Source: Branchiostoma floridae
Taxonomy: Eukaryota > Chordata > Leptocardii > Amphioxiformes > Branchiostomatidae
Assembly (NCBI RefSeq): GCF_000003815.2
Contig: NC_049979.1
Span: 4,229,790-4,293,789 of the forward strand
Reading direction: 5' to 3'
DNA: 64,000 nt
A model generated the notes under the pieces. It was not told where the DNA came from. It was given only the letters and a program-made list of their open reading frames with translations, and ran no database searches. Positions 1 through 64,000 of this stretch are shown piece by piece (the first letter of the stretch is position 1; the number at the start of each line of letters is the position of its first letter). Both the position numbers and the translations under genes were made by a program.

Positions 1-1106
1 GGGACTGGTGGATGGGGAACACAGCTATCCCGGAGGTTGCTACAGTTACACATGTTGGGGTACAACATTCAGCAAACCTAACATCAGCAGCAGCGACAGA
101 GAGTGCCACAAAGAAAGGCAAAGGAAAGACCTGTGCAATTCTTGCAACGGGATTGGAAGGCAGGAAACCTAATCCACTTGTCACAAGAAAACTTTACTAC
201 ACTATAGTGATCCCCTCCATGCTACACGGGTGTGAGCTCTGGCAGCCATCCAATACTGATATGCAAAAACTTGAGCAGTGCCACAGATTTGCCGCTAAGA
301 AAATGCAAGATATGCATTTCCAGACGGAGACAACAGCAACCCTCGCAGCACTGGGGATGCCATCCCTTAGAGCAATTATTGACAAATACAAGCTGAGGCT
401 CTTTGGCAGACTAACACAACTCCCCAGCAATGTGCTGGCAAAGAAAATATTCTTGTATAGACTGTACTCATTCTTGCTGAGAAGAGAAAGAGGGATCAGC
501 TCCAAAGGATTTATCAGTGATTGCTTCACAATTGCGCAAGAATATGGACTGAGTGAGTATCTTGAGCAGTTCGGGGTAACCCTGGAGTTCCCAGCAAACC
601 GGTGGAAGCACATTGTGAAAGCAGCTGTGGGGGAAAAAGAGGAAGGAAAGTGGAACGACAAAATAAGTGGAAGTACAACAAGGTTCCATAAGACACACAC
701 AACAATGTTGCAACCACATAAGTTATGGATGCTAGCTAGGAAGAAACCTGCCTACAGAAGTGACCTACAAAAGTTGATACACCTCAGTACTGCACCGAGA
801 ACACAAAAAGCTTGCCCAGCATGTGACAACCCCACAGATGACCTAGTAAAGCACATGTTGACAGAATGCAGAACATTCCAGACGGTGAGGGAAGAAGTGA
901 CTGACCACCTTACTGACTTCCTTGGAATCAGAGTAGCAGTGGAAGTGCACCAGCAGGGAGACGAGAGACTAACTGAAGTTCTCCTTGGTGCGCACATAGT
1001 AGAAGAGAACATTGAGACAGAACACTGGGAGGAGTTTATCCTGCTTGTAGCAAGAAAGCTAAGACCACTAGCAATAATGGCTCTCAAGCATATAACATGG
1101 AAATGA
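1..1106 (+). CDS. C-terminal part of non-LTR retrotransposon reverse transcriptase (5' end outside window)
   Basis: A 364-residue frame is open to the left edge, so the ATG at 12 is probably internal. Early residues (LGVQHSAN-like region, then KLYYTIVIPSMLHGCELW at about 60-78) match the end of the reverse-transcriptase domain of Jockey/CR1-type LINE polyproteins, where a 'YGCE.W' motif follows the palm and thumb. A cysteine/histidine cluster, CPACDNPTDDLVKHMLTEC (about 270-288), fits the zinc-binding tail common in these proteins. The stop at 1104-1106 is followed by a 3' UTR with a polyadenylation signal near 1625 and a GAA tail. The frame has no internal stop, suggesting a fairly young insertion. 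The clade is not resolved from this part alone. Known: such proteins copy their own RNA at a nicked target. Inferred: the catalytic domain lies left of the window. Confidence 0.8.
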   Translation, partial: DWWMGNTAIPEVATVTHVGVQHSANLTSAAATESATKKGKGKTCAILATGLEGRKPNPLVTRKLYYTIVIPSMLHGCELWQPSNTDMQKLEQCHRFAAKKMQDMHFQTETTATLAALGMPSLRAIIDKYKLRLFGRLTQLPSNVLAKKIFLYRLYSFLLRRERGISSKGFISDCFTIAQEYGLSEYLEQFGVTLEFPANRWKHIVKAAVGEKEEGKWNDKISGSTTRFHKTHTTMLQPHKLWMLARKKPAYRSDLQKLIHLSTAPRTQKACPACDNPTDDLVKHMLTECRTFQTVREEVTDHLTDFLGIRVAVEVHQQGDERLTEVLLGAHIVEENIETEHWEEFILLVARKLRPLAIMALKHITWK

Positions 1107-1651
1107 GTCAGGTCTTTGTTCCTATCCACTTCGATGGCCAATCAGTGACAACAGAGTAATTGGTGTAGAAACTGTGCAACTGATATACATACTGTGCAAC
1201 TGATAACTGACTGGTTTAAGTTAAGTCAAAGTGTTTACATTATGTACAGGACCGTATAACGGAAGCATAGGTATGAGTCATGTAAAGGTGTATGTGTAAA
1301 GTGTTGCTCATAGAAACTGCATGATGAAAGTTCAAGACCCATGTGAGTCAAACTGAAGTATCATTATACAAGTTTGCGTTCAGAGACTGTATTTTGGAAG
1401 TCTAAGACTAAGAGATGTAGATCATAACAAGTTGGTTTCTTTTTACCATGTACACAGTCATATGTATGACAATAGACAGAACTTTTTAAAGTCAAGCGGG
1501 ACAAGGCGTAAATGAGTGTTCGTAGAATCTGTTTGTACCGTATTATTATGTTGTAAGCTGTCACCTAGGAAACATATTTTAATATTTGTAAATATTCCAT
1601 TTTTATGCTCTCCCAAGACGGAGGAATAAAGTATGAAGAAGAAGAAGAAGT
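1107..1651 (+). other. 3' UTR and (GAA)n tail of the left-edge LINE
   Basis: Non-coding sequence follows the stop codon. It ends in AATAAA (about 1625) and then a short GAA microsatellite (about 1633-1650), which is the usual simple-repeat 3' end of several non-LTR families. The minisatellite begins immediately after the tail. Confidence 0.6.
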
Positions 1652-2490
1652 GGTGGAGAATGGTCAGAATGGTCAAAGTGGTAGAAAATGGTCAGAATGA
1701 CCTGAGTGATGGAGAATGGTCAGAATGGCCAGAGTGGTGGAGAATGGTCAGAATGGCCAAAGTGGTAGAGAATGGTCAGAATGACTAGAGTGATGGAAAA
1801 TAGTCAGAATGGCCAAAGTGATGGAGAATGGTCAGAATGGCCAGAGTGGTGGAGAAGGGCCAGAGTGGTGGAGAAGGGCCAGAGTGGTGGAGAATGGTCA
1901 TAATGGCCAAAGTGATGGAGAATGGTCAGAATGACCAGAGTGATGGAGAAGGGCCAAAGTGGTGGAGAATGGTCAGAATGGCCAAAGTGGTAGAGAATGG
2001 TCAGAATGACCTGAGTGATGGAGAATGGTCAGAAGGGCCAAAGTGATGGAGAATGGTCAGAATGGCCAAAGTGGTAGAGAATGGTCAGAATGACCTGAGT
2101 GATGGAGAATGGTCAGAATGGCCAAAGTGGTAGAGAATGGTCAGAATGGCCAGAGTGGTGGAGAATGGTCAGAATGGCCAAAGTGATGGAGAATGGTCAG
2201 AATGACCAGAGTGGTAGGGAAGGGCCAGAGTGGTGGAGAATGGTCAGAATGGCCAAAGTGGTAGAGAATGGTCAGAATGACCTGAGTGGTATAGAATGGT
2301 CAGAATGGCCAGAGTGGTGGAGAATGGTCAGAATGGCCAAAGTGATGGAGAATGGTCAGAATGACCAGAGTGGTAGGGAAGGGCCAGAGTGGTGGAGAAT
2401 GGTCAGAATGGTCAAAGTGGTAGAAAATGGTCAGAATGACCAGAGTGGTGGAGAATGGTCAGAATGGCCAAAGTGACATAGAAGGTTTAG
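1651..2490 (+). repeat. 28-bp minisatellite, about 30 copies
   Basis: Head-to-tail units of 28 bp are built on GAGAATGGTCAGAATG followed by a variable GCCAAAGTGGTG-type part. The copies differ at a few fixed positions (gcc/acc, aaa/aga/tga, gtggtg/gtgatg). Since 28 is not a multiple of 3, three consecutive units give one 28-residue peptide period, and long stretches are free of stops (for example 1828-2046 and 2099-2476). I take those frames as a by-product of the repeat, not as genes. The array starts directly at the GAA tail of the preceding LINE. Confidence 0.92.
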
Positions 2491-2757
2491 AATAATTTGA
2501 CTGGAAACAGAAGATGAAGACAGAAGGGATTGATGAGGGACCTACTAGACTTTTGAAGCAGGCTGTTAGGTGATACATTCATGACGTGTACAACGCATGT
2601 GCATGTGTGCGACGCTGTGTGCAACGCATGTGCATGTACGTTGCACAGGAGTCATGACGTACTGCTATGAATACAATTTGCATGTTCATGAGAAGTAACT
2701 CATTTGCATGTTCGTGAGAGTTAAATGGCCCCGTTACCGCTGTTGAGCCCAGCGGGG

Positions 2758-3002
2758 AGCACGTCACCGGAACGTACTGCGCCTGCGCGAAAAGTATAGA
2801 CATGCTAAACCCCCGGTTTACTAAAGGGCCGCATTTAAGAAAGTACGTGCGTATATAAGGGTAAAACTCCGTGTACGTTTTACACGAAACCATGTCTCTA
2901 ACATATACTGTGCAACAAGCGGGATTTTAATGCAACGTTGACCAAACCAAGCCCCAAACTACCAGGGTTTGCGCAGGCGCAGTACGTTCCGGTGACGTGC
3001 TC
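2758..3002. mobile_element. 245-bp MITE with 31-bp inverted ends and 8-bp target duplication
   Basis: The left arm (2758-2788, starting AGCACGTCACCGG) and right arm (2971-3002, ending CCGGTGACGTGCTC) are perfect inverted repeats. The element is flanked by the direct repeat cagcgggg at 2750-2757 and 3003-3010. The interior has no coding potential. An 8-bp duplication suits a hAT- or P-type transposase, but the superfamily is not assignable from the ends alone. Confidence 0.75.
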
Positions 3003-3162
3003 CAGCGGGGAATTCTCTCCCGGCAGTGACGTCATAGGTCACATGACGACCCACCAAGAAGCGAGCACAGCGCCGCGGTATCGCGAAAAGCTGACTTTAA
3101 AAGCCGTATAAACTTTATTTCTCATTTATGGCAATTACAAACAACTTATAATTACTGTATTT

Positions 3163-3186
3163 ACCTCCATGAAATGTCATGGAGGT
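3163..3186. repeat. Hairpin end of a dispersed 'acctccatga' repeat
   Basis: A perfect 10-bp stem (ACCTCCATGA / TCATGGAGGT) with a 4-base loop. A diverged relative of the same repeat is at about 29,045-29,160. The surrounding 3,011-3,368 shows no gene. Confidence 0.6.
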
Positions 3187-3368
3187 TATATCTATCTCTA
3201 TGAAAAATGGAGATATAGTTTTGGGGGGTTTACGGAAAAGGCTGAGCTGTCTACCTGTGCTGTCTACATGAGCTGGCTATCACGTCAGGCTACTTGGACC
3301 TACGAAAGCCCATTGGGACAAAAGCTGTTTTAGCAGTAGGGGTTGTTTGTGCTCAATGATTGAAGAAA

Positions 3369-4365
3369 GGAACAATAATGGCTGCGCCACGGAACATGAA
3401 ATAGCCTACTCTCTAGGACAGGACACATTCTGGGCAACCTTTCTGCCAAGTGGCGTTTCACAACTCTTTCCCAGTCTGAACTGAAATTTACAGCCGTAGT
3501 CGAGCTTTCATGGATGCAGAAATACACCTAGTAAATGCAATGGTGAAGTGATGGTATCAATGTAGTATGGAAATGAATCAATACAAACTGAGAGTGAGTA
3601 CACCTTAAGAGTTGGAATCGTTCCATGCATGCAGTATTTCAAGTTTTCACTTGATGTAACAGATCTTTATTTGCACGTAAAATGTAGTCTGTGGCGTCTT
3701 TATCAGTCACGTAACGTATGCTGTGGTTTCGGTAGTGTGTATCTGTTGTGTATGTGTACAGTTTGACTCAAGGAAATGTGGCTGGATCTTTGATATATGG
3801 CATGCTGGACGTGTACGAACACAGTCGAAATACAGCAGGGCACGCACAATACATGTACAAGTAACAAGAAATGTAACATGAAGCAAGAGTGCCCATGATA
3901 TCGCTTGGCTATCACTTGGTACCAAGGTACCGTAAACAGACACATATTGAGTATGTACTCTGTCTTTATCTTCTTTACCGAAATGTTGGTCGGGTTGAAG
4001 CAGTGCCTATTCAGGGGCGTGATCCCGCTACTCGGATCGACACGGGGACTTTTACCTGCGTTGTTTCCAACCTTGGCCGGTCTGTTCTGGGCTCTCGGGG
4101 TAACCATGTCGATGTCGAACTTAGCGAGTCGCCCGATCGCCATAGCACATCACGCCAGCCGGTCCGAGCTCAAGAGGTCCGCCAACCCAGCCTACAGGAA
4201 GCTCGGAAGAGGTGGAGCGCCACAAACGATGCGCTGCTGACGGCTCGTGGCTTTTCAGTTCAGACTGGGAAAGAGTTGTGAAACGCCACTTGGCAGAAAG
4301 GTGGCCCAGAATGTGTCCTAGAGAATAGGCTATTTCATGTTCCGTGGCGTAGCCATCACTGTTCC
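3369..4365. repeat. 1-kb fold-back: inverted arms of about 115 bp
   Basis: The left arm 3369-3486 and right arm 4253-4365 are reverse complements with a few mismatches and one small indel. They share the run from 'ggaaca.tgatggct.cgccacggaac' through 'cagtctgaactgaaa'. About 770 bp lies between the arms. The interior has a GC-rich stretch (about 4000-4250) open in several frames, but no recognisable domain. No clear target duplication was found. Confidence 0.7.
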
Positions 4366-4399
4366 ATTTATGAACGATTTTCGTGTCGCCTACGCGCGG

Positions 4400-5594
4400 G
4401 TTGACGGCGGCCATTGGGGGTAAAGAGGAAGGGAGGGGGAACAGCGGAATTACACCGGGGGCACAGATGATCATGAAGTACAGCGGGGGTTAAGGGGAAG
4501 TCCGGGGGAAAAGGTGAATGGGTAGGGGGAAAAGCTGAAGGAGTTGGGTGGGGGTGCTGATTGTAATTACTTCACTTCCTACCCATTCTAACGGACAGAA
4601 ATTGTTGTTTTTTTACGGATCATGATGGACTAATTAGTTGTCTTAATTTCCACCATGCATTGCGGAGTCAATGAATTGTTCATTTAGTACCGTTCATTGT
4701 CGACAGAATGACTATACAACACATGATATTTTGCAACAGTTTATTCATACCCTTTTCTTTCTATATGCCAACAGGTGAATGCCGTCATGACAACCCTCGG
4801 GCTACAGAGTGAATCCACTGACTTGGTCGCGGAGGGATTGGGCTGTATACCCAAATTACCCAAGAAAAACAAACATTAAATGGACCTCACAGCGGAAAGA
4901 ACACAGCAAGAGTCACACAAACACACATGATATATAACACAAACAAATAAAAGCCCGTATACAAATCATCACATTCATCACACAATACGGATATGTAAAA
5001 GGAATGCATACACGACATCTATACACCAGATGTCCCTGAATACAATCCAAATTATATGACTGAACTTACCTCCCATTTTGTTAAATAACACCAGGTGTTT
5101 TGTTACAAATTATAATATGCTGTATAGCTATTCTGTCGGTAATGAACGGTAAGAACTGAACAATAATTCTTTGACTATTTGGAGAACCTACCCAACAATC
5201 CAATAGATTGTGAAAAATCCAAAATATATTTGTCTTTTTAATAAAAAATAAGTGAAACAAAAAACGTAATACTATCTAAAACAGAAACATAGCATTAAAA
5301 TGGTGAGGTACATGCATTAAAATGGTAAGGTCAACGCATTATTCTTGTTTCCCATAAACAAAAATAGTAGCTGTGTTTCCGGTGCTCAACAAAGAAAAGA
5401 GGATGAAAAGGAACGTATCAGCAAAGGCCTTTTCGTTACAAATCACATGAAAAACGTCTTCGAAACAAATTCCCCAGGGAATACTCAGATGGCTCTACTA
5501 CGCATGCCTGTAAAAATTCCACACATGCCTGCGGAATTCTGGGAATTCTTGTGAAACGGTCGCAAACTATAAACACTAGGCTCGCCCCTGAGGC
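4400..5594. other. No gene recognised
   Basis: AT-rich, non-coding sequence with stops in all frames apart from short chance frames. No repeat shared with the rest of the window was recognised. Confidence 0.5.
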
Positions 5595-5596
5595 GT

Positions 5597-6156
5597 CGCC
5601 AAAAAAAGACGAGCTTTAACACCTACAAACATTTTACAGCGGTGTTTATATTGTCCGGTCCGCACTCTATTCCCGTGCCCGCGACGTTTCCGTGACGTAG
5701 GCGAAACCATGATACATGTAAAATGAAAATCGCGAAACTGGTATCCCAGGTTCCGTAGCTCAGTCGAAGATCTGTCTTCACTCTTTAGATCCAGGGGCCG
5801 CAACTTCCTGTGAGGAATCTTGATAGAAGCAGTTCGATCGTTCCATGGACTGTTTAGTAACCCTTGTTAGAACCCTTGCTAGAACGATTGCGCAACTATT
5901 TCAAGATGGCCGAGCGGTCTAATGATAAGGTTCTGCGTAAAAGACGCAGTCAGTTTCCGAATGTTTCCGTTTTTTTTTCTTTGCTGAACAAATCACATAT
6001 AATCGTTTTCTTTTCATGTGATTTTAACACCCAGGCTTTTCTAAAATCTGCGGCCAGTTTTTTTTTTTTTTTCAAAAGGTTTCTTGTTTCATTTTATATA
6101 CACAACTCTTTCGTCTTGTGACCAGATCATGGAAACCCAGGATTGGGATTTCTTTA
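5597..6156. repeat. Shared non-coding block, left end of the duplication
   Basis: Near-identical to 37,149-37,670. It contains short T-runs whose length differs between copies. No coding function is recognised. Confidence 0.7.
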
Positions 6157-6159
6157 TTA

Positions 6160-7010
6160 GTCTGTGACCAGACCCTCTGGTCGACAGACTTTTAGTTTTG
6201 TCACGTTTACGCGCGTTCGCAGCTGTATCTGTATGTTCCCGTTGTCTGAATTCTATGTGGTTTGGCAGGTCCTTTGTACTGAGGTTGACGATGATGCACG
6301 TGAACTTTTTTTTGCGGCAGGTGGTTTTATTATGGATTTTATAAAAATAACACCCCTACAATTTGTTCGTCTTGCGGTGTTTTGGTCCAGATCCTCTGTA
6401 TGTGGGTCATGGTGTCATTGGAATTTGTCAAGCAGATGCGTGGTGTTACCTGATCGTCAAAGTTATTCGCGTTCGCATCGGTATCTGCATGTTCCCGTTG
6501 TCGCATACGTACGTTGTTTGGCAGGTCATCTGCACTGAGGGTGACGATGATGCACGTTGTTTTTTTGTTGTTGTTTTTGCGGCAGTTGGTTTTATTAGGG
6601 ACGCAATAAAAATAACACCCCTACAAAATGTTCATCTTTCGGTGTATTAGTCCAGATCCCCTGTATATGGGTCATGCTGTAATTGAGATATTGCAAGCAG
6701 ATGCGTGATGTTCTCTGGTCGTCAATGTAACGCGCGTTCGCATCTATATCTGCATGTTCCCGTTGTCGCATACGTTTGTGGTTTGGCAGGTTCTCTACAC
6801 ATAGTTGGACGATGATGCAAGGTGTTTTATTTTTTCGGCAGCTGTTTTTATTATGTATGTAATAATTTCAGAAATCACCCCTGCAAATTGTACGTTTCAC
6901 AGTGTATTGGCCCATGTCTGCATATGGTGCCCGTTGAGGTAATTGGGTATAGTTAAGCAGATGCGCGATATGTGCAAGAATTTTACGCGCGTTTGCTTTC
7001 TACCTCTTAT
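6160..7010. repeat. Diverged tandem repeat, period about 255-265 bp, about 3 copies
   Basis: Landmark motifs recur: 'acgcgcgttcgca' near 6209, 6465, 6729 and 6984; 'gacgatgatgca' near 6288, 6543 and 6810; 'aataacacccctacaa' near 6346 and 6611, with a looser version near 6880. The units are diverged, so the array is old. It lies wholly inside a copy A-specific insertion (6157-7678). The short frames across it follow the repeat and are not supported as genes. Confidence 0.75.
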
Positions 7011-7678
7011 TCAACAAGTTTATCCGTACTACTTTATGTACCAGCATCATGGACCCCGGGATTCACCCATTAACACTGTGTCATGCTACCTTATGGCTTC
7101 ACACTAGTTAAAAACTTATCGCACAGTTCATCATCAACAGCTGTGTGTTATCGTATGTGGGACATGGGAACCGACATCTAATGTTCCACTAATGACCCTG
7201 TCAATCAAATACCTCCTGTCGCCGTTTGCAATGAAGCGTGTAAGAATTCTCGTCCCAAATGAAGTTTAGCCATATTATATTCCCGGACTTCGACTAAGAA
7301 ACATCAAGGTCCTATTCCGTGCTTCATACTTATTACGTCCATAACAGAAACATGTTAATACTTGGTGCGTTTGTCAGTCTGCCTGTCGGTCTTGTAGGTG
7401 TGTCTGTGTGTGAATGTGCCTGTGTATTAGAGTAGACCATCCGGTAACTTATCGTCACCATATCTTTTTGACTTTGGCCACATGTTATCTCACAATCCAT
7501 ACCTGTTTAGTAAGATTCACATGACACAGAAATATTAGGCAACTTTAGATACAACGATATATCTAACACCATGAAAAGAATCATATAGGATATAAGCACA
7601 ACGTCACACACCAAAGAAGACAAAACAACCAACATATACCAGACTGACGTCACAGACTATGTTACCTACAGTCACTTG

Positions 7679-7978
7679 TTTTTATTTTCAAACATCCACA
7701 ACATTAAAGTGACGTAAGTTAAAACAGAAGATAGTGTTACTTAATTTAAAATAAGTCTATTTCTACGTTTTCTCAATCTTGAACTGGCAGGGTATCAAAA
7801 TTGTCATATTTGATTTGATTTGATTTGATTTATTGAAATTGCAAACGATACAATACATGAGGGACACAGGTAGCGCCACAGCGGTGTGTTGGTGTTGTGG
7901 CCCTCAAAATGTCACATGAATACATAACATACATTCTCATATTTCCACCAGGTGCCATTATACCGCCACCTAAACAAG
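7679..7978 (+). mobile_element. 3'-terminal fragments of LINE-type elements with (TTTGA)n tract
   Basis: 7806-7830 is a TTTGA microsatellite adjoining a conserved tail. On the reverse strand this reads as a LINE 3' end with an AATCA-type tail. The block ends at 'gtgccattataccgccacct' (about 7956-7975), which is the same terminus, in opposite orientation, as the element ending at 15,636. Both are present in copy B (37,676-37,968). They look like two LINE relics meeting tail to tail. Confidence 0.5.
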
Positions 7979-8209
7979 TGCTTTTAAAAAAGCTGGCATT
8001 TTGCCAATGTTTGCGTGTGTGAACGTTTTTTTCTAGTTATTAGAATGTCATATAAATAGAACAGAGTAACTAAACCTGATATTGGCGCATGGAGAGATTC
8101 ACATATGTGCCTGAATCTAGATCTAGACGCCACCTGTTAAAATTTGCGTGAACTGCAGCAAATTTCACTACACTGCCTGTTTTTGAGTGAGCTCTGTTGC
8201 GGGGCATTT

Positions 8210-8424
8210 TTAAGTTGTTTTTTTTTTAATTTTTATTTCTATTCGGCAAAAAAACGAAGCGGCGAATCCTATAACCAAAGAAATAAATTGGTGTGGCCAA
8301 ATGGATGTAAAAATTAGTATTTTAATGGTGTAAAAAAGAAAAAAAAATCTACCTCCCCGGATTCGAACCGGGTGCATTGGTTTAGAATGCGTAAACTTTA
8401 ACCACTGCGCCAGTGCGACCTTGT
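8210..8424 (-). mobile_element. tRNA-derived SINE
   Basis: On the minus strand a tRNA-like head (8424 to about 8349) carries an A box TGGCGCAGTGG (8402-8412) and a perfect B box GGTTCGAATCC (8359-8369), the two RNA polymerase III promoter elements. The would-be acceptor-stem halves do not pair (GGTCGCA against GAGGTAG), so this is not a functional tRNA. Downstream follows a tail 'ggccacaccaattta...ttcgccgcttc' and an A-rich end. The same tail occurs at 53,163-53,240 and 59,085-59,155. It is absent from copy B. Confidence 0.75.
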
Positions 8425-8521
8425 TGAAAAAATGCCTGTTTTAACAGGTATAGAAATGTTTGGCATGAATTGAACAGGTCCGTTCATCTCAACATCACAA
8501 CGGCCACTATTCTGGCCTCAG

Positions 8522-8549
8522 AGCATTTTGCCGCTAAGGCGGCAAAATG
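8522..8549. repeat. 28-bp perfect palindrome at an insertion edge
   Basis: 12-bp arms GCATTTTGCCGC / GCGGCAAAATGC around TAAG. It lies exactly where copy B sequence resumes (8550), so it marks the right end of the copy A-specific insertion 7979-8549. Confidence 0.7.
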
Positions 8550-8552
8550 CAA

Positions 8553-8675
8553 AAAATGTTGTTATAGAGGCCTTCTCAAGATTGTCTTCAACACCTAAAC
8601 ATCTGAATTGTATTACATTTAAGATATTTAGCATTCGGTGTTCAAGACAATCTTGTGAAGACCTCTTTACTGACG
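8553..8675. mobile_element. About 120-bp fold-back MITE core (in both copies)
   Basis: The arms 'agaggccttctcaagattgt' (about 8568) and 'acaatcttgtgaagacctct' (about 8645-8664) are imperfect inverted repeats continuing through 'cttcaacacc'/'ggtgttcaag'. The copy B counterpart is 37,972-38,095. In A it is bracketed by two unrelated GC-rich palindromes. Confidence 0.6.
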
Positions 8676-8682
8676 TTTTTGC

Positions 8683-8706
8683 ATTGCCGCGCCAGCGGCA
8701 ATGCCT
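8683..8706. repeat. 24-bp palindrome at an insertion edge
   Basis: 10-bp arms GCATTGCCGC / GCGGCAATGC around GCCA. It begins exactly where the copy A-specific insertion 8683-15,632 begins. Confidence 0.65.
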
Positions 8707-9105
8707 TATGCCAGCTTTCTTCCATGGTTGGATCAATGGACGGACCTTTTAACCCAGCCCTTCCAAAGCCCCTTCCAAAGGCCCTTTGTTATTTTGGGTA
8801 TACAAACAGTTTTAGTAATACAGACAGAGACCAAACTGAAAACCATCATAATATAAGAAGAAACAACTCATGAATGGACACAAAGAAAAAGGATGTGCCA
8901 TTCCACCCGAGGCAGACTTGCACCCGCCCACCCTTCTGCCAAGAAACGACACATCAAAGCAAACTGGAAATTATAAAGAGGACTAGAGAGTAGAAGGAGA
9001 ACACCATAGTGAAGGACTGACCACACATACTGAACATCTAACAGACAATCCACCAATAGCAAAGACAGACTGTAGCACCAAACAAAGACTACTACGACAA
9101 GGACT

Positions 9106-12100
9106 CTAAAAACGTAGAACCAAAACTCCCGTCCGCACACTTGCCCATCTAACAGATTGGCACCACTCAGCCAAGAAACTTTCAGAACCAAGTCGCACAA
9201 ACTCCATCTTGAGTTTAAACCTAAGAGCCTCCTTGATTAGAGACACCAGCTCAATGTGAGATACGAAATTATTGTCAAAGAGAGCCTGACACCTGGACCA
9301 CCAAATCTTAGACCGAGCGACGGCCAAAATGTAGGTGCAGACATCTCTCTTACACTTCTTCAGGGTAGACGACATAACACCATAGAGAGCGACCGCGCGA
9401 GAAACACGAAAACTAGAGACCACCCATCGCCTAATGAATCCTTCGACCCAAGTCCAGGTCAGGAGCACCTCGCCACAAGACCAGATGGCATGGGTAACGG
9501 TCTCCGTAGCTCTACAGTTTCTCCTCGGACAAAGAGGGGAAGGAGTTCTGTGCCAAATCGAACAAGTCAAGTAGTTGGTTTTGAGAGCCCCATGTGCGAC
9601 CTTCCAGGAAAGCTCCTTTAGGTTATTCTCAAGGAGAGTGTTATGCACCGTTGAAAAAACAAGTGACCAATCAACACCCCGCTCTAAAAAACAAGCGGAA
9701 GGGGTATGAGAACGAGCTAAAATGGCAGCTTTGTACAAAGACTGCACGGTGCATATCCTGTCCCAAGTCTTCGAAGCAGAAGCATTAACAAATTCCAAGG
9801 TGAGCTTCCGCATCAAAGAATAGTGAGGTGGAGCCTCAGGAGAGTGGGGGGAACTGTTAGACCACGATGATGGTTCAAAACGACGGGCAAAAAAACCCAG
9901 CCAATATTTTGCCAACTGGACCCATGGAAGATCCGGCCGGTCAAGAATATTGGTAAACGGCCGACAATAAAAACAATTGGCCTTCACTCCAAAATCAATG
10001 AGATCCCATCCACCTTTGTCTAAAGGTAGCATAACTGTCTGTCTAGAGACCATTTCTGCACGAGAACTCCAGAAAAACTTAAAGACGGCTCTCGTAATGT
10101 CCTTGACGACTGACTCGGGAGGAGAAAATACAGGAGCAATATACCACAAAGTAGATAAAGCAAGGTTATTAACGACGACAACCTTGCCAGCGAAGGATAA
10201 AGAGAAGCTGTCCCACCTTCGCAGAACCGCTTCAAATTTAGCTTGCCTCTCCCTCCAGTTGACTAAAGGCATATTAACACTTCCAAAAGTACCTCCCAAT
10301 AAACGTATGGATACAGATGTCCATTTAAAATTCTTCGGACAATCGAGTCTTTTCCTCCAACTACCTAGCCAGAGACCCATACATTTGTCAAGATTTAAAA
10401 GAGACCCGGAACCTCTGTTATACATGTCAATAACAGCAAAGAGCCGGCGGATCGACTCATCGGTTGTAACAATAGCCGAGTTATCGTCCGCATACTGCGA
10501 GATCTTAACTTCACGGCCACCAGGCAACCTGAGGCCGTGAATCGCAGCGTCGGCCCTTACTGTAGCGGCAAATGGCTCCAAAGAAATTGCGTACAGCAGG
10601 GGTGACATAGGGCACCCCTGCCGAACACCTCTTGAGAGAGAAAAAGAAGATGATAGCGACCCATTGACGGAAACAGCACTGGTAATGTTGTGGTACAATA
10701 TAGCAACCCATTTGCGAAAAACCGGGCCAAAACCCATCTTCGCAAGAGTCAAGTGAAGAAAATCAATATTCACTCTATCAAAGGCCTTGGCCTGATCCAG
10801 AGAAATGATCGCACAGTCAAAGTTATTCATATTAACATATGTAACGATATCTCTCATCAAAATTAGGTTACATTGTATCGACCGGCCTGGTATACCGCAT
10901 GTCTGGTCAGGACTGATGACCGAGGCGGCAACCATCTTAAGCCTATTGTTAAGGACCTTTGCAAGAATCTTATAATCGCAATTTAACAAAGAGATGGGGC
11001 GACGGTTCTTTGGGTCCAGAGGGTCCCCTTTTTTTGGAAGGAGAGTAATAACACCAAAACTCTGGCTCTGAGAGAGCTCGCCAGAAGAAAAAACTTCCTC
11101 AAAAACTGAGAGGAGATCCCCGGCAATGACGTCCCAGAAAGCGACATAAAATTCCTTCGGGAGACCGTCACTGCCAGGGGACTTATTATTCTCCATACTG
11201 CGCAATGCAGCCCAAAGCTCATCCAATGAAAGAGGACCTTCTAATGAAGAGACTTCATCAGGATCCAAAGACCCTTCTAAATTGTTACAAAGGTTATTCG
11301 CCTCACACTTATCAATAGGCTCAGCACTAAAAAGGTCTTCATAAAATAGCTTAAAAACATCTAAAATCTCCTCGTCATCTTGGACAACACGTCCAGTAGA
11401 ATCTCTGACCGAAGAAATGCGTCGCTGCCTACTTCGGGAAGAGGCCTGGCTTACAAAATACGAGGTACATTTTTCCCCCTCGACAAATTGCTTGACTCTG
11501 GACCGAACAAAAGCACCGCGAGCCTCCTCAGCGGACAACTCGGACAAGGAAGACTTAGTACATTCATACCTACGCAAGATGTCCGCCGAGGAGGCCCCGT
11601 CGTTCATCTTGTTGGTGAGATCGACAAGATCATTATTCAAGGTAAACATGGACTCCCGTCTCTCCCTAGCCAGTTCACAAGAAATTCTGATCAGGAGAGA
11701 GCGAGTTCTAGCCTTTACATCGTCCCACCAGGCTCGCAAAGAAGGAAAACCTGGTTTCAAAGTCTTCCAATTGTTAAAAGCGAGTTTAAAATCATTTAAA
11801 ACTTTGTCTCTTTTTAAAATCGAGACATTACATTTCCACAAGCCAGGCTTCTTCTTCACATCCGGTAAAATTGACAAGGACACACAGTCATGGTCTGTAA
11901 AATATGCGGGTAAAAAACAGTAGTTTGAAACGACGAGGCATTTAGACGAATAAAATCGGTCCAGCCGACAGGCAATACCTTTGGTCGGCTGTCTCCAAGT
12001 GAAGACCTTTTTAGAAGGATTCTCATGTCTCCAAGAGTCATGCACATTAAAATCGGCGCAAATGTCTTTTAAAACGGTGGAACCGCCACTACCATGAGCC

Positions 12101-12600
12101 GGGTTCCCGCCCCTCTTATCAATATCAACATCTTCAACGCAGTTAAAATCACCGCACAAAATAAGGGGCTCAGCCCCCGACAGAAACTTATACAAATTTT
12201 TAAAAAATCCAGTACGCTCCGCAGGAATGTTAGGAGCATACATGTTACAAACTTTGAAATTACGCGCACCATCGGACAAGACGACACAGACAACACGCCC
12301 ACTGTCGTCACAAGACTTTTTAACCACATCAAAATTGAAAGATGGAGAGAGTAAAATACCCACACCTCTAGATTGGGAGGAGCCCAATGCCCAAAACGCT
12401 TGGCCTCCCCATTCCTTCTCCCAGAGCACCGCTTCAGATGTTGACGAAACATGGCACTCTTGGAGGCAAACAACGTCAAATTTATGTTGACGGCAAAAGC
12501 CGAAAACCTGCCTCCTCTTCTGCGGACTACGGAGCCCACAGACATTGAGTGTAGCAATAAGAACCATGAGGCTACATAGAGAAGGAATGTCAAACAACAT
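9106..12600 (-). CDS. Non-LTR retrotransposon ORF2: endonuclease-reverse transcriptase (Tx1/L1 group)
   Basis: An intact frame of 1164 residues. The N-terminal AP-type endonuclease shows N19 (TLNVCGLR), E48 (CLQECH), D151/N153 (CGDFNC), R212/D214 (CRLDRFY) and D236/H237 (FTDHD), the expected catalytic set. The reverse transcriptase has LLPKKGDPLDPKNRRPISLL (520-539), the first catalytic aspartate in ISLDQAKAFDRV (D602), SRGVRQGCPMSPLLY (656-670) and the YADD box (703-706). A late cysteine/histidine cluster (CPRRNCRATETVTHAIWSC, about 1040) fits the zinc-binding tail of this group. The wording 'LLNCDYKILAKVLNNRLK' and 'PGRSIQCNL' favours the Tx1 branch of the L1 superfamily. Start: the ATG 14 nt after the ORF1 stop; a second in-frame ATG at residue 12 is also possible. 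No disabling mutation was seen, so the copy may be recent. It is absent from copy B. Confidence 0.92.
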   Translation of the reverse strand: MLFDIPSLCSLMVLIATLNVCGLRSPQKRRQVFGFCRQHKFDVVCLQECHVSSTSEAVLWEKEWGGQAFWALGSSQSRGVGILLSPSFNFDVVKKSCDDSGRVVCVVLSDGARNFKVCNMYAPNIPAERTGFFKNLYKFLSGAEPLILCGDFNCVEDVDIDKRGGNPAHGSGGSTVLKDICADFNVHDSWRHENPSKKVFTWRQPTKGIACRLDRFYSSKCLVVSNYCFLPAYFTDHDCVSLSILPDVKKKPGLWKCNVSILKRDKVLNDFKLAFNNWKTLKPGFPSLRAWWDDVKARTRSLLIRISCELARERRESMFTLNNDLVDLTNKMNDGASSADILRRYECTKSSLSELSAEEARGAFVRSRVKQFVEGEKCTSYFVSQASSRSRQRRISSVRDSTGRVVQDDEEILDVFKLFYEDLFSAEPIDKCEANNLCNNLEGSLDPDEVSSLEGPLSLDELWAALRSMENNKSPGSDGLPKEFYVAFWDVIAGDLLSVFEEVFSSGELSQSQSFGVITLLPKKGDPLDPKNRRPISLLNCDYKILAKVLNNRLKMVAASVISPDQTCGIPGRSIQCNLILMRDIVTYVNMNNFDCAIISLDQAKAFDRVNIDFLHLTLAKMGFGPVFRKWVAILYHNITSAVSVNGSLSSSFSLSRGVRQGCPMSPLLYAISLEPFAATVRADAAIHGLRLPGGREVKISQYADDNSAIVTTDESIRRLFAVIDMYNRGSGSLLNLDKCMGLWLGSWRKRLDCPKNFKWTSVSIRLLGGTFGSVNMPLVNWRERQAKFEAVLRRWDSFSLSFAGKVVVVNNLALSTLWYIAPVFSPPESVVKDITRAVFKFFWSSRAEMVSRQTVMLPLDKGGWDLIDFGVKANCFYCRPFTNILDRPDLPWVQLAKYWLGFFARRFEPSSWSNSSPHSPEAPPHYSLMRKLTLEFVNASASKTWDRICTVQSLYKAAILARSHTPSACFLERGVDWSLVFSTVHNTLLENNLKELSWKVAHGALKTNYLTCSIWHRTPSPLCPRRNCRATETVTHAIWSCGEVLLTWTWVEGFIRRWVVSSFRVSRAVALYGVMSSTLKKCKRDVCTYILAVARSKIWWSRCQALFDNNFVSHIELVSLIKEALRFKLKMEFVRLGSESFLAEWCQSVRWASVRTGVLVLRF

Positions 12601-12614
12601 CGGAATGTGAGGAA

Positions 12615-14504
12615 TTAGTGGTACAGATCATCAATTCCTTCCACACCAATTCGGTTAACAAATTGGGGGTGGACATTGTAGAGGTGCTTGAGACATAACA
12701 TGGTGGTTTTAAAAAACCTCGAACAATTACCAACCTTACAAGGCACAATGTCCCCGGAGATGCCATGCGCCTTTGCGAGGTGAGATTTCAAAGACCTAAA
12801 ACTATGCAAGAGTTCGTCACAACCATGAGAAATAAACTGGTTGCACACAAAGACAGCCTTATTCTTGTACAAATCAGAGGAGATGACAATGGCTCTCGCC
12901 TTTGCTACCAAATCGGGACTTGGAGCCTGAGAGGCATCCGAAGTATCCTCATCAATGATGAGGCTTCTGGAGCCAACAGTAGAGTCAGACTCGTTACCGT
13001 CCACAGAACGAAGACTCTCCGAGGGAAACTCCTCGATAACAAGACTGGAGTCGGAATCCGGCTCCTTACGAATCTTTTTTCCTTTCGACAAAGTCTTTGC
13101 AGAGGCAGATCCCTCACTGGAATCACCCCTACCCCTTTTCCTGGAATCTTTGTCAGCAATATCAGAGTTGCCATCATGGCAGCTCTGACAAAGAAAGAGG
13201 CGATTATCGCTTTGACAAACTGGGCCCTCACAGAAAGCAAGGAGAGCAGATTCTGGAGTTATGTCTGCCTTGCACTGATGACAAGACACCACCTCCAGAG
13301 TGATTGTGTAATCCAACTCACAACCCTGACACATGTAGCGACGAGTAACAGGTCGGATAGGACTGGCCGCCTTACGCCTCCTTCTCTGGGACCGGGCACG
13401 AGGGGCCGGTACCGGAGCAGCAGATGTTGAGGGTACCTGCTCGCTAGAAGAGGAAGAAAGGCCAGGCTTGGCCAGAGAAGGAGCGGCCTCCGACAGCAAG
13501 TCCTCAGACGGCTCAACCACCGCGACCGGAGAAAACTTGGTCAGAGAAGGAGCGGCCTCCGACAGCACGTCCTCAGACGGCTCAACCACCGCGACCGGAG
13601 GAGAAACCTCCGACTCCGCGACCGGAGAAGAAACATCCGACTTCACAGCCGAAGAAGTACCCGGGTCCACACTGCCAGGGTGACCTGGAGGCGAAGCAGG
13701 ATCAGATACACCAGACTCTGCGTCAGAAACATGGGCCAGTTCCGACCGATCAGACTTATTTACAGCCTGAGGAACCCCTCCATCATGGTGTTCACGGACC
13801 TGACTCACACCTGCCGGGAGCTCTTGGCTCTTAGCCCAACTGGCTCCCATCTTAATCCTGTTTGCGAAGGACAGGGGACAACGGCGGGCCGTATGTCCCT
13901 CTGCCCTGCAACTGAGGCACACAACATCGTTGGTACAATCCATGGCCAAATGCCCAATGGATTGGCATTTGTTGCAAAATGTTACTGCACAATTTGCCGA
14001 CTCATGGCCTTCCTGGTTGCATCTCAAGCAGGTACGGGGCTGCCCCACATACCTGAAGAAAACCATCCTCCCGTCAAACTTTTTCCATGCTGATGGAATA
14101 TTGCATCCCGGCTTTAAAACTACTTTGTATTGCCGGTTCCCATTTTTGATGGTTGGTCTGTCCCGGTATGTTACCATACGGGACGTGATGACGGCACAGT
14201 ATTGATTTAACCAGTTCCTGACATAGTTGTCATCGAGCTCATACGGAATTCTTGTGGCCGTGACAATTATCTCCGCCGCCGCGTAAGATGACACATCCAC
14301 GGCGTCTAAACCAGACAGTTTCCCCGCATACAATGTACGCTCGTGTACCGAGGAAAATGACACGTCGAATGAGTTTGGTCCCAGAGACTGAACAGCCTGA
14401 ATGCTGCTCATGGGAGCCGAAACCTCGCTCAGCAAAGTAAACACTTGTTCATACGTTAACCGATCACGGTACACGGCAACTTTTATTGAAAGAGGACGCT
14501 TCAT
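12615..14504 (-). CDS. Non-LTR retrotransposon ORF1: zinc-knuckle RNA-binding protein
   Basis: 629 residues, immediately upstream of ORF2 and in a different frame. Residues 1-150 look like a folded RNA-recognition-type region. Three consecutive CCHC knuckles follow: C159-C162-H167-C172, C177-C180-H185-C190 and C196-C199-H204-C209. The middle (about 255-390) is low complexity, rich in Ser/Pro/Glu, with an internal duplication of about 30 residues (VAVVEPSEDxLSEAAPSL twice), visible in DNA at about 13,490-13,590. The C-terminal part has two more cysteine-rich stretches (CQGCELDY...CHQCKAD and FVCNQFISHGC...KSHLAKAH), possibly C2H2-like. Family knowledge: ORF1 proteins coat the element RNA and go with it to the nucleus. 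The frame is intact, in line with ORF2. Confidence 0.88.
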   Translation of the reverse strand: MKRPLSIKVAVYRDRLTYEQVFTLLSEVSAPMSSIQAVQSLGPNSFDVSFSSVHERTLYAGKLSGLDAVDVSSYAAAEIIVTATRIPYELDDNYVRNWLNQYCAVITSRMVTYRDRPTIKNGNRQYKVVLKPGCNIPSAWKKFDGRMVFFRYVGQPRTCLRCNQEGHESANCAVTFCNKCQSIGHLAMDCTNDVVCLSCRAEGHTARRCPLSFANRIKMGASWAKSQELPAGVSQVREHHDGGVPQAVNKSDRSELAHVSDAESGVSDPASPPGHPGSVDPGTSSAVKSDVSSPVAESEVSPPVAVVEPSEDVLSEAAPSLTKFSPVAVVEPSEDLLSEAAPSLAKPGLSSSSSEQVPSTSAAPVPAPRARSQRRRRKAASPIRPVTRRYMCQGCELDYTITLEVVSCHQCKADITPESALLAFCEGPVCQSDNRLFLCQSCHDGNSDIADKDSRKRGRGDSSEGSASAKTLSKGKKIRKEPDSDSSLVIEEFPSESLRSVDGNESDSTVGSRSLIIDEDTSDASQAPSPDLVAKARAIVISSDLYKNKAVFVCNQFISHGCDELLHSFRSLKSHLAKAHGISGDIVPCKVGNCSRFFKTTMLCLKHLYNVHPQFVNRIGVEGIDDLYH

Positions 14505-15210
14505 AATGCAGCTTTAACTAGAACCAAATAAAACTAAAAAGGAACCAGAATATGAGCAGACAGAGCTGCCAGAGACCCTGAAAAACGCTACCTGTAAATC
14601 AGACAGCCTCCACGGACTCCACGGGCAGCAAGGGTTGAAAACGTAACGTAACTGAAGGCGTGTAACCAAACTGACACGCTTAAAGAACAACCAAGTACGA
14701 ACCAATAAACTAGGCAGCCTCTCCGGGCGCTACTGGTTCTCAAACTAAATTGCTAAATTTGCCAAGGAGCAAGCCCAAGTGGAAATTTCCACTCAGACAA
14801 AATGGACACCACTGTCTGTCTCAACCCTTGAAATGCAAAACAGAGCAGCGTCCTACAATGGATGACCTCTGCCCCCTCTCAGCCCAGTCTATATAATGGG
14901 CGGGGGACAGCAGAAACTACAATGCTGCAACTAGATGTTGCAGATGCGAAACAGGGCGAACGCCCCACAATGGATGGACCACCTCTGCCCCTCTCAGCCC
15001 AGTCAACGCAATGGGCGGGGGGCAGAAGTAAACCACAATGCTGCAACTAGATTCTGCAGTTTTAGATCAACTCATTAAAGCCCAGAGTTCAACCGACTTG
15101 CAAACCATTAGATCAACTCAATAAGCCCAGAGTTCAACCGACTTGCAAACCAATAGATCAACTCATCAAAGCCCAGAGTTCGACCGACTTTCGAACCACA
15201 AACTTACGGG
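14505..15210 (-). promoter_or_regulatory. 5' UTR/promoter monomers of the Tx1-like element
   Basis: Upstream of ORF1 (to the right) are two tandem arrays: a unit of about 115 bp repeated twice (about 14,835-15,060, each with 'ctcagcccagtc', 'atgggcggggg' and 'acaatgctgcaactaga') and a unit of about 48 bp repeated three times (15,062-15,205, 'agatcaactca...aagcccagagttc.accgact'). A TATATAA string and GGGCGG boxes sit in the first array (14,890-14,905). Repeated monomers in the 5' UTR are known as internal promoters of some L1-type elements; a promoter role here is inference. Confidence 0.65.
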
Positions 15211-15632
15211 CAAAAACACATTGTCACAATAACGTGATCAACGTGCCATCTCTGCCGAGTTTTATGGCTTAGTTAGACAATGGTACATTCCAGGCGAGTA
15301 TTAAAACGCTCTTCTAGACGCATGTTACTGTATGTGGTCCAGCGTAATAAATCTACGCTTTAACTCACCATGTTTATATAAAGATATATCACAAATTGCA
15401 TCAGAAGGAACTTATTTTGTAATGAAAAATAATGCATATTCATTGTGGGTCAAAAAGTTTTACAAAACCTGTTTAATGTGCCAATAATTCATGTGACATA
15501 AATTATGATAATGAGGTAAATTTCCAATATCCCCTTTTGCTGCATTTCCTACTGAAGAAGCTAGGTGTCGCTCTCAGCAGTTCAGTCATAAAATACGCGG
15601 CAATGCACAGCTTTTCTTAAAAGATTTCTTGT
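15211..15632. other. Copy A-specific non-coding tail of the Tx1-containing insertion
   Basis: No gene recognised. It ends with 'cttttcttaaaagatttcttgttt' just before sequence shared with copy B resumes. A related string ends the Helitron-containing insertion at about 21,368-21,391. Confidence 0.4.
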
Positions 15633-15635
15633 TTT

Positions 15636-15990
15636 GAGGTGGCGGTATAATGACACCCGGTGGAATTATGATAGTCGATGTTACATACATATCAATTGAT
15701 ACAATTATTAAAATACAATCATTGAATACAATCTAAAATTACAAATACATCATATAAATCTAGCCTCAGTTTTCTAGGTATCAATCAGTCAGTCCAGTTT
15801 GCCAGCCTCCGTTTAAACACACTGAGACTGCCAGCTTGCTTTATGGCCTGGGGCAGTTCGTTCCAGAGGCGGGAAGCGTGCGGAAGGAAGCTTGGTTGAT
15901 AAGTTTGGGTCCTGCAGCGTGGTATGTGGAGATGGGTGGAGTTGCGAAGCCGTAGGCGTGTGGTTCTGTGCTCACCTATTGTGTCACAAA
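15636..15990 (-). pseudogene. 3' end of a CR1/L2-like LINE (C-terminal RT fragment)
   Basis: On the minus strand the frame from about 15,975 to the TGA at 15,785-15,787 reads an Arg-rich stretch, then SRLWNELPQAIKQAGSLSVF and KRRLANWTD. The 'LWN.LP..i......l..FK..L' pattern is the typical C-terminus of CR1/L2-type reverse-transcriptase polyproteins. The 3' UTR runs to 'cattataccgccacctc' at 15,636. Everything upstream of this tail is missing, the usual 5' truncation. The same fragment is in copy B at 38,097-38,455. Confidence 0.7.
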
Positions 15991-16176
15991 ATTTACTTAT
16001 CTTTACACAAGAAAAACATTTCCACTACAAAGCGAGGCCTTGTGTCATTCAACGATATAAACAACTTCATCTTTATTAACAATTTTACATCTTACATACA
16101 TCGCATCCCATCATGATGTATTCCTCAACTGACCACCACTCAGAAAATCCTTTTAGAAGGCGAAAATGACAGCTTT

Positions 16177-16200
16177 TTGCCGGGGCGCCGCAGGCGCCCG
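16177..16200. repeat. GC-rich hairpin at the start of the Helitron-containing insertion
   Basis: An inverted repeat GCCGGGGCGCC / GGCGCCCGGC with one bulged base. It begins exactly where copy A departs from copy B (38,638). Confidence 0.55.
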
Positions 16201-16252
16201 GCTTTGTCCCCGGTTTAATGGTTCGTCCTTGGATGGGTCTGCTATGGTCGCA

Positions 16253-16369
16253 AAATGTACCGTGCGTTTTTACGACAATTCTCAGCCCTTCTCAGCCCTT
16301 CAAATAAACGCAATGTACCGTGCGTTTTTACGACAATTCTCAGCCCTTCTTAGCCCTTCAAATAAACGT
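16253..16369 (+). repeat. Tandem duplication of a 58-60 bp unit
   Basis: Two adjacent copies of a unit starting 'atgtaccgtgcgtttttacg' and ending 'cttcaaataaacg' (about 16,255-16,312 and 16,313-16,369). Confidence 0.8.
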
Positions 16370-16539
16370 TGTAAGAATACTGTTTATCCATGACCTCTAC
16401 TCGTACAGAAAACATTGCAGCGCTCATTAGCAAAGTCTAGGAAAGGAAAATGTTTCTTGATTTGCAGTAAAACACTGGTCATGTAACATTTGAGGAGTTG
16501 TCGTTAAATCGCACGGTTCATTTTGCGATAGCGTTGACG

Positions 16540-16765
16540 GGTCCGGGTATTTAGCGGAATAACCCGGAATAACCCGGAATAACCCGGAATAACCTTAATA
16601 AAGGATGAAAGCTACCGAAATACAGTGTGCTTTGATAAGTTAAGATCGCAGAATGCAATATTTTGGCATAAAATAATGTATATATGGCCATGGGAACAAG
16701 AAATATTACGGTTATTCCGGGTTATTCCGGGTCATTTCGGGTTATTCCGGTAAATACCCTCACGG
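16540..16765. mobile_element. About 225-bp MITE whose inverted ends are arrays of CGGAATAACCC
   Basis: The left end (16,545-16,594) has four tandem copies of CGGAATAACCC; the right end (16,709-16,755) has the complementary array with two substitutions. Both ends also share 'gggtattta'. The direct repeat gcgttgacgg occurs on each side (16,531-16,540 and 16,766-16,775), a likely 9-10 bp target duplication of the length made by Mutator-type transposases. No coding capacity. Confidence 0.75.
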
Positions 16766-16895
16766 GCGTTGACGGTGCGGAGGAGGTGAGATTTTTATCG
16801 TACAGAAATTGGTACAGTTTGTAAAGTTATCTTTCTGGAATTCGGATGTATTAAAATATAACATTACATTCTAAGGCGTAGTGTCATGTGAGTAA

Positions 16896-17154
16896 AATGA
16901 GCACGACATTTGACGAAAGATTTTGTGGAGGGTATACAGTCAAGTTTATTGTGCAACGATTGGAACAGTTTACGTGCGGGTGGGAGGGGGGCGTGCGTCT
17001 ATATATGCAGCTGCAGGAGGTCCTGCAGGACATTTTCGATCGTAAGAGTAACGTACAATTTGAAAAGATAGTGATCATGAATTCGGACACATTGAAACAT
17101 ATTTCCAAGGAACGGTATATAGTTTTTTTAGTAAAACCAGTGTGTGGGGATTGA
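16896..17154 (+). CDS. Small ORF of unknown function (85 residues from ATG)
   Basis: Starts MSTTFDERFCGGYTVKF and ends VFLVKPVCGD. It has no signal peptide, transmembrane span or known motif that I recognise. The DNA for its second half (17,025-17,110) has a diverged repeat at 17,205-17,300 with stops, so the locus underwent local duplication and one copy decayed. It lies about 860 bp upstream of the Helitron gene inside the same insertion and could be cargo or chance. A gene is not established. Confidence 0.25.
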
Positions 17155-17664
17155 CGAGAATTTAGATAGTTTAATGGTGCACTGTGCTTGAGCCGATGCG
17201 AGGCATTATGCAGGGCATTTTTGATTGTAAAAATATCGTACAAGTTGAAAAGATGGATCGGATTCTAATACATTAAAACATACATTTCCAAAGAATAGTA
17301 GAAAACAACGGATTGTAGCTAACTGTTAAACAATCAGCAAAGCAGTTGGCAAGATGTCACACCTGAACTTTTGTAGATTTTTGCTTTTTGTTGGTACTAG
17401 TAAGATGTTATGTGATCAAGACAATATTTTCTTTCTGTTTCAGTGACGCCTTAGACTGTTCTCTGCTATATATACAAGTGACACAGTAATATACAGAAAC
17501 TTACAGCTAGCAAAAGTCTGTACTCAATAAGATTTTACACAGTACACATTTATACTTCTTCTGCTGAAATCTACGCATTACATTTTGCATCCAACCAAAG
17601 AGGTTTGAAAGAGAGTCCTTGATCCAACCAAATTAGACCTTGAGACCTATTAACAGATCATTGA

Positions 17665-17976
17665 TCACTGTGCATTTTGCACATACCAGACTCAATCGTG
17701 CCACTGAGCACTGCATTTTGCACACACCAGACCAATTGTGCCACTGAGCACTGTGCATTTTGCACACACCAGACCTATCGTGCCATTGAGCACTGTGCAT
17801 TTTGCACACACCAGACCTATCGTGCCATTGAGCACTGTGCATTTTGCACACACCAGACCAATCGTGCCATTGAGCACTGTGCATTTTGCACACACCAGAC
17901 CAATCGTGCCATTGAGCACTGTGCATTTTGCACACACCAGACTCAATCGTGCCACTGAGCACTGTGCATTGTGCAA
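17665..17976 (+). repeat. 42-bp tandem repeat, about 7.5 units, just upstream of the Helitron gene
   Basis: 'gcattttgcac' recurs at 17,672, 17,713, 17,755, 17,797, 17,839, 17,881 and 17,923, with a variant at 17,965. Each unit contains the palindrome TGTGCATTTTGCACA and the string ACCAGACCAATCGTGCC. Because 42 is a multiple of 3, four or more frames stay open across it on both strands and spell 14-residue repeats; these are artefacts. The array ends 36 bp before the Helitron ATG. Confidence 0.93.
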
Positions 17977-18011
17977 ATAAAGTCAAGCAAAGAACACATA
18001 TATTGTGAACA

Positions 18012-21000
18012 ATGTGTGAATCTATTTTATCGGGAAAATACCACCAAGGTGACATCATTTTCAGTGGAGATAATAGAGGCAAACAATGCACTGCAAATGC
18101 TTTAATGGCAGTTGTTAACCACAGTACTTGCAGACAAGCAATTACCTGGACAAGTACAGACCTTGATGGTGTACTTTTTCAAGGAGATGCACTATACACC
18201 TACATAAAACCATCACTAAGATCTGGTGTGGAGTTCCTCTCCGTTGATGATATTCCAGACTATTTGCAACTTTACAACAATACTGTACGTGTATCAATAA
18301 AAGAGTCTTACACTGGAGACATATTTGCCACAGAAGCAGTCTATCCTTATTACACCTTAAAGAAAGCCCTAGAAGCAGCATTTGCTGAATCCAACACTTG
18401 TCTTTTCATAACAGCACATGGAATAACTGGTTCAACAGTAGCATTGTTGCACGCTGATAACAAGTATTTTGTTTATGACTCACATGCCAGAAGTCCCATA
18501 ACAGCATTGCCAGATAGCCATGGCACTTCTACTTTAAGCATGCACAGTTCAAACAGCAATCTAGTTTCATTCTTGCAACAACTTAACTGGAACACAACAT
18601 GCAATTTTGAGGTTGTCCCAGTACAAGCAGAAAATGTTTTCTTATCAGTTGAACCTACTGGTATACACATTATCAATCTGACTAGCAATGTTTCTTCTAT
18701 GATTGAGTCAGAAAACTGCTTTCAAGTTCAACAACAACACACATACACCTTGGTTAAACCAGAGTTTGTATCTACGAAAGAGAACCTACAACAACCAAAC
18801 ACAGCATTTCCATTTGCACCACATTGTAACCAAAGTACTGGGAAAAACATTGTGCCATGCACCACAAGCAAACATCCAAGTGCTATGCCAGAGAACAGGA
18901 ATGAAGGCCTCTTGAATCAATTAGTAATGTCACCAAATGCAGCATCAAATTTAAATGATAAAAAAGTGCAAGGTCTTGCAATCCAAAGCGCAATATGCAA
19001 GGACAAACAAGAAAAACAAACCTATCAACAGAAGACAGAGAGTCTTGCAGAACAAAGAACATCATACAAAGCAAAGAAAGCAAATGAGACCTGTGAGCAA
19101 AAAGCAGCACAGCAAAGAGCATCATATAAAGCAAAACGAGCAAATGAGACCCCTGAGGAAAAAGATGAAAGACTTGCAAAACGAAGAACATCATACAAAG
19201 CAAAACAAGCAAATGAGACCCGTGAGCAAAAAGATGAAAGACTTGCAAAACGAAGAGCTTCATACAAAGCAAAACAGGCAGATGAGACAACTGAGCAAAA
19301 AGCAGATAGACTTGCACAGGAAAGAGCAAAACGAGCAAATGAGACCCCTGAGCAAAAAGACGATAGACTTGCAAAACGAAGAGCATCATACAAAGCAAAA
19401 CAAGCAAATGAGACCCCTGAGCAAAAAGCCGAAAGACTTGCAAAACAAAGGACATCACGCAAAGCTAGCAAAGCAAAAAGAGCTGAACAAGAATCTTCAC
19501 AAGAAAAAACGCAACGACAGAGGAAAAACTGTGATAGAGTGAGAAAAACATTGGCTACAAAATATGTTAGAGAACATAGCATAGACTATACCAGTGAACA
19601 ATACAAATCAGACTTTCCTGCATTTCATTGCTATATAAAACAGCAGCCAAAGTACTACTGTAGCATATGTAGACAATTGTTATTTCATGACCAAGTGCGA
19701 AACTGCAACAATGCTGTCATAGACAAAATAGTCAATGATATTTCTGGTCAACATCATCTCTGTTCAAAGTGTTCGATTTGTCTTGAAAAAGACAAACCCA
19801 TACCCAATGCTTGGACTAACAATATGGATCCAGGTGACATTCCATCATGCCTGAAACAACTCAGTAGAATGGAAACAAGACTTGTCAGTTTGAAATACAC
19901 CTTCATCAAGTTAATTGTATTACCAGGTGGACAATTTGGTGAACAAGGTCAAGCCATAAGTTTCCCTACCAACATTGAAACTACTTGCCAACTGTTACCA
20001 CATAGCCAAGATACAGCTGGGCTAGTAATAGTACACCCTTGTCAGACAAATGAAAGTAAAACACAAAGAACAGACCCACAACACATTGTACGATTTTCCA
20101 AAATGCATGAAGCTCTTACATGGCTGGTAACGCATAATCATCTATATTCACATGTGAACATAGCTACCTTTGAAAACTGGGTAAAAAAGTCAAGTGAATT
20201 CAATCCAATGATCACAGACGCCAATGAACCAGACTTCTCAAGTGCACCTTCTACTGTCCAAGAACTCTCAGCTTTTCCCTGTAACTACATTAATCCAAAT
20301 GTCCAGTTACAATCTCTGTTGCAGAATGTAACAGACAATGTCCCAGTGATATCACTACCACGTGAAACATCACCACCACAAAGCATATTTAAAGAGACTG
20401 ATCTTGAGGAACACTGTTTTCCACAGTTATACCCATATGGTAAAAATGGCTTCAAACAGACGCGTGATGTACAACTAACAGACTTACAGTACTTCCAATC
20501 ACGTTTGCTCAATATCAATGATTGCTGGAGAAAAAACATCCCATGGCTCTTCTTTGCCTTGAACTCGTATGAAATCAAGAAATTGTACAGTCAGATATCC
20601 ATTGTATGTAGAATGCAAAAGCAGAGTAATGTTAGATCACAATCCATAGCACAGCCACTAACAGCAGGCGATCTGCATCATGAAATTGATCAACATGTTG
20701 AAAGCACATCATACACTTTTATGAAGAATATACGTGGAACAGCAGCTTACTTCAAGGACCAACTGCTAAACTTGCTAGCAAAAATAAACACTATTGGACC
20801 ACCAACATGGTTTGTCACTGTGTCTGCTAATGATTTAAACTGGCCAGAATTGTTCATGACCCTGAATCCTGACCTGACCTATGAAGAAGCTAAAGCATTA
20901 CCACAACAAGACAAATGGAACCTAATGAGATCAGACCCTGTCATGTGTGCGATACACTTTAATAGACGCACTGATGCACTTCTACGCTTCATACTGAAGA

Positions 21001-21077
21001 GTCCACAACATCCCATTGGTAGAATCAAAGATCACTGGATTCGTGTGGAATTCCAATTAAGAGGTTCTCCACAGTGA
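18012..21077 (+). CDS. Helitron-type replicase, N-terminal two thirds, truncated at the HUH motif
   Basis: An open frame of 1021 residues. Residues 1-200 resemble a papain-like cysteine protease: a Cys in GKQCTANALMAVV (C26), FITAHGITGSTVAL (132-145) and a DSH motif in KYFVYDSHAR (D156, H158), the arrangement of tegument-type (C76-like) deubiquitinases. Residues 345-490 are about six charged repeats of about 23 residues (NETPEQK.ERLAKRRASYKAKQA), probably coiled coil. CSICRQLLF (550-558) and CSKCSIC, then RMETRLVSLKYTFIKLIVLPGG, fit DUF6570, which precedes Helitron replicases. From LYPYGKNGF onward is the Helitron-like N domain, including FVTVSANDLNWPELFMTL. The last residues, VEFQLRGSPQ, stop where the HUH endonuclease motif (RGSPH.H) should begin. 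The two-Tyr and helicase domains are missing, so it cannot be autonomous. Confidence 0.88.
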   Translation: MCESILSGKYHQGDIIFSGDNRGKQCTANALMAVVNHSTCRQAITWTSTDLDGVLFQGDALYTYIKPSLRSGVEFLSVDDIPDYLQLYNNTVRVSIKESYTGDIFATEAVYPYYTLKKALEAAFAESNTCLFITAHGITGSTVALLHADNKYFVYDSHARSPITALPDSHGTSTLSMHSSNSNLVSFLQQLNWNTTCNFEVVPVQAENVFLSVEPTGIHIINLTSNVSSMIESENCFQVQQQHTYTLVKPEFVSTKENLQQPNTAFPFAPHCNQSTGKNIVPCTTSKHPSAMPENRNEGLLNQLVMSPNAASNLNDKKVQGLAIQSAICKDKQEKQTYQQKTESLAEQRTSYKAKKANETCEQKAAQQRASYKAKRANETPEEKDERLAKRRTSYKAKQANETREQKDERLAKRRASYKAKQADETTEQKADRLAQERAKRANETPEQKDDRLAKRRASYKAKQANETPEQKAERLAKQRTSRKASKAKRAEQESSQEKTQRQRKNCDRVRKTLATKYVREHSIDYTSEQYKSDFPAFHCYIKQQPKYYCSICRQLLFHDQVRNCNNAVIDKIVNDISGQHHLCSKCSICLEKDKPIPNAWTNNMDPGDIPSCLKQLSRMETRLVSLKYTFIKLIVLPGGQFGEQGQAISFPTNIETTCQLLPHSQDTAGLVIVHPCQTNESKTQRTDPQHIVRFSKMHEALTWLVTHNHLYSHVNIATFENWVKKSSEFNPMITDANEPDFSSAPSTVQELSAFPCNYINPNVQLQSLLQNVTDNVPVISLPRETSPPQSIFKETDLEEHCFPQLYPYGKNGFKQTRDVQLTDLQYFQSRLLNINDCWRKNIPWLFFALNSYEIKKLYSQISIVCRMQKQSNVRSQSIAQPLTAGDLHHEIDQHVESTSYTFMKNIRGTAAYFKDQLLNLLAKINTIGPPTWFVTVSANDLNWPELFMTLNPDLTYEEAKALPQQDKWNLMRSDPVMCAIHFNRRTDALLRFILKSPQHPIGRIKDHWIRVEFQLRGSPQ

Positions 21078-21383
21078 AATTTCTGTCACGAAGAAAGAAC
21101 GACAATGCACATCCGGGACCTCTTCCCGCCTTTGGCTGTGGTCTCGCACCGGAGTTTCTTTTACGATTTTTATATCCGGCACACAGCGCACACAAGGGAT
21201 ACAATTCCGCCCACAAAAGTACGCCGGAAAATCCAATTATACCAGTGAACAAAGGTTTCCAGCCAACTTCCCATAGATTTTAGATATAAACTTCTAGTTT
21301 AATAATGATGCACATTTTACTGGAACACAACATGAAATTTTGAGGTAGTCCTTCCAAATGCGCCCCGGCCAGCTTTTTTTAAA
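21078..21383. other. Sequence after the Helitron breakpoint, with a duplicated Helitron scrap
   Basis: Nothing resembling the Helitron endonuclease or helicase. At about 21,320-21,352 a string of about 33 bp closely repeats 18,585-18,617 of the Helitron gene ('tggaacacaacatg.aatttt' core), so rearranged Helitron pieces lie on both sides of the break. Confidence 0.5.
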
Positions 21384-21524
21384 AGCTTTCTTGTTTCAGA
21401 AGCACTTGTTTTCAATTTACGGCATATATTGGACATTCTACAACTGCTTTGTACGATTTACAGTATGGTCGATAACTTCCTCTTTCATTTTTAGAAACGG
21501 CCGAAAATTGGTGTCTAATCAAAT

Positions 21525-21564
21525 CAAGGACGTTATATGAGATACATATCAGATAACGTCCTTG
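21525..21564. mobile_element. 40-bp palindromic micro-element (CAAGGACGTTAT...ATAACGTCCTTG)
   Basis: Arms of 12 bp plus a partly paired 16-base centre. The flanking 7-mers are atcaaat and attacat (5 of 7 match), compatible with an old target duplication. Both duplication copies carry it (B: 38,771-38,810). Confidence 0.55.
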
Positions 21565-21948
21565 ATTACATCAAGATCATCATGGCCCTCCGTACTTCAG
21601 CTGGTGGGGCGATACCATTATGCAGCAATCGGTCGATTCTATTAATGTATACGAGGAAAAGCATTGTGCCTAGGTTTAACATCATAAGTGATTTGGATGA
21701 AAAATAAATATCTATATTTTTATATCTATCAATAAAAAAGACCTTTTGTAGACAAAAATGAAGCAAAGAAATTTTGTTGTTTTTGCAATTAAAAAAATTA
21801 CCCCCATTCACAAAGTCAGTGCATGACGTACCCGAAGCCTTCTTGCAACAGGTGCTGAATAATTTTTGCCTGATTCTGACACCAGGTGCTGCATAATTTT
21901 TGCCTCATTCTGACACCAGGTGCTGCATAATTTTTGCCTCATTCTGGC

Positions 21949-21975
21949 CAAAGAGCTTTTGATAAAAGCTCCTTG
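21949..21975. mobile_element. 27-bp palindromic micro-element with 7-bp target duplication
   Basis: Arms CAAAGAGCTTTT / AAAAGCTCCTTG (one mismatch). Flanks ttctggc (21,942-21,948) and ttctgac (21,976-21,982) differ at one base. B counterpart: 39,195-39,221. Confidence 0.65.
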
Positions 21976-22465
21976 TTCTGACATGTATCTGACACTCACA
22001 CGCGGCCAAGTCACACTAGCTGCGCATGCACTCCGACGTCTTCCATTTGCTTGGTTTCAGCAAAGGTGAGAAAAGAGTTGTATCTATTCGTTGATTATTG
22101 GAGATATATCGTCAGCAGGGTAATGTTGGGACTAACCATGTGAAGAAATTTCTAATACTACTGAGTCGTTCTCTTTGCCAAAAATTTCACTTCATTGTGA
22201 CGACGCCGTGGCCGGAGCCCCCTGCTTCCAGCTCGTCATGTCATGTCCTACCATGTCCCTATCTAATACTACCCATAGCTGCCCTCTCTATGAATGCAGT
22301 TTAATACGCCCATGGGGTTGTTACGAGGTCAATTTGAAGGGCCACGTCTTCAACTATAAGTTTGGCCGTCTCAACTGCTATATGATGTAAAACTTCACTG
22401 CTGTGGGTAGCTAACAGTAACAAAAATGGCGGGAAAATTGGCCGGCGGCGTACGTTCAATTTTGC

Positions 22466-22494
22466 CAAGGACGTTCTATCAAAGAATGTCCTTG
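22466..22494. mobile_element. 29-bp palindromic micro-element with 8-bp target duplication and empty site in copy B
   Basis: Arms CAAGGACGTTCT / (A)GAATGTCCTTG. The direct repeat aattttgc lies on both sides (22,458-22,465 and 22,495-22,502). Copy B has a single aattttgc at 39,748-39,755 and no palindrome, exactly the expected pre-insertion sequence. Confidence 0.8.
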
Positions 22495-22665
22495 AATTTT
22501 GCCCGCCCAACTTGCTGTTGAATCATGCTCATCTTTTACCGTATTTAAGACCACTTAAAGCACCCAGAACTTCTCCATACTGGCACATATGTATTATTTA
22601 TTCTTTATTTCGTACTTCGTTCAAAAGTACGCACAAACATGCCGCAAACGAACCCATTTGATTTA

Positions 22666-22892
22666 TAAGCCTTCTCACATTAGTTAGAACGCATGTGGGG
22701 CGACAGAAATTCTAGGTAATATGTCAAAGAGTAAGGCACACGAAAAGAAAACAAAACCCGTCTGGACATTGTTATGCAAATCGAAAGAATGGTGAAGACA
22801 AGACTGTTTACTTTTTGTGTGCCTTACCCTTTGACGTACTACCTAGAATTCCTGTCGCTGCACATGCGTTCTAACAAATGCGAGGCGGCTTA
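22666..22892. mobile_element. 227-bp fold-back MITE, TTA target site (PIF/Harbinger-like)
   Basis: Inverted arms of about 80 bp begin TAAGCC and share 'gttagaacgcatgtg' and 'attctaggta'. Flanked by TTA on each side (22,663-22,665, 22,893-22,895). The same element is in copy B at 39,923-40,149. TTA duplications and short G/C-containing ends fit PIF/Harbinger; the class is inference. Confidence 0.65.
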
Positions 22893-23439
22893 TTAGGTCC
22901 CTCAATTAATCAGCACAGGATCAAGCGGATCCCTGAACAGTTTTTTCCGTTTTTCCAAATTCAATTTTCAAGTCATTTTTACACACAGTAAGGTTAAATA
23001 ACACTATCTCATTGCATATCGACCTGCATATCAGATTCAATTCGCTCGGTGACCTCACACGTCGGAAAATCTCCAAAAACGTTAACGTTACATCATCTTA
23101 GGAAAGTTTGAATTTTGTTTATGAAATTGAGTTTTGTTTAGAACTTTTGGGAAGCTATGGCGATTAAGGTTTAAACATCGCATTGGTGTAAAAGTTCCGC
23201 GAAACGACAGTTAACATTTGCATAATGCGGTTGGGATCTGCGTAATTTAGCGTAGAGGGCAAATGAAGCGTCCAGTATTACGTAGTCGGCCCTTCTAGTT
23301 TAGCGTAGAGCGTTGTCGGGACCCCCCATGGGAGTGTTGTCACCTTGGTTTTGTTTTCTGTTGGAATTGCAAGAGCTTGTAATTGTCAAGATGATCATGA
23401 AATACAAATAGATGGAAATTGAAGACATCTCAGTAAGAT

Positions 23440-23640
23440 GATTTTTCCTCACTCCTGTGAAGAAAATATTGTTTTATGTACACTTCATCAGCATAGAACC
23501 AGACTTTGCCCAACTGCTATGTAACTGTTTCTACAGGGCACCTGGGCACCCTACCGACCACCTGTCAGCTTCTCCCTCCTCTCTCCCTGACTGAGGCAGA
23601 GGCAACAGGGGACCACCACACCCGCCCTGGGTGGTTGGCC
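23440..23640 (+). repeat. Dispersed repeat, inverted relative at 26,635-26,820
   Basis: The segments share 'gaaacagttacatagcagttggg', 'ctggttctatgctgatgaagt' and 'ctgacaggtggtc' in opposite orientation. No coding function. Confidence 0.65.
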
Positions 23641-24219
23641 CCAACTCAGGGGTGTTACCCAGTAACCTAACAAGAACAAGAACAAGTTACTGCAAACGGG
23701 ACTCTGGCCGACAGTGTCACAGACTGTGACAGAGGTATGTGTTGATTTTGTTGTGTTTTCTGGGGTAATACTATCTGTTAATCCACCAGAAGTGTAGGAG
23801 TTTTGGGCTTGTCTTAAAGTGTCTGTATTTCTGCAGTGCAGTTTCAGTATGTTCGTTCGTATGTCTGCCAGAGTGTGCAATGCAATTAGTCTTCTTCTGC
23901 GATGTCAGATTTTGTCTGATGTACATGTATAAAGGAATCGTGTGCACATACTACAGTAATCTCTGATATACTGTAATAGACAAGTAACTTCACAATTTTG
24001 TTCTTGAGTCATGGGGATCCACTAGTATCAGTCATTTCTATCAACATTCAAACAGGTTTTAAGTGCCAAGTACAGTCAAACCTTGCCGGCCAACCACCTG
24101 GTGCAGCCAAAGTCTTCTAGTCACAAACTAGTGGTGACATCAAGACAGTCCTGCCAATTGTGCATAGTGAAAACCCTCATATTTTGTGTAACCACTCCAG
24201 TGATCACCCATTTTCCGTA

Positions 24220-24851
24220 GGCCCCGTTCATGATGCAAAAAATGAACGGTTCTATCGGTTTAGCCTAAAAATCCGACAGCAAACGGTTTGCATTTTGCGT
24301 TCACGATGCAAACTTGCAAACCGTTTCAGTTCCTTGAAAAGGCATGGTAATGCATGGTAATGCGACCTCTGACCCCTGAGGTTGTTCTGATCCTGCCCAA
24401 ACTTGTACTTCTTTGTCAGATTATTGGTCTTTGATCGAAATTGAACCAATGTTACTGAAGCTGGGTTCTGTCATGACCTTGGAAATGCCTCTCTAAAACA
24501 TTGCGGTCCCGATGTATGCCATGCTATGACATTTCCACTGGATCTCCTGACGCATTCCCCTGCGATGTCCCGACTGCTGCCTCCTCAGTCGACCAGGAGG
24601 CGGCCCGATAATAAAAATGAATTTTACGATTGAAAATGCAAAAATGAAAACGATTGAAAATTCCACCAAACATCAATGCACATGCCCTGATGTAAAACGG
24701 ATCACGCCGCTTTTGCGTTCATGATGAAAATTAGCAATTCCGGTAACTAGTTTCAGATCTGTATCAGAATGTTCATGAAGACAAAACTCATCCGTTTCAG
24801 GTTGCATAACTGATAGAACCGTTTCATTTTTTGCATCTGATGGACGGGGCT
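24220..24851. mobile_element. 632-bp MITE, inverted ends of about 44 bp
   Basis: The left end GGCCCCGTTCATGATGCAAA and right end are inverted repeats continuing through 'aaaatgaa.cggttctatc.gttt'. The flanking trinucleotides gta/tta are nearly identical (possible TWA target). It lies in the copy A-only segment 23,291-24,987. No ORF. Confidence 0.65.
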
Positions 24852-25064
24852 TTAGTGTTTGTTGAGAACAACTTTGATTAAATATGATAAATATGTTTGA
24901 ATGCGCAGAACATACATTGTAAGGAGGTGTTGGACAGTTGCAAGTTGATGTTCTTCAGAAGTGAGCAAAACTCTACCCAACCATTGATGGTTAATCTTGT
25001 TCTTTTCAGATCAAAGGTTCTGCAGCAGGCACTACAGGAGTAGAGGCCACATTCCCCTGACGGT

Positions 25065-25099
25065 TGAGTCCCATGCTCTACCGACTGAGCTAGCCGGGC
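25065..25099 (-). repeat. tRNA-Lys-like 5' half inside an 80-bp insertion
   Basis: The minus strand reads GCCCGGCTAGCTCAGTCGGT then AGAGCATGGGACTC, the standard 5' half of an animal lysine tRNA up to the anticodon loop, including an A box. The 3' half is missing. The surrounding stretch of about 80 bp is absent at the matching place in copy B (about 40,782). Not a functional tRNA. Confidence 0.65.
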
Positions 25100-25188
25100 T
25101 ACACGATTGCAAATGACCGGAATACACGATCCAACCAGTCTCCCACACCCGAGGGTTCAGAGGCTCAGGTCAACAGGACAGCCAAGAG

Positions 25189-25373
25189 GCAAAGGTACTC
25201 GAGCATCAGGCATTTATATTTCTTTGGCCGTGACTCACACCTAATTGTTTCCTTACCCTATATGAAGGTTGCTCTTACCCAACTATCTCTCTTTGCCCGG
25301 AGATCTTAGGTGACATGTGTGAGTCACGGCCAAAGAAATATAAATGCCTGATGCTCGAGTACCTTTGCCTCTC
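25189..25373. mobile_element. Fold-back MITE with arms of about 57 bp
   Basis: 'gaggcaaaggtactcgagca' (about 25,189) and its complement 'tgctcgagtacctttgcctc' (about 25,353-25,372) bound arms that continue through 'aaatataaatgcctga' and 'ggccgtgactcacac'. The B counterpart is 40,838-41,046, where the centre is replaced by a (TA)n tract. Confidence 0.7.
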
Positions 25374-26124
25374 TCTCTCTAACATGTATATGTACTAGTA
25401 TCTCTCTCTCTCTATATATATATATATAATATAAGCGTCGCCCCAGAATGGACTCTCATAAGTCGTTGTTTCAACTACTCATATCTATCGTATCAGTTAC
25501 TCTTAAAGCATGGACTCTCATGTGACTCGTTATAGAAATCTTCTGAGCTGCCCTATAGTCGCATTTTTGACAGGTGAAAAATCTGTCACTTGAATGGATT
25601 CTCATACGTCGTTGTTTCAACTACTCATATCTATCGTATCAGTTACTCTTAGCATGGACTATCATGTGACGTGTTATAGAAATCTTCTAAGCTGCCCTAT
25701 AGTCGCATTTTCACAGGTGAAAGGTCTGTCACCCGAATGGATTCTCATGTCGTTGTTTCAACTACTCATATCTATCGTATCAGTTATTCTTAAAGCATGG
25801 ACTCTCATGTGACGCGTTATAGAAATCGTCTGAGCTGCCCTATAGTCGCATTTTCGACAGGTGAAAGGTCTGTCACCCGAATGGATTCTCATATCCGCCA
25901 CACAGTTATCCATCCGCCACACAGTTGCTAGCTGGTTCCCTGGCCCTTGTCCTTTGTCCTTGCGTTATAGAAATCTTCTGAGCTGCCCTATAGTTGCATT
26001 TTTGGCAGGTGAAAGGTCTGTCACCCGAATGGATTCTCATGTCGTTGTTTCAACTACTCATATCTATCGTATCAGTTACTCTTACCATGGACTCTCATGT
26101 GACGCGTTATAGAAATATTCTGAA

Positions 26125-26375
26125 CTGCTCATTCTCGTACGTTGGGTTAAAACAGATGGCCTCTCACCCGTGTGTTTCCTCCTGTGTTGGGTCAGGTGGT
26201 GTTTATGTGCAGCACGATAATCGCAACCCTCAACGTCACATGTGAAAAGTCTATTCCCCGTGTGTATACTCGTGTCGGGTCAAAGTAGACTTGTATTGTG
26301 TGGTAAACCCGCAGTCCTGGCAGGTATAAACAGCTTGCGGTTGGACATCTTGCTCAGCTTCATGTTTGACGGCCT
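26125..26375 (-). pseudogene. C2H2 zinc-finger terminal exon, frameshifted
   Basis: The minus strand has an acceptor (tcattcatgtag, about 26,375) followed by AVKHEAEQDVQPQAVYTCQD and CGFTTQYKSTLTRHEYTH, then a 2-base loss in 'tatacacacgggg' puts the next finger ([20 protein letters not shown]...) out of frame. The intron-exon border is the same as that of the plus-strand exon at 48,923. It sits inside the antisense satellite. Confidence 0.75.
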
Positions 26376-27484
26376 ACATGAATGACAAATTGATAAAGAC
26401 AATTAGATTCTCATATGTCGTTGTTTCAACTACTCATATCTATTGTATCAGTTATTCTTAGCATGGACTCATGTGACGCGTTATAGAAATCTTCCGAGCT
26501 GCCCTTTAAAGTCGCATTTTTGACAGGTGAAAGGTCTGTCACCCGAATGGATTCTCAAATGTCGTTGTTTCAACTACTCATATCTATCATATCAGTTATT
26601 CTTAGCATGGACTCTCATGTGACGCGTTATAGAAGTTCGGGTGTGGTGGTCCCCTGTTGTCCGCAGCTCTACCTCAGTCAGGCTGGTCAGGGAGAGGGGT
26701 GGTCGGTAGGCTGACAGGTGGTCCGCATGGTGTTGGTGCCCTGTAGAAACAGTTACATAGCAGTTGGGCGAAATCTGGTTCTATGCTGATGAAGTATACA
26801 TAAAACTGAATATCTCCTTAGAAATCTTCTGAGCTGCCCTATAGTCGCATTTTTCACAGGTGAAAGGTCTGTCACCCGAATGGATTCTCATGTCGTTGTT
26901 TCAACTTCTCATATCTATCGTATCAGTTATTCTTGTGTTTCAACTACTCATATCTATCCTATCAGTTACTCTTAGCATGGACTCTCATGTGACTCGTTAT
27001 AGAAATCTTCTGAGCTGCCCTATAGTCGCATTTTTCACAGGTGAAAGGTCACCGTCTGTCACCCGAATGGATTCTCCTGTCGTTGTTTCAACTACTCATA
27101 TCTATCGTATCAGTTATACTTAGCATGGACTATCATGTGAGGCATTATAGAAATCTTCTGAGCTGCCCTATAGTCGCATTTTTGACAGGTGAATGGTCTG
27201 TCACCCGAATGGATTCTCATATCCGCCACACAGTTATCCATCCGCCACACAGTTGCTAGCTAGTTTCCTGGCCCTTGTCCTTGCGTTATAGAAATCTTCT
27301 GAGCTGCCCTATAGTTGCATTGTTGACAGGTGAATGGTCTGTCACCCGAATGGATTCTCATGTCGTTGTTTCAACTACTCATATCTATCGTATCAGTTAT
27401 TCTTAAAACATGGACTCTCATGTGACGCGTTATAGAAATCTTCTGAGCTGCCCTATAGTTGCATTGTTGACAGGTGAAAGGTCA

Positions 27485-27545
27485 CATGTGAATCTTCTCT
27501 CTCTTCTGACTGCCTTGGGCACAGTTTCTTCATCCTAGTACATGA
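27485..27545 (-). pseudogene. Chimeric fragment of the copy A zinc-finger exon start fused to a satellite unit
   Basis: The minus strand reads gtactag followed by GATGAAGAAACTGTGCCCAA, identical to the acceptor and exon start at 28,558-28,584, and joins a 142-bp unit at a shared TTCAC.TGT. The join is out of frame. Confidence 0.7.
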
Positions 27546-27765
27546 ATGGTCACATGTGAATGGATTCTCATGTCGTTGTTTCAACTACTTGTATCTATCG
27601 TATCAGTTACTCTTAGCAAAGGACTCTCAATGTGACTGGCGTTATATAGAAATCATCTGAGCTGCCCTATAGTAATATTTTTGACAGGTGAAAGGTCTGT
27701 CACCCGAATGGGTTTTGGCGCTCTACCGTTTGTGCTGTGGTGATCTCGTTATGACTTCGTTTGCT

Positions 27766-28032
27766 TCAATAAAGGGGGGAGAATCTTCTAATCTCTGATC
27801 TGTGTTTTTTCAAGGTGATATTTTCTAATGTTTGTCCAGGGTGACGAGGCAGGTCAAAGCCCCCGCCAAGGAAAAAGATCAGTCTTGCTTCAGGGATCCT
27901 CCCATCGTCCACTCCGTGCAGCGCCCAGACCACTCCTGTAACTGTCAGGACACTCAGCACCAAAATGCAGAAAAGAGCGGCAAGGTAATATTGTATCAAG
28001 AACCTTTTTTTGTCAATGGCTCTGGATGGCAA
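27766..28032 (-). CDS. Possible small single-pass membrane protein (duplicated ORF)
   Basis: The shared 82-residue part runs from DKKRFLIQYYLAALFCILVL to IRRFSPLY. It has a basic start, a hydrophobic span of about 20 residues (YLAALFCILVLSVLTVTGVV), then a polar tail with NIT as a possible glycosylation site, as in a type II membrane protein or a signal-anchored exon. The copy at 48,123-48,392 differs by one Glu/Asp change and two silent changes, but surrounding DNA is equally conserved, so this is weak evidence of selection. The two copies diverge exactly at the lysine codons before the span, so the true 5' end may be an upstream exon. No family recognised. Confidence 0.35.
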   Translation of the reverse strand: MPSRAIDKKRFLIQYYLAALFCILVLSVLTVTGVVWALHGVDDGRIPEARLIFFLGGGFDLPRHPGQTLENITLKKHRSEIRRFSPLY

Positions 28033-28564
28033 TGTTTCTCCTAGTCATTTACATGTATCTTTGGTCCACAATATGTCAACCAATACATCGAATAAAGAAA
28101 GATTCAAGTATGAGGACATTACCTGTCACATCTGCTTTTGTGCTGCCAATTGTTTGATGAATCACCAACACCCAATACCTTCAAGTTGGGGCAAACCCAG
28201 TACATTGGCCTGCCAAAACCCCAGATGTATTCAGGGCTATAAAGTGTGGCCAACCTTTCACACCTTTTTTTTCTCTCTCTCTCTCTTTTGTTACCATTTT
28301 TTTGCACCACCACCACCTACTACCGTTCACCTACCTGGTTGGGATACCCAAATAGGGTTTTGACCAGTATGTATAGGTAGATAGATATGAGTAGTTGAAA
28401 CAATTTAGCAGTTGATGGCATCTTATTTATGGTATAACTCTCCAGGTTAAACAACGTGCAAACATAACGTAACGTAATGGGCTGACGATTTCTGTGTAGA
28501 GATATATTGCAACTTTGATGTACCTCATCTAATTGTCTTTATCCATTTGTCATTCATGTACTAG

Positions 28565-28855
<291 letters not shown>

Positions 28856-29225
28856 AAGGAACTGACCACATGGGACGGGATTGTGTACCCGGGAGCAAGG
28901 ACACAAGACAAAGGCCAGGGAACAAGTTTGAGCAACGGTGTGGAGGAGGGATGAAGGCATCACAGATGGTTGTTGAGAAATATTGTTTAATTTTTTAAAC
29001 AATTGTTTGAATCAGTGCTGAAATGTTACTGTTTTATACTTAATTACCTCCATGAAGGGTCACGGAGATTATATTTTACCCTGCATTTGTCTGTGTGTGT
29101 GTAAACAAGATAACTCAAGAACGGCTGAGTGAATTGTTTCATACTTGGTGTGTTGATAGTGTGTGATGATGCTAATCAAAAGCCTAATGTTTTTAACGGA
29201 TGCAATAAAGATTGAACAAAGATTG
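28856..29225 (+). other. 3' UTR of the copy A zinc-finger gene
   Basis: Non-coding; includes a dispersed 'acctccatgaagggtcacgg' repeat (about 29,045-29,160, relative of 3,163) and ends with AATAAAGATTGAA near 29,204. The B counterpart ends with the same signal near 49,853. Confidence 0.6.
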
Positions 29226-29465
29226 AAGCCTCCAGATTTAGCCTTTTATTAGTGTTACAGTTACTGTAGTACTCTTAAACTCCGACAAATAAACTAGAGT
29301 TAAGCAGATGTTGCTGCCCATACTTACAGGTTCGCATTTTAGTGTCAAGGGAAATTGTAACTCACTGTTACTATGTAGGCAGGTGTGAACATATACAGCA
29401 CCCGCAGTGAGGATTGGACTGTCCAACCCGAAAAGCCTATTCTGCAGTAAGAAGTGAACTGTCCC

Positions 29466-30097
29466 ACATCTATAGAGTAGCTCTATGCCTCTGATGGGTC
29501 CCCAATCGAGAAGGTTACCGACTTTAATTATCGGGGGGCTACACTGATGTGAAACATGACATAGATGTTAGAATTGGTCAAGGATGGAGTGCTATACATG
29601 CGCTCACAAAAATTTGGAAATCACGCATCAGAAAAGAAACAAAAACTAGAGTATTCCTATCTTGTATTATATCAATATTACTTTATGGCTGTGAGTCTTG
29701 GACAATGAACACTTCTCAGACCAGGAAACTGGATGGTTCCTTCACCAGGATGCTACGTGCTGTATGCAACAAACCTTGGTAGGAACACACAACAAACAAA
29801 GAACTGTATGGGACTCTTACATCTATTTCAACTGAAGTCAGGCGACGCCGGTTAAGCCTTGCTGGACATGTTGTTCGACATGGCGAACCAGCCGGTAAAC
29901 TGCTTTTTTGGTCCCCAGAGGCAAATAGGAGAAGAGGACGTCCATACCTCACGCTAAAGAACTTTATTGAACCAGAGACTGGTCTATATGATAAGGACCT
30001 CATTGAACTGATGAAAGATAGAACACATTGAAAGCAGAACTATGTGAATGCTCCAACTTGTTAAAACCAAGTATGAATATGTAACTGTATGTATGTA
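29466..30097 (+). pseudogene. 5'-truncated RTE-type LINE fragment with exact empty site in copy B
   Basis: A frame from about 29,490 reads an 'EKVTDF.Y.GA'-like start, then KETKTRVFLSCIISILLYGC, ESWTMNTSQTRKLDGSFTRM and, past a TAG at 29,780, EHTTNKELYG...RRRRLSLAGHVVRHGEPAGK and RRGRP. This order matches the C-terminus of RTE-clade proteins. The 3' end is a (TATG)n tract, as in RTE elements. Flanks tgtccc (29,460-29,465; 30,098-30,103) are the target duplication; copy B has one 'gaactgtcccgtcgag' at about 50,088. Confidence 0.82.
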
Positions 30098-30294
30098 TGT
30101 CCCGTCGAGAACAGTCCCCCCTGGAGGGAGAAATGGACTGTCCCTGCCTAAACAGTCCTTCTTGTAGTATGAAATGGATTGTCTCCAAATGGACAGTCCC
30201 GTAAGAGATGGACTACCCCACCTCAACAACCCCTCTGGCATACATGTGCGTTTATGAAAGACATCCAGGTAAACAATATCCAATGCTGTCATCA

Positions 30295-31150
30295 ACTTAA
30301 ACTTTTAAGTATAGCAAAATTCGAGATAAAAAGCATAGCAAGGGACTACTCCTTGGTAAAACCAGTGTTTAATTTTAAATACATTTTTCTCATAAAAAAA
30401 CTCCGACAACAATAAAACAACATGTCCATACATAGACAGCAGCTACTAGCGACCTGACCTCTAATCTGACTCGACTCAACAGTGTGACAGATTCATCGGC
30501 TCGTCGATGTTGGTCACCTACCCCCAAAGAAACATACTAGTAGTTACTCTCTGTATCTCATGATTCTCTCTCGTATGAACGTATGAAACAGTCTGAAATC
30601 TAATCTCGTTATATCTCGTTGCTTGGGAGAAAAGGTGAGACTTTGTAGCTGGTAACTAGGATTCAAGAAAGTGTATTATAAATATAACGTCTCTTGCTTG
30701 ATAAGTTGATCTTGTTGTTTTATTGTGTACGTGCGTGTGTTTGTCCGTTACTTTGGTAGGCTCAGTCGTTCGTGCAGCTCACGGTTTTGAGTCGACACTA
30801 CAAGTGCGGTCCCTCTTGTTGTAACTAAATTGGGACCTTTGGCCCAGAAAATAAACGTTAGACGATGGTGTTACATGTGAGATTTGTCGGCACCGGATTT
30901 CCAGTGCTGATTGTAGTCTCAGCACTCGGTTTCCAGTGCTGACTGCACAGGAGGGTTCCAGTGCTGACGACCACTTCAGCACTGGTGTTCCAGTGCTGAC
31001 AGAGGAGACCGTTACTTTTGTATATTTGCATTTTCTGTAGTGAATGATTTTGAGTTGTTAGTTTTCACTTATGTTGAGCTAGTTACATACTTTATTACTC
31101 CTATGTTGGATTATTTACGTTTTATGTTGTATGATTATTGTTCTATTGTT
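30295..31150. other. Spacer between the duplication copies; short tandem motif
   Basis: No gene. At about 30,898-31,003 'ttccagtgctgac' recurs four times with intervening 'tcagcact', giving several small hairpins. 31,108-31,160 holds a direct repeat of 'ttgtatgattattgttctat'. Confidence 0.5.
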
Positions 31151-31159
31151 GTATGATTA

Positions 31160-32661
31160 TTGTTCTATTGGCCTTCTATTTAAAATTCTATCAAATGGCA
31201 TTTCTGGCAGATTTTTCGATACAATAAAAAGTCAGTCCGTAGCAAGTGTTAAAACCAACATAGGACTGAGTGAAAAGTTTCCTGTCGAGATAGGAGTTAG
31301 ACAGGGTTGCGTTCTAAGCCCTTCACTGTTTAATCTGTATGTAAGTGACTTGGTATGTGAACTGAATGCGGAAGATTTTGATGCGCCCCTATTAGATAAA
31401 TCCAGTGTATCAAGTCTATTTTATGCAGACGACCTCGTTCTACTATCAACTAGTCAAAATGGCCTTCAACATGCAATAAATACTCTAGGCCGCTACTGCG
31501 ACAAATCTTATCAGTCAATCAATAAATAAGACAAAAATAATTATTTTTAACAAAAAGGGACATATGTTTTCAAATCTCAAATTCCACTTACTCAACAAAG
31601 ACATAGAAATAGTTTCCTCTTACTGCTATTTAGGAGTGGTGTTTACGGCTGGGTGCAATTTCACCACAGCAATGAAAGCACTGCAATAAAAGGCTTCCAG
31701 GGCTCTGTTCAGCATCAAAACAACCCTGGGAGACTGCAATCCTTCAGTATCAGTGTATTGTAAACTATTTGATGCCTGCGTAGTCCCAATATTAACTTAC
31801 GGTGCAGAGGTATGGGGCAAGAGCGGATTGAATGACAAGTCCCCCTTCGAACAACTTCATCTGAAATTTTGTAAATCAATATTAGGCGTAAGAAAAAATG
31901 CGAGTAATCTTGCAACAAGGGCAGAACTAGGAAGGTATCCCCTGTGGATCTAAGTTTACACGAGATTGTATTCATATTACAAACGATTAGTTAAAGAAAT
32001 ACCAACAAATAGCCTACAATTTGAAGCTTTCCTTGTTCAACAGGACTTGCACAAACGCAAAATCCCATGCTGGCTATCCAATGTTTGTAAAATCCTGGAG
32101 GAGTCTGGTTTTGCCTACCTTCTGCTAAACAGTGATCACAACACTTCATTCGCTCAGTCTGAAGTAAAACAAAGACTAAAAGACACCTTTCTTCAAAACT
32201 TTTACTCAGATCTTAACTCTCCTGGCACGAAGGAAAACCAAGGAAATAAGTTAAGAACCTACAGAAAATTTAAGAATTTATATGAAAGAGAAAAATACCT
32301 GGATATAACAAATTTTAGCTATCGCCGAGCCCTGACTAAACTAAGGATCAGCGATCACCCATTGGAAATTGAAGCCGGTAGATACAACCGAACTCCTCCT
32401 AATGATAGACTATGTATATTTTGCGATAAGAACCACGTGCATGTAGAAAACGAAATACACTTTGTCCTAGAGTGTTCACTATACAATGATCTGCGAAATG
32501 CATTTGTTAATGCTACACATGTAAATAAGAAATATGCACACATGACGAAGGAAGATATGTTCAAATATCTCATGTCATCATCTGACCACGATATACTGGA
32601 AAATCTCTGTAAGTTCATCTACAAATGTTTTAGGAAGAGAGAAGATGCACGTAAACTATAG
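31160..32661 (+). pseudogene. Degenerate non-LTR reverse transcriptase, 3' two thirds
   Basis: The reading moves between frames. From about 31,160: LLFKILSNGISGRFFDTIKS, then GVRQGCVLSPSLFNLYVSDL and SSLFYADDLVLLS (YADD present), broken by TAA at 31,529. Next SSYCYLGVVFTAGCNFTTA (about 31,615) and LFDACVVPILTYGAEVWG (31,768-31,821), broken again at 31,951. Then an open frame (31,966-32,661) with CIFCDKNHVHVENEIHFVLEC, a zinc-binding tail. At least three frame or stop lesions make it dead. Its 3' UTR contains an inverted repeat of 'ccaatggg.catgaat' (about 32,723-32,785). The protein resembles the element on the opposite strand at 33-37 kb. Confidence 0.8.
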
Positions 32662-32928
32662 TACATGTATATGTATAACTTTGCGTTTACTACCTTTTGT
32701 ACCAAACTGACTGCATTTAGCCCCAATGGGGCATGAATATGCAATAAATTGTGAATGTTTTATTGCAAATTCATGCCCATTGGGCTAATTGCAAGAGAAG
32801 AAAGACTAAATACATGAAATGAATGAATGTGGTCTAAGTACATGTAGATAAACTAAATTCTAACATACAAATATTAAGTGGATGAACGTACATATGATAC
32901 AGAATAGGGTACTAAGTCTACGTAGCTG

Positions 32929-35278
32929 TTACGGGGTTTGACTTCTTCTTTGAAGACAGTTGAAAATGAAATGCCCCATGTATTCTATGATATATTGATT
33001 CGATGATTTTAGTAGGAAGAGAATCTTTTGTGGCGTTTTTAACAATGAAAATGTTGGTGAGATTTCGGTCACTCTTTCAAATAGTCTTATTCTTTCGGTA
33101 TCGAATTGGGGGCATTCACAAATAAAATGTGTTTCATTTTCCACTGCATTCGTTGTGCACTGCTTACAAATTCTTTCTTGAACAGGTAGCTTTTTGTATC
33201 TTCCTTTCTCTATTTCTAACGGCTAATTCGTAACTTACATATCGCTGAGCGGTAATCAAAATTACTAGTATTATGGTACAGGTAGTTTTCCATGTCGTAT
33301 GCTGTTTTAAAGTTTTTGTAAAATCTGAGTTTTCCTTCGTCTACAGATAACTTGTGAAAGAAAGTTTGAGTATACATGTCATTCAACCCTCTCCTTAACA
33401 ATCTACATGAATAACCGCTGTCTATGATGTCGGTATTCCAGAAGTATGAATAGCCGCTGTTATTAAGTACTTCCTTTACATGATGTATCCAGTTTTTCCT
33501 GCGGCTGTTCTCTGGCATATATTGTTGTGACAGAAGTGCATCTACTTGTAACGGATGTGAAGAAATGTTCAATTGTCTGAGTCGTAGCCAATATTTGACT
33601 ATACGGACTGAAACATCTAGATCAACTGGGTACATACCAAGTTCCGCTCTACACGCCAAGTTACTAGAACTTCTTTGTACTCCAAGAATATTTTTACAGA
33701 ATCTATTCTGGATTATTTCAATGGGACAGTTATCATTGAGATAATCCTTGCCCCAAATTTCACAACCATATAACATAATGGACTTGATGCATGCATCATA
33801 AATTTTTAACAAGGCCTTCGGAGACAGAGATGAACGGAATAAAGGTTTGAGACTAAAAAGAGCTCTGAGCCACAATAATTAAATTATTTTCAAAAAATTG
33901 ACTAAGAAAATACTCATTTATTTGAATTTCTTTGAATATTTTAGAAACATTTTGAATGTAACTGTACAATAATATCTTTATTTAGAATAATTGTGAAACC
34001 TCTCTGTGATTATTTCACATTTACAAGTATTTACAAAAAATGGTAANNNNNNNNNNNNNNNNNNNNNNNNNNNNNNNNNNNNNNNNNNNNNNNNNNNNNN
34101 NNNNNNNNNNNNNNNNNNNNNNNNNNNNNNNNNNNNNNNNNNNNNNNNNNNNNNNNNNNNNNNNNNNNNNNNNNNNNNNNNNNNNNNNNNNNNNNNNNNN
34201 NNNNNNNNNNNNNNNNNNNNNNNNNNNNNNNNNNNNNNNNNNNNNNNNNNNNNNNNNNNNNNNNNNNNNNNNNNNNNNNNNNNNNNNNNNNNNNNNNNNN
34301 NNNNNNNNNNNNNNNNNNNNNNNNNNNNNNNNNNNNNNNNNNNNNNNNNNNNNNNNNNNNNNNNNNNNNNNNNNNNNNNNNNNNNNNNNNNNNNNNNNNN
34401 NNNNNNNNNNGTCCTATCATTGAGATAATCCTTGCCCCAAATTTCACAACCATATAACATAATGGACTTGATGCATGCATCATAAATTTTTAACAAGGCC
34501 TTCGGAGACAGAGATGAACGGAATAAAGGTTTGAGACTAAAAAGAGCTTTCCGTGCTTTTTGGGACAAATGCTTTTTGGTGGGAGTAAAACTGCCAGAAG
34601 AAGAGAGTGTCAAACCTAAATAACAATAAGAACTTGTGATTTCGATGGTCTCTGGTGCAAAGAAGAAGCTGACGTCCTTGAACAGGCGTCCTGTTTTGTT
34701 GAAAATTACAACCTTTGTCTTTTTTAGGTTTACCTGTAATTTCCAATTTGTGCAGAACATGTTGAGTTTGTCCAGAGCACTTTGTAGTCCCTTTTCAGTC
34801 TCTGAGAATATTACCACGTCATCCGCGTAAAGTAAGCACGAGACAGACAGATTTTGTAATGTTGGAGGTGCACAGTCGGGATTATCTAGTTCTTTAACAA
34901 GGTCATTTATAAAGAGGTTAAACAATGTGGGGCTGAGGTTGCAGCCTTGTCTTACTCCTTTGTATGTACTGAATAATGGGGTGAGACCCTCGGAGGTCTT
35001 GACACACGTCTGAGGGTTAGAATACATAGTTTTGATCAACTCATAGAATTTGCCACCTATACCTGTACTAAGCAATTTGTAGCGGAGCCCTTCTCTCCAA
35101 ACACTATCAAACGCTTTCCTGAAATCTATAAAACATGCATATAAACGTTTGTTGGAGTTAATGTACTTTGATGTTAAAGAGTCAACAACAAAAAGATTAT
35201 CCCGTGTTCCGAAATTCTTTCTAAAGCCCGACTGATTTGGGGCAATAAGTGTATGCTTTTCTAAATGTGTAAATGGAT
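32929..35278 (-). pseudogene. Non-LTR reverse transcriptase, RT to C-terminus (interrupted)
   Basis: From about 35,275 leftward: HPFTHLEKHTLIAPNQSGFR, RLYACFIDFRKAFDSVWREG (first catalytic Asp), KGVRQGCNLSPTLFNLFIND and SCLLYADDVVIFS (YADD), then IYDACIKSIMLYGCEIWGKD. An N-gap and duplicated flank interrupt it at 33,869-34,410. The frame resumes at about 33,875 and runs to 33,216 (RAELGMYPVDLDVSVRIVKY...), with the zinc tail end at 33,144-32,929 (MENETHFICECPQF). Apart from the gap and a break near 33,200 the frame is well preserved. Upstream parts of the same element lie at 35.87-37.02 kb. Confidence 0.82.
34047..34410. other. Assembly gap (364 N) flanked by a duplicated 140-bp sequence
   Basis: The stretch at about 33,729-33,868 is repeated almost exactly at 34,415-34,553 on the other side of the gap. 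The sequence 33,869-34,046 is not RT. Confidence 0.9.
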
Positions 35279-35839
35279 GTATGTATTATTCATTTGAGTT
35301 TTGAAGACCACCGCTTCTCGGAAAGCCGCACGTTTGCTCTAGTGCGTCCACTTCAGATGGACGCCGGATGATCTCAGCAGGGAACATCCCCAATCTGTCC
35401 TGACTCAGTAGGTTGTAAATATGAGTCAACGGGAAGGAGCCAGCTCCTTCTGTCTTATAAATAGACAACGTCCGTCGTCAGAGACATTCCGCTCGGAGAC
35501 GCACAAGCACGCTGCCACGCTTTGCTATTCGTTCTGCACCCTAATCCCACCCGACCCTAATATCTGTTAGTCATATCAATTGTATTGCCTTCCTTCTTTG
35601 TCATAGTTGTTTGCGACAATAATAATCTTATCAAAAATGTATGTGTTACTGTATGAACTGTTGGTATGCCTGTTGTACGTACTAATGACATGTGTAAATA
35701 GAGCTTTAGGATAGTATTGTACTGACATAATCCTTGTATAGATAGATATCTCTGTGTACGGGAGAACTTTTGTCTTGTGTGAAAATAAAACTCCCAGTGT
35801 TTGATGCCCCAAAGCTGCCTTTGTACATTATTGCATACA
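35279..35839 (+). mobile_element. Candidate solo LTR inserted in the reverse transcriptase
   Basis: It interrupts the RT frame between TAILNTRLTNF and HPFTHLEKHTL. It starts TGTATG and ends CATACA (6-bp inverted ends), has a TATA box (cttataaataga, about 35,455) and an AATAAA signal (about 35,784) in the right order and spacing for an LTR promoter and polyadenylation site. I found no exact 4-6 bp target duplication, and the right flank to about 35,870 is unexplained, so the call is tentative. Confidence 0.4.
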
Positions 35840-35869
35840 ATAGGCTAGACTATGAGATACCTTAGGATT

Positions 35870-35991
35870 CAAAAATTAGTAAGACGTGTATTCAGTATTG
35901 CGGTAAAAAGTTTGGAAAGACAACTCATAACAGTGATTCCCCTATAATTATCCGGGTCTTCTTTAGAACCTCCTTTGTTTAAACCGACAGC
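35870..35991 (-). pseudogene. RT fragment (KGGSKEDPDNYRGITVMSCL)
   Basis: Minus-strand frame with the conserved N-terminal RT block 'NYRGITV' followed by SKLFTAILNTRLTNF. It continues into the 35,278 piece if the inserted sequence is disregarded, and abuts the inverted piece at 35,992. Confidence 0.75.
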
Positions 35992-36429
35992 GATCCGTCA
36001 GCCTTTTGGCAGCTAATCAAACAATTCAAAACAAATGATCGCATGTCTACGGACGAAACAACTGACGGACAAGCCCTTCATACCCACTTCAAACAGTTAT
36101 TTGGAAGGGAATCCGATTCCAGCTTACCACAAACAGACAACAGCTTTCACATTCATATTGAAAATAAGTTGAAAGAACTTGAGACTGAATTGTCAAATTT
36201 CAACCCTTTAGATGCAGAAATAGATCCGAACGAAATAAAGCAAGTAATATCCCAACTAAAGAATGGCAAAGCTACCGGCAATGATTTGATAATAAATGAG
36301 ATGTTGAAATCTGCATCCCATGTTCTAACAAAACCACTGGCTAATTTATTCAACCTAATCATGTCATCAGGTCACTTCCCCAAACAATGGTGTGAAAGCC
36401 TTGAAGTACTTGCCCCTGATAAAAGGATC
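35992..36429 (+). pseudogene. Inverted internal segment of the same LINE (linker and RT fingers)
   Basis: The plus-strand frame DPSAFWQLIKQFKTND...LKNGKATGNDLIINEMLKSA...HFPKQWCESLEVLAPDKRI is the part of the protein that should lie between the minus-strand pieces at 36,430-37,024 and 35,870-35,991. The segment is bounded by GATCC (35,992-35,996) and GGATC (36,425-36,429), a 5-bp inverted repeat. Confidence 0.8.
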
Positions 36430-37024
36430 GTGTTTTTTTTTTCGAGAGAAGTTTACAAAGATTGTTGAGACTTCGTCTGGCTGTTGCGCAGTTCTCTGTA
36501 AACCAGATTTTCTTGTTCTGGCGTTTATTATGTAAATTGTTTGTTTGCTTTGCGTAGCGTAGCTTGAGTGATTTTTTACCGGCTTCCTGTAATAACGTTA
36601 CTAATTCTGAAAGCGCTTTTTCAATTGAGCTCGAAGTCGGTGTGGTTACCACATCTTTTTCCATAATCTTGTCTATTTTCAATGTGAATTCGGGCCTGCT
36701 GACAATTTCAATAAACTTTTCTTTTGACTCGGCGTTCCACACAAACTTACGGTGAGGCCGGGTATGCAAAGAGGTTTTCTCGGGATTTGGTTTGGAGTTA
36801 CAGTTTAGAATCATTGAAAGTTTACAGTGATCTGAATGGGGTGTTAAAGAGTGAACGTGGAAGAAAGAAACTTTAGAAAAGAGGAGATTTTCATTGACGA
36901 GAACATAATCCACTACACTGGTACCATTTGGTTGGTAACATGTAGGTTTGCCTAGTGTATCTCCAGGCGTTCTGCCGTTCAAGATTCTTAACTTACTGTT
37001 CTTAAACTTCATTGTCATTGTCAT
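36430..37024 (-). pseudogene. LINE endonuclease C-terminus and linker
   Basis: Minus-strand frame with NGTSVVDYVLVNENLL and VHSLTPHSDHCKLSM, the terminal Asp and SDH histidine motifs of the AP-type endonuclease, then a linker with KKIWFTENCATARRSLNNLC. It ends at a 10-A run, where one base must be lost or gained to stay in frame with the inverted segment. The N-terminal half of the endonuclease is missing. Confidence 0.75.
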
Positions 37025-37039
37025 TGTTTATGTTGATTG

Positions 37040-37130
37040 TCACAGGGCTCCCTTGGAAATCAGTCATCTAGACTGAAGGGACCACCCTTTAAGATCAATA
37101 GATAAAAAAAATAAATAGATAAATATTTAC
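37040..37130 (+). mobile_element. Isolated LINE 3' tail
   Basis: 'gggctcccttggaaatcagt' then 'ctgaagggaccaccctttaa' and an AATAGATA/AAATA-rich tail. It looks like a severely 5'-truncated LINE end next to the start of copy B; from general familiarity, similar tails are frequent in lancelet genomes. Confidence 0.45.
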
Positions 37131-38096
37131 AATCATATGTAATTTACAAAAAAAGACGAGCTTTAACACCTACAAACATTTTACAGCAGTGTGTTTATTG
37201 TCCGGTCCGCACTCTATTCCCGTGCCCGCGACGTTTCCGTGACGTAGGCGAAACCATGATACATGTAAAATGAAAATCGCGAAACTGGTATCCCAGGTTC
37301 CGTAGCTCAGTCGAAGATCTGTCTTCACTCTTTAGATCCAGGGGCCGCAACTTCCTGTGAGGAATCTTGATAGAAGCAGTTCGTTCCATGGACTGTTTAG
37401 TAACCCTTGTTAGAACCCTTGCTAGAACGATTGCGCAACTATTTCAAGATGGCCGAGCGGTCTAATGGTAAGGTTCTGCGTAAAAGACGCAGTCAGTTTC
37501 CGTTTTTTTTCTTTGCTGAACAAATCACATATAATCGTTTTCTTTTCATGTGATTTTAACACCCAGGCTTTTCTAAAATCTTTTTTTGTTCAAAAGGTTT
37601 CTTGTTTCATTTTATATACACAACTCTTTCGTCTTGTGACCAGATCATGGAAACCCAGGATTGGGATTTCTTTATTTTTATTTTCAAACATCCACAACAT
37701 TAAAGTGACGTAAGTTAAACAGAAGATAGAGTTACTTAAATTAAAATAAGTCTATTTCTACGTTTTCTCAATCTTGAACTGGCAGGGTATCAAAATTGTC
37801 ATATTTGATTTGATTTGATTTGATTTATTGAAATTGCAAACGATACAATACATGAGGGACACAGGCAGCGCCACAGCGGTGTGTTGGTGTTGTGGCCCTC
37901 AAAATGTCACATGAATACATAACATACATTCTCATATTTCCACCAGGTGCCATTATACCGCCACCTAAAAAATGTTGTTATAGAGGCCTTCTCAAGATTG
38001 TCTTCAACACCTAAACATCTGAATTGTATTACATTTAAGATATTTAGCATTCGGTGTTCAAGACAATCTTGTGAAGACCTCTTTACTGACGTTTTT

Positions 38097-38455
38097 TTGA
38101 GGTGGCGGTATAATGACACCCGGTGGAATTATGATAGTCGATGTTACATACATATCAATTGATACAATTATTAAAATACAATAATTGAATACAATCTAAA
38201 ATTACAAATACATCATATAAATCTAGCCTCAGTTTTCTAGGTATCAATCAGTCAGTCCAGTTTGCCAGCCTCTGTTTAAACACACTGAGACTGCCAGCTT
38301 GCTTTATGGCCTGGGGCAGTTCGTTCCAGAGGCGGGAAGCGTGCGGAAGGAAGCTTGGTTGATAAGTTTGGGTCCTGCAGCGTGGTATGTGGAGATGGGT
38401 GGAGTTGCGAAGCCGTAGGCGTGTGGTTCTGTGCTCACCTATTGTGTCACAAAAT
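38097..38455 (-). pseudogene. 3' end of a CR1/L2-like LINE (copy B)
   Basis: Same C-terminal RT fragment and 3' terminus as 15,636-15,990, with one or two substitutions. Here it directly follows the fold-back core, without the 7-kb insertion seen in A. Confidence 0.7.
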
Positions 38456-38770
38456 TTACTAATCTTTACACAAGAAAAAATTTTCCACTACAAAGTCAGG
38501 CCTTGTGTCATTCAACGATATAAGCAACTTCATCTTTATTAACGATTTCATATCTTACATACATCGCATCCCATCATGATGTATTCCTCAACTGACCACC
38601 ACTCAGAAAATCCTTTTAGAAGGCGAAAGTGGCAGCTTTTTTTAGAAGCACTTGTTTTCAATTTACGGCATATATTGGACATTCTACAACTGCTTTGTAC
38701 GATTTACAGTATGGTCGATAACTTCCTCTTTCATTTTTAGAAACGGCCGAAAATTGGTGTCTAATCAAAT

Positions 38771-38810
38771 CAAGGACGTTATATGAGATACATATCAGAT
38801 AACGTCCTTG
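38771..38810. mobile_element. 40-bp palindromic micro-element (copy B ortholog)
   Basis: Counterpart of 21,525-21,564, unchanged. Confidence 0.55.
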
Positions 38811-39194
38811 ATTACATCAAGATCATCATGGCCCTCCGTACTTCAGCTGGTGGGGCGATACCATTATGCAGCAATCGGTCGATTCTATTAATGTATACAA
38901 GGAAAAACATTGTGCCTAGGTTTAACATCATAAGTGATTTGGATGAAAAATAAATATCTATATTTTTATATCTATCAATAAAAAAGACCTTTTGTAGACA
39001 AAAATGAAGCAAAGAAATTTTGTTGTTTTTGCAATTAAAAAAATTGCCCCCATTCACAAAGTCAGTGCATGACGTACCCGAAGCCTTCTTGCAACAGGTG
39101 CTGAATAATTTTTGCCTGATTCTGACACCAGGTGCTGCATAATTTTTCCCTGATTCTGACACCAGGTGCTGCATAATTTTTGCCTCATTCTGGC

Positions 39195-39221
39195 CAAAGA
39201 GCTTTTGATAAAAGCTCCTTG
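39195..39221. mobile_element. 27-bp palindromic micro-element (copy B ortholog)
   Basis: Counterpart of 21,949-21,975 with the same flanking ttctg[g/a]c repeats. Confidence 0.6.
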
Positions 39222-39922
39222 TTCTGACATGTATCTGACACTCACACGCGGCCAAGTCACACTAGCTGCGCATGCACTCCGACGTCTTCCATTTGCTTGG
39301 TTTCAGCAAAGGTGAGAAAAGAGTTGTATCTATTCGTTGATTATTGGAGATATATCGTCAGCAGGGTAATGTTGGGACTAACCATGTGAAGAAATTTCTA
39401 ATACTACTGAGTCGTTCTCTTTGCCAAAAATTTCACCGTCAGAGTGACGACGCCGTGGCCGGAGCCCCCTGCTTCCAGCTCGTCATGTCATGTCCTACCA
39501 TGTCCCTATCTAATACTACCCATAGCTGCCCTCTCTCTGAATGCAGTTTAATACGCCCATGGGGTTGTTACGAGGTCAATTTGAAAGGCCACGTCGGGAA
39601 CTATAAATTTGGCCGTCTCAACCGCTATATAATGTAAAACTTCACTGCTGTGGGTGGCAGTCTCAACCGCTATATGATGTAAAACTTCGCTGCTGGGGGT
39701 AGCAAACAAAAATGGCGAGAAAACAAGTTGGCCGGCGGCGTACGTTCAATTTTGCCCGCCCAACTTGCTGTTGAATCATGCTCATCTTTTACCGTATTTA
39801 AGACCATTTAAAGCACCCAGAACTTCTCCATACTGGCACATATGTATCATTTATTCTTTATTTCGTACTTTCAGCGTTCAAAAGTACGCACAAACATGCC
39901 GCAAACGAACCCATTTGATTTA

Positions 39923-40149
39923 TAAGCCTTCTCACATTAGTTAGGACGCATGTGGGGCGACAGAAATTCTAGGTAATATGTCAAAGAGTAAGGCACACGA
40001 AAAGAAAACAAAACCCGTCTGGACATTGTTATGCAAATCGAAAGAATGGTGAAGACAAGACTGTTTACTTTTTGTGTGCCTTACCCTTTGACGTACTACC
40101 TAGAATTCCTGTCGCCGCACATGCGTTCTAACAAATGCGAGGCGGCTTA
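39923..40149. mobile_element. 227-bp TTA-flanked fold-back MITE (copy B ortholog)
   Basis: Counterpart of 22,666-22,892, same ends and same TTA flanks. Confidence 0.65.
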
Positions 40150-40609
40150 TTAGATCCCTCAATTAATCAGCACAGGATCAAGCGGATCCCTGAACAGTTT
40201 TTTCCGTTTTTCCAAATTCAATTTTCAAGTCATTTTTACACACAGTAAGGTTAAATAACACTATCTCATTGCATATCGACCTGCATATCAGATTCAATTC
40301 GCTCGGTGACCCCACACGTCGGAAAATGTCCAAAAACGTTAACGTTACATCGTCTTAGGAAAGTTTGAATTTTGTTTATGAAATTGAGTTTTGTTTAGAA
40401 CTTTTGGGAAGCTATGGCGATTAAGGTTTAAACATCGATCGCATTGGTGTAAAAGTTCCGCGAAACGACGGCTAAGATTTGCATAATGCGGTTGAGATCT
40501 GCGTAATTTAGCGTAGAGGGCAAATGAAGCGTCCAGTATTACGTAGTCGGCCCTCCTGGTTAATCTTGTTATTTTCAGATCAATAAACCAGTCTATGTAT
40601 AACTATAAA

Positions 40610-40775
40610 GGTCAAACAACGTGCAAACAGAACGTTGGGCTGACAATTTCTGTGTAGAGATATATTGCAACTTTGATGTACCTCATCTAATTGTCTTTAT
40701 CAATTTGTCATTCATGATGTAGGCCGTCGAACATGAAGCTGAGCAAGATGTGCAGCAGGGGCACTACAGGAGTAG
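40610..40775 (+). pseudogene. Truncated zinc-finger exon start
   Basis: Carries the intron end shared with 28,440-28,560 and 48,800-48,920 and an acceptor (cattcatgatgtag, to 40,721), then AVEHEAEQDVQ, and breaks off into an unrelated 'ggcactacaggagtagag' repeat. Confidence 0.6.
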
Positions 40776-40837
40776 AGAGGCCACAACACCAGTCTCCCAC
40801 ACCCGAGGTTCAGAGGCTGAGCACAACAGGACAGCCA

Positions 40838-40905
40838 AGAGGCAAAGGTACTCGAGCATCAGGCATTTATAATTCTTGGCCGTGACTCACACCTAGTTAT
40901 TTCCT

Positions 40906-40961
<56 letters not shown>

Positions 40962-41046
40962 CATGTGTATATAAGGTAAGGAAACAACGAGGTGTGAGTC
41001 ACGACCAAAGAAATATAAATGCCTGATGCTCGAGTACCTTTGCCTC
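40838..41046. mobile_element. Fold-back MITE with (TA)n centre
   Basis: Arms as at 25,189-25,373; the centre (about 40,912-40,957) is an AT microsatellite. Confidence 0.65.
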
Positions 41047-41537
41047 TCTCTCTCTTTCTCTCTCTCTCTAACATGTAGGTCTGTCACCCGAATGGACTCT
41101 CATATGTCGTTGTTTCAACTACTTGTATCTATTGTATCAGTTACTCTTAAAGCATGGACTCTCATGTGACGCGTTATAGAAATCTTCTAAGCTGCCCTAT
41201 AGTCGCATTTTTGACAGGTGAAAGGTCTGTCACCCGAATGAATTCTCATGTCGTTGTTTCAACTACTCGCATCTATCGTATCAGTTACTGTTAGCATGGA
41301 CTCTCATGTGACGCGTTATAGAAATCTTCTGAGCTGCCCTATAGTCGCGTTTTTGACAGGTGAAAGGTCTGTCACCCGAATGGATTCTAAAAGGTCGTTG
41401 TTTCAACTTCTCATGTGTCTATCGTTTCAGTTATTCTTAGCATGTGACTCTCATGTCTCCTTGGTGTACTGTACTGATTGTGTGGGGAGACAACGCAATC
41501 ACTGCTTCATTTCATAAATCCTCATGTGACGTATAAT

Positions 41538-41567
41538 CAAGGAGCTTTTATTGATAAAAGCTCCTTG
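41538..41567. mobile_element. 30-bp palindromic micro-element with perfect 7-bp target duplication
   Basis: Arms CAAGGAGCTTTTAT / ATAAAAGCTCCTTG with a 2-base centre. Flanked by gtataat at 41,531-41,537 and 41,568-41,574. It sits in a satellite unit at the 'gtgacgcgttatag' position. Confidence 0.75.
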
Positions 41568-41811
41568 GTATAATGGATATTTTCTGGGCTGCCCTATAGT
41601 CGCATTTTTGACAGGTGAAAGGTCTGTCACCCGAATGAATTCTCATGTCGTTGTTTCAACTACTCGCATCTATCGTATCAGTTACTGTTAGCATGGACTC
41701 TCATGTGACGCGTTATAGAAATCTTCTAAGCTGCCCTATAGTAGAATAGAAGCCTGCTAGTTGCTTTCTTTGGTACTGCAGTGGTATCTTATTCAGTGAT
41801 ATCATAGTTAC

Positions 41812-41879
41812 CTCGGGCTCCTCCAAAATGGTATCTTCCACCTCTGCATCATCAGCATCATCGTCAGATTCCTCTGTCA
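41812..41879 (-). CDS. Exon 4 of acidic N-terminus, putative zinc-finger gene
   Basis: 68 nt between acceptor ...tttatcag and donor gtaact. With the one base left from exon 3 it reads VTEESDDDADDAEVEDTILE then EPE and ends in phase 0. It is strongly acidic (activation- or histone-binding-type composition). Phase 0 equals the phase of the zinc-finger exons at 28,565 and 48,923. The next exon on this strand is unclear: the sequence runs into satellite units, and acceptor candidates near 41,790 and 41,768 give only short frames. Confidence 0.7.
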
Positions 41880-42083
41880 CTGATAAAAGATTCCATCAAA
41901 ATCTTATGTTAGACATTCATCTATATGTCATTCTTACACTTAATGCTTTAACGATTTCAATGCGCAAGTATATCATGCATTATATTATTCACCAAGTATG
42001 AGGTATCTATCCATCAAATTATTATTAGAACTAGAACTCTATTGTGCTAGATATGGCCATACTCTGTTGCTATGACAACCCAC

Positions 42084-42116
42084 CTGTCTCTTCTGCTAAA
42101 GCTTCTTTGGTCTTGT
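42084..42116 (-). CDS. Exon 3 (33 nt) of the same gene
   Basis: Acceptor ...gcccgcag, donor gtgggt. It reads DKTKEALAEET across the borders (first Asp codon split with exon 2). Entry and exit phase are both 1, so the micro-exon is symmetric and could be skipped without a frameshift. Confidence 0.7.
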
Positions 42117-42236
42117 CTGCGGGCCTCAGGAATACCTTTCAAACTACCTGAAGCAGTGAATGCACCATTCCTTTTATAATGAGGTAATGTATTCAGAACT
42201 GTACATGCAGGCACAGGGGTGGAACAGTGAACGTAC

Positions 42237-42300
42237 CTGGTGTGTCCTCAGCTGCAGTTAGCTCTTTTTCTAGTATCTGCAACATCTTAGTCAGCAAGGG
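42237..42300 (-). CDS. Exon 2 (64 nt) of the same gene
   Basis: Acceptor ...ttccattacag, donor gtacgt. It reads PLLTKMLQILEKELTAAEDT then P, an amphipathic helix by its heptad-like hydrophobic spacing (L, M, I, L). Enters in phase 0 and leaves in phase 1. Confidence 0.72.
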
Positions 42301-42821
42301 CTGTAATGGAAAACTAGTCAGCTTATGAAAATCCCACAACTGGGCTTGTGTTATTCTTATATATTATTGTGGCATCTCGAGTTATGTTATTCACAGCCAA
42401 ACTCACGTAAATATAATGCTCACTGCAGCAGTGAGAAAAAGTCAGATCAACCAAACTTAACCTTCCTTTTTACAAACACTACACTCCTACATATCACTGA
42501 TATCCACGTACAACTTCGAAATATGTTGTTTAATACAAACACTAAAAAATACAACGCGCGCTGCAGTACCAATGAACCTTCTCGCGTTCTGAAACCCCCA
42601 AAGACTGATCAATGAATCTTCCTACTCTCTTGACAGCACTGTTTTTGACAGTCTCCATTTGTTACCTTTCAGAAATGCAGGAAATTTGCCATTTCAGAGG
42701 GTTGAATTTTCACAATTCCTGGGGACACCGTTGAAAGCTTGCACATTCTTTGCTCGCTGCCCCACAAAATTTACACACAAAAAACATTCTGGCCAGCATT
42801 GCATGGGGGAGGATCACTTAC

Positions 42822-42884
42822 CTCTGGGTTGTCTTCTTCCAATGCAGCCTTCACGAGTCTTGTCAGCTTTCTCACTGTGGCCAT
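42822..42884 (-). CDS. Exon 1 (63 nt, start codon) of the acidic N-terminus gene
   Basis: The ATG at 42,884 (context gaaagATGG, with G at +4) opens MATVRKLTRLVKAALEEDNP then E, and meets a consensus donor gtaagt in phase 0. A possible acceptor (ttaatgcag) lies 4 bases before the ATG, so a 5' UTR exon is likely upstream. The four exons join without a frame error into 76 residues: a basic-hydrophobic helix, a second helix, and an acidic tail. Each alone is too short to stand out as an ORF. I infer that this is the N-terminal part of the local C2H2 zinc-finger family; no known domain is recognised. Confidence 0.72.
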
Positions 42885-45589
42885 CTTTCTGCATTAATCA
42901 ATGAAATTAAAGTTATGAATGCTTGATGAGTATAACTCTTCTCTTTCCAACAAATTGAATTTTTTCCACAGATGTACAAATGTTAATAACATACTAGTTA
43001 GGGTTTTGTACAGAATGTCCAGAACAACGTGACAGGGTTGGACATCTTGCTATCGTATCAGTTACTCTTAGCATGGACTCTCATGTGACGCGTTATAGAA
43101 ATCTTCTGAGCTGCCCTATAGTCGCATTGTTGACAGGTGAATGGTCTGTCACCCGAATGATTCTCATGTCGTTGTTTTCATCTACTCGCATCTATCGTAT
43201 CAGTTACTGTTAGCATGGACTCTCATGTGACGCGTTATAGAAATCTTCTGAGCTGCCCTATAGTCGCATTTTTGACAGGTGAAAGGTCTGTCACCCGAAT
43301 ATATTCTCAATTGTCCTTGTTTCAACTACTCTCATCTATCGTATCAGTTATTCTTAGCATGGACTCTCATGTGATGCGTTATAGAAATCTTCTGAGCTGC
43401 CCTATAGTCGCATTTTTGAAAGGTGAATGGTCTGTCACCCGAACTTGGATTCTTACTAAAGCATAAAACAGCAGTGCATTTCAACACCGATTTCAACAAT
43501 TAAAAATGAAGCAATACTTCTGAACAATCATTGAACAAACATCTCCATGTTTTAGTCCTCCTCTGTCCGCCTTCATCCATCCGCCACACAGTTGCTAGCT
43601 AGTCCCCTGGCCCTTGGTGTAAAACTGTACTGATTGTGTGGGGAGACAATACAATCACTTCCTTATTGCATGAACCCGCATGTGACGCGTTATAGAAATC
43701 TTCTGGCATCTATCGTATCAGTTATTCTTAGCATGGACTCTCATGTGACGCGTTATAGAAATCTTCAGCTGCCCTATAGTCGCATTTTTGACAGGTGAAT
43801 GGTCTCTCACCCGAATGATTCTCATGTCATTGTTTCAACTACTCGCATCTATCGTATCAGTTATTCTTAGCTTGGACTCTCATGTGACGCGTTATAGAAA
43901 TCCTCTAAGCTGCCCTATAATCGCATTTTTGACAGGTGAATGGTCTCTCACCCGAATGATTCTCATGTCATTGTTTCAACTACTCGCATCTATCGTATCA
44001 GTTATTCTTAGCTTGGACTCTCATGTGACGCGTTATAGAAATCCTCTAAGCTGCCCTATAATCGCATTTTTGACAGGTGAATGGTCTCTCACCCCAATGG
44101 ATTCTCATGTCGTTGTTTCAACTACTCGCATCTATCGTATCAGTTATTCTTAGCTTGGACTCTCATGTGACGCGTTATAGAAATCCTCTAAGCTGCCCTA
44201 TAATCGCATTTTTGACAGGTGAATGGTCTCTCACCCCAATGGATTCTCATGTCGTTGTTTCAACTACTCGCATCTATCGTATCAGTTATTCTTAGCATGG
44301 ACTCTCATGTGACGCGTTATAGAAATCTTCTGAGCTGCCCTATAGTTGCATTTTTGACTGGTGAATGGTCTCTCACCCAAATTAATTCTCATGTCGTTGT
44401 TCCAACTATTCGCATCTATCGAATCAGTTATTCTTAGCTTGGACTCTCATGTGACGCGTTATAGAAATCTTGAGCTGCCCTATAGTCGCATTTTTGACAG
44501 GTTAAAGGTCTGTCACCCGAATGGATTCTCATGTCGTTGTTTCAACTGCTCATTTCTATCGTATCTGTTACTCTTAGCATGGACTCTCATGTGACGCGTT
44601 ATAGAAATCTTCTGAGCTGCCCTATAGTTGCATTTTTGACTGGTGAATGGTCTCTCACCCAAATTAATTCTCATGTCGTTGTTCCAACTATTCGCATCTA
44701 TCGAATCAGTTATTCTTAGCTTGGACTCTCATGTGACGCGTTATAGAAATCTTGAGCTGCCCTATAGTCGCATTTTTGACAGGTTAAAGGTCTGTCACCC
44801 GAATGGATTCTCATGTCGTTGTTTCAACTGCTCATTTCTATCGTATCTGTTACTCTTAGCATGGACTCTCATGTGACGCGTTATAGAAATCTTCTGAACT
44901 GCTCATTCTCATACGTAGTTTATTGAATGACCTTTAAAAACAACAATAAAATAACTTAATAAAGCATAAAACACTGCATTTCAACACCAATTTCAATAAT
45001 TAAAAATCTGCCCGATTCTGTACAAACAAGCTAAAAATCTTCTGGGCTGCCCTATAGTTGCATCTTTGACAGGTCACCCGAATGGATTCTATATATCCAT
45101 CCGCCACACAGTTCCTAGCTGGTTCCCTGGCCCTTGTCCTGTGTCCTTGCGTTATAGAAATCTTCTGAGCTGCCCTATAGTCGCATTTTGACGGGTGAAG
45201 GGTCTGTCACCCGAATGGATTCTCATGTCGTTGTTTCAACTACTATCGCATCAGTTACTCTTGAAGCATGGACTCTCATGTGACACGTTACAAAAAATCT
45301 TCTGAGCTGCATGCCCTATAGTCGCATCTTTGACAGGTGAAAGGTCTCTCACCCGAATGGATTGTCATATCCGCCACACAGTTATCCATCCGCCACACAG
45401 TTGCTAGCTGGTTCCCTGGCCCTTGTCCTGTGTCCTTGCGTTATCGAAATCTTCTGAGCTGCCCTATAGTTGCATTTTTGGCAGGTGAAAGGTCTGTCAC
45501 CCGAATGGATTCTCGTGTCGTTGTTTCAACTACTCATATCTATCGTATCAGTTAACTCTTACCATGGACTCTCATGTGACGCGTTATAG

Positions 45590-45858
45590 AAATATTCTGA
45601 ACTGCTCATTCTCACACGTTGGGTTAAAATAGATGGCCTCTCACCCGTGTGTTTCCTCCTGTGTTGGGTCAGGTGGTGTTTATGTCCAGCACGATAATCG
45701 CAGCCCTCAATGTCACATGTGAAAGGTCTATTCCCCGTGTGTATACTCGTGTCGGGTCAAAGTAGATTTGTTGTGTGGTAAACCCGCAGTCCTGGCAGGT
45801 ATAAACAGCTTGCGGTTGGACATCTTGCTCAGCTTCATGTTTGACGGCCTACATGAAT
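45590..45858 (-). pseudogene. C2H2 zinc-finger terminal exon, frameshifted (copy B array)
   Basis: Same acceptor (cattcatgtag) and AVKHEAEQDVQPQAVYTCQD start as 26,375; frame lost in the first finger by a 4-base deletion ('acacaacaaatctac'). Downstream finger remnants are visible in another frame. Confidence 0.72.
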
Positions 45859-46984
45859 AAGATAAAGACAATTAGATTCTCATATGTCGTTGTTTCAACT
45901 ACTCATATCTATTGTATCAGTTATTCTTAGCATGGACTCTCATGTGACGCGTTATAGAAATCTTCCGAGCCGCCCTTTAGTCGCATTTTTGACAGGTGAA
46001 AGGTCTGTCACCCGAATGGATTCTCAATTGTCGTTGTTTCAACTAGTCGCATCTATCGTATCAGTTATTCTTAGCATGGACTCTCATGTGACGCGTTATA
46101 GAAATCTTCAGCTGCCCTATAGTCGCATTTTTGACAGGTGAATGGTCTCTCACCCGAATGATTCTCATGTCATTGTTCCAACTACTCGCATCTATCGTAT
46201 CAGTTATTCTTAGCTTGGACTCTCATGTGACGCGTTATAGAAATCCTCTAAGCTGCCCTATAATCGCATTTTTGACAGGTGAATGGTCTTTCACCCCAAT
46301 GGATTCTCATGTCGTTGTTTCAACTACTCGCATCTATCGTATCAGTTATTCTTAGCATGGACTCTCATGTGACGCGTTATAGAAATCTTCTGAGCTGCCC
46401 TATAGTCGCATTTTCACAGGTGAAAGGTCTGTCACCCGAGTGGATTGTCATGTCGTTGTTTCAACTACTCATATCTATCGTATCAGTTATTCTTAGCATG
46501 GACTCTGATGTGACGCGTTATAGAAATCTTCTGAGCTGCCCTATAGTCGTATTTTTGACAGGTGAATGGTCTGTCACCCGAATGGATTCTCATATCCGCC
46601 ACACAGTTATCCATCCGCCACACAGTTGCTAGCTAGTTCCCTTGCCCTTGTCCTGTGTCCTAGGTGTACTGTACTGATTGTGTGGGGAGACAACACAATC
46701 ACTTACTTATTGCATGAACCCGCATGTGACGCGTTATAGAAATCTTCTGAGCTGCCCTATAGTCGCATTTTTGTCAGGTTAAAGGTCTGTCACCTGAATG
46801 ATTCTCAATTGTCGTTGTTTCAACTACTCGCATCTATCGTATCAGTTATTCTTAGCATGGCCTCTCATGTGACGCGTTATTGAAAACTTCTGAGCTGCCC
46901 TACTGCCCTATAGTCCCATTTTTGACAGGTGAAAGGTCTGTCACCCGAATTGATTCTAATATGTCGGGATAAAACATTACATCT

Positions 46985-47222
46985 AAATGGCCTCTCACCC
47001 GTGTGTTTCCTCCTGTGTTGGGTCAGGTGGTGTTATGTCTAGCACGATAATCGCAGCCCTCAACGTCACATGTAAAAGGTCTATTCCCCGTGTGTATACT
47101 CCTATGTCTGACCAATGCACATTTGTACAGTGTGCTGAATCCGCAATCTTGGAAGGTATGGCGCTTTGGATTTACAGCTTCCGGTTGGACATCTTGCTGA
47201 GCTTGCAGTTTAACATCTTGCT
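46985..47222 (-). pseudogene. Further decayed zinc-finger exon
   Basis: The minus strand has QAQQDVQPEAV-like sequence and finger remnants ('cacacggggaatagaccttt', 'tgtgacgttgagggctgcga'), more diverged than 45,590-45,858. Its left part joins the satellite. Confidence 0.6.
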
Positions 47223-48122
47223 ATCGTATCAGTTACTCTTAAAGCATGGACTCTCATGTGACGCGTTATAGAAATCTTCTGAGCTGCGCTATAGTCGCAT
47301 TTTTGTCAGGTGAAAGGTCTGTCACCCGAATGGATTCTCAATTGTCCTTGTTTCAACTACTCGCATCTATCGTATCAGTTATTCTTAGCATGGACTCTCA
47401 TGTGACGCGTTATAGAAATCTTCCGAGCTGCCCTATAGTAGCATTTTGGACAAGTTAAAGGTCTGTCACCCGAATGATTCTCATGTCGTTGTTTCAACTA
47501 CTCGCATCTATCGTATCAGTTATTCTTAGCATGGACTCTTATGTGACGCGTTATAGATATCTTCTGAGCTGCCCTACTGCCATATAGTCGCATTTTGACG
47601 GGTGAAAGGTCTGTCACCCGAAGTTGAATTCTCATATGTCGTTGTTTCAAGTTCAACTACTCGCATCTATCGTATCAGTTATTCTTAGCATGGACTCTCA
47701 TGTGACGCGTTATAGAAATCTTTTGAGCTGCCCTACAGTCGCATTTTTGACAGGTGAAAGGTCTGTCACCCGAATGGATTCTCATGTCGTTGTTTCAACT
47801 ACTCGCATCGATCGTATCAGTTATTCTTAGCATGGATTCTCATGTGACGCGTTATAGAAATCTTCTGAGCTGCCATATAGTCGCATTTTTTACAGGTGAA
47901 TGGTCTCTCACCCGAACTTGGATTCTCGTATGTCGTTGTTTCAACTTACTCGCATCTATCGTATCAGTTACTCTTAGCATGGACTCTCATGTGACGCGTT
48001 ATAGAAACCTTCTGAGCTGCCCTATAGTCGCCTTTTTGACAGGTGAAAGGCACAGTGTCACCAGAATGGGTTTTGGCGCTCTCCGTTTGTGCTGTGGTGA
48101 TCTCGTTATGACTTCGTTTGCT

Positions 48123-48392
48123 TCAATAAAGGGGGGAGAATCTTCTAATATCTGATCTGTGTTTTTTCAAGGTGATATTTTCTAATGTTTGTCCAGGGTG
48201 ACGAGGCAGGTCAAAGCCCCCACCAAGGAAAAAGATTAGTCTTGCTTCAGGGATCCTCCCATCGTCCACTCCGTGCAGCGCCCAGACCACTCCTGTAACT
48301 GTCAGGACACTCAGCACCAAAATGCAGAAAAGAGCGGCAAGGTAATATTGTATCAAGAACCTTTTTTTGTCAATTATGTGCGTAATAGACAA
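48123..48392 (-). CDS. Possible small single-pass membrane protein (copy B)
   Basis: Paralog of 27,766-28,032. Shared from DKKRFLIQYY to RRFSPLY; residues before that differ (MSITHII against MPSRAI). Predicted type II topology. Status as a gene is uncertain. Confidence 0.35.
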   Translation of the reverse strand: MSITHIIDKKRFLIQYYLAALFCILVLSVLTVTGVVWALHGVDDGRIPEARLIFFLGGGFDLPRHPGQTLENITLKKHRSDIRRFSPLY

Positions 48393-48922
48393 GGAAACTT
48401 CTCCTCAAGATAATACATGTATCTTTGTTCTGCCATCTCTGTGTTTTATCGAATAAAGAAAGATTCAAGTATGAGGACATTACCTGTCACATCTGCTTTT
48501 GTGCTGCCAATTGTTTGATGAATCACCAACACCCAATACCTTGAAGTTGGGGCAAACCCAGTACATTGGCCTGCCAAAACCCCAGATGTATTCAGGGCCA
48601 AAAAGGGTGGCCGACCTTTCACACCTTTTTCCCTCTCTCTCTCTCTTTTGTTACCATTTTTTTGCACCACCACCACCTGCTACCGTTCACCTACCTGGTT
48701 GGGATACCCAAATAGGGTTTTGACCAGTATGTATAGGTAGATAGATATGAGTAGTTGAAACAATTTAGCAGTTGAAGGCATCTTATTTATGGTATAACTC
48801 TCCATGTTAAACAACGTGCAAACAGAACGTAACCGTAATGGGCTGACGATTTCTGTGTAGAGATATATTGCAACTTTGATGTACCTCATCTAATTGTCTT
48901 TATCAATTTGTCATTCATGTAG

Positions 48923-49662
48923 GCCGCCGAACATCAGCAAGATGTCCAAGCAGAAGTTGTTCCAAGAGGAAAACAACAAACCTGCTATGACTGTGGGTTT
49001 ACCACACAAGTCCACCCGGGGAATAGACCTTATATATGTGACGTGGCTGGTTGGGACTACAGGGCTGCACAAAAACATCACCTGACTGTAGCCTCCATAG
49101 CAGGCTCTCTGGGGCTTTTTTTGGGCTCATAATACACTTTTGCTGGCCATTTTTATTTGTACTGGGTCGCTGATTGCTGGCCTTTTNNNNNNNNNNNNNN
49201 NNNNNNNNNNNNNNNNNNNNNNNNNNNNNNNNNNNNNNNNNNNNNNNNNNNNNNNNNNNNNNNNNNNNNNNNNNNNNNNNNNNNNNATAGAAATGGTCAG
49301 CAAAAGTGTATTATGAGCCCAAAATAAGCCCCAGAGAGCCTGCTATGGAGGCTAACCTGACTGTACACATAAGAAAACACACGGGTGAGAGGCCATTCAC
49401 ATGTGAGCAGTGCGGCTATACCGCAGCACAGAAAGCTGTTTTAACCAGACACATGAGAATCCATTCGGGTGAGAGACCATTCACCTGTGACAGATGTGAT
49501 TATAGGGCAGCCCAGAAAATATCCAGTAGACGTCACAGGAGGATTCATGAATCAGTACAGTACACCAAGGACACAGTACAAGGGCCAGGGAACTGTTTGG
49601 CAGATGGAAGAAGGCATCACAGAGGAAGACTAAAACATGGAGATGGTTGTTCAGAAATATGA
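48923..49662 (+). pseudogene. C2H2 zinc-finger terminal exon (copy B), split by a MITE
   Basis: After acceptor cattcatgtag the phase 0 frame reads AAEHQQDVQAEVVPRGKQQT. The first finger has lost its C-terminal half (CYDCGFTTQVH then PGNRPY). The second, [19 protein letters not shown], has Trp in place of its second Cys. It is then cut by a transposon (49,089-49,354). After it the frame continues [20 protein letters not shown] and a last finger (FTCDRCDYRAAQKISSRRHR), both with full C2H2 sets, and ends in a 37-residue tail at 49,662. The insert brings in an in-frame stop (TGTAGCC...), so a full product is not expected. The 3' UTR runs to AATAAA near 49,853. Confidence 0.82.
49089..49354. mobile_element. 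MITE with inverted ends of about 70 bp and 9-bp target duplication, inside the zinc-finger exon
   Basis: Ends TAGCCTCCATAGCAGGCTCT (left) and its complement (right, to 49,354) match over about 70 bp with very few differences. The duplicated target acctgactg is at 49,080-49,088 and 49,355-49,363. A 9-bp duplication suits a Mutator-like transposase. The centre is an N-run (49,187-49,286; 100 N, so its true length is unknown). Confidence 0.9.
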
Positions 49663-50254
49663 TTGTTCAGAAGTATTGTTTCATTTTTTTGTATCTGTAT
49701 ATTCTGTATCTATAACCGCCGTTCAGCGTAACACACCAGCTTCGCAGCTTGTTTGTACAGAATCGGGCAGCTTTTTAATTGTTGAAATCGGTGTTGAAAT
49801 GCAGTGTTTTATGCTTTATTAAGTTATTTTATTGTTTTTTAAAGGTCATTCAATAAAGATTGAATAAAAACTGAAGCTTCTGGAGAAGTATTATTATTGT
49901 AACAGTAGTCTGTACTCCAATAAATAAACTAGAGTTAAGCATATGTTGCTGCGCATACTTACAGGTTCAAGGGAAATTGTAACTAGGTAATGATGTAGGC
50001 AGGTGTGAACATATACAGCACCAGCAGTGAGCATTGGACTGTCCAACCCGAAAAGCCCCTTCTGCAGTAAGAAGTGAACTGTCCCGTCGAGAACAGTCCC
50101 TCCTGAAGGGAGAAATGGACTGTACCTGTCTAAACAGTCCCTCTTGTAGTATGAAATGGATTGTCCCCACCTGAACAACCCCTCTTGCATACATGTCATA
50201 CATTTGTGCGTTTATGAAAGACATCCAGGTAAACAATATCCAATGCTGTCATCG

Positions 50255-50767
50255 ATGTGCTAGCGGTGCTTTGTTCTGTGAGTTGACATTCTAGTGACGC
50301 TGAAGAAGAGTGATGAATGGCACGCAAAACATCTAAAAGTTAATCTCAGAATCTTCTCCTGTTGAAGACAACTGAATTGTTTCTGAAAACCCCTCCTGCA
50401 GTGCAATTGTGTAAGTTAATTGTTATGATGTGATGTTACAAATGTTACTTTAAAGATTTAAAGCTTGCATCACCTTTTGTCAACTCCATGGCTTCATCAA
50501 CAAGTCAAAGCCAAGACCTAGACACTCTGGTGCAAACAGCACTGAGACATACCAGACTGCCTAAGTCACCGGTCATACATTATACACTTCTGAAATTAAG
50601 TTACAAGATAGTTTGGAATATGAAAGTTGCTTTGTTGGAATTTGGTTTCACGGCACTCCCATATAGGGCAAACCATACCAGTAGAAGTTTAAATCTCAAT
50701 GATAACAACTTACCCTGAATTTCAATGGTTTGCCAGGAAAATTCTTTTATGAGGCTAACCCTTACTA
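50255..50767. other. No gene recognised
   Basis: Unique sequence right of the duplication. A 76-residue frame (50,488-50,718) has no recognisable domain. Confidence 0.4.
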
Positions 50768-52024
50768 AACTCGGCACAAAAAGTTTGGAATATCAACTTT
50801 GGCTGATCATATTTCCGTTGTTTCTGCATCAATTTCAATGTGTTACATATCAATAGAAAGCGTGTATGATTTTCTTTCACATGGTATCAAACTTTTTATG
50901 ATTATAAATTTGTGGAACGAGCACCAGGGCTGCTTACGTCAGTGGGTCACGAAAAAAAAGTGCCCAAATTCCCCTTCTTGTGTTAAATACCGTATCATAC
51001 TGTTGATATGGGTGCGGGTGTCAAGGGTTCAATCTATCCATTTTCACATAATCTTTGGTACACAGAACACCCAAGTTTATCTTTAACATTTGAGTAGAGC
51101 ATATGTGTTCCTTTTGGCTGTCCGATGACCGAATGGAAGTGTTGAGGCTGCAAGGAGAATGCCACACTGACTGTCACGCGGATAGTTGTTTGGGGCAGTG
51201 TCATGGTGTGGTGCATCATATACGGTATGGCTGGCACAGGAAAACTAAGGTTCACTATCATCCCAGACAACCTCAATACTGTGAGATACAGGGACACCAT
51301 ACTCCATTCAGTCGCAATGTCTTATAATACCCCTGCAATATGGGGCCGAATGACATTCTGCAAGATTAAACGGTCCGACAATGCGCACAGTCTGCAATGG
51401 TCCTTGCTCTGTGTGAACGTTGCATTTTGTTCCACACACACGCTGACGATGGCATTACGACTGAATGGAGACTAGTGTCCCTGGATCTCACAGTATTGAG
51501 GTTGTCTGGGATGATAGTGAACCTCAGTTTTCCTGTGCCAGCCATACCGTATATGATGCACCACACCATGACACTGCCCCAAACAAGCGCTTCGCGCTGT
51601 TACGCTCTATCCGTGTGACAGTCAACGTGGCATTCTCCTTGCAGCCTCCACACCTCCAATTGGTCATCGAACAGCCAAAAGGAACACATATACTCTACTC
51701 AAATGTTAAAGATAAACTTGTGTGTTCTGTGTACCAAAGATTATGTGAAAATGGATAGATTGAACCCTTGACACCCGCACCCATATCAACAGTATGATAC
51801 AGTATTTAACACAAGAAGGGAAATTTGGGCACTTTTTTTTCGTGACCAACTGACGTAAGCAGCCCTGGTGCTCGTTCCACAAATTTATAATCATAAAAAG
51901 TTTGATACCATGTGAAAAAAAAACATACACGCTTTCTATTGATATATAACACATTGAAATTGATGCAGAAACAAGGGAAATATGACCAGCCAAAGTTGAT
52001 ATTCCAAACTTTTTGTGCTGAGTT
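50768..52024. mobile_element. Palindromic Tc1/mariner-type relic
   Basis: The arms 50,768-51,330 and 51,460-52,024 are reverse complements (few percent difference), separated by about 130 bp. TA lies at both outer ends (50,766-50,767; 52,025-52,026), the Tc1/mariner target. Both arms carry the same transposase piece (SVMVWCIIYGMAGTGKLRFT then IIPDNLNTVRYRD), matching the 'SVMVWG.i......l..i.g.lN..rY' block of Tc1 transposases, in plus (51,195-51,300) and minus orientation. The N-terminal DNA-binding domain and the end of the catalytic domain are missing, so it is inactive. Confidence 0.82.
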
Positions 52025-52029
52025 TATTT

Positions 52030-53160
52030 GCTCAGTGAATGGTAGTTTCTAACAGAAATTTAAGCCCACTGTTTGGGCCAGATATGTTCTTCATGTCCCT
52101 TCAAGATCCACAGCCGCCAAAGTAGCCTTCCCCATTTCTGTGTGGACTCGGCCACATGTCAAGAACTTTAATGCTGGCCGATACCATTAAATATTGGAAT
52201 AGAGGGGCGTTCAGCATGTCCTGAAGGACATGAACCAAATAGATTTTGCTGGGTCTGCCTTAACACCACAAACAACTCTAATATGCAGTGTATATGGGGC
52301 AACGACCTTGTGTACGCTCTGGAGACATAGTTTATATATTTATGAATTAAAAAAACAGCAAGTCTTACGTATTCACCAGTTATTTCGAGTTAGTCCAGTT
52401 TCAAGATTAAAGCAATTCTTGTCCACAATGTTGGATCGGGCTCGCTTGCATTGGAGGCTATGTCAAAACATGGTTGATGCGAAGGAGTCAATTAGCTCAT
52501 GTATTTTAGGACAGGACGTAGGCTACCTGGACGTCTGGCCGTTTCCATAATGATATCTAGTTGCTTCTCTATCAGTAACTGCCGTTGTGCGTATCGTATT
52601 ACCTGCATGTCTCATTACTCATTCTTTGGGTACCTACTGGCTGGCAAAATACACCAGATGATTATTATCATTATTATGTCTAAACTTGATTAAGCGATAT
52701 ATAAGGCTGTTTGTCGCGCGTCCATTCCGCTGCTAAATCGCTCGTCTGCAGTGACGTAGCCAACGTCCTCTATAAGATCTCAACCAACATCGCAGCCACC
52801 ACAATGCCACTCACTATAAGGACTGTCAGCTCCTTCTCATGCTGAGAATAGTCTGGCCTTCTACCCTAGTGTGTCGTAAAGATGAAGTTTCTTTCATCTT
52901 ATTTTCCAGTAGTGGCGTTGAATATGCTATAAAAATATGAGTATTTTCGGAGGAGGCTGAAGCCCGTAAAAAAAATCAAGGTCTTTTCGAAACCAATTGC
53001 AAAACAATAATATGCATAAATTGCACGTACGGTATTGGGGTTATTCCAGGGGTTAGATTTCAGAGTTTCTACTGTTTTGAAAAATAAGAAGAGAGGATGT
53101 ACTGAATATTGATTGCTCCGGCCAAAAAGTCAGGAAATATGAGTTTGAACACCATAAGTA
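52030..53160. other. No gene recognised
   Basis: Several short frames without known motifs; a 106-residue frame at 52,230-52,550 has no supporting feature. Confidence 0.4.
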
Positions 53161-53162
53161 TT

Positions 53163-53240
53163 TAGTTTAGGCCATACCAATTTAATTAGTTGGTTCTCGG
53201 ATTTTTTCCTAAAAAAATTGAAGCGACAGGGCGAAAAAAA
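53163..53240 (+). mobile_element. SINE tail fragment
   Basis: 'aggccataccaatttaattagttggttctcgg' ... 'gaagcgac' then an A-run (53,238-53,248). It matches the tail of the SINE at 8,210-8,424. No tRNA head. Confidence 0.6.
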
Positions 53241-53654
53241 AAAAAAAACTTGCAACAAGTCTGGGTTCAGGTCCAGGCTGGTTAGTCCGACCTGAACCCA
53301 TGGTATACGTGTGCTAGAAATAGTTATCAATTAAAATTACATGCAAAATTGCATGTTGGCATAAATTTGTACAGTATACATTAAACTAGAGTTCCACGAA
53401 CACATACCTTTGCCAAATAAACCAGGTTTGTTATGCAGAATGATGTCTGTAGAAAAATGCGTTACTCATTTCATTTTGTTTTATAACAAGACAGACCTGC
53501 AGAAAGTAGATTTCCCTAACATTGCTTGGCACAGTACAATAAGTATTACCCCTACAGCATTAAATTACAATAACCACTGAGAGAATCAATATACTATACA
53601 GGACTGTTTCAGAACTGCAATCTTCTATATTGAATAAGATAAACAAATGCAACT

Positions 53655-56600
53655 CAACTCTAAACTAAGGGGCTCCTTATCAAACATGACCTTCGTTTCC
53701 CCGACCCATACCCACCTACCAAATATCATCAGGATCCATCCAAGGCTTCTCCAGTTATGCTGTTGACACACACACACACAAACACACCCAAAACATAACC
53801 TTAACCCTCCTGACAAAGTTAAAAATGCCTGCTATCCCCAGGAACAAGTTGCTAGGGGGCCCTAACATATGTCACTTCTTCCTAAGCACAACACCTATTT
53901 AACTTCTAAAAATCAGGACCATACATGTTCCTGACTATTCGTTCAAGTCTTCGACCCCTAACCAACTAAGTTCAAAAGATATAGCACAAAGTATGTCTAT
54001 AGAAGCTAGGCATCTAAGTAGATCATATTACATGACACAGATTACACAACAATGTTTAAGAACTGGAATCTTTCAAATTTAATGAGGAAAACAATTGCAA
54101 CTCTAAACTACACTGTACTGTAATGTACAGAACTACCCGGAATAGGAGTAGTAGGAGCGGTGAATTTGGTGAATAGGAGTAGGAGGAGCGGCTCTGTATT
54201 TTTTCGACTACTAGTATATCTCCGCGACTCAACCTCTGCTTGGAGAGTATCAATTTACATGTGTCTCGGCATTCCTCGGTATTTCCCGGGTGGAATCGGG
54301 AAACAGCCTGTTTTGATGTGCAGGGGATTCCCCTAAGTTGGGGAGGATTGAAGCTGTAGTTTGGGAGTTTCTGCCTTGTTTTTTCCCCTCAAAATCACAA
54401 TTTATTGATTGCCAATTACGCTGAAGAACCTAGAAGGGGTTGTGACACCACTGAGGAAGAGATTGACGATGTTTCTACCACTGGAAGTTGATGAAAACTT
54501 CGTCATTTTGACTGCCATTTGCCGGTCCTGTACCATGTGGTAGTATTTACAAACCTTTGTTTTCTTTGCTGTGAAAAAGGAGTAGGTGGGTGTTTTTTGG
54601 TGTTTATCATAAAGGACTGAGGGCCATGAGTGTCTGAAATTGTTTTCAAATTATTGATCCAGCCAAATTTCTGCTTTGTATTTGTTTGTTTTTTTTCGCC
54701 TATGGGGGAGGGCAGCATGTTCAGACATGTATGTAACACTCGTTGAGGTAGCAAAGTCTGTTTTGGTTTTCCTCCAACTCATAATTTTGGTGAAATCTTC
54801 CTGGTCAAACATTAGGGGAACACTGATAAGGCCCATCTTTTTACAACTGGTCAAGGCTTTAGGTACTATCTTTGCTAGCAAGAATAAAACAGTTACAGTC
54901 ACTTACATACATTGTTTTATGTTTTTATTGATTCAGGAAGAATAGCAAGGCATTCTAGCCTAGTTTTCAGTGACTTAGTTATTTTAGACTTTGTGGGTGA
55001 TGTTATATAACGTTACATTTCAAATATATTTCCTTTTGCGCAGTATTATTCCTTACAAACTAGATACAGTCTTTATCTTGATATATTCATATTCTACAGG
55101 TTCTTAGCTTTTCAAAAAATGTATAGTTTTACCTATCTAGCATTAATATAAGTATCTGAACATCCCACAAACAGTTGGTAGGTTGGTGCGCTTGAGGATC
55201 GACAATTCTAGCTACGATTCCTGTATGCGCCGAAAATTTTAGCACGTCCTCTAAGGGACACTGTTTCAACTTTATAAATATGTCCCTGGTCCTGCATAAT
55301 TATAGAAATATTTATAAAGTGGAACTTGATACTTTCTGATAGTTTCTAGATAATGATAACAGCATTCTACCATTATTTACCATTCTTTAAACCCTATCTA
55401 AGCATTGCAGTACTTAGTACTGTTCGGGGCCACCAGGATCCTCCCCCATTACAGGACGTTGGTCTCCAAGGCGCTTTGAGGGCTCCCTACCGCTCAAAAA
55501 TCACGACCGCAGCATGTCCAGAATGCGAGATATCAGACATGGAGGTTCCGCTGCAGTACCTTAGCAAGCCGCTAGGGTGCCCATTATCGAACTCCCCCTT
55601 CGTTCCCCAGACCCCTACCCACCCACCAAATATCATCAGCATCCGTCGCAGCCCTCTCGAGTTATAAGAAACTGCAACCGTACGGATCTCCCTTACCTTT
55701 ACTTACAATTGATTTTAAAGTCTTGTACATAGATGTCTAGAACATTTCATACATCAGACATATTCTAAGCACCGTTTCAACCTTATGAATATTTCCCTGG
55801 TCCTCCATAATTATAAAAATATTTATAATGTAGACTTTGATACCTTTGATAGTTTCTAGATAATGATAACAGAATTCTACCATTATTTACCATTCCCTAC
55901 CATTTTTTGAAACATCTTGTAAATGGGTCAGTGGTCTAGGAATATAACAATTCACACATCCTTGCAAAGAATGGTTGGCTGTCATGCAACAACAACCCAC
56001 CAGAAAGGATTCACTAGTGCCCAGCAGTGGAATCAAAAAATATACAGAGGCAACAATAAGGCCTAACTCCATGGGAGCAACATACTACTTCTACCACTTG
56101 GCAACATTGGAGTGTCATGACAAAAATGCCTTGCATTTCCACAGAACTTTTCGACAAAAATGCCTGCTATCCCCAGAAACAAGCCGCTAGGGGACTCAAA
56201 CATATGTCAGGTCTTCCTACAAACAACACCTTTCTAACACTTAAAATCGTTATCATATATTCTATCTTACCTGTCAGCTAGGTCATCAAAGTTGCTTCCA
56301 GACCGACAGACCTCCAAGTTAATCTCTGCTCCACCAGTATCCACAATTAGCAATTCTGGCAAACGTACAAATCCCTGTCTTCAAATATGTCCTGGCCCCA
56401 CAACAAACTCCATTGACTCAATCCTCAGAGATCAGCAGCTGCTACCTCACCTTAGGTCACCACCTTTCACCTCAACATTGGATCAAGTGCGTCAACTGTG
56501 CTGTGCACTCTCACTGATGGAATCAACCAATTTTAAACCAGGCTGGGGGGGGTGTAATGCTTCAGAAGTTTTCGACAAGAATGCCCCGACTATCCCTACA

Positions 56601-57120
56601 CTAGCCGCTAGGGGGCCCAAACTTATGTCACCAACTCCTGAGCACAACAGCTATCTAACACCCAAAACACGTGGCCATACCATGTTCAGAAGATGGAAAA
56701 ACACACCCGGAAGTTGCGCTGCAGTACCAAGGGAAGCCGCCAGGGGGCCCATCATCGAACTCCCCCTTCGTTTCCCAGACCCCTACCCACCCACCAAATA
56801 CCAGCTGCATCCGTCGAAGTCTTCTCGAGTTATGCTGTCCGCGGACAAAAGTTTGCAATTAAACCGGCGCCTGCACTTCCATGAAAGCCGCTAGGGGGCC
56901 CAAACTCGCAGCAATCACTCCCTGCTTTAAGGGCTCCCTAACGCTCAAAAATCACGACCGCAGCATGTCCGGAACGCGAGATATCAAGCATGCAGGTCCT
57001 GCTGCAGTACCTTAGCAAGCCGCTAGGAGGCCCATTATCGAACTCGACCTTCGTCTTCCACACCCCTACCCACCCACCAAATATCAGCTGCATCCATCGA
57101 AGTCCTCTCGAGTTATGCTG
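53655..57120 (-). repeat. Cluster of a dispersed repeat carrying CTCF-like cores
   Basis: Related segments (plus-strand reading) at about 53,660-53,890, 55,490-55,670, 56,155-56,240, 56,560-56,860 and 56,885-57,125 share blocks: 'gc.gctagggggccc', 'cttcgtttcccagaccccta', 'cccacccaccaaatat' and 'ctcgagttatgctg'. The order of blocks is kept but copies are truncated differently. Frames across them (for example GGWVGVWETK on the minus strand) recur because of the repeat; I do not call genes. Confidence 0.75.
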
Positions 57121-57199
57121 CTCACAAACGGGGAGAACCACACCACCAAACCGAAAACATAACCTTAGCCATTCTGGCAAAGGTAATTATGTACAGTTG

Positions 57200-59070
57200 C
57201 TACAGTAAACAGAAATGTTCACAAAACATTCTCAAATAGACCAATATAGTATTTTTACAGAGATGCAATGACAACAACAAACATTATTTAAGTTTGCCTC
57301 TAGAAATAAAATACCATTGCTGGAAGACTTATTTGCTCTCTGAGTTGATAAGAATCTGTCTATCCAAGGCTCTAAATACATTTCATGGTCAACTGGTGCA
57401 AATTGGAAACAAAATTACAAATACTTCCACTCCCCAAAAATACATGAACAAGCCAAAGTACTGAACTACATGTTGTATAAAACCATAGGTTTATTTTCTC
57501 TTTTTGTTACATGTACAATTATTTGTTGACAAATAATTAAGATGCAGTTTGATAAAACTTCCTTAGAAAAACCTAATGTTACATGCAATCACTGAAATCA
57601 GCACTGAAGGTAGCAGAACACAGTATTAGTGGGCGAACCCCGGGGAGTATGACGCGGGTACATAAAATAGTACGGATAAACTTGTTGAAGGAGAGGTAAA
57701 AAGCCTTATTTGAGGGGCAGCCAGATATAACCTGTGCTACGTGGTCACGGAAGGTGTCGACTCTGAGACTGCATGGTTTGGATGGTGAAAGTTTTCTATT
57801 TTGTGTATAAATGCGCCCCATTACGCGACTGCCCTTCTAGCGTGAGTCGGCTGCAGTTCTGTGACCTCCGCAGAGGGGCATTTCAAAGAGGGCGTGAGAA
57901 GACGATACGCCGACAGTATTTTTTTGTTTTTTAATATATTGTGGCTTGTACCTTCAACTCAAACATATCCGATTTTAGTATTCCAAAAGTGCACCCTACT
58001 ATACTTTTCATTGCGTCGAAGCTAGTCACCTTGAGGCCCTTAACTATAGAAATCCCCATAGGCCGAAAACTGTGTTCTGCTACCTTGAAGGGCAATGACC
58101 CTAATTGACGGCTGCGCAGAAGGTCCCCGGTGAGTCCCCTCAGGATTGATTTTTAAAAGTATCAGAAGATGTGTTTTTCTTTGGAAATGTTGGCATCTTG
58201 GAGCTGTATTCTACAGGTAAGGGTTGTAGGTTTTTTATTATGTCGAAAAAAACAGACTTTCAAGCCTGTTTTGGGTGCCTGGACACTAGAAAGAAGTTTG
58301 TTATGTAGCTGTCATTGTAGTGCCAGATGGGGTCAAAGGTCACCGAGTTGCGTTTGGATGCAAATCACATGTGTTCCAGTGGTCAGAAAGTTCCGAAAAG
58401 TTGAGAATGGACATTTTAGAAGCCGGGCTACCCTCTCAATGTTAGTTTTTCGAGAACGAAACGTCAGGTAGGTGACTTTTGACAGCTTCTATTTGCCATT
58501 AAATGCATTATAAGGATAGGGAAGACATGATTGGTGGTCACTGCTCTGAAATGGTACTACATGTGTCTAGCCAAATCTGCAGTTCCACTAGAAACAGCGT
58601 GGGGGCGCTTTTTTGACTTGCAGGGTCAAAACAAAGCTGAAGAAGAAAGATGGCCGCCCGGGAAAATGTCCGACTTCATTTTCATCTCCATTTGGAAGGC
58701 TTTGGGCATTTCAGGCATATCAAAACATGTTGGCTATGGAGGTACAAGAGTGAAAAAGTATTGATGATTTATTGAGTTGTTTGTTTGGGTGCCGATTTCT
58801 GTGTTTCAATTGAAAATTTGCATGTGAAAGTATGTGAGAGAGAGAGCACATGCTCAGCTGAACTTCTGGTTCTGTTACGTTATGTTATGCCCATGTGTAT
58901 CTCATTTTACGATGATTTATTTGTTCCTAAATATACTTTGCAACAAAAAAGATATGAATCAATTTGTAACAAAGGACTTGGGGATGAGAAAAAGTAAATG
59001 CACTGGTACTTTCCAGACGTTCTGTTTCTCTAACGGAACCAAAGTTTTGCAGCACGATTTTTTTACTGAA
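57200..59070. other. No gene recognised
   Basis: Several donor-like strings (58,207 'acaggtaagg', 58,466 'cgtcaggtaggt') but no exon chain with consistent phase. The 80-residue minus frame at 57,579-57,821 and the 100-residue plus frame at 58,169-58,471 have no recognised motif. Confidence 0.35.
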
Positions 59071-59084
59071 CGGATTTTTTTTTT

Positions 59085-59155
59085 TTTTTAAATTGGGAAA
59101 ATTTGAAGCGGCGATTCCGAGAACCAACTTATTAAATTGGTGTGGCCTTAATGTA
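59085..59155 (-). mobile_element. SINE tail fragment
   Basis: The minus strand reads 'ggccacaccaatttaataag' then 'ttggttctcggaatcgccgc', the tail seen at 8,257-8,295 and 53,170-53,230, followed by a long T-run (A tail on the element strand, 59,075-59,091). Confidence 0.65.
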
Positions 59156-59691
59156 TATCCCCTTATAAGAGCCAATTAAAATGTATACATTTGGTCAGTT
59201 TCTGGTCTATTAATGTTTATTTGAGCACCCTCATGTCACTCGTGACGTCAGCTTCAGACAATCAACACGCCCACCTAAACTAATCAAACGTTGTTTTCCC
59301 CGCTCCGTCGGGTAACGGCCATACCCAGCTCGCATCAGGCAGACACCAGTGCAACACGAGGACTGAAGTTGGGTAGGGATGGGGAAAAACAGATATTATG
59401 TACTTTGTAGAATCGTGATGCGTAATTTGTAATTCTTAGTTGTCCTGTCGTACTTCATAACAAGGCTATAATGTATTCTGTCTGAGGAGAGCGTCTGCTA
59501 TTGTTGTGTGATTAGTGCCAACGGGGTGTTACCTTTTGTTCTATCCTTTGAAGTAATGTGCATCAAAGAACAACAAAGCCAATAGCAGGTACATGTTATA
59601 ATTAGTGCCATATAGCGGTAGACGGTGTCTGGATGTGTGTCTGGGATTCTGAATAAAGAAAGCCGGGAGTTGGAAGTTGGGACAGTTGGAC

Positions 59692-59715
59692 CAAGGAGCT
59701 GATAAAAGCTCCTTG
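59692..59715. mobile_element. 24-bp palindromic micro-element with perfect 7-bp target duplication
   Basis: Arms CAAGGAGCT / AGCTCCTTG around gataaa. Flanked by gttggac at 59,685-59,691 and 59,716-59,722. It is far from the duplication, so it is an independent insertion of the same family as 41,538. Confidence 0.75.
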
Positions 59716-60303
59716 GTTGGACGGAGACTTGAGTGACAGAGAGAGCAGAGAGAAGGTCCCGACTAACAGCTCCCGTGCGTGTCAAAAGCATGCCCTGTGT
59801 CTTGCGTGTGTTTCTTAGTCCTGTAGTTTAATAGTCCCTCGTGCAGCATTCTAAAGAACCTGGGGTCCACAACATCGGCACCACTTCTTACAGTTGCAGC
59901 AAAGTTTGAGAGCTTTATGTACTTGTAATATCCTCAAACATAGGATGAAACTATAACATGAAGAGACCATGACTAGTTCAAGGGTTCCTTATAAATACAA
60001 TAATGTTTGGTTTGATAGCTAATAAGGGTACTCTTTCCAATACAACTACAATTAAACCATGCCAAGTCAACTACTTCAAGTTTGTTTCTAAAAAACATAA
60101 ATTAAATGCAAAGTACATTACATTCTTTTTTATGTAACATAGAGGGTTTTATGTACACAAAATGATAAAGGCTTCATTTTGATGTGCATAATTGATAATC
60201 AGATAAAGATTTTAGCATTCTAACACCAAATATTATGCAATTCATAGGCATACATACATATAGACTTATCAAAGAATTCTACAACTGATTGGGGATATTG
60301 ATA

Positions 60304-61697
60304 CAGTCAAACCTGTATAAGAAGACCACTCAAGGGACCCAGCAAAAGTGGTCTTCATACATAGGTGGTCTTTATATAGAAAACAACGTGGCGGCAGTAA
60401 AGAAACTGACAAGTCAGAACATCGATAATTTATGCATGAAACGCATTTGTCTTTCTTTATTATTTACAAGATAACACGATGTTATATAATGCTAAAATTA
60501 CGTATACTTATGTTATTCTTCGTATTAAAAAGTATTATATTTGTAATGATATTTATAATAGATATATTATAAGAATAATTTGAAAAAGAAAAGCGGTGGT
60601 AATTCGTCCGGCTTTTTGCAGCGTGCCGTGCCGGGGCTGGCATAATTTTTTCTCATACCGCGGCCCTAATGTGACAACAAATATTCTGTAACTGAGGTAT
60701 CACGCAGCTGCACGCCGGCACATCGACGAACATTTCTACCCAAAACGTAATCGCTATGATCAGAAAATGTTGCAGGCTTCTTCTTTGCGGGAGTTTTGTT
60801 TTTGTGTGACATGAAAAATGCGACATTATTTTCGGGGTATATTTTGGAAACCCACGCTAACTCTCAGCACACTTTACGGCTGCATCGAAACCCAAAATTA
60901 CGCTTGAGACACCATAAATTCACATATTAACACATGTTTCCACGAAAAGTTCTTTGGATTATGCATTTTCAACTAGGATGGTGCTACGTAATCGTGGAAA
61001 ATAGCGTTCTTTTGCGTTTTAAAACGTAAGTCTTTGAAACAAGATGGCGTCGAGCTGGCAGCAAAGTTCCCATGATGCACCGCTCCAACCAATCAGATCG
61101 CGAGATCGCTGGGGATTCCCCGATATTATACATGCAGTTGTTGTTGTTTTGGTGGTTTCAACCAATCAGAGGAGCGTATTTCCGACCTGCAGACGCCGCG
61201 ATTCAGAACCGCGCTGTGCAAAATACGTATTTCTCGGGAAGAACAGCGAGTCAGATGTTTTATTATGACAGAAAATGCGTTTTTTTTTTAGTTTATCTTC
61301 GAAAAGCCTGGTGAAACTAAACGCTTTCATGTCTGCTCCCTGGATATAATGGCATTTTAGCCTGAGATTCTCATCACGAAGCCACCGAAAATTTGTAGAG
61401 TGAAGTGCCGATCCAGAAGTAATGAGAATGGGAGGGGCATAATTTGTGGTAATTACGCTCATTTTTCGCCGTGAACATTAAAGTAGCGTGACAAAATCAC
61501 ATGCCGCGGTCGTTTTGGCAGTGTTTAGGTAACGTGCGGTCGCCTTTAGTGGTGGTCGTGGTCCCGTTGGACAGTGGTCGTCATATACAGAAATGTTAAT
61601 GCTTACGTCTATGGGAAAATTCAAGGGACCGCTTTTCGGCGGTCGTAGTGGACAGTGGGTCGTTATGCACAGGTGGTCGGTAGACCAGGTTTGACTG
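60304..61697. mobile_element. 1.39-kb TA-flanked DNA transposon, non-autonomous
   Basis: Perfect 12-bp inverted ends CAGTCAAACCTG / CAGGTTTGACTG flanked by TA (60,302-60,303; 61,698-61,699), as for the Tc1/mariner/pogo group. Sub-terminal 'ggtggtc' and 'agtggtc' motifs recur at both ends. No transposase frame. The interior has a promoter-like stretch (61,043-61,190): AAGATGGCG and two CCAATCAG boxes. The flanks reappear joined at about 62,222-62,365. Confidence 0.75.
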
Positions 61698-61787
61698 TAC
61701 TACATTCATTCGCTCACTCTAACATGTGATATAAAGCACAAATTAATTTGACACTGATTTCAAAGTACATACTAGTAAGTGACATGT

Positions 61788-61811
61788 CATCATCATCATC
61801 ATCATCATCGG
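61788..61811 (+). repeat. (TCA)n microsatellite
   Basis: About seven to eight TCA/ATC triplets. Confidence 0.8.
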
Positions 61812-62221
61812 TCGACGTGATCAAATATAGACATGTTCGCACATGTCTACACACGACGGGGTTATACCGCCCCTTACGGGGTGACATACCCTTTCGTAGG
61901 CTAATTACCAGACGGGGATGCGCCAGATCTCCCCTCCGGGTGAATGATGTAATTCACCATGTGGCTGATACGAGACAGAGGTTCGCCAGGCCTCCATCCG
62001 GGTGATTTGAAGTGACATGTAGCTACTGTAATTCCTGATTTTTTCAATGTACTGTTATGTTCACGGTTTTCACGGTGATGACTGTAACGTGAACTTATCA
62101 TTACTGATAACAAATAATTCACAGACTTTTTTTTATGTGCACTTGCCTCGACAGTGAACATTTAGTTCCGAGAACAAGTTAAATTTTCTCAGACCGTGAA
62201 AGTTTGGTACCGTGAAGACAA

Positions 62222-62365
62222 AGTGAATTACAGTGCATATAGACTTATCAGAGAATTCTACAACTGATTGGGGATATTGATGCTACATTCATTCGCTCAC
62301 TCTAACATGTGATATAAAGCACAAATTAATTTGACACTGATTTCAAAGTACATAAGTGACATGTA
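62222..62365 (+). repeat. Duplicate of the transposon's flanks without the transposon
   Basis: 'catatagacttatca' ... 'ggggatattga' (as at 60,256-60,301) runs straight into 'ctacattcattcgctcactc' ... 'ctgatttcaaagtacat' (as at 61,700-61,770). Confidence 0.75.
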
Positions 62366-63123
62366 GCTATTTCATCATACTGTACAAAGTTTCGAACAAT
62401 GTTTTCCCTAAAGCTTTATTCCTCCCCCCTGGGGCACTAACATCAGAGAGAAACTGTCAATCATTGCCTCAATGTCCAAACATCGCAGCCTTGTGAGCTT
62501 CTGTCTGCAGTACCACTTGTAACAGCTAGGTGTCCCTGTTATTGTGATCTCTGGATCATGATCTGAAATTTACCTGTGTGGGAAACAAGAGGTGGTGAGT
62601 TGCTTTTTTTGATGTGGATAATAAAGATGAACGGACATTATCATCACATAGTATAAAATATCTCAGCAACTGTATGAAATTCTCCAAATAATCAGACATT
62701 TCAGATAGCATCAACTATACTTCATCAGTGGATGGAATTCTTCATTATTCTCACAGATGTAGTGTCTGCCATTGAAACTGCCAACACTTTAAGAGAATTT
62801 TTATAAGTTAATTGAATTAGCTTGTATGAAGAAAGTTAGACATCCAGGTAATAAGATAAGCCAAAAAGTTTGCATTCATAGATAGGGCATAAAAGACCAG
62901 TTTCTCCCAGATCACTTCAGTGTCACTGACAAAAGATGCTGGATGCCATCTGAAGCGTCTGACCTTTTTCAAAATCACATCCAGTTGCTTGAGTTTTCAG
63001 CTTGAATTAGCTGAAATTATGTCATGTTCTACCTAGATGTCTAACCTGCATTGACAAGACATTATTTTTGACTATCAAGAGAACATTTTTCCAATCAGGG
63101 AGGAGTAGGATATATGTTAAGGC

Positions 63124-63486
63124 CAGGGTTGTAGCCAGCCTGAAATCATTTTCAGTCCCCTCGATTTTGAATCAGAAAGAACGAGACGTCGAGCTGAAGG
63201 CATTACGTTCCTAAGGGGATCCGGGGGCATACTCCCCTGAAAAATTTTGAAATCTAGACCCTCTGAAACCCAATTTCCTACATTTTGAGGTGTAGATTTT
63301 GCTGGTAGACTAAGCTGTTCATCTGTTTGGTGAAAAATTACACAGGAAGACGGTTTTTTATATCTTTACTGATTTTACATATAGATTTTTGTCCATCACA
63401 AAGGACGGAATGATCAATTTTTTGTTCAGTCCCCAGCTGCAAAATTCCTTCAAAGGACTGAAGGACGGGTGCTGGCTACAACCCTG
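63124..63486. mobile_element. 363-bp hAT-type MITE
   Basis: Perfect 16-bp inverted ends CAGGGTTGTAGCCAGC, flanked by the perfect 8-bp duplication gttaaggc (63,116-63,123 and 63,487-63,494). The CA...TG ends and 8-bp target are typical of hAT. No coding capacity. Clean ends suggest recent insertion. Confidence 0.88.
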
Positions 63487-63494
63487 GTTAAGGC

Positions 63495-64000
63495 TGACTT
63501 ACATGCAGGCATGTTCTGCACCTCGGCTGTGACGATACAGCTGATCCCCAGGTTAGCCAGAGCTCCTCGGATCAGCCCACAGGGGAATGCTAGGTACTGT
63601 GGAGGCAGAGGTGCAGTGTTAAAATGCTTAGATGAAGAAGACGTAACATGTTTCGGTATGGTTGGGGTAGTTTCACAGTGATTTATCATTGGCGGTAAAA
63701 CGCTTGGTCACACAAACTCTGCTGTCTGAATCTGTAGGGGGGTGGGGGTGGTGGTGGATGTTGGGTGGGCCGCGGTAACAAGTGTGATTTGATCAGGCTA
63801 TAAGAAACTCTTGTACAGGTTTTACATAAGCATGTAGTGTCACTAGCACACACCCATCCTTGTGTGTGGTGTGTGTAAAGCCAAGTAGTACATCTTTCTC
63901 AGGTTAAGTGTACAGTTGCAGCATGTACCCCAGTAGCATCCCCATCATTTTCATTTACTAATAACATTGAAAATAGCTACTTTTCATGCAGGAAAAAACT
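63495..64000. other. No gene recognised
   Basis: G-rich run at 63,737-63,770 and a TG/CA-rich patch at 63,850-63,880. A 70-residue frame (63,469-63,681) starts inside the MITE and is not supported. Confidence 0.4.

What the first reader, a model, noticed from the sequence alone, without database searches (positions are those of the whole stretch)
21525..59715. A family of 24-40 bp palindromes CAAGGA...TCCTTG that behave like ultra-short transposons
Seven copies at five distinct sites (21,525; 21,949; 22,466; 41,538; 59,692; two of them also in copy B) share ends CAAGGA/TCCTTG and are almost nothing but two arms of 9-14 bp. Three have perfect 7-8 bp direct repeats at both sides (gtataat, gttggac, aattttgc), one has 6 of 7 (ttctg[g/a]c), one 5 of 7. 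Different target sequences with repeats of the same length are the signature of transposase-made insertions, yet the units are too short to hold more than their own ends. Two arm sub-types (GAGCTTTTAT and GACGTTAT) suggest two lineages. CA...TG ends and 7-8 bp targets point to a hAT-like enzyme acting in trans.
Basis: partly seen in the sequence, partly recalled or inferred. Interest (0 to 1): 0.85.

Follow-up and report, generated by a model that had tools for sequence, protein, structure and literature searches.

The report
Thousands of fossil transposon excision scars
The short palindromes are most likely not tiny jumping genes but the healed wounds left where a larger P-element-like transposon was cut out of an animal genome, and several thousand such marks remain as a natural record of how this genome joins broken DNA.

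Summary
All five sites are real, and a further one lies at 17,596. One insertion (22,466) has a clean empty site in the window's second copy. In the window's own 513-Mb genome, CAAGGA(4-34)TCCTTG occurs 6,770 times against 854 for the reversed control. The flanking repeat is 7 bp, consensus GTNNNAC.

The interpretation (ultra-short transposons, hAT-like enzyme) does not hold. The arms are the outer 17 nt of the 31-bp ends of a P-superfamily transposon, found here as 39 facing pairs of ends, 33 of them 1178-1210 bp apart. One 8,442-bp pair has a perfect 7-bp duplication and contains a P-type transposase gene. Long elements continue past nt 17; with few exceptions the palindromes do not, and are joined by microhomology, blunt ends or short inserts. 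Drosophila P transposase cuts 17 nt inside its 31-bp ends, and published repair junctions have the same anatomy. So these are excision scars.

Open: a parent is in hand for one of at least three end sub-types; a 37-bp form recurs exactly at nine sites; the cut was inferred, not assayed.

The parts
17596..17621 (.).
   Evidence: sequence
21525..21564 (.). Excision scar, 40 bp, sub-type CAAGGACGTT; centre contains ATATCAG, possibly copied from the arm (by eye); flanks agree in 5 of 7
   Evidence: the copied centre is inference
21949..21975 (.). Excision scar, 27 bp, sub-type CAAGGAGCTT; one substitution away from a junction seen at 2 of 70 transcribed genome places; repeats TTCTGGC/TTCTGAC
22466..22494 (.). 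Excision scar, 29 bp, sub-type CAAGGACGTT; perfect 8-bp repeats AATTTTGC at 22458-22465 and 22495-22502; absent from copy B
38771..38810 (.). Copy-B counterpart of the 21525 scar
39195..39221 (.). Copy-B counterpart of the 21949 scar
39748..39755 (.). Empty target site in copy B (single AATTTTGC), counterpart of 22458-22502
41538..41567 (.). Excision scar, 30 bp (16 + 14 nt of the 17-nt ends); repeats GTATAAT at 41531-41537 and 41568-41574; inside a 142-bp tandem array whose other aligned units lack it
59692..59715 (.). Excision scar, 24 bp (17-nt arm + 9-nt arm, 2-nt overlap); repeats GTTGGAC at 59685-59691 and 59716-59722; same junction at 3 of 70 transcribed places, this one included

Best explanation
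Each palindrome is the scar of one lost insertion of a P-superfamily DNA transposon. The transposon inserts with a 7-bp (occasionally 8-bp) target duplication, preferring GTNNNAC. On excision the transposase cuts one strand at the element's tip and the other 17 nt inside the 31-bp terminal repeat, leaving 17 nt of each end on the chromosome as 3' tails. The host joins these two inverted tails by end joining: short overlaps, trimming, or short inserts sometimes copied from nearby. The product is duplication, up to 17 nt of one end, up to 17 nt of the other end, duplication, which reads as a palindrome of about 15-40 bp. Shown here: anatomy, 7-bp duplications, the 17-nt boundary in the GCTT sub-type, long parent elements, a transposase-bearing copy, the junction spectrum. 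Inferred: the cut itself, the repair pathway, and that the other end sub-types (GGTT, ACGTT) behave like the GCTT sub-type.
For: (1) Parents: 88 matches of the 31-bp end at up to 3 mismatches (control 0) form 39 facing pairs, 33 of them 1178-1210 bp, with 10 ends unpaired. Six pairs had their flanks read: 5 perfect 7-bp duplications (one of these inside a CA repeat) and 1 with one mismatch. A 12-bp subterminal inverted repeat lies in the one copy read in full. (2) Transposase: the 8,442-bp pair C19:10308832-10317273 contains one of three PF21787 matches in the genome (E 2.2e-20, 767-aa open frame); its duplication CTCTAAC is perfect. (3) The 17-nt boundary: the 17-mer occurs 729 times (control 0) while the 31-mer has 88 matches. 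Of the first 20 unpaired 17-mers on C1, 1 runs straight on as a parent end (L097), 1 repeats part of the arm and then runs on as a parent (L110), and 18 diverge right after nt 17; 7 of the 18 lie in one amplified repeat, so these are about 12 independent contexts. Of 140 arms at 70 transcribed palindromes, 46 reach 17 nt, and ten different dinucleotides follow a full arm. (4) Junctions: 22 with overlap, 16 blunt, 32 with insert; one insert holds 19 nt copied from its own flank. (5) Drosophila: 17-nt cut inside the 31-bp repeat (PMC7776569, passages); Table 1 of PMC2895639 lists the same product shape (section 7 read).
Against: A 37-bp sequence of the GGTT sub-type recurs letter for letter at 9 of 9 places of its first 24 nt, with 9 different 7-bp flanks (8 perfect, 1 with one mismatch), and no long parent carries that 24-mer. 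Read as 17+CAC+17 it needs the same 3-nt filler nine times. Some GGTT palindromes have matching arms of about 19-26 nt by eye (L071, L080, L081). One GCTT scar reads on through nt 31 of the parent end (C1:3569083), which needs partial gap repair. No parent was found for the GGTT and ACGTT sub-types; no dedicated search for them was answered except the 24-mer. The flank-copy test over 35 sites was weak: mean longest match 5.63 against 5.06 in 300 re-pairings (largest 5.54), but only 1 site had 9 nt or more against a mean of 0.49 and a maximum of 3. The transposase frames matched only PF21787; no THAP or GTP-binding model was hit in the stretches searched, and no solved structure matched by sequence.
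Confidence: 0.93

Rival explanations
1. Ultra-short transposons: the 24-40 bp palindromes themselves are excised and inserted in trans by a transposase that recognises only the CAAGGA ends.
For: Target duplications at many unrelated sites; a 37-bp form identical at nine sites; some junctions recur, e.g. one 31-mer at 13 of 70 transcribed places.
Against: 38 of 38 strong sites in the first sample had different sequences as read on the + strand, two of them (L035, L045) being reverse complements of each other; 39 strand-free forms among 70 places; arms that end at nt 17 of a 31-bp end seen in full in the long elements; units down to 15-16 bp with perfect duplications; one centre copied from its own flank. 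The recurrent forms of the GCTT sub-type fit blunt joins or overlaps of 1-2 nt as scored, apart from one 31-mer (6 places) with a 1-nt insert and one 37-mer (2 places).
Confidence: 0.04
2. Internal deletions of long elements by replication slippage or abortive gap repair, without excision cuts at nt 17.
For: Would also leave both ends and the target duplication; one copy retains 31 nt of one end (C1:3569083).
Against: Slippage has no reason to stop at nt 17: 18 of 20 unpaired ends diverge there, and among the 140 transcribed arms I noticed one (C1:3569083) that runs on as the parent does. The scoring reference was only 17 nt long, so the test rests on the divergence of the bases that follow.
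Confidence: 0.02
3. hAT-type scars or hAT MITEs.
For: CA...TG ends and a T2/A6-type target are shared by hAT elements (recalled).
Against: The duplication is 7 bp by register test, the transposase-bearing element carries a P-type RNase H domain, and hAT excision is not expected to leave 17 nt of each end (recalled). No hAT transposase search of the genome was made.
Confidence: 0.01

Closest known systems
Drosophila P-element excision products (Table 1 of PMC2895639; section 7 read)
   Same: Target duplication, up to 17 nt of each inverted end, overlaps of a few nt, blunt joins or short inserts.
   Different: 8-bp duplication and other end letters; recovered in a laboratory assay in Rad51-deficient (spn-A) flies, not a standing genome-wide record.
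P element of Drosophila (PMC7776569; passages)
   Same: 31-bp terminal repeats, short internal inverted repeats, 17-nt internal cut (here inferred), P-type transposase.
   Different: 8-bp duplication; the transposase-bearing element here spans 8.4 kb against 2.9 kb.
Galileo, P superfamily (PMC4168063; abstract and passages)
   Same: 7-bp duplication, occasionally 8, consensus GTATTAC or GTANTAC, close to GTNNNAC here.
   Different: Much longer terminal repeats; described there in Drosophila.
Zebrafish Pdre2 / THAP9 (PMC10983969, a preprint; passages)
   Same: Animal P-like element with short terminal repeats and 12-bp subterminal repeats.
   Different: 13-bp terminal repeats, 8-bp duplication.

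Membership tests
P superfamily (parent element) | Target duplication of 7-8 bp with a symmetric GT..AC-like preference | tested here: met
   At the palindromes: flank agreement 0.77 at length 7, 0.22-0.34 at 4-6 and 8-11; GTNNNAC from 18 perfect sites. Parents: 5 of 6 perfect, 1 with one mismatch; transposase-bearing copy CTCTAAC perfect.
P superfamily (parent element) | Terminal inverted repeats starting CA, 31 bp in the Drosophila type | tested here: met
   31-bp ends in 39 facing pairs; six pairs read at their ends.
P superfamily (parent element) | Short subterminal inverted repeats (11-12 bp) | tested here: met
   12 bp, 100% complementary, in L082, the only long copy read in full; the right-hand copy is visible in L114.
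P superfamily (parent element) | P-type transposase inside the element | tested here: met
   PF21787 match at C19:10311853-10312299 inside the pair C19:10308832-10317273. That this model stands for the P-element type is recalled from its name; intactness of the gene was not determined.
P superfamily (parent element) | THAP DNA-binding domain and GTP-binding insertion domain | tested here: inconclusive
   No other Pfam model hit in the 713-aa and 651-aa stretches searched; the rest of the element was not read.
P-type excision scars (the palindromes) | Target duplication plus up to 17 nt of each end, heterogeneous centre | tested here: met
   GCTT sub-type. In the GGTT sub-type L074, L077 and L078 have arms of about 17 nt by eye, but L071, L080, L081 have longer ones.
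P-type excision scars (the palindromes) | Cut offset of 17 nt by the enzyme | not testable with these tools
   Inferred from scar boundaries only.
hAT superfamily | 8-bp target duplication | tested here: not met
   7 bp by register test; the window's 22466 site alone has 8.
MITE / ultra-short transposon | Identical unit present at independent sites with its own duplications | tested here: inconclusive
   One 37-bp form at nine sites; in the GCTT sub-type a junction spectrum like end joining, with some recurrent forms.

The most novel reading that the evidence does not exclude
Some scars regained mobility: a fused pair of transposon ends such as the 37-bp GGTT form can itself be cut and inserted again in trans, so that excision scars seed the smallest known DNA transposons.
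Probability: 0.1. Interest if true: 0.88.

Novelty: new variant of a known kind. Interest (0 to 1): 0.68.

Why it matters
The P-element excision products that I read of come from laboratory crosses, dozens at a time. Here products of the same shape stand in one animal genome by the thousand, many marked by their own target duplication and, in the window, one with an empty site on the other copy. They suggest that the odd 17-nt offset of P transposase is shared by an element of what is probably a lancelet, and they give a large natural sample of end-joining outcomes from one defined break (overlap, blunt, filler). They also warn repeat annotators that a palindrome with target duplications need not be a mobile element.

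Tried and rejected
Considered and dropped: (a) chance palindromes; (b) hAT family (7-bp duplication; P-type transposase in the parent); (c) mobile units as the main account, which I briefly favoured after because of the nine identical 37-bp copies, until the junction spectrum and the 31-bp parents; (d) slippage deletions. The 67-bp sequence repeated was dropped as separate insertions: the 7 copies read lie in the same flanks, so it belongs to a larger repeat; L062 and L063 are likewise one duplicated place. Of the other 11 long palindromes read (L071-L081), 8 have perfect 7-bp repeats, 1 has one mismatch, and 2 (L073, L075) have 3 and 5 mismatches. A TIR-plus-TSD scan in the 3.4-kb loci around the three transposase matches found nothing, because the element is 8.4 kb. 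One search's relaxed enumeration (28 real; shifted controls 2-20) was not usable, as tandem arrays inflate both. One search timed out. A search of the ACGTT junction spectrum did not complete. Nine paper searches were made in an open-licence library; none of the rows listed named a genome-wide record of P-type scars, but I saw listings and abstract openings only, except for the six papers opened. Repbase was not available.
Full report
What is there. A motif-free scan for short palindromes with perfect 7-8 bp direct repeats returned 4 hits, 3 of this family; six Markov-sampled controls returned 0 or 1. A scan for any CAAGGA-like and TCCTTG-like pair (one mismatch allowed per end) up to 12 kb apart with perfect 7-8 bp repeats gave four hits, all 24-30 bp long, including a new one at 17596-17621.

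Presence and absence. The window holds two copies of a region, 21390-23300 and 38636-40561, 98% identical in aligned columns. Copy B lacks the 22466 palindrome plus one 8-bp repeat exactly, so the two copies differ by presence and absence there. The 41538 palindrome sits in a 142-bp tandem unit; 25 other alignments spanning the junction lack it.

Genome scale. The window lies in an assembly of 513,431,437 bases in 431 contigs. The size (recalled for Branchiostoma floridae) and the 19 chromosomal scaffolds reported for that species (PMC7269912, passages), against hits here on contigs numbered up to C19, suggest the Florida lancelet; the species name is my inference. CAAGGA(4-34)TCCTTG occurs 6,770 times, the reversed control 854 times. 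In the window plus loci L001-L050 (292,577 bases; the loci were chosen because they hold such palindromes), 22 pairs CAAGG...CCTTG have perfect 7-bp repeats; they span 15-40 bp, and one of them (L016) lacks the family ends. None of 1,688 pairs more than 60 bp apart has them. In 38 sites with the stronger arm motif, agreement of the flanks is 0.77 at a repeat length of 7 and 0.22-0.34 at 4-6 and 8-11; 18 are perfect and 25 have at most one mismatch, while re-paired flanks gave a mean of 0.53 and a maximum of 4 perfect. Another 16 sites with weaker arms show little (1 perfect, 2 with at most one mismatch). The consensus of the 18 perfect repeats is GTNNNAC.

First test between mobile unit and scar. 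The 38 sequences all differ as read on the + strand, two being reverse complements of each other. Against that, one 24-mer led to nine places that are all the same 37-bp palindrome with nine different repeats. I therefore looked at the spectrum of one sub-type.

Junction spectrum. CAAGGAGCTTTTATC(0-30)GCTCCTTG has 303 forward and 304 reverse matches, control 0. A place with two long arms counts on both strands, so this is somewhere between about 300 and 607 places. The listing shows the first 70 places (two of them in the window); I transcribed all 70, 39 strand-free forms. Scored against CAAGGAGCTTTTATCAG, 46 of 140 arms reach 17 nt and 32 reach 16. After a full arm ten different dinucleotides follow, many of them the start of the facing arm. 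Joins: 22 with overlap, 16 blunt, 32 with insert. Forms ending ...TATCAA instead of ...TATCAG also fit 17 + 2, 3, 4 or 8 + 17 (read from the output by eye).

The parents. The 17-mer alone occurs 352 + 377 times, control 0. Facing pairs stood out at about 1.19 kb. One was read in full (L082) and the ends of five others: the terminal repeat continues to about 31 bp, and 5 of 6 have perfect 7-bp duplications, one of these inside a CA repeat. A 12-bp subterminal inverted repeat is present in L082, whose longest listed frame is 114 aa. The 31-bp end has 88 matches at up to 3 mismatches, control 0, in 39 facing pairs and 10 unpaired ends; the pairs are 33 of 1178-1210 bp, and 271, 1371, 1547, 2152, 4111 and 8442 bp (flanks of the 271, 1371, 2152 and 4111 pairs were not read). 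So 88 matches of the whole end stand against 729 of its first 17 nt; ends diverged further than 3 mismatches would be missed. Of the first 20 unpaired 17-mers on C1, one runs straight on as a parent end (L097), one repeats part of the arm and then runs on as a parent (L110), and 18 diverge right after nt 17, including 7 inside one amplified repeat and several with a shortened or lost second arm.

The transposase. PF21787 (TNP-like RNase H) has three matches in the genome. One lies inside the 8,442-bp pair C19:10308832-10317273, whose 31-bp ends are identical and whose flanks are CTCTAAC on both sides. The Pfam scan of two open frames found only this domain, and a sequence search of solved structures with one of them found none. 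I did not read the whole gene, so whether it is active is unknown.

How it works. Drosophila P transposase cuts 17 bp inside its 31-bp repeat, leaving 17-nt 3' tails (PMC7776569, passages). Table 1 of PMC2895639 (section 7 read) lists products with the 8-bp repeat, up to 17 nt of each end, overlaps, blunt joins and inserts. The palindromes here match this with a 7-bp repeat; the P-superfamily element Galileo also makes 7-bp, sometimes 8-bp, duplications (PMC4168063, passages). One scar, L080, holds 19 nt copied from its own right flank, as expected for repair at that place. Over 35 sites the general excess was small: mean 5.63 against 5.06, above all 300 re-pairings, but the number of sites with 9 nt or more (1) was not unusual. 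L004 and L005 show two different centres at what looks like the same target in paralogous stretches about 80% identical, which is suggestive only.

What does not fit neatly. The nine identical 37-bp copies; arms of about 19-26 nt in three GGTT-type copies; one GCTT-type copy with 31 nt of one end; no parents yet for two sub-types. A favoured repair path, sub-types with other cut offsets, or partial gap repair could explain these, but I have not shown it. The alternative that a fused scar can move again is kept as the novel case.

Noticed in passing
window 5600-30293 and 37147-50253: Two collinear copies of one region, about 91-99% identical in the ten aligned blocks examined, differing by multi-kb segments present in the first copy only; perhaps uncollapsed haplotypes or a recent duplication.
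   Followed up: partly
window 18012-21077 (+): 1021-aa frame with Helitron_like_N, DUF6570, STPR repeats and a herpes-tegument-like N-terminal domain match, in a segment without a counterpart in copy B.
   Followed up: no
window 9106-14504 (-): LINE-type frames: endonuclease plus reverse transcriptase (1164 aa) and a zinc-knuckle frame (629 aa), in a segment without a counterpart in copy B.
   Followed up: no
window 41077-48069 and 25442-27711: Arrays of about 142-bp repeats whose reverse strand resembles zinc-finger linker sequence (the resemblance is by eye).
   Followed up: no
window 8523-8550 and 32729-32778: Other short near-perfect palindromes, GCATTTTGCCGC..GCGGCAAAATGC and a 50-bp one, without the CAAGGA ends.
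   Followed up: no
L093, L094, L095, L099, L102, L104, L112 (89-bp stretches of G000 C1): The same solo 17-nt arm in the same flanks at seven places: probably a scar that was later multiplied as part of another repeat.
   Followed up: no
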